Below are positions 1 to 64,000 of a stretch of 64,000 nucleotides of DNA, in pieces. How positions within the stretch are numbered: the stretch's first letter is position 1; each line of letters opens with the position of its first letter. The notes under the pieces were generated by a model. The model was not told the origin of the DNA and searched no databases. It saw only the letters and a program-made list of their open reading frames with translations. The translations under genes were made by a program, and so were the position numbers. Source of the stretch: Loxodes magnus (taxonomy: Eukaryota > Ciliophora > Karyorelictea > Loxodida > Loxodidae); contig CAMPDV010000008.1 of the NCBI GenBank assembly GCA_946699065.1, forward strand, positions 1,674,001 through 1,738,000, written 5' to 3'.

Positions 1-2269
1 TAAGCTGTAGAATTTTTCCTTGGCCTTTTTGCTTATAAAATTTTTTAAAAGAGTATATAAATTTTTTAAAAAGAGAAAGTTTCAGAATTTTTTAGATAAA
101 ATTTTAAAATTTAAATAAGTGTTCTTTAAATATCTAAAATTTTTAAAGTTGAATCTTTACTTTTAATAATTTATTAAAAAATAGCTTGCATAAATAAATT
201 TTATAACTAATGCCTGATGCTTTCGTTTATTCGACTTTAAAATATTAAATAAAGCCATTCAATAAATATACATCATTAAAGCGCTTTAAGTACAATAAAA
301 TATAAAAATTGAGTCATATAGTTAAGATTTATTTTATAAAATATGGTCTTTATTAATAATTAAACATTGCTTAGTTTTCCCTTTCAACTTATGTGAGAAT
401 TATTTCTTTATATTTAACTGTAAAATTTTTATTTTTATTCTATTCTATTTTATTTTATAAGATAATATATATTTGATCAGTAACTATATTTTATTGTTAA
501 AGAGATTAAATTCATCTATTTTAAATAAATTTAAAAATGATCAAAGTGTATTATATACTTGTAAACATACTTTCTTTTTATTTTTCTTTATATAGTTTAC
601 TATATATTAACTTAAAAATGTTTTATCTCAATTTGCATAGCAACATCAATTTCTACATTTAATTAATATATATTTAAATATTTTATAAAGATGATGATAA
701 TTTTCTTTTATCTAGTTATTTTATATACTAGATCTTGCCATATGAAAATTTTATATCTTTACTTATGCAAAAAATAGAATATAACTTTAATATATATGTA
801 TATGCCTTTATCATATTTTATTAAAATGCTTACTTTTATTATTAGTAATTTTTAATCATTAGTATCATTTATACTTATAGCTATCTTAAATAAGATCATT
901 AAAATCCAATTTTTTTATTTCTACGATTATACAATTTTATCCTTTAACTATTATTTTTTATCAGTTTTTATCTTTAATTTAGATAATTAAGTTTTATTTA
1001 ATATTAGAAAATAAGATACATACTCATATATCTTTATATAAAAGATATCTTAAAAAAATCATTTATTGTGCTATGATTATAGAAATGTTTAAATTGCATT
1101 TCTAACTATGATTATACTATCAATTTTATATTTATTATAATATTCTTCATATGCTTGCTTAATATAAAATCATAAGTTACATTTATACTTTTTATCTATT
1201 TTTTAAGATAATATTTTTAAAATAATCCTATAATAATATTCATTACAAAAAGGACTAAAGTTTGTGTATATTTAATATAGATAAAAACTAATGATAATAA
1301 GTTAAATTTAAATAGTTTTTAGATTAACCTTAATAATAAATCATTTCTCTTTGATTAGATTTAAATTAAAATTATTTCCTAATATTTCATATTGAAAAAA
1401 TAAATAGAAGGTAATAAGCTTGGTATATAAACTATAAAATCAAAGTAGCTCTTTCTATAATAAATAATAGTCTTGGTTATACCAAGTTACCTTCAATAAT
1501 TCAACATTTGAATGTAGGAATGAAATGATTAATTTTGTGACTTCTCTAAAAGATAAAATAGTAGGCTATTGGCAGACCACTTTCTACTGATTCTAATATT
1601 TCCTCAAATATTACTATTTCTTAACCTCTAAATAAAATCTATTATTGATACTAAGATTTAACAATAAAATTAAATGATTTATTTATTTTTATTCTACAAT
1701 TTACTTTAATAAAAATTCCAAAAAAGCTTTAATAGAATAAAAGCCTTTTAATCTATTACATTCTTTATTCTTCTAAATTAGCTAATATTACTAAAATTAT
1801 TCTAATGCTACTCGCTTCATAAAATAATTAGAAGAATCATACTAGAAAGGTTCAATTTCCATATTTTATAATTCCTTAAAATTAAATAAATGGAATAAAA
1901 CCAGCGTTTTGGAGATAGTTAAGATAGCAACTGCAATGAATTTGATTTAATTAAAAAAATAAAAATTAGAATAATTTAGAAGTAAAGCATTAAAATAGTT
2001 AAAGATAAACTAAAAATATAAAATAATAAAGATAGCATATACTAAATAATCTTTATTTATTGTGTATCAAAGTTCATTTTTTCAATCTCTTTTCAAAAAC
2101 TAAACTTAGCATCTTTTAATTTTAAACTGAAATTATTTTATTTTTTCTAAGGATAAATGATTTAACTATTAAAATCAGCTGAAATTAAATAGAAAAATTG
2201 CAATCTAAAAATAGGTAAAAATCATAAGATATTAAAATTAACTATTAAATTAAAATATTTACAATTATT
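1..2269. other. AT-rich stretch, no gene recognised
   Basis: No tRNA, repeat family member or motif-bearing frame was recognised. The stretch ends where the left arm of the large inverted repeat begins. Open frames in the ciliate code exist on both strands but have no supporting motif or second copy. Confidence 0.5.
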
Positions 2270-4567
2270 CTATCTCATATTCTTCTTTAGTTAAGTTCAT
2301 ATTAAACTTTATTATACAACTAAGTTAAATTAGTTCTGTATAAATAATATTATTATTTTCTATTATTTCTTATGCCTTTTTAAATTAAATCTTATAATAA
2401 CACTTCTAACTTACTATATTTCATTCATTTCCTTACTGCTGACTAGACTAATAAATAAGTGATTTAAGTCAAGAAAATATTTTACAATTGAAAGCTGATG
2501 AATTTAAATCTTAGTAATGCTAGATTTATTACTATTGGTATTAATTAAAAGTAAACTGGAAGTAAATAAATATTTCCACCTTTACTAGCAAAAAGAATTT
2601 CCTATTTTTAATATTTTTCTAATTTAATTTTATGATAAAAATTAAATTTCAGTGTATTTATGAACTAGCAATAAAAATTATTTTAATATAATGGAATATT
2701 AGATAAATTAGTAAAGTATGCTTAATAAATTCCTTGCTAAGAATAGAACTTTACATATTAAATAATTAAAATAATTTTTTTAGTGATTTAGTGGAAATAA
2801 TGGAATAAATTTAAATTTTATGATTTAAGTTTACTATTTAAGTTTACTATTTAAAGCACAAAGCTATAATTTTATATTCTTTATCTTACCGACAACTTAA
2901 TCTCCATTATGTTTCTAGTAACTATTCAAATAAATTAGAAATTGAGAATGTAATTAATGCTTCCATTTTACTTTGATCATATTCTATTAAGTTAAATTAA
3001 ATAAAGCTATCTTAGAAGATTGTCATATCATATATAAAAATATTAAAAAAACTTTAATCTTTAAAAATGAATAAATAACTTTAATTATAAGCATTTTGCA
3101 TTTCTTTTCTTCTTTAATTAAAAAAAAGCTTTATAAATACCAACTATTTAGTATTCTTATAGAAAGACTGATTATTTTCTTTCTTGTTTACTTAAAGAAT
3201 ATTCTCTTTATTATTATTTTTTATATGCTTGATGTTTCTTTTAAGTTAGAAATTCTAAATTATTACTAAGGTTATTTTTAAATTTTTATTAGCATTCAAA
3301 GTAATACCAAGATATTAAAAATGCTATTTAGATTTCCTTTTTGGATTTTCTATAAAAGTGTTCTGTAAATTAAATAATCTTTTATATGTACCTACACTTA
3401 TTGGAAAGAAAGGAATTTTATGAAATCTTAAAATATAGTAATTTTAAGTAAAAAGCCTTAAAAACTTTAAATAAGGAACTGATTGAGAGAAATAAAATTT
3501 ATTATGCATAAATAATTTTAATGTTTAGAGACTAAAATATTTAAAGCATTCTATTCTATTAAGTAACTAAATCATTTTCACTTAAATCTTTAATTTCTTA
3601 TCTTTAAAATTAAGAAAAGCATCTATTAGCTTTTATTGAAGAAACATAAAATAAAAATAAATTAGATTTAAATAATTTAATTTAAGAAAGTTTTGCTTAA
3701 AATAAGGATAATTTATATAGTTATTAAGCAACTTTCTATAGAAGTAGAAATAGTTAGATATAGGAACTATAATGAATTAATATAGAGATATAAGTAGCTG
3801 TACTAATAATTAAATAGTTTATTTAATCATTTTATATTTTATTTATTTTATAATTTAATTAGCTTGCAGCTTTATCATATTTTATAATATCTCACTATCC
3901 ATTTATTCATAAATCCTTAATAAATCTTTATAAAAGTGGGAAAGTATTATAGTTAGATCTCACTTAGATTAGAGCAAAATGTGATTTAAAATATAAACAG
4001 GATCTATTTTCTCATCTAAAATACACCAATAGCTTAAGTAAACAAAGTTCTATTCTCAATCTTCTTCAGCAAAGTAATTTAATAGAGTTATTTTTATTTT
4101 TATAAGTCATCAATAATCATACAACAGAGACTAAATAAAATTATTCCCTAAATAGAATTTATAAGCAAATTTTTCTATCTTTACAGTTAAAGCTAAGAAA
4201 CTAAATATCTTATCGAATAAATAAATTTAAGTATTGTTATAATTGAATGATATTGATATTTAAATTAATAATCTATTCATTTAGATAAACAAATACTTAG
4301 CATTTAAACTTTCTTCATTCACTTTGCTATATTTAGTATAGCAAAAATTAAACTCAAACCGTATACTTTATTATGTTCAAGTACATTGAAATTTATTAGC
4401 TTAAAATTTAAGTAAAATCTATTATAATTTAAAAAAGAATTATTGTTTAACTTTTTATTATTTTTAGCATAAAAAACAATTAAAGTTTTGCTATAGTTAA
4501 ATAAAGTGTAGTTAATATCTTTTATTTAAATTTATTTTTATTTATTCAAATTTATATAATTAAAAAA

Positions 4568-4635
4568 TTACATCGGGACTTGAACTTGGGTCTTCTAGAT
4601 GAGATTCGAATATTCTAGCCTCTATAAAATATGTG
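4568..4635 (-). pseudogene. tRNA-Glu relic in left arm
   Basis: On the minus strand this aligns along its length with the good tRNA-Glu(CTC) gene at 48106-48177. It keeps the TTCAAG core of the T loop, a CTC at the anticodon position and the GAATATTCG stretch before it. The acceptor stem does not pair and the T stem is mismatched, so it should not fold as a working tRNA. A T-run follows its 3' end, as in pol III genes. The same relic lies in the right arm at 23900-23967 with two differences in the T arm. It could also be the head of a tRNA-derived short element, but no body or tail is seen. Confidence 0.6.
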
Positions 4636-5017
4636 ATTAGATAATAAATTTTTTATTAGCTATTTAAATCTTTTTATTGCTACTTTTAAAATTTTATTTT
4701 TTTCATTTATAGGGTTATTCTTTTGAAAGCTTAAATCCTTAAAAAGCTGATTAAGATATATCTCTATTTTATTCATCTTAGCTAATTCTTTAGTTAAATT
4801 AAGGAAGTAAATATAAGTATTAAATAGATTATTTTATAATAATCTAACTTTCTATCAAATATACAAAGCCAATAATTCTTAAATTTTAGTTTATTAGTTA
4901 TAGTTAATTCCTATTTTAGATAAGTGCTATACTTCTTAATAAACTCTATACACTCATATTATATATTTATCTTATGTTTCAATGGATTTTATTTTTAATT
5001 ATATAAAGTATTTGAAT

Positions 5018-5044
5018 AGATAATAGCTTATTAAGCTATTATCT
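5018..5044. other. 27-base near-perfect palindrome
   Basis: The sequence from AGATAATAGCTTA to its complement TAAGCTATTATCT forms a 13-bp stem around one central base. The counterpart in the right arm (near 23498-23525) has an extra base and a changed centre, so the hairpin is not strictly kept. No role is evident. Confidence 0.6.
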
Positions 5045-6628
5045 ATAAAGATAGTATCATTTAGAATAAGAACTAAGATAATTAATTTTAAAAGCTTATT
5101 TAGATATTAAAGTTCTTATTATTTGTCTTACTAGTATTTCAAATCAATTTTATTTTTGCTATCTAAATTTAAAAGTTTTATACTTTATACTTAGTTTAAG
5201 GATTAAAATAGCATGATTGTAGTTTTAGAGATAAATAGTAATTGGATTAAAGCTAATAAATAGTTAAAGCTTTTCATATTTTAATTTCTATTCAGTGTGA
5301 TAACTATTAAATGTAGATCTGTGCAATAGTTTAGCTATATTATGCTTGTTTACTCTGAAAAGCCTTTTAATTAATTAAATTATTATATTTTTATTATCTT
5401 TTTCTATAGAAGCCAGCATAAATTATGAAAACATACTTGAGACTTAAATATCCTACTAAGTTAGGATTATGTTTTTGGAGTTGTTTTTAAGATCTTTTAT
5501 TAAACTATAAATCTTTCTTAGGTTTTAGTTATAATAAGATAATTTATCTTATTTCCTTAGCTACTTTCTATTAAGTATTTAATTTTCTTTATTCAAATTC
5601 ATTAAATTTAATTATTAGTGCTTAACCTTATATTTGCTATAGCTTAGCTACAAGACTCTGCCTAATTTTGCTAGATTATTAAGTTAATTTGCATAGGAGA
5701 TCTGAATTTTTGATGGCTATACTGAGAATACTTATATGAGCAAGTTCCACAGTAAGTAATGTGCACTTTTAAGTTTATCCTTTATTCCCTTATCCAATTT
5801 CTTTAAATACTAACTTTGACTATTTTGAGACTGCTAATGATTAAACTGGTAAAATTTAGTTTAGATATTAATGCATTTTCAATGACTAAAATAGGTTATC
5901 GCTATTTAAACTGGGAACATCCTACCCATACTAAAGTAAATAGTTTAACTTAGAGATAAGTATAAAAGCTAAAAGCATTGATATAAATACATTTGATTAC
6001 TATCTAAGTCTTATTAGCTTTAACATCTAGCTAGCTTATTATAACTTAATCACTTTACTACTAGTAGCAACTGTGAAGTTCTAAATAAATAAGAGTGATT
6101 GTTGTTAGTATTTAAGCTTATGATATTTACTAAAAGACCAAAGTACTAGTATTCTATTTTAGTTAATCAATAAGCTATATTGCCTTCTTTAGTTTATTTA
6201 TTAGATTCACTAATTAAAGGCAAAGGAAACTTAAATTCCAACTAATATGCTAGTGAAAGAATATAAAAGGCTAATTCCTATCTATCTTACTACTTAATAA
6301 AAGCACTCTCTAGTTATGATTAAGACTCAGTGCTTAATAGAAGATACTTAAGAATAATAATAATAATATTGCTTAAATTTAATTTAAAGCAATAGAATTA
6401 TAAAGGCATTTAAATAAGCTATTAGCTTAAGTCTTAATCATCTTTAAAAGGCTTTAGACTCAAGGGTTTATAAAAGAGAAATAAGCATTAGTTAATTAAA
6501 ATGAGCAAGTAAAATAATAAATGCTTGGCAAACTTGCTTGTTGGTTCTATTTAATTTAGCTAATAAAAGATTAAGCTTAATTTAAATCAATGATTTGATA
6601 AATTAACTTATTTCCTTTTTATTTAAAT

Positions 6629-6635
6629 GTTCGTA
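6629..6635 (+). promoter_or_regulatory. NYTCGTA motif before Myb-like start
   Basis: GTTCGTA lies 5 bases before the ATG. The three other distinct Myb-like copies have ACTCGTA, GCTCGTA or ACTCGTA within about 5 to 10 bases of their start. CG is rare in this DNA, so its retention is notable. It may be a 5'-UTR or promoter element; this is inference from four sequences. Confidence 0.4.
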
Positions 6636-6640
6636 TAAAA

Positions 6641-7111
6641 ATGAAAGAATCCAACGTAATTGAAGATGAATGGTCTTATGAGGAAGATTTATTTATTATG
6701 GACAAAATGAATAAGAGCAACTGGTTCTACAAATGAACCAAAATTGCAAGGTATATAAATAAAACGTTTCATAACGGTGTGATAGTAAAATGTGATAAGC
6801 AAGTAAAGCGTAGATGGTTATTTGTACTCAATCCGCTTATTAATAATTAGTGGAATAGAGATTAAGCATTAAAATTTGTTAGGATTTCGCAAAAGCATCA
6901 GTGCTAAAGTCGTAGATACTGGTAAAAGCTAAAGAAGGAGTTTTAACCTTACACTTTTAAAATGCTTAAGTTTAAATACAAGTAGTATCAAGCAATGAAA
7001 GAGGCTTAGTTCTTACTCCATCATAAAATCACCATAAAGCAAAGAGTAATAAGCACAGGAAACATAGATTACATTAATTTGCTATGCAAGTAGCTAGAGG
7101 ACTTTTCATGA
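6641..7111 (+). CDS. Myb/SANT-like DNA-binding protein, left-arm copy
   Basis: Read with TAA/TAG as Gln, this gives 156 codons to a TGA at 7109-7111. Residues 9-60 match a Myb/SANT repeat: DEWSYEEDLFI with Trp at 11, then the second-tryptophan position at codon 32 followed by TKIAR, then DKQVKRRW with Trp at 59. Codon 32 is TGA (6734-6736), exactly where the copy at 45992-46462 has TGG. Either UGA is read as Trp here or the frame is interrupted. The C-terminal part (residues 70-156) is basic and conserved among copies (NRDQAL, RISQKHQ, RRYW, LCKQLE) but matches no family I know. ATG 6641 was chosen because all good copies start at the equivalent position, just after the NYTCGTA motif. Homology among copies fades after the terminal TGA. 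The role is probably sequence-specific DNA binding in the nucleus; the target is unknown. The right-arm copy shows no difference over the stretches I compared. Confidence 0.8.
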
Positions 7112-8358
7112 AGATTTTAGTTATATAAAAGAATAAACCATATAAATAACTTTAATCATCTAAAAATAAAATTATTTTACAGTAAGTTATCCATTAAGAA
7201 ATATTCTAAGATAATTAAAAAATATTGTAAATAATTAAATTTAATTAAGAATATCTAAGAGGCTGAGAAAGAAATTATCCAAAGTTTAAATAAACTTAAT
7301 AAAGCTTAATCAAGTATAAATTTGAAGGAAAATTAAGAAATGGTATGAGATTGTATTTTATATAATATTTTTAATTTATACATTAGAGAAATTAATTAAT
7401 AAGCTTATTATTTTAGTTAATTTCAATTATTCTAAAATGCCTTTTGAAATAAGTCTAACTTTATTTTTACATAAGTAGAGTTTTTTCTTCTAAACTAATT
7501 TTTTTTGAAAATATATGAACTTTAACCTAAGTATAAGGATATCTTAGAATATTTCATAGTAACCTTATTAAATATCCAATTAAGTTGTTCCTCTTATATC
7601 AAACACTTTAACAAAATTATTATTAATTTCATTTATAAGTAAAACTAAAATTAGTTAAAGTAGCCTTTGATGAATAAATATTTAAAATAAAATAAAAATT
7701 TAAATAAAGTGAGCATTTGCTTTATGTAATGAGCATAATGTACAAATTATCCTAAAATTAGAATTATTAATATTTTAAAAATAATCCTTAATCATCTAAC
7801 TAAAGATGATATATATCTATACTTATTTCAATCATTTATAATTAGCTTTGAAGTTATGACATACATTTATAGATTAATTATGAATCTAGCAAATTGTTGC
7901 TATAATTTTGATTGTTTAATATTCTTTTAATAGTAACCCATATATTTTGATTATCCAGTTATAATAAATTTAATATTTAGTTATGAAAACTATTTTCTAA
8001 ATTAATAGTTGTATATTTTAGTAAGTATTTCAAAGTTATTGCTATTATGTATTTTACTATTATTGTGCTTAGATATATGAATTTCATTCAATTTATTTAT
8101 ATATTATAACTTTGCTTATTAACAAAAAGTAAGAAAGTATCTGATTGTATAAAACTACAATTATGAAATAATCCTATTGAAAATTAGTTACTTATTAGTA
8201 GCAAAATTAATTAACATTTTTTCGCTAAAGTTTTATCAATTAAGCATATTCAGACTAAGTTAAAATATAGTGATGAATACACTAAACTATATATATTTTT
8301 GATTAAATAAAGAAATAAATAAATTTCTATATATTATATCCTTAATTATAGGATATTT

Positions 8359-11300
8359 TGTAATGATGAATGCACTTGCTGTTTTAATTTAACTTAAGTT
8401 ACTCATTTAAAAAATAAATTTAAATTTGACTTTGCTTTTAAGATCTTGAGTGATAATTAATTATAATTGAAAATAAGAGAATGATCTTATTATAAACTTT
8501 TTTTATTTTTTATAATTATTCTTATTTAACTAAGAATTTAAAACTTTTTTATAATTTTCAAGGATTTCAAATATTTATTTAGATTTATTCATAGAAAAGG
8601 GACTTTAATCACTAAAGAAACTGAATCAATGATCATAAATTAAATTTTCTTAATATTATTCTTGCCAGAATATAAAATTTCGATTCCGGCTTTATTCAGA
8701 TTTTCTTGTGAAGTCAAATATCCTAGGTTTTAGATTATTGCGATATTATTAATAGCTTCAAATATTTTGTAAAAATTTTATCTCTAATTTTAAATTTTAG
8801 GATTATAGCTTATTAAATCTACTACTTATTTCTCTAACCTCATAGGTAGAATATCCCCAGTCTTAATTATTATTTTTTATTTTATTTTTATTTTAGTTTA
8901 ATAATCTTAGGAATTTACAACCATTTGAAATAGACTTTCATATAATATGCTTATTTTCCGTCAAATAAGTTAAAAGCATCTATTACTAACCTTTTGATAG
9001 CTTTTTAAATGGTTTTAGTATTAGACATGCTTTTAGTAGCGCTATTAACTCTATAGACATAATTCCTATATTTTATCTAATTTATTAAATTTAATTAAAT
9101 CTTTCTCCACAAACTAGTAATAAAGCTATAAGGATTTTATTTTTGTTCTTAATACTTAATAAAGATCATACGCAAGTATAAAATACATTTAGAGTATACT
9201 TTAATTCGTATCAAAACTAATAAGCTTCTCAATTAAATAAGACTTACTAATATCTATTATTCTAAAAATTAAACTTAAGATAGGTAAGTTAAATAAAAAT
9301 TACTTATTTACTATTTTAGCCTAAAGGATAAATCATTTCTTTCTGTTTAGAAGTTCAGTTTATATTATTTTAACTTTGATAATTCAGCAATCATAAAATT
9401 AGCAAGCAAGCTAAGAGAAAAATAATTTAAAACATTATATATATAATTAATTATAGTGGGTCTGCTACTTTTAGACAATCCACTTTTAAGTTTAAAGTAA
9501 GGCATAAGTTCCAGCCTAAAATTTATTTTGGTTTTTTCAATCATAAGTCTTGGTAGTTTTTAGATTGCTATTTCTAATCTTTTCCGATAGGTCGAATCCA
9601 GTCACTTTTAAATGAATTCGTTAACTTCAATTTAGATACAAGAAGCTTCTTTATTTAATCGGAGTATTTTTTTCCAGTAAATTTTGCCTCTTAATTGCAA
9701 TAAAGTTTGAATATTTTTCCATTAATTTTCTATGATTCTCTTTTCTTTTAGTCTAAATTGTAAACAATTTCACACTTTATGTCCCGGCCGCTTGCAATAT
9801 CAGTATCTAATTATTTTCTGATAGAGAATATAATTTATCGTAGGTTTTGGTTCCACATCTATCGGATCATTCATTGATGTCTTTTAGAGGAACATGTTTT
9901 CGGTCAGCTCTGCGAATTGATTGAATTTTGCTTCTAATTATATATTCTGATATTTGTTGCCTACTTAATTCATTTTTATGTAGATTTTTATTAATTATCA
10001 AGTATTAAATTTTTCTTTTTAGCTCTTATATTCGTCTTAAAATTTTAAAATATTCCTATTGCATAATTTTGAGATCTTAAAAATTTTTACTGATCGTAGT
10101 TTAAAATGAGATGAATCCTTTTAAGAAGAGACTTTTATAAAGAAATGTTCTATTTTATATTTATAGTATTTAGTAAGCTTGAATTAGAGAAAATGAAATA
10201 AGAAAAGATAGATTTCTTGTGTCTTCAACAAAATTTAAAGAAATTTTAGAAATATCAATATCTGAATTTTATTTGAACAACAAATCTCATAGAAATAGAA
10301 TGAAAATAGAAATAATATTCTTAAAGCTAAAAATTCTATTAATTCATTTAAAAGTAAATGCCCTAATAAGTAAATCAAAAAGGATTAGACTAAACTAATT
10401 TGTACAATAATAACTCATATCAAAAATGGTTTGCCTTTATTAAGATTTACGCAATAAGAAAATTAGATTAAAGTGTGTTGTAAAAATTAAGAATTAACAA
10501 TTTTGTATTTTATCTAAGGAAATATTTGCCCAAATTTAAAGCTAGTTTATAATATAAAATAGGATAAATAAAAGCTATTTATTGCATTTCTTTTATTACC
10601 TAAGCAACTACAGCAAAATATGATATTATTCATTATAGCTATTAAATGTTTCAGAATCAGCTAATAATCATCATTTATTTCATTAATTAAATAAAATATG
10701 AAATTCTAATTCAGAAAGTTCCTAAAAAGCTTAAGATTTAATTATTTTCACTACTCTTTAAAATTAAGTCGAATAAATTGGTAAAAAATCAGACCGAAGT
10801 CTCAAAGACTCCTTTTAACATAAAAAAAAGACGAATAAAAAAGTAATTTTTTTAAAAATAAAAATAAATTGATGCTTAAAGCTTTATAAATTAAATTAAC
10901 TTTATTTGAAGAAAGTTGATTTATTTCTTTAAGCATATGTATAAATAATACTCTTTTATTTTTGTCTATCTATTTATTTGCATTTTAATAGCCTAATGAG
11001 AATTTTTCAAAGGAAATAAAATAAATAGGATAAATTTTAATATCTTACATTCCATTTTTATCATCATTTCAAATATTTTAGATTTACGAAGTAATTCATA
11101 AAAAGCTAAAAACATGATTATCTAAAACATTTTTAAGCTTTTTAATTTAAGCTTAATATCTGCATTACTAGAACTGAACTTAAATTCATAAAGACTGAAT
11201 ACAGCTAAATAAAATTTAAATTTATTTAATTTTTATTATTTATTCAAAAATATTGTTATTTGCTATCTTTATTTTTAAATTTTTACCTTAAATTTATTTC

Positions 11301-11378
11301 ATTTGCGAATTTTTTGAAGGCTTTTATTTACTAAAGCAGGTAAATAATTTAATGGTAATTAATTAATTAAAATTATTT
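8359..11378. other. Spacer between arms, first part
   Basis: Mostly AT-rich DNA without recognised genes, apart from the zinc-knuckle relic around 9460-10010, where G+C rises (for example the CCCGGCCGC stretch near 9782). The first 30 bases after the left arm show faint similarity to DNA on the far side of the retroposon at the right-arm junction, so the original arms may have reached a little further inward. Confidence 0.4.
9460..10010 (-). mobile_element. Zinc-knuckle (gag-like/ORF1-like) relic
   Basis: The minus strand carries a decayed relative of the zinc-knuckle proteins at 19262-19999 and 28968-29714. A CKRPGH core typical of retroelement zinc knuckles is followed about 35 residues downstream by a GKIYWKK stretch, the counterpart of the GxIY motif in the whole-looking copies. 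An acidic stretch with the NDPxDxEP pattern precedes the knuckle and recurs in the relic at 27020. The element is old and broken in several places. I see no flanking duplication, terminal repeat or polymerase domain. Assignment to the same family rests on motif order, not on a database search. Confidence 0.5.
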
Positions 11379-11806
11379 TCATTCCATTCTTTCTAAATGT
11401 TTATATAAATTCCACAATCATTTTTTCTTTCAAATTATCTTTTTTGAGACTCATTACAAGCTTTGACTCATTCAGCGCTTAATGCTACTTAAATTTGAAT
11501 TTCGACACTTCGAATGTATATGACTTTAGCTCTTGCTTCAGTTTTTTCCTATACTTTTTCATTAATGTTAGCACTCCTGATATATTTCACAAAAGTAATT
11601 GCTTGTACTCTATTCCACCTACTATTTGCAACATGCTTAATCTCATTCTATCGTATACGATTTTTGTTTGTCAGTTTTTACTGTTTGATTATGATACTAT
11701 TGTTTATTAATGTTCCTCGATATTTTAGTTAATTTTTTGTAAATATTGGAAAATTCCACCTTATCAATAACGAATTTATTTTCCTCATATGGCCACTCTT
11801 CATAAA
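11379..11806 (-). pseudogene. Decayed Myb/SANT-like gene
   Basis: The minus strand aligns with the Myb-like copies at 38044-38505 and 56364-56816. The start of the Myb repeat survives (EEWPYEENKFVIDK, then TKISR), as does QTVKTDKQ, and the copy ends at the family's terminal LERME-TGA sequence. After TDKQ a small deletion and frame change destroy the KRRW segment, further frame changes follow, and no ATG sits at the usual start position. The second-tryptophan codon is TTA here. It is a relic of the subfamily that includes 38044-38505 and 56364-56816. Short open frames on the plus strand here (11495-11732) are just its antisense. Confidence 0.75.
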
Positions 11807-14800
11807 TTAATAATAAGCTTTAAGAGGAAATATAATTTCTTAAACAGAATTCAGATTAAAAGTTATTGGCTATAAATAATGACTTTATTTAAATAGGGAA
11901 ATTCTCATAAACTAAATATCTTTACTCATTTCCTTACTTATAATCTAAGTAGCTAAATAACTAGCAATTATATTTAGAATAGATTTATATTTTACCTTTG
12001 ATATTATAAGATTGATAAACTCATTTGTAGAAGCATTTATTAAGATATAACCTTATTTATTTAATATTTTGCAAATACATATGAATTAATAAAACGTGCC
12101 TTATAGTTTGAGCTAATTATAGCTTAAAGACAAACTAAGAAACATTTAGTAGCTTTTTATACTTATATTTATTTCTAGCTTTTACTTAATTTTAGTATTC
12201 ATTTTAAACTTTATAAGCATACAATTAACTTAAATTTATTTTTAAGATAAAATGCTTTTCATTTAAAAAGAGAATTAGATTAATAAATTATTATATCATA
12301 ACTAATAGTAATAAGTATAATATGGTATTAACTTAAAGAAAATAGATGGCAACTCTATCCTTTAATAATTAGCAAATTACTCATGGCTTAATTAAAAATT
12401 GAAAAAAAATTGTCTCCTTAAAGTCTTAATTTTAATGATTAGTAATACAAAGCTCAATTTATAAAAGTCAAAGTTATCTTTAAAGGTTGAATTACTAAAA
12501 TTTTATGTTCATAGTAAATATGCTTGATGAACCAAATAAGATCATTTACAAAACTAAATTATATAGAATCTAGCCATGATTTTGGTGAATCAATGAATTT
12601 TTTAATTCTTTTAGTAGATTATTTCTAAAATTTACAATTTAGAATTGGTTATGGATCTTATTTATCTTATAGTTATTACTATTATATTGAAATGTAAACA
12701 TTTAAGATGAAATTATAACTCTAGATTGAAATCCTTTTAGGATATTAAATAGTATGAAATGATTTTAATAAGTTATTTACCTTACTTTAAGTATTAGTTA
12801 TTTAGCTCATCTTTTTAGTTATTCATTAACTTATAAAAAAACACATTTTTATTGCTAATATCTTTCTTTTTGGGAAATAATACTAGTATTAATAATTATG
12901 AAATTTATTTTATTAAAAAACGAAAGAAGTTCCTAAGAATAGATTTCAGCAAACATCATTTGAACAATAGTAAAAAGATATTTGGAACATTAAGTTTAAA
13001 GTAACTATTTGTTGTTAATTAATTGTGTTCACTTCTTAAAATTAAAACATCATATTATTAGATTTGATTGAGATCTATATATTTTATATTCTACATTGCT
13101 TTTGCTTATTTAATCACAATTTAAAGTTATATCATAAAGCATAATATATCATATTCTCATATTAATAGATTTACTTGTTTATATTAAATTCCTATATAAT
13201 TTCCATCTATTTTCTTTCTTAAATACTCTATATTAAAAAGTATATCTTATAGATAAATTTGGTATATAAATTTAGATCTACGTAGTTACAAGAAAATACA
13301 CTATTTACTAATAATCTAAGAAGATGATATTTAAATAAAGATTAAATCTAATTTAATTACTTTAACCTTTTTCCACTTCTTTTGCCATAAAAACTAAATA
13401 AGAGCTTCTACCTATTTGCTTATTATAAAAGATTTTTTCCTAAGTATTAAACTTAAACTAGAATATTAATCAAAGAAATTAGTTTTTCTAAGTAATTTCA
13501 TAACATAATTCTAGGTATTAAAATTAAAAATTAGGATATTTTTAGTAAAATAACTAGATAATAAAACAAACTTAAAATATCATTATTATAATTGATAAGC
13601 TTCCTATTATTAAGTAAAGTCATTATTAATGTCTTATTATTAATAGGCTTTAATAAATTTGCTTTTTGAAAATTTTAAATAACTAAATTATCTGAAAATA
13701 TACACTAGTGTTATCATATTTTTAAACTAAAGATAAAATTTAATTAAAATAAAGCTTAGAAGTTGTTTTAGTATAAAACTTTCCAAATAAAAATTAAATT
13801 CCATTCTCTTATTATAACATTTCCTTTTTTTAAGATAAACATATTTAATTTATGAATTAAATTATTGACTAAAAGTTAACTCAAAAACAATTATTTTTTA
13901 GTTTAAAACTAATATCTTAAGCACGCATAATTCTTAAAATTTTTATAAGAATTTAACTAATTTAATAAACTATTTCTTGATTATAAAGAAAAATATCTTA
14001 TTTTTATTTAGAAATATCCAAGTGCTTCTATTTAGTTTTGTGGAGTTAAACTTAACATTATTTACTCAAACATTCTGTCTGATTATTTGTATTCGAATAT
14101 CTGAAATCATTAACTATAATGTGTAAAATTATATTCTCTCTTCAATAAATTTAATCTATTTTTAACAATAAAGAAAAAATTAAGGATGATTTATATTGCG
14201 ATAACAGTTTTAATTAGTAGTAATTAAATTCTGAATCTTTTTCATATGCTTTTATGATATAAATTATTTTTTAACATAAAAGACTTAATATTTGCTTCAT
14301 TTTATAATTTGTATTCATTAAAATTTAACATGAAGCTTTATCCTTTTCTTGATTGCAATTTAATGCTTATATTTTCTGATTTTATGGAAATGTTTTATTT
14401 AATTTTGCATTTTAATCTTTTATTTTTCAAAGAAACATTAGCAGCATACTTGCTTTTGTTTATCAAACATTTTTTGTAGTATTTTCTTAATAAAAAATAG
14501 CTCCATGAAATTAATTTTTCTTAAAATATCCTTAATTTTTCAATCACTTGCTCTTAGATATAAAAAATATTCTTAAAAATATAAATATCCAAACTAAATT
14601 AGGTAATTTATTCAAGAAGCATAAAAGAGAATTTTATTAAGTATCAAAAGAAAATTTATTAATAGTTAGAAAAATATTGTTATTATGAGATAGTTCACCA
14701 CTGATTGTAACTCATTGGGTTAATTTACAAATTTCATTATAAAAAATTTCAAATTTTTATGCTTTTCTGCAAGTAAATTGCTTTGTATTGCCAGCAAGAG

Positions 14801-15149
14801 TCACTTTTAATCGTTTATTATAGCTAAAAATTTTTATAGAATATACATTCAAATTAAATATAATAAAATTGATAAATTTTATCCTGAAACTTCATATAAA
14901 AATCGTCTAGTATTCATTCTAATTTTTCAATTTTTTATTTTTATTTAAGATTTTATATTCTTTGATGCATTGATTGTATAAAGAACTCTTAAGATTAATG
15001 TTATACTTATTTTTAATATTTTGTTCGGTATGAAAGAGTTTTATAATTCTTATTTCTAAGATATTAATTAAAAGAGGTTTGCTATTTCTTAGAAGACATT
15101 TTTCAATATTAAATTATAATAATTATTATTAATTATAGAGGATCTGTCA
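11807..15149. other. AT-rich spacer DNA, no gene recognised
   Basis: No tRNA, no member of the two dispersed families and no motif-bearing frame was found in either direction. Confidence 0.45.
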
Positions 15150-15570
15150 TTATTAGTCTAAAAACTTTTAAGTTTGATTGTACTTATTCTAATATAACTT
15201 ACGTGCTTCCTACAAAGTTGCACAAAGATTTCTTGCTCTTCTTTTTCTATTTCTCAGCTTTCTTCCTCCTCTTGTAGAATGATATACCCTTATGTTATTT
15301 TAATATCTTCTTCATTTTAATATTGTTTGCTTATGCTTTTGCTTCATGCAATTCTAATTCTTAGTTTAATTCTCTTCTATAATTTGTCCTTATTGCGTAA
15401 AATATAGTAAATTCAGTTTATTCTAGAGTTTCAATTCTTCTATCTTTTTTTTTTATAAATTACTAGCATGATCTAACTAAATGTCCTTTTCTCTTGCAAA
15501 GCCAGATTCTAAGTATAGTTATCTGTTTATAAATTAGTGTTTATTCCAACTCAATGTCCAAAGAATTTCC
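15150..15570 (-). mobile_element. Zinc-knuckle (gag-like/ORF1-like) relic
   Basis: The minus strand shows a CKRKGHLVRSC knuckle core with QQF directly after it, matching the order seen in the relic at 9460-10010. About 30 residues on, QGQI corresponds to the GxIY motif. A basic Arg/Lys-rich stretch lies further downstream. It is a broken, old copy with several breaks. No flanking duplication or tail was identified. Confidence 0.45.
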
Positions 15571-18500
15571 TTTGGGATATACATTGATTATATTTGTGCT
15601 GTAATCCCGTTAAGCTTCATTTCTACCTTCAAAAATCTCACATTCACTTAGTAAATTTAGGTTTATTACTAATTTCCTATTTTAATAAATTATTTTTACT
15701 GAATCTTCACAAAATTTGACAGTATGCTTTTAATATTTTTGTTTATTTAATTGATTTAATTTTAAATATTCTTATTTTCTGTGAAATTTTTTGGATTTTC
15801 TTTTTTAATTGTTAAGATTAAAGGTTGTCTATATGATTTATTTATTCTGGGTAGAAACAATTTATTATATATATAATATTTGAAATATTTCTCTGCCACA
15901 ATGAATCATTTTTTATTTCAAAGTTATAATACACATAAAAATATAATTATTTGATTATACTCTATTTAAGTTATTTAAAAAAATACTTAATTATTTTATG
16001 TATTTCCCAAATATTTCTTTAATAAGTATTTGCCTTTTACTTTGCATACCTATAAATTTCTATAATTAATGTGAAGAATAATTTTATTTTGCTTTAATAA
16101 TAAAAAATAAATCTAACTTGCTTGCTTCCTTAATTCAAATAATCTCATTAATAAATTATTTATCCTTCGAAGGAGCGAAACTCAACACTGTATATAATTA
16201 TAGCAGATTTCTTACTATTATAATTTTCCTTAGGTTTAATAATTTAATTTGTTATTAGAATCTATTTAGAAATTATATTAAGTAAAAAGAATTTAAAATT
16301 AGATTAATTGAGTTTTAACTTTATTTTTAGCCAAATCCTGTAATCAGATTATTACCACAATAAAGGATATTAATCTATTAATAGTCGTAATTATTTTAAT
16401 TCATACATGAATTAGGAATTTTCGAACTTATAAGTATAAAAAGAATCAAGTTATTATGATTGTCTTTTTATTTAAAATATTAAAATTTTTTAAACTTTTC
16501 AAAAAATATCATATTTGAACAGATAGATAATAAGTTTAAAAAAATTGTAAATATCAATAATGAAATTTAGAAGATATAAGTAGATTGGGATTATGCATAT
16601 TTTATTTTAATGAAGTTATTATTATAGAAATTTTTTAATATAATTATTCTAGTATTTTTTAACACATTCAATACCTGTCAATTTCAATCTTTACTTTGCC
16701 TAACTTATATAAATAAGTCAAGGCTATTTGTCTAGCATGTTTGCCTGTCTATAATTTTACCTTTTAAAATCATTTTCTATCTAACCACAATAATATGATG
16801 ATTTCTTATTTTTTTAATTAAAAATGATTAAGATACTGTCATAAGTTTAGAGAAGCTTTAAATATATTAATAATGTAATAATGTAAATCTTTCTTTTTTA
16901 TTTATTGCATTTAATGCATAAAAAATATCAGCAAAAATAGTTAAATAAATATCTTCAATCTTTATTTCATATTGTAAAATTGAGTCTAATCTCTTTATTT
17001 ATTAGAGTCTATTTAAGAATCTAGTTTGCAAATTGTAGAATGAATTGAATTTCTAGCAGCAAGAATAGAAAATATTTATATTTATTACTTATTTCATTAT
17101 TTTGCTATAAATGGCCTAGTTTTACTCTTTTTATGCTTCATATATTCAAAGTGCTTTAGCTTAAATTGAGTTTAGCATTTACTGATATTTGAATGTCTTT
17201 TTTATTTAACTCTATTTCTTCTATAATATCTTAGAAGAAAAATTTTTGAATACTAAAAATTGAAATCAAAAGGATATTAAATACATCTAATGTAAGACAG
17301 CTAATGGATTGATTGAAATAAAAATCACAAACATTAAGAAATTCAAATTTAAGTAAGACAAATGTATCAAATGCCTTTTACAAAGCAAATATAAACCTTA
17401 TTTTGCAAAATCAATGTTTTCAAAATTGAAAATAAATAGATCTGATAATATTTATATATAATTAAAAAAGAAACTAATCTATTTTCTTATAAAACCAGTA
17501 TATTAAATAATTTGTATTAGGTATATTAAAAAAATAAGTAATCAAAGAAATTATGTAAATGGTTGAAGATGAAGTAATTATTAGATTTTTTATAAAAACA
17601 TTTGTTTATTAAGAAATGATGTAGCCTTAAAGTGCAAATCAAGAACTCTTAATCTGATTTTAAAAAAATTTTGATCTAAAATTTTATTTAAAGAAATGAT
17701 TTTATTACTTCTAATAAATTTATTAGTTTTACATCTTTTATTTCAGATTTCTTTATTTTATAATTCATTAAAAAATTATTAATTGTTAGCATTAGAGATT
17801 AAGTTATTTATTTAAGGTCTTATACTTCTTTTGTTAGCTTCTAATTGTCCAATTGTAGCAAATAAAAGTCGTTAGAAAGATCTGGTTAATTATTAGGATT
17901 TGTTGAAGAATTTTATTGCTTCTTAGGTTACATATAAATAAGGGAAGTGCCTATAGCATTGCATAAAACTGGTAAAATTAAATGAATTTAATATAGCTTT
18001 TTTTATTGCATATAAAGTTATTAATCTTTTTAATTTAACTTGTACTTTTTTCTAATATTATAATTCTCTTATTAAATACATTTTTTTCTATTATTTTTCT
18101 GAACTTTAAACTATTTTTATAGAGAAATATACCCTTAAAGTCTATGAATCGAATTCACTATTTTAAATAGTTTCAAAGCTTTAAAATTTTGTTTAATATA
18201 TTAAGGATTTCTATTTGAACAATTAAGGTATTCAAGAACCTCCTGATAATTATAAGGAATTAAAAGGTTTTACATTTGCGATTTACTATATTTATTTTAT
18301 AGTTATATTAAATATATTTGATATTCCATAATGGAGAACTTTGCTCGTATACCAAAAGGATTTAAATAAGATACCAATAAATTTATATATTTATATTTAT
18401 CATTTTTATCCTTTTCTAAGAGATTTTTTTGTTTTTAATGAAAAATATTAACTTCAATGTAATTTTTAATTTATTTGATTATAAAAATTTAATTTATATG

Positions 18501-19235
18501 ATAAATAGTGAAATTTCGTTAAAATTATAATAAGAAAATATAAAAATACATTTAATTTCTAAGGTAATTAGTTTAATATCAGATTAAATAATCTAAATTA
18601 TCGAAAATGTTGTATCTTTTCACTAAAGTTTCAAGAGTCTTATTATTTATTTTATTCAATTTATTATATTATTTAGGAAAATCGCCATTTATAAATTTTA
18701 TCCAATCCTATGTAGACTATTATATCAAAAGTTTCATATTTTCATATAAAATATTTGAAAAAAAAATGTTTAAATTATTTAGGACTTTCATATCTTAAGC
18801 AAGCACAAATTATTCTTTTACTTATATAAAATAACTTTTCAGCCAGTCTAATGCTTTTCAATTTTTAATTTAGATAGATTCATGTTTCAATATTTTTTAA
18901 AGGATAAATTATAAAGGATTGTTTATATATTTGATATAAAATGTAATTAGAGATTAATCTAACCTTTTAATTTTATTAGTTATATCGTAAAATTGGTTAT
19001 ATAATAATAATAATTTAGTCTTTATCTTAAAATTTAAAACCCAATTCTTCAATGAGTTTGAAGATCTTAGTTTGAACAAAAAATATCCTTTAAAAAATAC
19101 AAAAAAAGGTATTTTTAATTGATAAATTCTCAATATAAGATAATCATTTTATTAAGTGCTCTTTATTATTAATAGATATGAAGATATTTCAAATAAAATC
19201 ATTATAAATTACAATAATTGCAAACGCATTTAAAT
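15571..19235. other. AT-rich spacer DNA, no supported gene
   Basis: Open frames exist (for example 17111-17566 and 18607-19121 in the ciliate code) but lack a second copy or a convincing motif. The stretch ends at the target-site duplication of the retroposon. Confidence 0.4.
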
Positions 19236-19261
19236 AAAATAAATGTGTATATAATTTGAAA

Positions 19262-19999
19262 ATGGAAGGCTTAAAGAAAGGTTTCTACACCACATCCAAG
19301 AAATAGGAGAGGAAACCAGAAACCGAAATAACCCAGACCCCTGCCAAGTAACAAGAATCTCATCTATCAGGAACACAAACCAGGGAAGAGTACTAACAGG
19401 CTAGGAAAATCCACAAACTTACCCCGGCATCTTAGGAGAAGCCAAGGAAACAACCTAAGTCTGCTCTACATTAGGAGACATCGGAAGTCTATCCTCCCTG
19501 ACAAATGAACGTGGAGCAGCTCATTAAAGTAGTGCTAAGCCTCTAACAAGAGGTAAAGAAGCTTAAAAGGGAAAATACGAAACTAATGGACCTGATTGAG
19601 CAACAGGGTACAAGAGAGCTCCGAATGGCAAACTGGGAAAGGGAGCTCGACAACATCTGGAAACACCAACAGGAACAAATGAAACATATGAATGACTCAA
19701 TAAAGACAATTTAAGAGCAGAACAAGCAAATAATCTAGAGCCAGAGCCAAGTGCAAGAAATTCCTAAGATAGAGAAAATGAACATTGAAGAAGAGCAAGT
19801 AATCAAAATGGCAAGAGAGAAAAGAATTAAGAAGAAATGCTATTTCTGTGGTAGCTATAGACACCTATATAGGAAATGTAGGAAATTCCAGGAATACAAA
19901 AGAGAATATTGGATAAGAGAAAAGAAAGAAAGAGAAATGCTCTATTGTAGCGCAGAGGGGAATATATATAAAAAAAAGATGGAATAAAAGAAGTGGTGA
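19262..19999 (+). CDS. Coiled-coil/CCHC zinc-knuckle protein (ORF1-like)
   Basis: With TAA/TAG as Gln this is a whole-looking frame of 245 residues ending at TGA. The N-terminus MEGLKKGF and a following KPET are shared with the copy at 28968. Residues about 82-160 form a charged, Gln-rich coiled coil (EQLIKVV, LQQEVKKLKREN). A CCHC knuckle follows at Cys193, Cys196, His201 and Cys206, spaced x2-x4-x4. About 25 residues later comes GNIYKKK, the family's GxIY motif. Such proteins bind nucleic acid: this is the layout of LINE ORF1 or gag-like nucleocapsid proteins, and the flanking duplication and tail favour the LINE side. Codon use is richer in G and C than in neighbouring DNA, consistent with a recent arrival. 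The substrate and enzymatic partner are unknown. Confidence 0.8.
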
Positions 20000-20106
20000 A
20001 ACAAGAACCTTAGTAATACGGAATAAGGTAAACCAAGAAATGTAAATAGGAACAAGGAAGAGAAAGCAAGACATAAATCAAGAAAACTTTTTACAAACTT
20101 ATTTTA

Positions 20107-20131
20107 CGCGGCGGTGATGTAGACTGCTGCG
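20107..20131 (+). other. GC-rich 3' hairpin of retroposon
   Basis: CGCGGCGGT pairs with ACTGCTGCG over nine positions (two G-U pairs on the RNA) around the loop GATGTAG. It sits about 110 bases after the stop codon and just before the ATT-rich tail. The units at 28944-29788 and 30463-30780 also have a hairpin near their 3' end. A role as a recognition structure for a reverse transcriptase is plausible, by analogy with LINE 3' hairpins. Confidence 0.6.
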
Positions 20132-21427
20132 AAACATTTAAATCAAATTATTATAATTATTAAAAAAATAAATGTAAGATAAATATCCTATAATTAAGGA
20201 TATAATATATAGAAATTTCTTTATTTCTTTATTTAATCAAAAATATATATAGTTTAGTGTATTCATCACTATATTTTAAATTAGTCTGAATATGCTTAAT
20301 TGATAAAACTTTAGTGAGAAAACTTTAATTAATTTTTCTATTAATAAGTAACTAATTTTCAATAGGATTATTTCATAATTGTAGTTTTAAACAATCAGAT
20401 ACTTTCTTGCTTTTTGTTAATAAGCAAAGTTATAATATATAAATAAATTGAATGAAGTTCATATATCTAAGCACAATAATAGTAAAATACATAATAGCAA
20501 TAACTTTGAAATACTTACTAAAATATACAACTATTAATTTAGAAAATAGTTTTCATAACTAAATTTTAAATTTATTATAACTGGATAATCAAAATATATG
20601 GGTTACTATTAAAAGAATATTAAACAATCAAAATTATAGCAACAATTTGCTAGATTCATAATTAATCTATAAATGTATGTCATAACTTCAAAGCTAATTA
20701 TAAATGATTGAAATAAGTATAGATATATATCATCTTTAGTTAGATGATTAAGGATTATTTTAAAAATATTAATAATTCTAATTTTAGGATAATTTGTACA
20801 TTATGCTCATTACATAAAGCAAATGCTCACTTTATTTAAATTTTTATTTTATTTTAAATATTTATTCATCAAAGGCTACTTTAACTAATTTTAGTTTTAC
20901 TTATAAATGAAATTAATAATAATTTTGTTAAAGTGTTTGATATAAGAGGAACAACTTAATTGGATATTTAATAAGGTTACTATGAAATATTCTAAGATAT
21001 CCTTATACTTAGGTTAAAGTTCATATATTTAAAAAAAAAATTAGTTTAGAAGAAAAAACTCTACTTATGTAAAAATAAAGTTAGACTTATTTCAAAAGGC
21101 ATTTTAGAATAATTGAAATTAACTAAAATAATAAGCTTATTAATTAATTTCTCTAATGTATAAATTAAAAATATTATATAAAATACAATCTCATACCATT
21201 TCCTAATTTTCCTTCAAATTTATACTTGATTAAGCTTTATTAAGTTTATTTAAACTTTGGATAATTTCTTTCTCAGCCTCTTAGATATTCTTAATTAAAT
21301 TTAATTATTTACAATATTTTTTAATTATCTTAGAATATTTCTTAATGGATAACTTACTGTAAAATAATTTTATTTTTAGATGATTAAAGTTATTTATATG
21401 GTTTATTCTTTTATATAACTAAAATCT

Positions 21428-21898
21428 TCATGAAAAGTCCTCTAGCTACTTGCATAGCAAATTAATGTAATCTATGTTTCCTGTGCTTATTACTCTTTGC
21501 TTTATGGTGATTTTATGATGGAGTAAGAACTAAGCCTCTTTCATTGCTTGATACTACTTGTATTTAAACTTAAGCATTTTAAAAGTGTAAGGTTAAAACT
21601 CCTTCTTTAGCTTTTACCAGTATCTACGACTTTAGCACTGATGCTTTTGCGAAATCCTAACAAATTTTAATGCTTAATCTCTATTCCACTAATTATTAAT
21701 AAGCGGATTGAGTACAAATAACCATCTACGCTTTACTTGCTTATCACATTTTACTATCACACCGTTATGAAACGTTTTATTTATATACCTTGCAATTTTG
21801 GTTCATTTGTAGAACCAGTTGCTCTTATTCATTTTGTCCATAATAAATAAATCTTCCTCATAAGACCATTCATCTTCAATTACGTTGGATTCTTTCAT
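21428..21898 (-). CDS. Myb/SANT-like DNA-binding protein, right-arm copy
   Basis: This is the arm counterpart of 6641-7111. Start, end and the TGA at codon 32 are the same, and I see no difference over the stretches I compared. Flanking arm DNA does differ in places, for example CAA(TTA)GG against CAA(TTA)AG just after the gene. The same Myb repeat is present, with Trp at 11 and 59 and TGA at the second-tryptophan position. Two copies in mirror orientation, better matched than their flanks, suggest recent gene conversion between arms or selection on the gene. The function is inferred as DNA binding; the target is unknown. Confidence 0.8.
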
Positions 21899-21903
21899 TT
21901 TTA

Positions 21904-21910
21904 TACGAAC
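21904..21910 (-). promoter_or_regulatory. NYTCGTA motif before Myb-like start
   Basis: The plus-strand TACGAAC here is GTTCGTA on the coding strand, five bases before the start codon. It is the arm duplicate of the site at 6629-6635. Confidence 0.4.
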
Positions 21911-22332
21911 ATTTAAATAAAAAGGAAATAAGTTAATTTATCAAATCATTGATTTAAATTAAGCTTAATCTTTTATTAGCTAAATTAAATAGAACCAACA
22001 AGCAAGTTTGCCAAGCATTTATTATTTTACTTGCTCATTTTAATTAACTAATGCTTATTTCTCTTTTATAAACCCTTGAGTCTAAAGCCTTTTAAAGATG
22101 ATTAAGACTTAAGCTAATAGCTTATTTAAATGCCTTTATAATTCTATTGCTTTAAATTAAATTTAAGCAATATTATTATTATTATTCTTAAGTATCTTCT
22201 ATTAAGCACTGAGTCTTAATCATAACTAGAGAGTGCTTTTATTAAGTAGTAAGATAGATAGGAATTAGCCTTTTATATTCTTTCACTAGCATATTAGTTG
22301 GAATTTAAGTTTCCTTTGCCTTTAATTAGTGA

Positions 22333-23244
22333 ATCTAATAAATAAACTAAAGAAGGCAATATAGCTTATTGATTAACTAAAATAGAATACTAGTACTTTG
22401 GTCTTTTAGTAAATATCATAAGCTTAAATACTAACAACAATCACTCTTATTTATTTAGAACTTCACAGTTGCTACTAGTAGTAAAGTGATTAAGTTATAA
22501 TAAGCTAGCTAGATGTTAAAGCTAATAAGACTTAGATAGTAATCAAATGTATTTATATCAATGCTTTTAGCTTTTATACTTATCTCTAAGTTAAACTATT
22601 TACTTTAGTATGGGTAGGATGTTCCCAGTTTAAATAGCGATAACCTATTTTAGTCATTGAAAATGCATTAATATCTAAACTAAATTTTACCAGTTTAATC
22701 ATTAGCAGTCTCAAAATAGTCAAAGTTAGTATTTAAAGAAATTGGATAAGGAAATAAAGGATAAACTTAAAAGTGCACATTACTTACTGTGGAACTTCCT
22801 CATATAAGTATTCTCAGTATAGCCATCAAAAATTCAGATCTCCTATACAAATTAACTTAATAATCTAGCAAAATTAGGCAGAGTCTTGTAGCTAAGCTAT
22901 AGCAAATATAAGGTTAAGCACTAATAATTAAATTTAATGAATTTGAATAAAGAAAATAAAATACTTAATAGAAAGTAGCTAAGGAAATAAGATAAATTAT
23001 CTTATTATAACTAAAACCTAAGAAAGATTTATAGTTTAATAAAAGATCTTAAAAACAACTCCAAAAACATAATCCTAACTTAGTAGGATATTTAAGTCTC
23101 AAGTATGTTTTCATAATTTATGCTGGCTTCTATAGAAAAAGATAATAAAAATATAATAATTTAATTAATTAAAAGGCTTTTCAGAGTAAACAAGCATAAT
23201 ATAGCTAAACTATTGCACAGATCTACATTTAATAGTTATCACAC
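22333..23244 (+). other. Arm DNA with a 304-codon TGA-free frame, not called as a gene
   Basis: This frame has no TGA for 304 codons, but TAA and TAG are frequent in it, and G+C by codon position, counted by hand over about 200 codons, is nearly flat (58/51/50). At this base composition several such runs are expected in the window by chance. The two arm differences checked outside third positions would change the residue. I therefore treat it as non-coding arm DNA. Confidence 0.4.
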
Positions 23245-23899
23245 TGAATAGAAATTAAAATATGAAAAGCTTTAACTATTTATTAGCTTTAATCCAATTA
23301 CTATTTATCTCTAAAACTACAATCATGCTATTTTAATCCTTAAACTAAGTATAAAGTATAAAACTTTTAAATTTAGATAGCAAAAATAAAATTGATTTGA
23401 AATACTAGTAAGACAAATAATAAGAACTTTAATATCTAAATAAGCTTTTAAAATTAATTATCTTAGTTCTTATTCTAAATGATACTATCTTTATAGATAA
23501 TAGCTTAATAAGCTATTAATCTATTCAAATACTTTATATAATTAAAAATAAAATCCATTGAAACATAAGATAAATATATAATATGAGTGTATAGAGTTTA
23601 TTAAGAAGTATAGCACTTATCTAAAATAGGAATTAACTATAACTAATAAACTAAAATTTAAGAATTATTGGCTTTGTATATTTGATAGAAAGTTAGATTA
23701 TTATAAAATAATCTATTTAATAATTATATTTACTTCCTTAATTTAACTAAAGAATTAGCTAAGATGAATAAAATAGAGATATATCTTAATCAGCTTTTTA
23801 AGGATTTAAGCTTTCAAAAGAATAACCCTATAAATGAAAAAAATTTTAAAAGTAGCAATAAAAAGATTTAAATAGCTAATAAAAAATTTATTATCTAAT

Positions 23900-23967
23900 C
23901 ACATATTTTATAGAGGCTAGAATATTCGAATCTCATCTAGAAGACCTGAGTTCAAGTCCCGATGTAA
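23900..23967 (+). pseudogene. tRNA-Glu relic in right arm
   Basis: This is the arm duplicate of 4568-4635. It resembles tRNA-Glu(CTC) from the D-arm region through the T loop (GAATATTCG, CTC, AAGACC, TTCAAG) but does not form a paired acceptor stem. A run of six T follows three bases after GATG. It reads CTGAG at the T stem where the left arm has CCAAG, so at least one arm has changed since duplication. Confidence 0.6.
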
Positions 23968-26250
23968 TTTTTTAATTATATAAATTTGAATAAATAAAAA
24001 TAAATTTAAATAAAAGATATTAATTACACTTTATTTAACTATAGCAAAACTTTAATTGTTTTTGATGCTAAAAATAATAAAAAGTTAAACAATAATTCTT
24101 TTTTAAATTATAATAGGTTTTACTTAAATTTTAAGCTAATAAATTTCAATGTACTTGAACATAATAAAGTATACGGTTTGAGTCTAATTTTTGCTATACT
24201 AAATATAGCAAAGTGAATGAAGAAAGTTTAAATGCTAAGTATTTGTTTATCTAAATGAATAGATTATTAATTTAAATATCAATATCATTCAATTATAACA
24301 ATACTTAAATTTATTTATTCGATAAGATATTTAGTTTCTTAGCTTTAACTGTAAAGATAGAAAAATTTGCTTATAAATTCTATTTAGGGAATAATTTTAT
24401 TTAGTCCCTGTTGTATGATTATTGATGACTTATAAAAATAAAAATAACTCTATTAAATTACTTTGCTGAAGAAGATTGAGAATAGAACTTTGTTTACTTA
24501 AGCTATTGGTGTATTTTAGATAAGAAAATAGATTTTTTTTATATTTTAAATCACATTTTGCTCTAATCTAAGTGAGATCTAACTATAATACTTTCCCATT
24601 TTTATAAAGATTTATTAAGGATTTATGAATAAATGGATAGTGAGATATTTCAATTATATTAAAGCTGCAAGGTAATTAAATTATAAAATAAATAAAATAT
24701 AAAATGACTAAATAAACTATTTAATTATTAGTACAGCTACTTATATCTCTATATTAATTCATTATAGTTCCTATATCTAACTATTTCTACTTCTATAGAA
24801 AGTTGCTTAATAACTATATAAATTATCCTTATTCTAAGCAAAACTTTCTTAAATTAAATTATTTAAATCTAATTTATTTTTATTTTATGTTTCTTCAATA
24901 AAAGCTAATAGATGCTTTTCTTAATTTTAAAGATAAGAAATTAAAGATTTAAGTGAAAATGATTTAGTTACTTAATAGAATAGAATGCTTTAAATATTTT
25001 AGTCTCTAAACATTAAAATTATTTATGCATAATAAATTTTATTTCTCTCAATCAGTTCCTTATTTAAAGTTTTTAAGGCTTTTTACTTAAAATTACTATA
25101 TTTTAAGATTTCATAAAATTCCTTTCTTTCCAATAAGTGTAGGTACGTATAAAAGATTATTTAATTTACAGAACACTTTCTAGAAAATCCAAAAAGGAAA
25201 TCTAAATAGCATTTTTAATATCTTGGTATTGCTTTGAATGCTAATAAAAATGTAAAAATAACCTTAGTAATAATTTAGAATTTCTAACTTAAAAGAAACA
25301 TCAAACATATAAAAAATGATAATAAAGAGAATATTCTTTAAGTAAACAAGAAAGAAAATAATCAGTCTTTCTATAAGAATACTAAATAGTTGGTATTTAT
25401 AAAGCTTTTTTTTAATTAAAGAAGAAAAGAAATGCAAAATGCTTATAATTAAAGTTATTTATTCATTTTTAAAGATTAAAGTTTTTTTAATATTTTTATA
25501 TATGATATGACAATCTTCTAAGATAGCTTTATTTAATTTAACTTAATAGGATATGATCAAAGTAAAATGGAAGCATTAATTACATTCTCAATTTCTAATT
25601 TATTTGAATAGTTACTAGAAACATAATGGAGATTAAGTTGTCGGTAAGATAAAGAATATAAAATTATAGCTTTGTGCTTTAATTAGTAAACTTAAATCAT
25701 AAAATTTAAATTTATTCCATTATTTCTACTAAATCACTAAAACAATTATTTTAATTATTTAATATGTAAAGTTCTATTCTTAGCAAGGAATTTATTAAGC
25801 ATACTTTACTAATTTATCTAATATTCCATTATATTAAAATAATTTTTATTGCTAGTTCATAAATACACTGAAATTTAATTTTTATCATAAAATTAAATTA
25901 GAAAAATATTAAAAATAGGAAATTCTTTTTGCTAGTAAAGGTGGAAATATTTATTTACTTCCAGTTTACTTTTAATTAATATCAATAGTAATAAATCTAG
26001 CATTACTAAGATTTAAATTCATCAGCTTTCAATTGTAAAATATTTTCTTGACTTAAATCACTTGTTTATTAGTCTAGTCAGCAGTAAGGAAATGAATGAA
26101 ATATGGTAAGTTAGAAGTGTTATTATAAGATTTAATTTAAAAAGACATAAGAAATAATAGAAAATAATAATATTATTTATACAGAACTAATTTAACTTAG
26201 TTGTATAATAAAGTTTAATATGAACCTAACTAAAGAAGAATATGAGATAG

Positions 26251-26460
26251 GGTTGGTTCATCTTATCAATAATGAACGATCTTCCTCATAGGAACACTCA
26301 TCTTCAATTATTTTCAAAGTAAACTTAATCTAGTAATTATAATTTCCTAAAAATTTACCTAATTTAAAGCTATTTATAATTAATAATTCTATTTTAAATA
26401 TGAAATCTTTAACTTTATTAATTTCTTTTATAAAGTTCTTATTTATGCTCTAGCCAGATT
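26251..26460 (-). pseudogene. 5' fragment of a Myb/SANT-like gene with its upstream flank
   Basis: The minus strand carries the first codons of the family (KIIEDECSYEED, then IIDKMN in a shifted frame) up to 26317. Upstream DNA then matches, almost base for base over about 150 bases, the DNA just before the gene at 38044. The family ATG is TTG here, the first conserved Trp codon is a Cys codon, and a one-base loss follows EED. The gene is cut exactly where the right arm of the inverted repeat begins, so the arm was inserted into, or recombined with, this copy. Its remaining 3' part is not next to the left arm. Confidence 0.75.
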
Positions 26461-27019
26461 CTTAAAGAGTTACTTATAAAAATAATTTTTGCTCATCTTT
26501 ATTATTAAAAGGATTTTCTTTATTTGAAATAAAATCTTTTCAAACATATCCTTTTTATTATTTATGAAAGTTATCTTCAAATAAAAGCATCTATTAATTC
26601 TTAATAAGTGATAACCTTAAAAAGATAAAGCAAATAAAAGCTAAAATTTAGAAATATTTATATTTATATTATTTTTCCTACTTATTTCTAAATTTAAATT
26701 TGTTATAGTGAAATGTTTAGTATACAAGCAAATTTATTATAGCTTAATGTGATACTAAACTCTTATTTAATAGTTAAAGATATAGTAATAGAAGCCTAAA
26801 AAATAATAAAAATATATATCCTTAAAAATTAGATAACTAATCATCCTAAATTTTCGAAAAAAAATTATAAAATATTTTGTATTTAAAACTTAAAAAATAA
26901 TTAAAAGCAAAATTTTTTTATTTATATACTTCTACCAATATCTTTAAATTAAATAATATCTAACTGAGTTGATTTATAAACTTGTGATTGATTATTATAA
27001 TTATATTTATATTAAAAAA
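26461..27019. other. AT-rich DNA, partly paralogous to the region before 37860
   Basis: Weaker similarity to the upstream flank of the Myb-like gene at 38044 seems to continue here (for example TTAATAGATG near 26590 and near 37848), so the duplicated unit is larger than the gene. No other gene was recognised. Confidence 0.35.
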
Positions 27020-27560
27020 ATGGAACATTTCTTGAAATAGGTCTCTTTTAAACAGGATCCATCCCAATCAAATTAGATTAGTAAAACATACTCTAAGAAC
27101 TCAAAGTTATGCAATAGGAAAATTTTAAATTTTTAAAAACGTATAAAAGCTTAAAGGAAAAATTGCATACTTAATGTCTAGCACATAAATGCTAAAAAAT
27201 GAAAATTTACATCTAAACATTCTGAGAATTTAACGAAAATAATTCAAATTCAATCAATTAGCAGAATCGACTGAAAGCTTAATTATAAAAACTACAACTG
27301 CAAATGATCCTATGGATGAGGAGCCGAATCCTCAACCAGCAAAAATTCCGATAGTAAAAAATATAAAGTAATGCCGGTAATACAGGAAATACGATCAAAT
27401 TTTAAGATATTGATGCTGAAAATTTTAATAAAAATAAAAACTTGAAAGTTTTAATTTTTAAAAATCCATAAGTAATCAATACGGCATTCCAGAAGGTTTA
27501 ATATACTGAAAAAAGATTACATAGGAAATTAACTCTTGAAGGACATCGCATTTGCTCGAT
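27020..27560 (+). mobile_element. Zinc-knuckle (gag-like/ORF1-like) relic
   Basis: It opens with ATGGAA in a context like the whole-looking copy at 19262. It contains the acidic NDPMDEEP stretch shared with the relic at 9460-10010. Further on, IYWKKI matches the family's GxIY region. It is an old, broken copy with several breaks. No flanking duplication was found. Confidence 0.5.
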
Positions 27561-28943
27561 TTTTTAGAATTTGAATATGTTTGAAATCAAATTCTATTGA
27601 AGCAAGATGCCTTTAATTAAAATGGGTGAACAGAGTACTGCAAGAGATGTATTATAAGAAGAAGACTCAGAAGAAAATTGGAAATGGAATAAAAACTTTT
27701 TTAAGACAATTTTAAATTTTAAACTTTTTGATTAGTGGCAAGCCAAGAAAAGGTGGCACCACTTTAATAAATTATACTATGTTATGTTATAAATTTTCAT
27801 TTTCATTTTTGCTTTTCATCTTTCTTCTCTTTGGCATATAATAAAATATTTTTCTTTTACATATCAAACTTCTTTAATTTTTTAATCTTCACAAATATGT
27901 GTGAATTATATGACTTAAATATATTGATTAGGATATCTTTTACTTTATTTTATTTTTATTTCATAAGGGTAATTTTTTCTTTTCATTTAATCAAATCATG
28001 AGGTTCAAATAAACCATTTTATAACTTAATCTTAACATCCCCTTTATTTAATCTTTTTAATAAATACCAAGTCTTAACAAATTTTTAAATCCTTAAATTT
28101 TCTCACAGTGAAGCAATCCTAATTAAATATTATCCTGTATAGATAATATCTAATCATATTAATGCTAGCATTTATGATAGATAAAAGTAAAGTACATGAT
28201 TAATTAAAATAACTATACACAAAATAAGAAAAATATTTTGTTTTTTATACTGTAGAAAGAAATAAAAAATATATACATATGTTTATCTCTGTATTCATAT
28301 AATTACTATACCTCTCATAATTTAGAAATATCATTAAATTTTTAACTTTATCGCAATAAAATCCCTTAAAATTAAAAATATAGGGGTAATATTTATTAAT
28401 TTTAATGAGGTAGTATACTTCCCTTCAAACTTAATGAAAACTTTTTGTTCTGTGATGTTTTGTTTACTTATAGAAATATAAAATAATGTATATATATATT
28501 AATAATAAAATAGAAATATATTAATATCTTAAGTAAATATTCAAATAAGTTCATTAAGGCAAATACAAGTTTTCTCTACTACACTAAGATTTCCTAATTA
28601 TTTAGAATATAAGAAATAAATTTAGCTATTTTATACTTTTAAATTAAGGGTAATCAATAATTATGGTTTATTTTCATATAGATAGATAATATTTAAATTG
28701 GGAAATATCTGATTGAAACTATCTATATGCTTTCCCAACAAATCTAATCATTTATTTCAAAAAATGAGATAATTAAAAAAAATAGAAGCAAATAGTGCGA
28801 TTAGATTGCTTACAAATCAAAATAAATATTAATTTCTAAGTTTAATAATCTAAAACTACAATAATAATTAATCTAAAATAGAAAAATTAGTAGAAGAGAA
28901 AAGCATCCTTTAACATTATTTTAAAACAATTTTAAATACAATA
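27561..28943. other. AT-rich DNA, no supported gene
   Basis: A hydrophobic open frame around 27610-27910 (with GEQSTARDVL near its start) looks protein-like but has no second copy or known motif. Nothing else was recognised before the target-site duplication at 28944. Confidence 0.35.
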
Positions 28944-28967
28944 ATTACCTTTATATTAATATAAAAA

Positions 28968-29714
28968 ATGGCAGAAGGTCTCAGGAAGGGTTTTTTTCCA
29001 GCTCCATAGAAAAAGGAAAAAAAACCAGAGACTTCTAATTCTTCTCCTACCACGTCTTCTTTAATAATATAATAATTTTCTTAGGCTCTTTAACCCCCAA
29101 ATTTAGAAAAATAAAGATAATCTTAAATTGAATAAGAAATTAAATCAACAGAAACTGACTAAAGCAAGCGAGACTTTTTACTCCCATAGCCACGATCAAG
29201 CAACTACCTAAAAAATAATGTAGAAATTTGAATAGCTAATATAGAATAACTTATGAAATCTATCCGTAACCTATAAGAAGAAGTTTAAATATTAAAGAAA
29301 GAAAACCAAAAATTACTATAGAAAAGTTAAAAAAATGAAGAAAGATTAATGAAACAGGAAATCGAAGTGAAACTTTTGGGAGAAAAAAGAATTTAACCTT
29401 AAACTTTAGCTGAAAATAAAATGGAACTAGAATACACAAAACCCTTAGAGATAACTCCTCCCAGAAGGATCGTCAAGCTGTGCTACCTGTGCAAATCAAA
29501 ATTCCACACATACAAGAGATGCAAGATATATTTGGATAAACAGAGAAGAAACAGTGAAGAGATTTGGAGAGAACTTTCAAGAATTTATGTAGACAAGGAT
29601 GGAAGAATATTTAGAAGGAGGCTTTTTCAAGGGAGTGCCAGAACTCCAAAAAAACTGGGAGTCCCGAACTTTTATTTTAAACCTCAAGGAACGAACTCTG
29701 GAGGTATGTATTGA
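28968..29714 (+). CDS. Coiled-coil/CCHC zinc-knuckle protein (ORF1-like)
   Basis: With TAA/TAG as Gln this is a whole-looking frame of 248 residues ending at TGA. MAEGLRKGFF and KKPET at the N-terminus parallel the copy at 19262. A Ser/Gln-rich segment follows, then a coiled coil (NVEIQIANIEQLMK, LQEEVQILKKEN), then a CCHC knuckle at Cys172, Cys175, His180 and Cys185, then DGRIFRRR at the family's GxIY position. The tail beyond that (QGSARTPKKLG) is longer than in the other copy and resembles the 5'-truncated copy at 30463-30780. It probably binds the element's own RNA. Start choice: the ATG lies ten bases inside the unit and aligns with the start of the other copy. Confidence 0.82.
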
Positions 29715-29715
29715 A

Positions 29716-29731
29716 GGGGTTTAAAATCCCC
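29716..29731 (+). other. 3' hairpin of retroposon
   Basis: GGGG and CCCC pair around the loop TTTAAAAT, starting two bases after the stop codon. Its place between ORF and tail matches the hairpins of the other two units, though the stem sequence differs. Confidence 0.45.
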
Positions 29732-29757
29732 GGAGATATGAACACTTTAATTTAGTA

Positions 29758-29777
29758 TATTATTATTATTATTATTA
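29758..29777 (+). repeat. TTA/ATT microsatellite tail
   Basis: About six tandem TTA/ATT triplets lie at the 3' end of the retroposon and merge with the start of the second target-site duplication. Simple-repeat tails of this kind are typical of LINE-mobilised sequences. Confidence 0.7.
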
Positions 29778-29788
29778 CCTTTATATTA

Positions 29789-30462
29789 TAGAAAAATTTC
29801 TAATAATTTAGCTTATGCTTGCTATTCATAGCATGCATAATATTTACAGGGATCTGTGATTTAAAAATGTTTAAATGTGAAAAATTATGAAAATAGCTTC
29901 AAGCTAGATAGCTAAATTTATAATTAAATAATGTAAAAGTTAATAGAATAAATTAAAAGAATTATATAAGTATCTAGGAAAAAATCTATTCATAATAAGT
30001 TAAAAACATAATGCAAAAATTTCAAAATAGATTTTAAAATTGTCTATATTTTACCTTATTATGAAAAGCTAAAAAGATAAATAAATATATTAAATTTTAA
30101 AGGAATTAAAGAATTAATTTAATTATGGATTTTACATCTAATGAAAAATTATTCCTCTTTCTTAGATGTTAACTTCATAAATATTACAATAAAAAAATCA
30201 ATTTATGAAGCACTAAAAAATTCGTTTAAATTTAAAATTTAAATAGTTTTATTTCTAATTCAAATTTTCCTTTTTATAATATAACCTTTATAAATATGAA
30301 AAATTTTATATTTTTAAGGTAATTTTTTTCAATTATGTAATTTCATAAATTAATTATTAAATTAATTAATAAATTTCTAAAAATTTATAACTTTTATATT
30401 TTATTTGTTTGAGTGGTATAATTAGATAAAATTTATTTAATGAATAAATAATTTGGATTATA
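29789..30462. other. AT-rich DNA, no gene recognised
   Basis: Nothing beyond A+T-rich sequence was identified between the two retroposon copies. Confidence 0.4.
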
Positions 30463-30479
30463 GAGAGTGTAGCACTCTC
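30463..30479 (-). other. Perfect 7-bp hairpin at retroposon 3' end
   Basis: GAGAGTG and CACTCTC pair perfectly around a three-base loop. On the minus strand it lies after the coding remnant and before the tail, the same place as the hairpins at 20107-20131 and 29716-29731. Confidence 0.6.
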
Positions 30480-30780
30480 GATAGTGTGCAGCTCTTAAAT
30501 TAATTTTATTTATTGTAAATAAACATTTCTTATTAGAAGTTTCTTCTGTGCTTCACTCCATTGGAAATTCTGTCTTCTTATAAGGCATGGTCAAAGTGAT
30601 TTCCCAAGAGACCTAATCGTCTGGCATCTTACAACAATAGTTACTCAATGACTCCAGTTCTTTCTTGTTTGGCTCCTGAAAAGATTCTTTCTCAGTTTGT
30701 CAGTTTTTCGCTCCTGGGGCACTTCCTGGTACATGAGTTTAAGTTATCTAAGTTGAAGGATTGCTACTCCCTATTTAAAA
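30463..30780 (-). mobile_element. 5'-truncated zinc-knuckle retroposon
   Basis: This segment has the raised G+C of the two whole-looking units. On the minus strand it contains a GSAPGAKN stretch whose DNA aligns with the GSARTPKK region near the end of the ORF at 28968-29714. A perfect hairpin and an AT tail beginning AATCCAAATTATTTATT follow, close to the tail of the 19236-20175 unit (AATCAAATTATTATAATTATT). The coiled coil and zinc knuckle are absent, so it starts within the element. Loss of the 5' end with the 3' end retained is usual for LINE-type insertions. No clear target-site duplication was found. Confidence 0.55.
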
Positions 30781-32549
30781 TACTATATTAATATATTTCG
30801 ATTTATCTTGTTTGGAAAATTTGAAAAATCAATTTTTTGCTTTTATCTTATTTAATTATTTTTATCTTTTTCTTAAGAAACAAAAATAAATTTTTGGTTG
30901 AACTTTAATATTTGAAGAAATGAATTGACTCTTTTTAAAAATTAATTTTAATTGTTCTATTTGCTTTTATCTATTTCACTTAAGCTAATTTTATATTAAT
31001 ATATCAAGCATTGATAGTTATTTTTTATTAAGGAATTAAATTTAAGTCTTTTAAATATATAACTTCCTAAATAAATTTTGCTTTATAATATTTCCTGATT
31101 ATTCTTTAGTTTATAAGATTTTTTATTTATTTGAAGGATAAAATAATTACAAGAATTTTTTATTAAGTATTAGATTTAAAATTATTATTACTGCCAAATA
31201 GCAACTATCATTGAATTGTATATCGCCTACTTTATTTTCTCTATTTGTCATTAATTTTCCTTTTTAATAAGATTAAGTTGCAAACTAAAGTTAGTAATGA
31301 CTAAAATGGTTTATGAATACTCAAACTCTAGTCTCTGTTTTATTATTAACATAAAACTTTTCTCTTTATAAAATTAGTATTTTGAGCTAGGGGATTTTAA
31401 AGTTTAAACTAATTGAGTTGTTTATTTTAAAAATTTAGCTTTTTAGATATAAAATTAATTATTGCGTAATAACCTTCTAATTCCAATAAATTCAACTTTA
31501 CTTTAACTAAAGCTGTAATTTCTTTTATTTGATGACTAGAGTAATTTTGACTTAATGAAGTGAAATTTTTAGCCTTTCTTTCAAAGAAATATCTTTGTAT
31601 TAAGAAATTAAATTATTTTATCTTAAATAAAGAAAATAAATTAGACTAGAACGAAAATAAATAAAAGAGAAACAGATTAAAAAATCTTATATTTCAAACA
31701 GTGGCACTTATAGATCTTTTGCATCAACTTAATTTACCATTTAGACATTTCTTTCAGAAATACTTAAACTCTTGAATTTTTTAAATTCGATACGTCTTTT
31801 TTATAAGCTTCGTACCTACCTTAAATTTATTTTTATTAATTTATTCATCTAATTTAAATAATAATCAAGTATGACAAAATGATATAAAGATAGAAAGCAT
31901 TTTAAATATCTTTCAATTAAAAAGAAAATTATTTTATTTAGTTAGTTTTATAATAAACTTATTATATAGGATATTCAAGCAAACTTAGTCTAATACTTTT
32001 ACTTTTCTTAAGTTTTGTAGAGTTTACTCTATTTGATATAGCAATAATTAATTATAGCATAAATAACCTAAAATTTTATACTATTACATGATCTAAGAAG
32101 TTTAGTAACTATTATTTTACATTCGAATTTGGTAGAAGCTTGTATGACAAATTAATTATCTTAGATAAACTTATAAAAATATTTTGCTAGAAGGAATAAA
32201 ATACCTCTTAAAAATGGATTAATAATGAGAAATGCTATTTATTTCAGAAAAAAAAACTTTATTATCTGAAATATTTGGAAAATTGGGATTTTTCTTAAAG
32301 ATGATAAATAAAAATGATTATAATTAAAAAATAGAATACATATTGCTAAGTAGTTAACTCTTAAATCTTTATTTTATATCAAATTGCTTCTACTATTTAA
32401 TATTTAAGATAGCATAAGATTTAATCTTTTTAGGAATTTCAAATAGTTTGTATGAAGCTTTTCTTATTTTTAGTTAGATTGATATTAAGTTAATTATGAT
32501 ATTAAATAATTTAAAAAAGAAACTTTTAAATAAGAAATATCATTAAAAA
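30781..32549. other. AT-rich DNA, no gene recognised
   Basis: No tRNA, family member or motif-bearing frame was found. It ends with the T-run terminator of the tRNA-Asp gene. Confidence 0.45.
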
Positions 32550-32621
32550 CTCCGAGGCCGGGGATTGAACCCGGGTCGTCTGCGTGACAGGCAGAAATAC
32601 TAGCCACTATACTACCTCGGA
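32550..32621 (-). tRNA. tRNA-Asp (GTC)
   Basis: The 72-base minus-strand sequence folds as a full cloverleaf: a 7-bp acceptor stem TCCGAGG/CCTCGGA with G as discriminator base, anticodon loop CTGTCAC with anticodon GTC, and T arm CCGGG-TTCAATC-CCCGG. It is identical to the gene at 59613-59684. A T5 run directly after the gene (32545-32549) is a pol III terminator. The 35 or so bases upstream (TTTTGATGTTATAAATATTAAGA) match those of the other copy and include a TATAAATA box, so both genes are probably transcribed. Confidence 0.96.
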
Positions 32622-35600
32622 TCTTAATATTTATAACATCAAAAGCTTAAATAAGGAAAAAAATTTTAACGTTCACAATTCTTAAAAGAGAAATGAATGA
32701 AGAATAAAAGTATTAATTAAATTTTAATTTTAATGAGAAACTACTTATGTAAGAATGACTAGAGAATTAAAAGAATAAAATATTAAACCTTAAAAAGAAT
32801 AGAGCGTTTAAAGTAAAAGATACTATATTTCCTTTATTGAAATTATTCTTTAAATTTTATTGGGAAAGTTGAAATCAAAATATCTTAATTTCCTTTTTTT
32901 GATTTCAATTTTTAACTTTAAAAAGGATAATTTTAAAAAAAATATTTACAAAAAGTGAAAATTTCTAAATATTTAGCTTATTCTTTATTTTTGTTAATGA
33001 GAGGATGCTTTTTTCTGAAGATTATAATAGACAATATATAGAAATATTCTGATAAAATTATTTATTTAATGATTAAGAATAATAACAGAGTATTAATGTA
33101 ATTTTAAAGCTTATCTACTTGATAATTATTTTAAATCTGAGTATATTTAAATGTTCAAATATACTAATAAATTAAAACAGATATTAATCTTTAAATTCTA
33201 AAACAGCTTAAAAGTATATTTACCCTTATGATCTAAATTTATTACTATTTAATCTAAAAATTCCTTATTCTTAGAAGATATATGGTATTTTGAACATTAA
33301 ATACAAGGTCTAGGTAATAAATAAAAGCTTACTTTTAAAATAATATAACCTAAACATAATAGAATTTAAAAATTATTTTATCTTCATTTTCGTTTATCAC
33401 ATTGATATTTTTTCATGAGATTCCTGCATATTAGATTTCAATCTAGCTTTTTCATAACTTTTTATTCATAACTAAAGAGAAACAACATTAATACAAAAAC
33501 ATTTTCTAAAAGCTTAAAAGTACCTAACCAAGAGTCTTTTATAATACTTATAGACTTTCAATTTATCTCATTAGAAATAACTGATATGATTTTCTTTATT
33601 AAAGGTAAATTTCTCTTAAATAATTTAATTTAAGATATTAAATTTATTCTAATAAACTTAGGCATCACCATTCTGCTCTATCAAATCTAAAATTTAAATT
33701 TTTATTGATTTATTAAAAGAAAAAGCACAGTCTTTTCTTTTTATTTATAGTTATAAACTCAAGTATTTTTATTTGCTTAATATCGAGGATAATTATATCT
33801 CAAAGGATTTGTAAAAAGATCATAAATAAAAATATTTATTAAAAAGACCCAATACAATCAAGTAAGATACAAATACAAAAAAATAATTAAAGCTAAGAGC
33901 TTAAAAGAAATAACTTATAAGAAAGAGAATTATTTAGATATCGATTATAACTAAATTCAAAAAATAGAAGGATCATTATTATTTTCTATCTTTATATAAA
34001 TATTTTTATTCTATTATTTATAAGATTAGATGCTTATTTAAGCAATAATGAATAAAATGAGAATCTAATATTTATTATTTTTCTATTTGTTTTAGATTAT
34101 TTTATTTAGTTGAACTTTAAATTTAGATTAGTTTGTAGAAATATATTGTCAGAGCTATTTTATTTCAATTTTATAAATTATGAGGTTAGATTTATGAATA
34201 GAGTAAAAATAAAAGTAGAGGAGTGAGCTAGTTTGTTGTAAATGTTTATAATAAATAAAAAAGTTTAATTAAAAATAAAAATATTTGTTGATAATAGCAC
34301 GAATCTCAACTTCATCAGTTCATCAGTAAAAAATAAATAAATAACTTTCATTCTAACGTTTTCTTAAATCTAGAATGGATCTATAAAAATAAAAGAAATT
34401 AAAATAATTTAGTAAGGTTTATTAAAGAAATCATTAAAACTTAAAATTAAGATTTTAATAATAATTAACTAAAAACTTAGAGACTCATTTAATATTTTCT
34501 TAAAGCTTATTATTGTTATAGCTTTAAATAAAATGCGCTTTAAAATAGATTTTAACTAATAAATAAAAATATTGCAAACAATTAGTGTTATGATTATTAA
34601 ATCTTATATAATCTGAATTTAATGAACTTTATTTAATACTTATAAGCATTGTATGTTTTCTTCATACATTCAATTTTTTTACCTTTTGTTCAAGAAAGAA
34701 GGAAATTATCATTAAAAACTATTTATGTTTATACCTTTTTATAAATGAAATTTTATCAATTATTAATTTATGAATTTATAATTTAATTAAATGATAAAAA
34801 TTTCATTTTATAAGAATAAAAGTTTTATATTATACCATTAAGTTAAATTATTAATTGTTTTACAAAATTAATATAATCCTATTTTAATAAGCTATCCTCT
34901 CTTATACGCTAGTTAAGAGACTAAATTTAGAGAATTATTTTATATATTTTATTTATTATTCGCTTAAGTATTGATCAAAATAGGAGCTTTTTAGACTTGA
35001 AAAAAGAATATTAAATTTAACTTAAATAGATAAATTCTTTTTATAGTTAGAAATAAATTATCTAATTTTATTTCTTTATCTAATTTAAAAATATTTTAGC
35101 ATATTTGGAACATCAAATCCTCTTCTTATATTTACAAGTTTAATTTCCTATATTTTAAATAAATAAAATTCCTTTTTTTACTTTACTCATAGCAAATTTT
35201 CAAATTTAACTTTATATATAAAATTGATAGTGAAATACCTTGCAATTCTAAGAATTTTCTTTTATTTTAATTTTTCTTTTTTTATCTTAAAATAATTAAA
35301 TTACTTATTAGTTTATTTCTCAAAGTTATTTATTATTTTTGATTAAGTTAAACTTTTATTTATTTAAAATAAACTAATTTTTAATTAGGGTATTTTTGAA
35401 AAAAAAAAGATTTGTCCATCTATAGAAAAATAGTTTTCTTTCTAGTTTTTATTCAAAAATCTAAAAATTATGAAAAAAAATTAAGAAGATTCAAGAAATG
35501 AAAGAGAATAAGTGTTAGCATTGAAAAACTAATTGGTTCTTGTATTTTAATTCAAATAATCAGACAAAATCATCATAATTTACTCTACACATAACGTAAA

Positions 35601-37840
35601 TAGAAAATTATTAATAATTCAAAAATTACTTGCTAGTTCTTTTTATATAAAGTAATAACTTCACATTTTAATTTATTTTTGATGAAGATCTTATAGCAAC
35701 TTGTATGTTTAAATTATCTATGTTTTTAATTATAAAATTTTTGCTCTTTTTAAGTTTTAAGGTTAGCTTTAACTTTTGTTTATGAAATAAAAGAATTTTT
35801 CTCTAATTTGAGAAATATTATAATTAGAAAATTATCATTATACTTTCTATTATTAAAGTTTATATTTCAAGCTTTTGAAAATATTATTTTTGTATTTTGA
35901 GCTTTACTTAGAAAGAAAAAGTTCTCAATAATTATTAATTTAAATAAATCAAGTTATTGAAAATTAATTTAAAAATGATTTTATTATAGCTTATTATTAA
36001 CTATATTTGCTAATAGTTCAATTTTATATCCCTAAGTAGTAGATTATTATATGTTTATCTTTAATTAGCTTATTATTATTTTTCATATTTGAATCATTAA
36101 AACTATAATTATTTTTAGCTTACAAATTAGATATTAATGTGTTTGTATTATGTTTTCATTAAAGAAAAATCAAGTAAATCATTCTATTATAATTTTTTAT
36201 TTTAAAAACTTTGAAAAAACTCTTTTCAATTTAAAGAAATTGGAAGTTATCAATGATTTTAAGATTATCCTTGTGGCAAATGAAGTAGAAGGACTTAAAT
36301 AACTAAAATTAGATTTCTCTTCTTTTTATTTTGTGATATCCAAGCTTTTTAATAACGAGTTTAATTCAAATAATCGTATAAAAGCAAATGGTATTTTTTG
36401 TTAATTATAAACTTGCAATTTACTTTGATCTGAGAAAATACAGAAGCAAGCTAATAATTTTCTAAATAATCCTAGTTATATGGATAGATCCATTTTCTAT
36501 GAGAAAAAATTTGGGTTATACTTTATTAATAAATTTATAAATTATCCTTCAAAAGCTAACAATAATAAATTACAATATTTTAAAGCACTATAATCTTTTT
36601 TATTATTAATTATTAGATAACCCCTTTATAAAGCTAGATTTTAGCTTTTTCCTTACAAAGCAGTATGGAATGCTATTTATCTAATAAATTTTATTTTTAG
36701 AGTTTTATTTTTATTTAAGTACTACCATATAGAAATATGATTTAAGTTTATTCTATTATATAGAAATTCCAACCCTCCTTTATGGCTTAATGCTCTTAGG
36801 TTATTTTAAAGCAGATAAAAATTCTTAATTAATGCTGTAAATAAAAATAATCTTTTATTTCAAAGAATCAAGCATAAATAGTTCAAATTAGCTATTTATT
36901 TAGTTTTTATTTTATTTACTATTTCCTAAAATTTAGCTAATGATGTTAAATAATATCATTTAAAATTTTTTCTATTTTGAAATTAACTATATAAGCTATT
37001 GGTAGATCCTTTTTATTTGTTTTTAAAGATAATTATTAAAACTAAAGCAAATCACTTATTTTTATTAAGTGAGAAAGGACTAAAAAGCTAATACTTAAGA
37101 TATATCCCAAATCATTTATTTATGGAATTTCACTCTATTTATTAACAAAAAGATGATTAAATCTAGAATCTAAAATAATTTTGATATAAAGGATATTTAT
37201 AATATATATATCAAAAGACTTAAATATTAGATATACAAAAATCTATAAACTTAAATCTAAGTTTTAAATTAAAGAAATATATTAATATAAATCAAAAACA
37301 TCTAATGTTCAAAGCTTTAAGTATGAGATTATATTATGAATGGTTTATCATAAACAATTATTTTATTTTAAGAACACTAAGTATCTAGACTCTTGAAATT
37401 GAACTAAAAAAGCTTTTGCTATTTATTTTTTATCTAATTTTAGGTTATAAAAGCAAAGCATTTATAAATTAATTTCTAAGATTTAAGATAATTAGTCATC
37501 TATTTTATGGATAGTTATTTTTATTATTTTTAGGCTAGCATGTATTATAATTTTAACTATTAAGAAAAGACTTATTATTTCATTTAGCTATTATTAAGTT
37601 TGGTCTTTTAAAGATAATGCATTTAATATAAAATTATAATTATTATTTTGACACTTAAAAATTAAAAAATTAAAAAGATCATACTAAGTTAAGCTAAAAT
37701 TTAATATAGGATGAAAATATAAAATAATATTAATATTTCTTATTGACTTTCATATGATTTATCTAATTAAATTACCTAATTTTAAGAAATTGTAGATACT
37801 TTTGATTTAAGATGACTAAATTAATAATAAATAGGAATTT
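32622..37840. other. AT-rich DNA, no supported gene
   Basis: About 5 kb without a tRNA or a recognisable protein. From roughly 36600 onward AGCT/TTAGC-type words become more frequent, as in DNA upstream of other Myb-like copies. The last few hundred bases are probably part of the duplicated unit that carries the Myb-like gene. Confidence 0.4.
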
Positions 37841-38043
37841 ATTTTAATAGATGTTATTACAAATAAAGTCAATCCTTTTTAATATTTAAAGAAAAGAGGT
37901 TCTTGCTTAATCCTAGCTGGTTAGAGTTTAATTGAGAAACTTATAAAAGAAATAAAATTAAAGCTTCCATATTTAAAATAGAATTATAAATAGCTTTAAA
38001 TTAGGTAAAATTTTAGGAATTATAATTACTCGTAAAGTTTACT
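37841..38043 (+). repeat. Upstream flank shared with the gene fragment at 26251-26460
   Basis: Blocks such as CATATTTAAAATAGAATTAT, AAATAGCTTTAAATTAGGTA and GAATTATAATTACT recur, inverted, after the truncated Myb-like copy, so gene and flank were duplicated together. Shorter similarity (TTCCATATTTAAAT, GCTTTAAAT, CTCGTA) is also seen before the copy at 56816. Confidence 0.65.
38028..38034 (+). promoter_or_regulatory. NYTCGTA motif before Myb-like start
   Basis: ACTCGTA ends 9 bases before the ATG at 38044. It is the same motif as at 6629, 46472 and 56822. Confidence 0.4.
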
Positions 38044-38505
38044 ATGAAAATAATCGAGGAAGAGTGGTCCTATGAAGAAGATCAGTTCATTATTGATAAG
38101 ATGAAGCTACCTAACTATTATTGCAAGTGAACTAAAATATCAAGACACCTTAATAAATAACTACATCAAGATCAAACAGTGAAAACTGACAAACAAATAA
38201 AACGTAGATGGCTGAGTGTACTTATGCATGTTGCAAATAATGAATGAAATAGATAACAAGCAATGACTTTTGTAAAAATATCTTAGAAGTATTAGCATAA
38301 AAGAAGAAGATATTGGAGCAAACTGAAAAAAGAGCTAAAACCTTATACAATCAAAATGTTAAAGTTCAAATTTAAATAGTATTAAGCACTGAATGAAGCA
38401 AAGTTTATTTTGAGTCATAAAAGCATATCGATAAATAAAAGATCAAACACGGAACGTGTAAGTTGCATAAACATACTATGTAAGTAGTTAGAAGAAATAG
38501 AATGA
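38044..38505 (+). CDS. Myb/SANT-like DNA-binding protein, subfamily II
   Basis: With TAA/TAG as Gln, 153 codons run to a terminal TGA. The Myb repeat reads EEEWSYEEDQFIIDKM, then the second-tryptophan position, TKISRHLNK, then TDKQIKRRWLSVL. Codon 29 (second Trp of the repeat) and codon 68 are both TGA. The first is TGG in the copy at 45992-46462, and the second is TGG in the copies at 6641, 45992 and 56364. There are no indels relative to the copy at 56364-56816 apart from the C-terminal length. Gln codons are mixed: TAG occurs at two positions where other copies have CAG or CAA. The C-terminal half (QKYQHKRRRYW, KLKKELKPYT, LCKQLEEIE) is basic and of unknown fold. It is probably a nuclear DNA-binding protein, alone on this strand with no neighbour gene. 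Confidence 0.78.
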
Positions 38506-39639
38506 AAAATTTTAAATTATAATTTTTATATTATTTCAGCAAAAATAAATCCTATCCTTTTAATTGTAAAATCAAATAATTAAAAGCAACAAATCTCAAG
38601 CTTAAAATATTTTCATTAAGAAATTTAAAAGAAAAAATGATTATTAAATAAGTCTTTTAAACTAATAAGAAATGCAAGAAGAAATTAAATAAAATTTAGT
38701 TTTTCTTTTTCTTTTAATTCATATGAAACGAAGTTCGGATTGAATTATCTAAAACCTAAAATTAAAAATTTGAATTCAAAAAATTTAGATAATCAATCTT
38801 TTTTTTAAGTATGTGTATAATTAATAAATATTATTAATATTTGCAAATATATAAAGAATGAAAGAGAAGATTTTAAAATATATCAGACTCTAATTTGCTT
38901 TTTTCGAAAATTCCTTTTTTAAATTATTAATTTGCGAAAAAGAAAAGATATAATAAAATTATATAAATGATGCGCAAGCTATGAATAAATAAGCCAAGAA
39001 ATAAATGAGATAAATCATACGCTATTTAAGTAGATTTTTAAATAAGTCAAAATATATTTATTTAAATCTCAAGTATGAATAAATATCTTTATCTTATTTT
39101 TAACCAATTAATGCTTATAAATTGCTTCTGAATTATTTAATTGCTATAATAAAATAAACATATACTTAACTAAATTTTCAACTATAAAATGTAATACCAT
39201 CAATAACTTTTATTTACTATATCTATCATATTTAATAACTATAAACTAATAATTAGCTTGACTAATTATATCCTAATTAAACTATAAAAATGATTATTCT
39301 TTAGATATATAAGCTATTTATCTTACTTTCCTTAACCCTAATAGATTAAATTTTCTTTGGTATATTTCCTCTAAGATTATATATATTAATCTTAGTTATC
39401 ATTTTAAAATTTATTTTTTTAGTTATTTAATTTAAGGAAATTAGGATAAATCTTAGGTTTATAGAAAATTATTTCTATTTTATATAATTTTTGCTTAAAG
39501 CTTTTCTTGGTCATATAAAATAGAATTATTCAATTTTCTTATAGATATTATACAATTATTTTAATTTCTATATAATTTATCTTTTTCTATCTTTCTTGCT
39601 CTTGTATATCTTTCTTTAAAATCATTATGATAACAATTA
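38506..39639. other. AT-rich DNA, no gene recognised
   Basis: Similarity among Myb-like copies fades within about 40 bases after the stop codon. Nothing else was recognised. Confidence 0.4.
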
Positions 39640-40030
39640 TCCAACTGGTAAGAAAAAAAATTAGGAAATAGCATCCACAATACTCTAATGAAATGGATTC
39701 TCAGCATATGATTCTTGAAAACTCTAAAATATGAAAACTAATAATTATCGTTAAGCTACGCTTACTTAAAGAACAACTTTAATGTCTGATAGCAAGCATG
39801 ACTATGTTAAAATAAGAAAATAGCAGCTTCAAGTCTAAATAGCGACCATCCACCGTTCAAAGAGCTAGATTTGCAGATTTTACAGATAGAGTAAAAATTA
39901 AACTCATTTACTGAGAATACTGAAAACCTACCTTTGAATAGTCGTTCTCATAAAGACCTATATATGTAGAATTAGAAGTACAGCAAAAGAAAACGGAGAA
40001 AAGAGAAATAATAATACTGATTTTTAGAAT
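39640..40030 (+). other. Composition island, possible gene remnant
   Basis: G+C is clearly higher here than on either side. On the plus strand one frame gives a stretch beginning MKTNNYRQATLTQ, and a different frame gives a later stretch ending in a basic tail KRKRRKEK before TGA. Neither matches a family I know, and no second copy is in the window. It could be a decayed gene, an old mobile-element piece or a chance island. I do not call a protein. Confidence 0.25.
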
Positions 40031-43000
40031 GCATGAGCATTTCTTAAGAATTTTTTTTAATAACTAATGCATTTTAGATTTTAAAATTTTAATTATTAAT
40101 TAATTACTTTTATTTAAATTATTTTGATTTCGATCTTTAAGCTAAAAAATAATTATATTTAATCAAAGGAAGCAAAAGATAATTTAAATTAACCAAAGAT
40201 AATCATGGTTTTTAGCAGACAAGAATCTCAAGACTCTACTAATATCTAAAAAGGACTCTCTAATCTTTAATTTGTAAATATATTTGATTATTTTATTTAA
40301 AGTGCTTATAAGTTATAATAGTTATTTAATATACCAAATTTAAAAAATAAAAACTCATATACTCTTTATTTTCTAATCATCAACAAATCTACCCCATTAA
40401 GCAAACTCTATCAATTTATCTAACTTACATATCATAATCTCTGCTAACTCTTTATAAAAAATAGATTAATAGTTGTTTAATATATTAAGAAATCATGAAT
40501 TTCCACTATTTGCTTATAAGCTGATTAATTATTCTTTTTAAGTTAAATTTCTAGAATTAAAGGAAAATCAATCTAATAATCTAAGTTTATCTACTTATAT
40601 TTTTTTTAAAGAGATAACCTCATTTTATTGTTTTTTCCTTCTTCTTTTCCTTTAATTTATTACTCTTTATACAGCAAGCTTAAAGTAATTATGATATTGT
40701 TATTTTAAATAATTTATAACTAGATGGAAAATATAATCTATAAGATATTTTAAAGAGTTGAGACAAAGTTAAAAAAAGGAAATAAAAACAAAAGAAGTTA
40801 AAGTTATAAAAGTATTAATAGTTAGATATATTAATTAGAATGAAAATATTAAGCATATCAGAAACACAATCGAATAATTATATTAAAATAAACCTAGCAT
40901 ATCTATTTAATCTACTTTTCAAATGAAGGAAGCATTTTATTATAACTTTTTATTTGATTTCTGAATAAATAAAAATATAAAAGCTATTAGAGGTCAAGTC
41001 AATATATTAAATTATTTATTTTATATATTATTAGAATAACATCTTAATATATTTAAGTTCTACTTTTATATACAAATTAAAAAATCAAGCTAATGAGGAA
41101 ATTAGCTGATTCTATCAGTCAAACTGAACATAATAAATAAATTATGCATAGAAAAAATTCACTCACTAGTGTAAAATTTTAAAATGAATTTTAAAGCAAA
41201 AATCCAGCTTATTTTCTAGAGCTTATAAAAGAATCAAATTTTAATTAATTTTTACAAAGAAAACTAATTTTTTATTTTAAATAATTATTTTGAAATTAAT
41301 TTAAAATATATTAACTTACATCTTGACTTTTAAGCATCTTAACTATCGATAATTTTATTTGATTATCTACCTGCTAATCTAGATTTACAGACTCAATTTT
41401 AGAAAATAAAAGTAATTTTTGTAATGAGATAAAAATAATTTTTCTTAGAATTTTATTATTCATTTTACATTTAATATTTAGGAATAATATTCCTTCAAAA
41501 TATTTTTCAATTTAAGCAAACTATTTTTCTAATTATATACATTATTAAAAAGGTATATCTATTCGCTTAAATATTTTAATTATTAGATATATAATCTTAT
41601 TTTATTAATATTTTTTTCTAATTTTCCTTACATTTTATTTTGACTAAATTTCTTTATCCTTCGACTATTTTCCTTATTCATTTTATTTTATTTTTTCTAA
41701 ATTTAGAATAAACCAATATTTAATTATGGAATTTTAATCTTAGTAAATAGAGCTTCTTGGCTTTTTTGTATATATAACGATATATTTATATATATATTTT
41801 TTTAATTATCTTGTCCTTTATCGATTCAACTAAATTTAGTATGATAAAGGTATTTGAATATAATTTTAAAGCTTGCAATATAATCTTAATATATTTACCG
41901 AATAAATAAATGAAAATTCACTAAAGATATTCACTAAGTGTTTTTTAACTTGTTAATATTATACCTATTATCATGCTTGATATACCTAAAAAATTAATAT
42001 TTTAGCTATGTTTATAAAAGTTAATTAATATATAGTTGAAACTAAATAATCAAACTTCATAATATCATTTCAAATTATACTTTGGGCAAGATAATCAATT
42101 TCTCAAGGTTATCCTTTCTCTTTTTTGCGAATATAGAAATATGAGATTGATGGATTTATTCTACTGTTTCTAATTGAGATTTAGAGTTTGATTAGTAAGG
42201 CCTAAAATAAAAAAGCGATTTATGATATAAGCATCAATAGTTCTTAATCTATTCTAGTACTATACAGTTAAAACATTTTTCCTTTTACTCCAACTTAATG
42301 AGATTAATACAGATTAAAGAGAGATACATTCCTAAGCAAACTATTTATTTCTAATATACCTTCGATTTAATTTTTTAATCGAAAAAATTAAGATATACAT
42401 CATCTTTTTGTGGTTTAGTTAGAAAAGGATATTTAAGAGAAATAATGAAAATTAAAATTACTAAAAGAGCAATATAATTAAAGAACTGCGATGAGCCAAT
42501 AAACTAAAGTAAATAGACATAAATATAAAGTTCTACCTTTAAAAAAGGATAACTATTTAGCATGAGAAAATTTAGTATCTGAGAATAATAATGTAGAACT
42601 TTAAAATCTACTTAAGCAATAGACTACATAGTTCTAATTTCTTTATATCCTTTAAATTTTATATCTTAATGAAATGGAGTGGTATGAATTTGAGCGATTT
42701 ATGCATTTATAGAATAATAAATCTTTTTTTAATTTCTCTATCGATTAAAGTTCTTAATTATAAACCTTAAAATTTTAATTTAATAACCCTAAATTTATAG
42801 CTTTAAAATCTTTTAAACTCATTATTTTAAATTTATCATTTCAAAATTTTTAAATTAACAAGTTTTAAAGAGTTTTCAAAAACAAAAAATTATTTTAAAT
42901 CATTGAAGGAAAAACTTCCTTCATTCTTCAATTTATTTTAGTTGGTTTTTGGAAAAACATAACTTGCTATATCTTATTTTTCCATTAAAGATTTGACTTC

Positions 43001-45991
43001 AAAGAAAGTCTATTGGAGAAATACGAATTAAGTTATAGTATTTTACTCTTTCCTTGCTAAGTTATTAAGAGTAGAAGTATTATATTAAGTTAGTTTCTAT
43101 TAATTTGAGGATAAACTTAAGCCAAGTATTTTTAGCCTTTCATAAGCTAAAGCAGACACATTGCATTGAATATTTAAATTATCTGATATACATATATTAC
43201 TTATATAATTAATAACTTCGTTAGCAAGCTTGCCTTAAATTATCTTCATAATTGGTTTATTCTCATTAGATTAATAAATTTTGTTTGGAATAATCAGAAG
43301 TTGTGTTCAAAATTCTTACATTCCTAACTTCAATCCATAATTAGAATCTTCAGTTTTTTTCTTCAAAAATTGAACAAAGAAAACTTCAAATTTTTACATT
43401 CAACTTGGTCTTATTTCATTCTTTTATGTCAACTCGATCAGGTTTAATCAGAGTCATTTGATAATCTGACTTAGAAAATGTTGTAGCTATAAAGAAGTTA
43501 AATTTAAAATAGTTTCCGCTACTAATTATTTGAGTCTATGTTTACAACTCTAGCAATAATTTTTCTTGTATTGAGTAACTAGTAAAATTTAAAATAGACT
43601 TATCAAGATAATTAGGCATGATTGTAACTATAACTAATCTTCATAGATTTTTCTCAGACTCCAGATAACTTTCTTATGACTATTCAATTTTTATGAAATA
43701 CGAATTTATGTTCATAATTTCTTTCAACTAACAATTATTTTTTCTTTAATAAATGCATTTGTAATGATTCTTTGCGAAATGTAAAATGAATTTTTTATTG
43801 AAATAATAGTTTCTACCTATATAATAGCTTATTTTCACTAGTATAATTAACAATTTTTTTAATTTTATAAGCTTATCTTCTTTATTATATTAAAGTATAC
43901 TATGTAGTTGATTACTCATTCTTTATTATATGAATATAAATCTTATCAAAAGGCATATTTATTAAACAAATAAATTCTGAAATAAATATATGTTTAAGCA
44001 ATATAAATAGAAGACTCATGAAGAAAATTAAGCATAAATTATAGAAGCTTAGCCTAAATTAAAATGTTCTATTTATAGGAAATAAATAATAGAAATTTAG
44101 GGATTTTATGATTTTATATAAATTTAAACAATCAGCTTATTATTTTTATTTTATTCATAAGCTTTTTCTTTAAAAATGAACATTGTGCTAGAAGAAATAT
44201 TTTAGATATTACTAAAATTTTAATATTCTACAAGTTAATTATTAAGTAGTTTGAACTAAAATAAAAGACCTTCAATTTTTGAAATGAGTAAAAGCTGAAA
44301 GAAATAAATTGTTTTATAGTTTGCGTCTAATTTATAATTTTAAAAGAAACTAAACATTCAATCTTTATCTTGGACTGTTCGTAAAAGAGAAAAAAGTCCT
44401 GCTTTGATTATAAATTCTAGAATTTAAGGTTAACTCAACAAATTAAATCCAGGTTATCAAATCTAATTTAACTTTAATATTTATATAAAAGTTAAATTTT
44501 CATTGGGATAATTTGATATCTACATTCTAAAAAATGATAGAATTAGTTATACTTTCATTTATTTATCTTCTACCTTTATTTTACAATCTAATCTAAACTT
44601 TTTGATTTATATACCTTAAAATATTTCACGCGAAGTTATTAAAAGTATAGCTATTTTTTTCTAAATAAACCATCAAAAATAATAATTTGGAAATTATATA
44701 ATTCCTATCTCTATTTATTTATAAATAAAGCCATGTATATAACTACATATATTAGTAATATTTAATTGTCTCCAATGGTTGTTATTGAAAAAAATCAAAA
44801 ACGAAAATGTTAAAAACAAATTATATTACTATTATCTAGCATATTTTAGAGAAATAGGTACTATAAATTATAATTGTAAATGGTAAGACTCGCTCTTATA
44901 TTTTTAACAAATGAATAAATTTTAAAAAAGATACATTTTTAAAGAAGGTTTAAAAAGAATAATACTGGGAAAATAGCTTAGAAATTATTAAGAACTTTAA
45001 AGTTTATATTAATCTTATTGGGATTGAAGAAGTCTACTTTTACATATTAATAACTTATTTGAAAACTATAAAAGTGAAAGGTATTAAAAACAGATTTTAA
45101 AATAGAAGACTTTTACAATCATGTAAAATAACTATCTTTGTTTAGTATCTTATTACCTTATTATCTTATATTCTAATTTAATATATAGATATGTTATAAA
45201 ATAAAGCTAAACTTTATTAAATGAGAACTATAGGAAAATTAATATAATATCTTCCATGCTCGATGATCTGAAATAATAGTTTTTTTATTTTTTTGGATTG
45301 ATAAGTTTGAAAAATTTGTCTAGTTATTATCCTAGTTATTATCAAAGATAAGTCATGTTAGCAATTTTTTATTTTAATGTTAATTTCGATATTTTTATTT
45401 CTCAAAATATTTCGAAATAAATTATCTTATCTCTTGAGATTATATAAAGCTTCGATATATTTTTTATTTTGTATTTTTCATATGAGAATAGCAACAAAAT
45501 AAAAGTACATGTATAAATCAGTTGAAAATTATTCTGTCTTATGCTATTTAAACTGGAATCCCTGCTGTTGATATATTTTTATTATTTCATTTTTAGCTTA
45601 AGAATTTAAAGAGATACTAGTATTAAATTATAGACAATTTAATTTAGTTTAAAAATTAGATTCAATGCTAAAATTTCTTGAAAAAGCTTACATTAAATGC
45701 ATAAATGATTTTTTCATTTGCTCATGTATTATGAAAGCCAAATTTATTCTTAATATATGAGCTTAAAACTCCATCTAGTTTATCTTCAAATTATTTATTA
45801 GGAAAGCTCTGAGTAGAAATGTTTTGTCTATAATTATTCTATGAATTAATGAAATAACTATTATACTTAATTGATAAGCTTGATATACATCTTAATTGTC
45901 ATCCTCTTGTAATTTAATTTCTTTAGAGTTTGAATGAATAGTTATTAGCTTTTATCTTTAATTAAATACTTAAAAAAATATTTTTATATCA
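40031..45991. other. AT-rich DNA, no supported gene
   Basis: About 6 kb without tRNA, family member or conserved motif. A long minus-strand frame around 43100-43920 looks protein-like if TGA is also read through, but its TGA density is what random DNA would give, so it is not called. Confidence 0.4.
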
Positions 45992-46462
45992 TCACGAAAA
46001 GTTTTCTAGTTGCTTGCATAGCAAATTAGTATGATCTATATTTCCTGAACTTATTGTTCTTGGTTTTGTAGTTGTTGAATGATTAAGTAAGAACTTTGCT
46101 TCTTTCAGTGCTTGATACTACCTGTATTTAAATTTAAGCATTTTAAAATTATAAGGTTGAAACTCTTTTTTTAGATTTTACCAATACCTGCGACTTGAGT
46201 GTTGATGCTTTTGAGAAATCCTAACGAAAGTTAATGCTTAATCTCTATTCCACTCGTTGCTAACCAGCGGGCTAAGTACAAAAAGCCATCTACGTTTAAT
46301 TTGCTTATCAGTTTTTACTATTTCTCCGTTATAAAACACTTTATTAACATGTCTGGCTATTTTCGTCCACTTGTAATACCATTTGTTCAATTTCATTTTC
46401 TCCATAATAAATAAATCTTCCTAGTAAGACCATTCATCTTCAATTTGGTTTTCTTCCTTCAT
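45992..46462 (-). CDS. Myb/SANT-like DNA-binding protein, uninterrupted copy
   Basis: This is the reference copy. It has 156 codons with no internal TGA and ends in two consecutive TGA codons (45992-45994 is the first). Trp at residues 11, 32 and 59 define the Myb repeat (DEWSYQEDLFIMEKM, YYKWTKIARHVNK, TDKQIKRRWLFVL), and Trp71 (NEWNRDQAL) begins the conserved C-terminal half. The loop before the third helix is longer than in animal or plant Myb repeats. Gln75 is TAA here and CAA at 56364, while Gln84 and Gln87 are CAA here and TAG or TAA in other copies; this proves the UAR = Gln reading. It is closest to the arm copies at 6641 and 21898. It is likely a DNA-binding protein of a dispersed family. 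No adjacent gene suggests a pathway. Confidence 0.85.
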
Positions 46463-46471
46463 TTTTATAAA

Positions 46472-46478
46472 TACGAGC
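46472..46478 (-). promoter_or_regulatory. NYTCGTA motif before Myb-like start
   Basis: The plus-strand TACGAGC is GCTCGTA on the coding strand, nine bases before the start codon and preceded by TTTAAAT, as in the arm copies. Confidence 0.4.
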
Positions 46479-48105
46479 ATTTAAACGAATAAATAGTAGA
46501 CAAACACAACCTTTAATTGAAATCCTATAATTATCTGTTGATATAAAATGAAATAAAATTAAAAAAAACAAGCAAACTCTGCCCAACCCCTTCTATCAAG
46601 GCTTATTAAAGTTAGCAGTATCAAAGGTTTCCTTTTATACAATTTTCTTAATGAGCAATTCTTTTAAGATCAAATGAGAGTTAATAAATAAAATCGAGCT
46701 TATAAATAAAAGTTTCACTTTGATTGGAAAAGAAATTATAAATATATTACCTAATATATTCTTAAATTGAGCTATATGAATTTAAAGACTTATATATAGC
46801 TTTATAGTAACTAAGCTATTTTGCTTAACTAATCTCTTGATTGAGTTAATTTTACTATATCTTCTAATTTTCTTTACTAAAATCTAAGTTTACTATTTCG
46901 AGCTTTGTAGATATAATTTCATAAATGCAAGTTTAAACGGTAAAATTAGAAATTCTTTGATTAAATATTTATTTAAGTTTTTTCTAATACTATTTGCTTT
47001 TAAATCCTTCTGACTCACTTTTATTTATTAATGTTAGTGCTTCATTTGTTTTTTCTTCATCTTAAAACATACGAGACAATTATATTAAATCAAAATAGCT
47101 AATTTATTTTAGTCTATAAGCTGTGTATCAATACTTTAATCTGCTTCCATTAATACCTTAAATACTATTTTTAAAGCAAATAAGCAAATCCTAATTGACC
47201 AGACTAAGATAAAGTTTTCCTTTTAAATCTAGCTTTATTAGATTTCTTAATTGAGTTAGTATTTCTAAGCTTTAAGTTCCAATTTAAATAATTTCTTATA
47301 ATTAGAATTTCAATTTAGTTCAGAGTAGTTTGGTATTTTAAAAGATAGTAAAAATTTAGCAAGCTAATAGAAGTAGGATTAAGGTATTAGAGGTATATAA
47401 ATAACACTATTGACTTAAATCCTAAGATGATAAGATAAAGAGGTTAAGTATATGTAAGTATCTAGCAGGTGTGCTATAAATTATATTAATTATGTTATGA
47501 AACTAGCTAAAAAAGCCGATGTAGCTGTAGCAATTAAATATAGTTATAGCTAATATTTTCTAGTTAAGTCTAAAATTTTAATTTTAAGATATATAGCACT
47601 AAGGAAGTAAGCATATCTAGTCAATTTTAATTATCTTAGTTATATTTTTCGTGTTATAGGAATTAAAACTTTTTATAGTTAGTATTTTGAAATTATTCTA
47701 AGATTTAGGTTAAATAGGTATGCATACATTGTTTAGAAGAAAATTGACAAAATAAAGTAGTCAAAATAAAATTGGAGAAGTGAGCTTTTGGAGTTAATAA
47801 TTATAATAAAGCATAGCTAAAATAAAATAAACTTAAAACTTAATCGATTTAATAATTATAAAAGATGCTTTCTATTTATTAGAAGTAGAATAGGTTTATT
47901 GCGTATAACTCTATTATAACTTAAAGCATTTTGAAATACTAAAATTAATAGCCTTAAAAGCCAATTAATAAAAATTATTAATGCTTAATCATAAACATTT
48001 TACTCTTGTAATATAACTAAGCAAACTACAATCAAACTTAATGATTCTTAGTTTAAAAATTATCGACAAACACCTTTAAATAAAAGTTATAAAATTACTA
48101 GTAAG
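46479..48105. other. AT-rich DNA upstream of the Myb-like gene, no gene recognised
   Basis: Somewhat richer in AGCT and TTAGC words than other empty stretches, as is DNA upstream of other Myb-like copies. The word GCTTGTT about 110 bases from the start is shared with the arm copies (there ACTTGCTTGTTGG). No second gene was supported. Confidence 0.35.
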
Positions 48106-48177
48106 TCCGCATTAGTCTAGTGGTTAGGATATTCGGCTCTCACCCGAAAGACCCGGGTTCAAGCCCCGGATGCGGAA
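48106..48177 (+). tRNA. tRNA-Glu (CTC)
   Basis: A 72-base cloverleaf: acceptor stem TCCGCAT/ATGCGGA with A as discriminator, D arm with AGTGGTTAGGAT, anticodon stem TTCGG/CCGAA around loop CTCTCAC (anticodon CTC), and T arm CCGGG-TTCAAGC-CCCGG. A T5 run follows at once. TTATAAAA lies about 20 bases upstream, similar in place to the TATA box of the tRNA-Asp genes. It looks fully functional and is the reference for the two relics in the arms. Confidence 0.96.
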
Positions 48178-51100
48178 TTTTTATTTTTAATGAGATTAAA
48201 TGAAAATAAATGTAATTAAAAACCATCCATTCAATTTCCAGAGTTATTAAAGCTTTTCTTTGTAAATCAGATTCTTAAAATAAAACTGAGTGTCTTACAG
48301 AATAAAAAAGGGATTGGATTTTAATTTGAAGATAAGCAATAATCAATTTAAAACATTTGAGAAAAAGTTAAACTAAAATGAATATCTCCTTTTCAGATTT
48401 AATTATAAGAGACACATAATTATGAAAAATGTTCTCAAATAATAGATGTGCTTATCTAAATGAGCAGCTGAGTTAAAAAAAATTAAAAAGTTTATCCTTT
48501 TAAATATAGCAAGAATAAAGTATTAATTTTATTTGCATTTTTAATTTTTTAAATTTATTCTGACAAGTCGAATTAGGATTGCTCTAAAATTTTTTGCTAT
48601 AAAATAAAATTTATAAAATTATAAAGATAATCTATCAACATAATATAAATAGATGTTAATATCATTGAGAATTTAATCTTGGTTAACTTAATTTAAACTT
48701 TTATAAGTGAATCAAAATTAATTTATAGTAAAGCTATAATAAAAAATAGATAAGTGAAATAAATAAAAAATAAATAATGGTATAAGATGAGTCGCTTAGA
48801 ATTTTATTATATTAAAATTTTATTTCAATGCAACTCTTTAAAAAAGATCTAACATTAAATAAAAAACTGAACTAATATAATTTTTATCTTATTATTGATA
48901 AATTGTTAAGTCAAATTAGAAACAACTTTAAACCTCTCTTTTTTCCTCTTTTGATAATTTCTTTTTTTTATTGAATAATTAAATATAAAATAGAGGAAGA
49001 TTAGACTTTTATATTTAAAGAATAAAATGTACTAGAAAAGATCTAAACTTTGAAAATAATTAAGAAAGATTTATAAAGTACAAGAAATAGGCTTTTGATC
49101 TCCAAAAAAAACCCTGCAAATTAAGAAATCGAAAAAGCTCTCTCTTTATTTAAAAAGTTATAATTATCAGAGAAATAGTTTAAATAAATTTCCACTCAAA
49201 GGAAATTAAAAAAAAAATATAAATAAATCAAGAGTAAAATATCCAAAACAAATATTTTTTGATTATTCCCTTAACAAGATTAGAAAAATTTTAGCAACTA
49301 AATTTCGATATAAAAAAAGATAGAGTAAGCTAACTTTATTTTTTCTTAATTTTTTGAAATTAAATAATATAAAGTGAATAAGAGCATATATAAATTAAAA
49401 ATTCTTAAGATAAAATTTTTTTCTATTAATTTTAAAACTTAAACTTAACTCTTATGCAATGCTTAAACCTCTACAACCGATATAGCCTTGATCTTTTTAT
49501 TATTAAATTTGATTTTTTAACTAACTAAATAAATTTTTTTTGCAATGTTAGCAAACACTTTCTCATCTACATAGGCCTCGTTTTAGAAATTTATATTTTG
49601 AAGAATATTAAAATCTAATTGATAAAATTTTATTTTCTCTTAACAATTTTTTTAAATAAATGTCTCTAAGTTTTATACATAATAAATACTTCTAATCAAA
49701 TAAATTTTAGGTATCAAATATTCATAATTATTTATAATCCTAGAGAAAATTAGATTTAGTTAGCATAAAGATATTCTTGCTATTTTTAGTTAAGAAAAGC
49801 TTTTATTTCGATGGATAAATTTACGTAAGATCAAGAACTGTTTTTATTGTTATGAAAAATCTTGAAATTATTTTAAAATATGTTTTCATTCTATTTTATA
49901 GCAAGATTAAGATATAATTAACTTATTTAAAATATAGATCTTTTTCTTCTTTGCATGCTAGTAAGTAAATTAAGCTTTTATTGTATCTGAAAAATTTTCA
50001 TATCTTTATCCTTTCATTAAGAAATCAAGCCTTAAAATAACTAATTAATATACTAAATTCATTTTATAGTCGAAAATTATATGATATTTTAGACCCAAAA
50101 CTATTATACTTTTTTTCTTATAAACAATACAAAAGTTTTTCAAGTGAGTATAATCTTATCAAATTTCTAAGTCTATAATCCTGCTAATTTCCTCATAAAC
50201 GAACAAATATAAAATCTTTTAAATTTTGATTGATTTTTAAGCAAAATTTAGTTAAAAATAAAAGTTAATTTATCGATGCTTTTAATAATAAAATGCTATA
50301 TTTAAGTTCTCTTTGTTTATCATCTATAAAGTTTTTTCTTTGAAGTTGCTATACTTTCACTCTCATAAATTATAAAATGGGAATTTGTAAAGATTTATCT
50401 GAATTATTTTCTCTTAATTTTTTTATTGGATATACTTTTAATGGTGGGGATAAATAATTTATCTTCTTCAGAAATGATGGAAATGTATCTAGTATATTTA
50501 ATTCATCCAAATCAAAAATTATAAAATATAAAAATTAAATATCCAAAGAACTAGTTTAAACAATAAATAGTCTCATTAGAAAAAATTTGGTTTCAATTTT
50601 TTAATTGAGATTGCGATTATTAAATAAAGGGAAAAAAATAGATAGCCTAACTAAAAATCATAGTTGTATTCAGAGATAAATCTAGCAAAAAATGAATGAA
50701 TAGTACTTTAAAAATTAGTAACAAATTCTAAATTTTAACCTATTTATACATTTTAGAACAAATGGGTATGCACTAAAGTTTATGAAAAGCACATATATTT
50801 TGTACATATATAAATGGGAAACAATTTATTTTAAGAAATATATAATATTTAGTTTCTTTTAAACAGAAAAAATTAAATAAAATAGAATAAATTAGAAAAT
50901 TGTATCAAGTATAAGTAAATATAATCACTTCTTAGGTAATTAAAAATAAATCCTTATTTAATAAAATCTGATTTATATTCTTTTATATATTTGAGATATA
51001 CAAAATATATAAATTAGAAGTTCTAGGCTTTAATAACAAAAAGTATATAAATAAATGGCATATAAGCTACTAATTCTCAACTTTATTATTTTACTCTTTG

Positions 51101-54100
51101 AAGTTCTTAGTCAAGGAACTATCATTTTATAAAATATCATATGAGACTAGTAAAATATAGCCACTATTTTCAGGTATATTTGATATACATTAAATGTATG
51201 CCTAATTAAAATTGATTATCTATCATGAACTATTTAAAAGATTAAAATTTGCAAAGAAATAAATTTGTACTTAAAAGCTCAATTAGAAGAAGAAAATGTT
51301 CATATGAGTGGTAAAATTACTAAATCATTAATGTAATTTATAGATAAAAAGGGAGATGAAAGATATAATTTATTTTATTTCCTTTAATCATATTTTAAAG
51401 AGCAATAAGCTAGCTAATTAATTCTATAATCAAATCTTCTAAAGATAATTATTTTAAATTTATTACGATAAATGCATCCTTAATATGCTTAATACCATAT
51501 TATTTTTGCTTATCTTATAATTCTGCAAAGCTTTTATGAATTAATTATAGAAAGAAATAAAAATCTGATAATTTATAAATATTTACTTTAAGAGAAGAGA
51601 TAGGATTTGAATTCTTTCGTATTGTAATTAAAACTTCCTTGCATTTATTTATTGCCATTTATAACATTTTTCATGGCATATTTATTTAGGTTATAAGCAA
51701 AGGAGAAATTCCGCTTCCATTTACAAAAAAAATTATTTTTTAGATAGCCTTAATCATTTTTGCATATTAGCATATCATACTAAACAAATCATTTAATAGC
51801 TTAAAAGATAATTTTATAAGCTATAAAAGCCAAAATTATACCATGCTTATATTTTATATACCAGAAGACTTAAATATCTTAAAAATGTAGATATCGTACT
51901 ATATCAACTTAAATATATAGCTAAGGATTATTTGGATTTTGATATACACTTTATAATTATAAAAGTATTGTTTCAATTTTTTCGCATTCATTTAATTTTA
52001 CTTATAGTTTATAAGTAACTACAATCACCATAAGTAAACTATAATGTATCTTCCAATATTGACACATTGCTTTATCCGTTCTTGTGTACTCTAATCTTTT
52101 TCAATTTATCTGCGATAGAATATTTTCTAAATACTAAGCTCTCTCTTTTATTTACAAGCTATTTGCTCTTCTGTCTATGACTAAATTGAACCTTGTACTA
52201 TAGATATTACTAATTATACACATATTTAAACTTATATATTTAGTTAGAATGTTTTAATACTGGTAAGATTTAATTCAAAGTAGAAAAAGCATAAAGCTAA
52301 ATAGAATATATAATTATTTGATATTTTAACTAAGAATGAAAATACTTATATTAGCAGTCTCATAATCTCTTTAGTATTAAAAAATGTTATAAATGAATAC
52401 CAAACAATTAAACTGTATAAACAATAACTTTAAGAACTTCTTGAGGATTAGTTCAAATAAAAGAGCTTAATTGAGCTAGAATTCAGTTAAAATGCTTTTA
52501 AGTTCGAAATATATAGGAAAATTCTATTAGTCAGAATCTTAGCGCAAGTTAATCATGTAAAAAATATTAGAAATATAACTATATCAAGAAATATAAAGCC
52601 TATTTATTTAATTTATTTCTTTATTTAAATTTTAGTTATTTTTACTAATTTTAAAATCATTTTTTTCCTTTAAATCCATTAGCAAAGCTAAGAGTTTGAT
52701 CTTTAATTAAAAATTACTAGAGTAAAGTTATGAATAAATTAATAATAAGAGAGTAAGCTTTATGAATCTAAGCTTTTTGAGATAGATAATAGTATTGAGA
52801 AGAAAAAAGTTATTAATAAAATTCTCTAAAATAACAAAGATAAGTACTTAGTAAATTCTCCCTGTCTATAGTTCGAATGTTGGTATTTAAAGTAGAAACT
52901 TTCTTAATAATAGCAAAAGTAAGATTAAATAAAAACTTTAAGTATTTGGTTGAAAAATTTAAATAAGATTTATTAGAATGTAAAAATTACGAAGTAGCGT
53001 TAATGCTTCAATGTAAAAAAGAATTAAAAAAGAATTAATTTTGCAAGTTCTTATTAAATTTATTTAAATAGCGAATTTCATTTATATGATATTTAGATTA
53101 TATTGATATATCTTTTATATACACTCATATATTTAAATCATATCTCAAACATTACTATAAATATTTCAAATATGAATGCATTTTTAATACACCAATTTTA
53201 TTAGATATATTAGATCTGATTTTATATTAAAGAATAGTTATCTATAAAATAATTAAATTGTATATTATTCCTAGATTTACTAGATGCTATTTTAAAATTC
53301 TTGTTATGAAATTTAAATTTTGGTAGATTAGTTGTTTTTGTATATCCAGAACAACTTTATTCTCGAATGTGATAATGTATATAACTATCTAATTTTAGTT
53401 TTAATAACTGATTATCAAGTTATTTTTTCAATTTTTTTAATGATTTTTTATATTTTTTCCATTTCAAATACTTTATTTTTAAGATTATACGCTAGTTTTG
53501 AAATACCTCAAGTTTTAAGTGTTAATTTCTTTTTAAATGAAATTAAGTTTTATTTTCTATTAGATTGCTATGATTAAAAAATTTTTGCTAATTCAAGAAT
53601 AACCTTTCTCCTTTATTTATGGTATCTTACATTTATATTTATATCTTTTTAGTAGATTAAGTATATTTCTTTTGATTTCTTCGAACAATTTATCGATAAT
53701 ATAGCTAATATTAGAATTAGCCAAACCTTTGATTTAAATAGTTTTTTAATTTTATCTTAAGTTAGTTAAGTAGTAAACTTAGAATCAACTGCTTTTACTA
53801 AAGGATATTTTATTTTGCTCAACCAAAGTAATTAGTGTTATATCTCTAATATAGCTTAAAACAAGTATTAACGAGTTTATTTTCCTAGTTTAGATAACAA
53901 AACACTGCTTATTGGCTTATTTAATTACTTACTCATTTAAATTAACTTTCTCCTTCACTTTAAAATACAAATTGTAAACTTTTAAATTTATTCTATTTTG
54001 CTATTTCCAGCTTTTTTACTCATTTTAATGAAATAATCTTAAAAAAGTTATAGTGTAAGAATGAAATAAGATAATTTTCCATATATAATAGATGAAAGAT

Positions 54101-56363
54101 AATAGAATAAAGCATACTAAATGCACCATGAAATAAGTATTGTATATAATAGAAATAAAAGGTATAGGATAATCTAAAAATATGAGTATTTCTAAAATAA
54201 AAAAACATATATTAATTAAAGTGAAAAATGCAGAAGCAGTCAAAACTTACAATATTGGCATATAAGTTTATATAATCTCTAACTCTTATAATTAATTCCA
54301 ATTTGATTAGACAATCAAAGCTCATGCAAATAATCTAAGATATTTAAAATTTGAAAGGAGGAAAAATAAGATGAAGAGACCAGATGTTATCAAATCTAAT
54401 AAGATTTTCAGGAATAAATTTTTCTAGGTATTCAACTTATTATCATTTATAGTAATTAATTTCATAGATTTGTGGTATAAAACTTTATTCTATAAAGATA
54501 AGGAGAGATATAGAAGGGATTTATCTTAATGAAAATTGATAAACCTTTATTATCTAAATTGCTGAAATTCTAATTTCAGCGTAATCATAAAAATCTTCCT
54601 AGTTAAAATTTCATAAGAGATTAAATATTGGAAATGTATTCTTTGAAAAGAGATTTATATTAGGCAGGTTACATAAATGCATAAGTAAGTTATAAGATAA
54701 AAGAAATCTTTATTTATGAAGAATCATGTATAAATATATAATTAAAAGGGTATAATATCTATAACATTGCTTAATATTTTATAATTCTAACTAATTTGTT
54801 TTATAGTTTATAAGCCTATCCAAATTAAGGTAATCCAATAAATTAAGCTATAGTATATAAATTTAAATCTCTCTAAACATATTCAGAGTAAAGCTTAATA
54901 ATAATCACAAGGAGTTTACCTGATAGATGCAATTGATAACTATATTAAGAATAATTTAAAATATAATGTCTCGAAATATTCTAAATTTGAATGACTGTTT
55001 ATAATATTTATTGTGAAATTAAGATATTCCAAACTCTTTAATAAATATATGAAAAGAAAAAAGGTATGAAGTAACCTCTGTATATGGTAATATTATATAT
55101 TTAAGCTTATTTTAAAATTTTATTCTTTAAATGATTATGGCACTATTTTATCCTTCATTAAGCAATTAATTAAATCCTAGGATAAATTATGCTAATTTGG
55201 AAAAATTTAGTTGGAAGATTCCTGAAAAAATAGAATCTTTAGCGCTAGAGATAGATTTTAAATTAAAACAATTTTATAAAAGGAAGGTTATATTCTGAAA
55301 AAAAGATGGATACTTAAAAAAATCAATTTAATTTAGTCTTAATCAATTCTTTTTTCTCATACAAAAGTACCTAGAAAATCACTCTTTGCTATACAATATT
55401 TTAAGTTTTAATTGTGAGTTCTACTTCTGTCAAGAATTTTACTTTACTGAAAAATTTTTGTTCATAAAAGATAGTAAATGGCTCAAATATCAGTATTTCA
55501 TGTAGATCTCGATATGATATCTAAGAAAATTAAAAGAAAAATAAAAATAAAAACTACTTTTATATATGGAAAAATTTAATAAGATAGTAATTAAAAAGCT
55601 AGCTAATTAGAAGATAAATTTGTTTAAAAGAGAAAAATCTAAAAAATAATAAAGAAAGACAGCAACAAAAAAATTATAAGATTATAAAGAATTTTCATTA
55701 GTATCTGAAATGATTTAAATTAGAGGAGAAATAATGAAATTTTTATAGTGTTTATATTAAAAATCTAAAACTAAATAAAAATATTTAAAATCTATTAATT
55801 GTCTTGTAATTATCTAAATGTTTAAACTAAAAAGATTTATTTAATATATAAAAAACATCTAATTAAAAAATGAAATAGAAGAACAAAAAAACTTTTATAT
55901 CCTTCTTCTTTATAAAAAAATAAATCAATATTAAAACTAAACCTCTTTTATTAGAAGAGCTTTTTAAATTAGATCTAAACCTTTAAATTTTTATTAGTAT
56001 ATTAAACATTATTATTTAGAATTGTTATTTTATTAACCAAATTTCGGTATTTTTAGAAGTTATTAGTTCTAAATCTTTGGAAATCTAGATTCTTTTATTA
56101 AATAATAAAGTATTATGATATTGAAATAAGTTAATTCTTTATGATTAATTATGTAAACCTCTATCTTTATTGTTTTTTCTTAATAAAAATTTAAATTTAG
56201 AACTTATTCCTTTACAGTACTTCTTGCTAATTATTTAAAAATTGTTTAAAATGTCTACTTTTAAAATTTAATACATAACTAGACAATTTCAATTATTTGT
56301 ATATAGTTGAATTTAGTTAAAATTGTTTGGAACTTATTTAAATATTAAAATTAAAAACTGTTT
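48178..56363. other. AT-rich DNA, no supported gene
   Basis: About 8 kb without tRNA, repeat family member or conserved motif. Short standard-code frames at 53332-53577 (plus) and 54020-54243 (minus) encode only Phe/Ile/Leu/Tyr-rich strings expected from such DNA. Confidence 0.4.
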
Positions 56364-56816
56364 TCACTCCATTCTTTCCAACTACCTGCATAATAAATCG
56401 TTATAATTTACACTCTTCGTTTGATTTATTTCTTTTGCTTTGTGACTCATTAGAAACTTCGCTTCGTTCATTGCTTAGAATTGCTTAAATTTGAACACTA
56501 ACATTTTGAATGTATATGGTTTTAGCTCTTGCTTCAGTTTATTCCAATAGCTTCTTCTTTTATGTTAATACTTCTGAGATATTTTTACAAAAGTCATGGC
56601 TTGTTCTCGATTCCACTCATTATTTGCGACATGCATAAGTACACTTAGCCATCTACGCTTAATTTGCTTATCTGTTTTCGCTGTTTGATCTTGATGGAGA
56701 TGCTTATTAAGATGCCTTGATATTTTAGTTCATTTGTTGTAAAAGTTAGGAATTTTCATCTTATCGAGTATGAACTGATCTTCCTCATAGGACCACTCTT
56801 CTTCAATTAGCTTCAT
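56364..56816 (-). CDS. Myb/SANT-like DNA-binding protein, subfamily II
   Basis: With TAA/TAG as Gln, 150 codons run to TGA at 56364-56366. The Myb repeat reads EEEWSYEEDQFILDKM, then codon 29, TKISRHLNK, then TDKQIKRRWLSVL. Codon 29, the second tryptophan of the repeat, is TGA (56730-56732), while Trp68 (NNEWNREQAM) is TGG. Apart from this TGA there is no interruption or indel, which argues that the frame is under constraint. The C-terminal half (QKYQHKRR, YWNKLKQELKPYTFKM, LCRQLERME) is like the copy at 38044. Gln at QKYQ uses CAG then TAA, against TAG and TAG at 38044. It is probably a nuclear DNA-binding protein, alone on this strand. Confidence 0.8.
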
Positions 56817-56821
56817 TTAAT

Positions 56822-56828
56822 TACGAGT
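56822..56828 (-). promoter_or_regulatory. NYTCGTA motif before Myb-like start
   Basis: The plus-strand TACGAGT is ACTCGTA on the coding strand, five bases before the start codon. Confidence 0.4.
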
Positions 56829-59612
56829 AGATTTAAATTATAAAGTTGATTATTAAATTTAATTTAAACTAATATTTAAAGCTTATTTAAATATGGAACC
56901 TTTATTCTAATGACTTCAACTTTAAAACTTTATTATTATTAATAATTAGCTAGCTAATAAACAGTAAACCATTTAGTTTAGTATACAGTTATAACTTTCA
57001 TTTCTATTTATACTTATTTGAAGACTCTATTTAGAGGAAGGTAGCAGCAATCAATATTTAATAGAAGCATCTCCTTAGTTATTTAGTTTAAAGTTAGAAT
57101 ATTAAATGTCTTAAGAAGCTAAATTAATACTAGCTATTGTTTTATTATTTAAGAGCTTTAGTTCCAATTATCTTCATTTCATTATGCCTCTAGAATGAAT
57201 CACTTAAACATAATTAGTGTTAATTAAGAAATTAATGAGATTTATTACCATACCTATTATAAGTAAGTACCAAGTAGTTATATATAAGAAATGCTTAATA
57301 TTCATATCTAGTTATCAATAATTTATTGACTAACTAAAGTCATTTTATAAGAACTCTATTATTAAAACTGGTAGTTAACTTAATATAATTTAGAAGAAGC
57401 TTTCCTATTTCCTAAGTGATTTATCTTATATCATTTATTTCCTTTTTTGCTTAGATGCTAATATTTATTTTAGAATGCTAAGTTTTATACCATTTGGATA
57501 CTAAATACTATTTCAAGTGATTGGCATAAATCATTCTGCTGATAATTTAGTTTCTTCTAAAGTTATTTGTACTATATATCTTCTTACTATTTAGTAGCCA
57601 TAAAGCTATTAGTTAACCCTTATTAGGAATAAACTTTAATGATATCAGTTAAATACCTAATTTAGAAGAAAGCTATATAAGAATAAAGTAAATAAGTAAT
57701 AGATATATTTATTGTATTAGCTATATTTATTATAAATACTTCTATCTTATTTCCTAGTTTTTCTTCTAAAGTACCTTTAAATTAGTTTGCTTTAGTTTTC
57801 TAATAGTTCTAGTGCATTTAATTAGTATGCTAAATTTCTCTTTATGATTATTTTACTATTTTAGGTATAAAGTATGTTTAAGAATTAAAGAAGCAAAAAT
57901 TATTATTTAATTAAAGCTTTACGAAGAAACTATAACTGATTATGACTTGCAGCTATATGTGTGATATAACCAATTTAAAATAGAAATATTTATTGTAATG
58001 TATAATTAAGCTTTTATAAATTTATCAAAAGTTTAGCAATCTCTATATTTTTAAACTATTTAAGAATGATATTCATTAAAATTAAAGGCTATGCTTATAT
58101 CATTTTATAGTATTTAATAATTTAAGCATCTATATAGTTATAAGCTAATAATTTTATATTAAGTTCTATCATAGAAAATTAGAATCTTAGAGATTTAGTT
58201 TACTATTTATCTTGCTTTATTTATTAGAAGGAAAAGGATTCATTTATTATTAAGCATAATCTTAAATTATTTCAATGAAAATCATTTTAGAAGTTAAAAC
58301 CAAAGTAAACTGTAAAAATTTGATACTTTTCTCAGCTTTATTTAGATGACTTGTAATAATAATTTTGTGAAACCAAAATTTTTTTATATATCATTTAAGC
58401 AAAATAATTTCAGCTTGATTTTATACATTTTCACTTATAAATTAAGGGAATATAATTTAAGTAATATAAATAGAAAAGTGTTAGTTGGCATAGGAAATAA
58501 AATCTATTCTTTTTGTGATGTCTAAATACAATATCTTTTTTCCTAAAGCTAATTTCTCAGTTTTAACTACTTGATGCTATAACTTCTTATTCTTAAACTA
58601 ATTTTAAATTAAGCAAAGCTAAATACTCACTTATACATCAAAATCAAATAAAACATTTTTTAAGCACTCACTCTTTTTTAGGTTTAGAAGTCAGTAAGCA
58701 TCAGAAAATTTAACTAGAGTCAAGGATAAAACTAAAGCTTTGACAAAAAGTTGAAAATGAGCAAAATCTTATAATATTTTGCAATAAATCTATAAAAATA
58801 TAAAAAGATATTAAATGAATAAATCCAATAATTTCTAATTTATTCTTCTTTTATGGCTTATTTAAAATATATTTTATGCTTTTTTTATTTTGTTAATATG
58901 AATGTCTAAGTGGAAAAGTTTGAGCTTTAAAAGAATTATTATTTTTAGAAAAAATTTAAAGAGGAAAATAAGATAAGGTTCGAAAAAGAAGGAAAGTTAG
59001 TTAAAAAGTAATAGGTTTAGGTTTAAAGTAAAGAGTTTGGAATAAAATTACAAAAAAATAGATATTTAATATCAAGGAAATCAGAATTTCAAGTTAAGTA
59101 ATAATAGAAAAGCAAAAAAAATCGAGGTCACTTGATAAGGAAGCAAATCTTTTTAAAATTATAGAATTTATCTCCTTATACATCGAAAATGCCCATTTTA
59201 GCTATAAAAATGAATTTTTATATCTGAATTAAAACTTATCTTGCAATAGTAGTCCCTTTAATATCTTTTGCTATAAAATTTTATTTAACATTATTTAGTC
59301 AGATTAATAGAATTTAAGACAAAAAAGATTTAAATATCTATTTTATTTATTAAATAAAAGCACAAAAATAAACTAAAATTTAAATTTAGAAAAAAATAAA
59401 GGAAGAAACTTTATGATTTAACACATAGCATCATTACTCTATCTTATTTTATAAAAATTTGCTTATTTTTCGGGCTTTTCTCATTTATTTATTATTTTGC
59501 TTTTGTATTTTTTTATTTTTAGTAAGCTTCTTTCTTCTCAATTCTTCTTACATTTTAAAAAGGTAAATTTTAAAATTTATTATTTAAACTTTTGATGTTA
59601 TAAATATTAAGA
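56829..59612. other. AT-rich DNA, no gene recognised
   Basis: The first 60-100 bases share short blocks with the flank upstream of the Myb-like gene at 38044. The rest shows no gene. The last 35 bases are the conserved tRNA-Asp upstream region with a TATAAATA box. Confidence 0.4.
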
Positions 59613-59684
59613 TCCGAGGTAGTATAGTGGCTAGTATTTCTGCCTGTCACGCAGACGACCCGGGTTCAATCCCCGGCCTCGGAG
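59613..59684 (+). tRNA. tRNA-Asp (GTC)
   Basis: Identical over all 72 bases to the gene at 32550-32621: acceptor stem TCCGAGG/CCTCGGA, discriminator G, anticodon GTC in loop CTGTCAC. A run of seven T follows directly. About 35 upstream bases, including TTTTGATGTTATAAATATTAAGA, also match the other copy and then diverge, so the duplicated or conserved block is gene plus promoter only. The genes point away from each other, 27 kb apart. Confidence 0.96.
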
Positions 59685-62600
59685 TTTTTTTAAACTTTCT
59701 TTTTGGTTATCATTTTTTCCAAAAAATTTTAAGAAACTCATTAGCTTTATAATCTTATCTTATCCTAAAGAAAGAAAATTACATAATCATATAAACGGAT
59801 ACTTCAAATTAAAAATTAAAATTAAAGGAATAAAATAATAAAATAAATTTAAAATAAATGAATATACTAGTGACTAATACTTTTATATTCATTCTTCTTT
59901 TTCTTAAATAAGTTCTATTTAGATTTCTTCTCCATAAATTTTCTCTATGTTTTCAACATTTTAGTATAAGGTCTTTCATTATTTACATAATTCTTTTACT
60001 TTATAATCATCTGAGATTTCTTATTTTTATGTCAAGCAACTCTTCCATGCATTCGACTATAATTTCTTTATTACTTTCATTAGGTTAGTCATTGAGAACA
60101 AATTTTTCATTTTAAAAACTTAATTTTTATTATCTGTAATTAAAAGGCTCTATTTCATACACGATTTTCTATCTGCATTGATTTTTTTTCCTTATATTTA
60201 AACATAAAATTTCTTAAGCAAGATAAATCATACTTTCTTAAGGGAAGCTTGTTATTATATGTTTTACTATTTCTAAAAAAATTATTTTATCCCCACATTC
60301 TAAAATTTTAATTAAGCATATCTTAGATTATGCCCATTTAGTATAGAACTTTAAAACTTTAGAATGAATATTAAAGACATCTGACTACTTAAAGGATTTG
60401 GTATCTCTTTTTCATCACTATTAATATTTTCTTGCTATTTTTATTTTCTAGATATTTATTAATAAGTTTTTTCCTTTTTTCCTTCTTTATACCTAATTTT
60501 TTTATAAATTGTTTACCTTCGCTAACTCTTCTCTTCATTACCTAACTTAAGATTCTTTTTATTGTAAATTCTAATTCTTTGAAGTTGGAAATGGAATCAA
60601 TTTTTAAAAAGTTTGAAAGATTTAAAAACTTGACTGAGTGATTAATAGAAAGAAGGTGTCAATTTTGATTTCAAGCACTTCATTCGATTTTTAGTCGCTT
60701 CTTTAGAATGTAAAATTATCTGAAATCAGTAAAAGCTTAAATTCTAGTTGTTTATTTCTATCTAATAACATTTCTAAAATCTGTCCATAAAATCAATTAC
60801 AGGATCTATGCAAAAGTTAAATATCAAAACTAGAATATTAAAATTAGGTTGTGGGCATCATATGTATCTTAATGAGATTATACAAGGAAATCAATGTCTT
60901 CTACTTTATACTTTGGCCTATATGCGTTAAATTTGCTTCTTAAACCGATAAATTTAACCTGAAATTAAAAATTTAAAAATTTTTTCTTCTCTTATTCTGC
61001 TTTTAATTCCTTAAAAAAGCTCTTTAATTATAAAATTAAAGTAAATGAAGACAGCTTAATAAAAGAATCCCTGTAAATAATAAACATAAGAGTTAAATAG
61101 AGCTGAATGAAAAATAAATAAGGCTAGCTTAGTTGTAAACTAGCAATTTAATATAAATTTTATGGATAATTGAGTCTTTTACTTTCTTATTCCTCTTTAG
61201 TACAATATAATTTTTCTCAAACTAAGTATAAAATCTATTTTGACCAAAAAATTGATAAAAAAAAAATAAAAATTCTATAAAATAATTTCGAGCGTAGTGC
61301 TACTATTATTTCAGCAAAAATTGTATGAATTTTTTTAATTAAATTAAATGATATCACAGTTTCATAAATAGTGAAATTATTAATAAAATCAAAAAATTTG
61401 TTTATATAATAATAGCTTTTGAATTCTATTAATTACATACAAATGATGAGTATGAAAACTAAGTCGTACAATAGAACTTTAAAATACAAATAATTATTAG
61501 AAGAAAGCTTGGTAAATATCTAGATGAACAATAATTAAAAAAAATGTTATTCATATATACTCTAAAATTAAATCAAACTTTTCAAATACAATTAATTTGA
61601 AAAAAAAGATAAAGAGAAAAGGAAAATTTTAAGAAAATATGAGCAAAATTATTTTAAATACTTCAAATTTATTTAGTTTTGTACTAAAAATTAGATTTTA
61701 GTTCTTCGCGATCTTTTTTAAGTTATTTTTTTATATCGAAAAAACTTAAAATTCTCTTCAACTCACTGATAATTATTATTTTAATATACTAAAAGGAAAT
61801 ATTTAAAGGGAATAATTCTTTTAAAATTTAATTAGTTCAAAATATCAAAACTTTAAGCTAAACAATTTTAGAGTGGCTATTGTAAATTACTATTTTGATA
61901 TATTTAAATAGAAAATTAATTTCAGATCTTAACTTTTGAAAAACTATTAAAAAAATATCTCTAAATTGATATCTATAAAGCATTAGAAAGGTTTAAAACT
62001 TAAAGATCACTTAATAATCATATTTTATTTATTAAGATAGACTAAGGAAAATTAAAGTACTAAAAGATATAGTTAAAATATCTCTAAATAAAAGAGAACT
62101 TTAATTTTTATTAGTACAATTATTAAATTTTAAATGAATTCACAACCTTTATATAATTCATCTATTTTACACATAAATCATAGAGGATTTATATTTAGAA
62201 TCAAGAAATAATATTTAACAAACAATTTATTAATTTTCTCAAATACCCAAAGAAAATTATAATAAAAAATATTAAGAGATTGCTATTAATTTATTCGTAT
62301 TTTAGAGATAAAGCTTAAATATTTTATTACCTTAACAATTTTTTAAGCAAAAATAATTTTTTCAATCTTAGAAATTCTTTTAATCTATTTAAATACAGAT
62401 CTTCTAAGTTATTACAGTTGCAGTTAGAATATTAGTTTAGTTTAATTATATCTCTAAATAAAATGAATATATCTTTATTATTCTATTTTTATTATAAATA
62501 GTTCCTAATTTCTTAGCTTATATCACACTATTATAATTTTTTTTATTTAATTATTGTTCAATGCTAGAAAAATAAAAAATAAGGCAGCACCAATTTCCTT

Positions 62601-64000
62601 CACACAACCTAAAATTATCTTTATTTTAATACAAATAAACATCTTTCTAACTAAATTTAATTCTTATAGTTGCTTTATAAATTAATATTTCAAATAATTA
62701 TTTTTATTCTAAATGAGTATATTTTAACTAATTATTTAATTTTTTTTAAAAGAAGCAATTTAAGTTTATTTGCCTAATTTTATAATTTCCATATGTTTAT
62801 TTATATTATTAAATTTAATTAGTAAGGAACATTAAATTTCCCATGCATCAGATTATCACAACTTACTAATTTTACTCAAGAAAGTTTATTCTTAATAATT
62901 TTTAATTTGCTTGGGTTAAAAATAGTTCTAATTGATCCTACCCATATCGAAAAATTTCCAATTTTTGATTTAATATGATCATTTATCTCTTAAGCTTAAA
63001 GCTTCTAGCTCTCTATATTATTTTTTAATAGTATAAGTTTTATTATTATTTTCTAGATTTTATTAATTTAGTTCCTTCCTTTTTTTAAATACATGGTTTG
63101 ATTATAAAGAACTTATTAACAAATTTACATGTTCTATTATATACTTAAATTGATATTCATTATTAAATATTCTCATATTAGTTGCTTATAAATTCTAATA
63201 ACTTTAGTTGCTCTTTTATTTTTAACACTATATTTATTAATAATTTAAAGCAGATCAAATCTAGTAAGAAATTGATTGAAATTAAATATCTTCTATATAT
63301 TTTACAGTTATCATAATAGTTATATCAATTACTATTTTCTCTTATTAAGTTAGTTATATATACAAACCATTCTTTATAAGCTAACTAGTAGCAATATTAA
63401 TTAAGTTTAAATTTATTTCATACTTCGATGCTAATCTTATGCTTTATAGCTACTTTGAAAATTCAAACAGTTAGAACATATTATTATTACCCTTATAAAG
63501 CATGCTTCTAGCTATAACTTAAGCTACTAGAAAAATTAATTTTAGTTGAGAAATTCCTATATAGAAAAGTGAGTAAATTTAAAGGATATTTTAGACTTGT
63601 TGGTAGATTGATTATCATGAGGAAAAAAGAACTGCTAATTTATTAACTTTCATATCTTGCTTGTATAGCGAATATTGCTTTCTTTCTATTTCTGTAATTA
63701 AATTTTTCTCTATATGTTTAATGATTTTTTAATCAATTTGCTAGAGAAATTATTTATGAAAATTTAAGCTTATGTATGCAGATAAAAGGCTTAATAGAGA
63801 AAATTGCTTAGTTATGAGAAAATGAAGCATATTAAGATGTATTAAAGCTAAGAAATTTTGATGATATTTCAGAGAATATTAATTTTAAATTAATGAGCGA
63901 AAGTGAAAAAATTAAGCTTTTAAGTTATATACACTTCAGGGTTTGATAAATAGCAAACAAAAGTTATCAATAATATCTATAAGCTATACAAGTATGACCA
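59685..64000. other. AT-rich DNA, no gene recognised
   Basis: No tRNA, repeat family member, telomeric repeat or motif-bearing frame was found to the end of the window. Confidence 0.4.

Follow-up and report, generated by a model that had tools for sequence, protein, structure and literature searches.

In-frame TGA at conserved tryptophan positions of a duplicated Myb-like gene family in the karyorelict ciliate Loxodes magnus

Introduction

The dual-meaning genetic code of karyorelict ciliates was reportedly established by Seah et al. in 2022. In karyorelicts including Loxodes, which use NCBI translation table 27, UGA is the sole stop codon and is also read as tryptophan where it stands at a sufficient distance ahead of the poly(A) tail (PMC11441545). 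Swart et al. 2016 showed a dual UGA in Condylostoma and in the karyorelict Parduczia, and proposed a model in which translation is the default and termination is forced by the end of the transcript (PMC4967479). The presence of UGA as tryptophan inside genes and as stop at their ends is therefore an already published property of karyorelicts. A codon that is both stop and sense challenges the notion of a dedicated termination codon.

On the decoding side, UGA is read in Blastocrithidia and Condylostoma by a tRNA-Trp(CCA) with an anticodon stem of 4 bp, a form since identified in Blepharisma and Loxodes as well (PMC13092985, PMC12005148); a Loxodes tRNA of identical structure is credited to Swart et al. 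2024 eLife (PMC13092985), and the tRNA-Trp of Amoebophrya has a U26/C42 mismatch (PMC12005148). On the termination side, the eRF1 change Ser70Gly is linked to UGA readthrough in Blastocrithidia (PMC12153298), although Swart et al. 2016 saw no clear association of individual eRF1 changes with the codes of ciliates, which speaks against a simple reading of eRF1 (PMC4967479).

Here, we compare with these systems a 64,000-nucleotide stretch of contig 8 of the Loxodes magnus assembly (hereafter the window), together with the whole assembly of 705,730,643 bp in 7,843 contigs. Neither the code nor the likely decoding mechanism is new; what is added is a large paralogous family with countable TGG/TGA swaps, including a pair of genes that differ by one codon.

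Results

Myb-like genes of the window

The window, the GC content of which is 17-26%, contains five copies of a Myb-like gene, each a single frame of about 150 codons when TAA and TAG are translated as glutamine. The forward-strand copy at 6641-7111 (coding part 6641-7108) has an internal TGA at 6734-6736, which by sequence reading is codon 32 and the second tryptophan of the Myb repeat, and a terminal TGA at 7109-7111. The forward-strand copy at 38044-38505 (coding part 38044-38499) has two internal TGA codons, one at the second tryptophan of the repeat (38128-38130) and the other at 38245-38247, where the remaining window copies have TGG, and its terminal TGA is one codon further on. On the reverse strand, the copy at 56364-56816 (coding part 56816-56370) contains a single internal TGA at 56732-56730, also with a terminal TGA one codon further on, and the copy at 45992-46462 (coding part 46462-45995) has TGG in all five tryptophan columns of the family, no internal TGA, and a terminal TGA. 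The fifth copy, at 21428-21898 on the reverse strand (coding part 21898-21431), is a twin of the 6641 copy and lies in the opposite arm of an inverted repeat (left arm 2270-8358, forward strand; right arm 20181-26250, reverse strand); the gene sequences of the two are the same (dN = dS = 0), so the twin is not an independent observation. The arms are each about 6.1 kb, are 98.8% identical over 6,090 columns, and are separated by 11.8 kb. A sixth, degenerate copy on the reverse strand at approximately 11,410-11,810 is frame-shifted and was excluded from all counts.

A preliminary description of this stretch had placed TGA at the second Myb tryptophan in the 6641 copy and its twin, at 38128 and at 56732-56730, with TGG in the 46462 copy, and had pointed to 38245 as a second site at which TGA replaces the TGG of other copies; reading of the sequence verified both sets of codon positions. 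Its claim that the frames are intact despite internal TGA also held, with no frameshift in the five copies, including the one at 56 kb, which lacks three codons near its end. The stop TGA stands at the equivalent place, or one codon past it, in 5/5 copies, in agreement with what had been described.

All three proteins of the window family that were scanned matched Pfam PF00249 (Myb) above the curated cut-off, and the family differs from that entry in its C-terminal half, for which no Pfam family scored above a cut-off. A phmmer search of the PDB gave no match for the protein, and comparison of a weak AlphaFold model (mean pLDDT 60.6) with solved folds was negative at E 0.001. A profile search of the genome with PF13837 was without match, as were its controls. 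The window also contains two small ORFs with zinc-knuckle-like Cys/His spacing, at 19505-19999 and 29253-29714, neither of which has a Pfam match.

Distribution of TGA in the Myb-like family across the genome

A genome search with the window protein, in which 150 of 440 first-look candidates were scored, gave at least 150 matches with 0 to 4 in-frame TGA codons each. Of the 150 copies listed, 41 sit on both strands of contig 8 (1,948,968 bp) at 1,538,143-1,938,401, and the last 411 kb of this contig, window included, appears as a large cluster of duplicated Myb-like genes. The existence of this family, with at least 150 matches and a cluster of 41 at the end of one contig, is possibly a detail unreported so far: a word search of the main text of the Loxodes genome paper (PMC11441545) found no mention of Myb, and no Loxodes paper was among the matches listed by a literature search on Loxodes, Myb and transposons.

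For codon analysis, an alignment was built with TGA masked from 36 sequences, comprising the five window copies (two of them the identical twins) and 31 of the 150 genome matches chosen for spread. Five tryptophan columns hold all 55 internal TGA codons of these copies, with 7, 18, 13, 9, and 8 TGA against 28, 18, 23, 26, and 28 TGG, respectively, although the copies are related and the 55 codons do not represent 55 independent events. The sole residue other than tryptophan in these columns is one lysine codon in a partial copy. The same copies contain 762 other codons that are one step from TGA, 133 of them TGG and 629 not. Thus, the claim of the preliminary description that internal TGA is confined to tryptophan positions despite many near-TGA codons extends from the window to 55 of 55 occurrences, and TGA at non-tryptophan positions, which it had named as evidence against its reading, was encountered in none of the 36 copies. 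In the pair L088 and L089, the single difference over 156 codons compared is TGG versus TGA.

The frames of the family are intact and constrained. With TGA counted as tryptophan, the Nei-Gojobori dN/dS had a median of 0.158 and was below 1 in 42 of 42 usable pairs (dS 0.05 to 1); of the 630 pairs, 588 were too similar or too diverged and were set aside. A terminal TGA was found in 33 of the 36 copies, never more than 9 codons past the match end: it was four codons or fewer from the end in 31 copies, and followed after 7 and 9 codons in two more. The three copies in which no terminal TGA was found are L097 and L100, where the match stops early, and L092, which has no TGA in the approximately 12 codons of flank fetched past the match. 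In the 33 copies measured, 59 or more codons separate the last tryptophan codon from the stop, so that this family has no tryptophan site in the stretch just ahead of the stop, where sense UGA is depleted under table 27. Of 244 TAR codons in the Myb-like copies, 202 share a column with CAA or CAG, and glutamine is their commonest partner.

TGA in kinase and actin genes

In-frame TGA is found in many matches to the actin family and to protein kinases, up to four per match. Alignment of conserved genes from the same assembly had been proposed as a check on the tryptophan reading, and it came out in favor: among the best 30 of 136 protein kinase domains listed from 5,592 first-look candidates, there are 21 internal TGA and 61 TGG codons, and 17 of the 21 TGA share their column with a TGG of another kinase. 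The other four stand in columns without any TGG among the 30 (one in one column, three in another). At the conserved tryptophan of the DxWSxG motif, the best 30 domains have 22 TGG, 7 TGA, and one tyrosine. The glutamine signal is weaker in these kinases than in the Myb-like genes: 106 of 185 TAR codons share a column with CAA or CAG, and glutamine is third behind lysine and glutamate.

No internal TGA was listed in the 44 best actin matches, and some lower-scoring actin-family matches have up to four. Genes with high expression may avoid UGA, which could account for the TGA-free best actins. Many full-length actin genes with near-equal scores occur, several per contig, on C266, C711, C707, C437, C524, and C1162.

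tRNA-Trp genes

The preliminary description had suggested a tRNA-Trp with the anticodon UCA as the reader of UGA. That form was not seen in the two pattern searches that bear on it, one with a free first anticodon base and one with UCA; as to the broader expectation of a tRNA-Trp able to read UGA, most listed CCA genes have the 4-bp anticodon stem that does so in other organisms. A tRNA-Trp anticodon-arm pattern that left the first anticodon base free and allowed up to three mismatches, modelled on CCA genes, found 129 places in the genome, compared with none for the reversed-pattern control. The anticodon was CCA, and never UCA, in all 100 of the 129 places listed, of which 2 are on C110, 72 on C148, and 26 on C67. 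Of these 100, 98 have an anticodon stem of 4 bp because its top pair is broken, namely all 72 on C148, where the listed strings have T.C, and all 26 on C67, where they have A.C. ARAGORN paired the other stems in the C148 and C67 genes L113, L114, and L116-L118. The three C110 genes L063, L108, and L110 encode tRNA-Trp(CCA) with a fully paired 5-bp anticodon stem, and ARAGORN places mismatches in the T stems of L108 and L110. Most C148 places follow one another in tandem rows with a spacing of about 241 bp, and all C67 places do so at about 187 bp.

A relaxed tRNA-Trp pattern also gave 129 places (control 70), with one tRNA-Trp gene among 30 cut out, and its UCA version gave 97 places against 308 in its control, which is chance level, none being tRNA-like by eye. 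tRNA-Trp genes were also found with a DNA search scored for 40 of 134 candidates, and the one place found by a pattern with the T loop TTCGA is not a tRNA. A special amplification of tRNA-Trp is not indicated by these counts: tRNA-Glu has 485 places and tRNA-Asp 277 compared with 129 for tRNA-Trp.

eRF1 genes

There are two intact eRF1 genes, L075:1456-2766 and L076:1456-2766, both with TGA as their stop; L075 was confirmed as eRF1 against the PDB, and L076 is eRF1-like in sequence. Relative to human eRF1, L075 has RAQNIKS in place of TASNIKS, alanine for Ser70, phenylalanine for Tyr125, and alanine for Glu55, and the L076 sequence is equal to L075 at the Ser70, Tyr125, and Glu55 sites. The best eRF1_1 match, L074, was rejected as eRF1; its sequence looks by eye like pelota.

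Discussion

We consider it highly probable (approximately 0.96) that the Loxodes magnus genome uses NCBI table 27, with UGA read as tryptophan within coding sequences and as stop at their ends near the poly(A) tail. The codon exchange alone gives UGA as tryptophan inside coding sequences; UGA as stop is found in the Myb-like copies and in both eRF1 genes; and UAA and UAG as glutamine are evident in the Myb-like family and weaker in the kinases. The dual-meaning UGA that the preliminary description inferred from the window is supported by TGA/TGG exchange in both Myb-like and kinase genes. In the karyorelict code as described for Loxodes (PMC11441545) and Parduczia (PMC4967479), UAR is likewise sense and UGA is tryptophan and stop, and no difference from them was found here.

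A heavily duplicated family, with at least 150 matches, a clearly degenerate copy in the window at about 11.4-11.8 kb, and identical twin copies in an inverted repeat, is where one might look for decaying pseudogenes of an amplified repeat, with the TGA codons being ordinary premature stops. Random decay would be expected to put many of the 55 TGA codons among the 629 non-TGG codons that are one step away; none is there and all are in tryptophan columns, indicating that their placement is more than chance. This distribution refutes the pseudogene reading, which we regard as very improbable also because the Myb-like frames are intact, the median dN/dS is 0.16 over the 42 usable pairs, and the same TGA/TGG exchange is present in unrelated kinases. 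If UGA were instead solely a stop, as the terminal TGA of the Myb-like family by itself would allow, then the internal codons would have to yield regulated short products or be passed by programmed readthrough. Such an arrangement is extremely unlikely given that many genes of no common family have TGA, with as many as four in one match, and given the L088/L089 pair, where all other compared codons are equal and the difference is TGG/TGA alone.

UGA encodes cysteine in Euplotes and selenocysteine elsewhere, and the meaning of an internal UGA as an amino acid besides tryptophan thus has precedent in other organisms. In the five Myb-like columns, however, the residue beside TGA is tryptophan, bar the one lysine in a partial copy, and cysteine is already encoded in the Myb-like genes by TGT and TGC (65 codons in total), so that we assign to either alternative amino acid a practically negligible probability. 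The reading of UGA as tryptophan internally and stop terminally is the one that we adopt, and its recovery here illustrates that a genetic code can be inferred from raw sequence alone.

How the two meanings would be separated can be outlined from the known systems. The 4-bp-stem tRNA-Trp(CCA) would read internal UGA codons, alanine at the Ser70 site of eRF1 may weaken termination at these codons, and nearness to the transcript end, acting through poly(A)-binding protein and eRF3, would favor termination, a mechanism put forward earlier for Condylostoma and Parduczia. The C148 and C67 tRNA-Trp genes resemble those of Blastocrithidia nonstop and Condylostoma magnum in having a CCA anticodon and a broken top stem pair, and no UCA form was seen among the 100 places listed of 129. 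The T.C mismatch of the C148 genes matches the U26/C42 of Amoebophrya (PMC12005148), whereas the C67 genes, a second tandem array, differ from the Blastocrithidia/Condylostoma type in having A.C. As in Blastocrithidia, Ser70 of eRF1 is replaced, but by glycine there (PMC12153298) and by alanine here. It is possible, though on balance doubtful, that the two amplified tRNA-Trp(CCA) sets, with the top pair broken as U.C or A.C, together with the eRF1 genes that have alanine at the Ser70 site, are what reads UGA in this organism. If the C148 and C67 arrays are independent, they would form a natural replicate, in which the broken pair and not the particular bases is what matters, and in either case two natural tRNA-Trp variants provide material for testing the anticodon-stem rule. 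The tRNA-Trp arrays with two different mismatches are possibly an unreported detail; none of the matches listed by a literature search for Loxodes tandem tRNA arrays is on this subject by its title, and Swart et al. 2024 eLife may cover them.

Some Myb-like genes have tRNA genes as neighbors, such as the tRNA-Glu(CTC) at 48106-48177, which is near the 46462 copy. On the contigs compared, 20 of 93 Myb-like copies have a tRNA-Glu at a distance of 3 kb or less, in two layouts, compared with a mean of 6.0 and a maximum of 13 in 1000 shuffles, in which duplicates were counted as independent, the lengths of many contigs were guessed, and the tRNA-Glu places were the 100 listed of 485. Because the spacings repeat, the association is probably due to shared segmental duplication. 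For tRNA-Asp there is no excess near Myb-like copies (5 of 91, shuffled mean 5.8), with 78 of 100 listed places (of 277) used and the array on C749 represented by one only. On C749 itself, the tRNA-Asp genes follow one another about 268 bp apart in a long tandem row.
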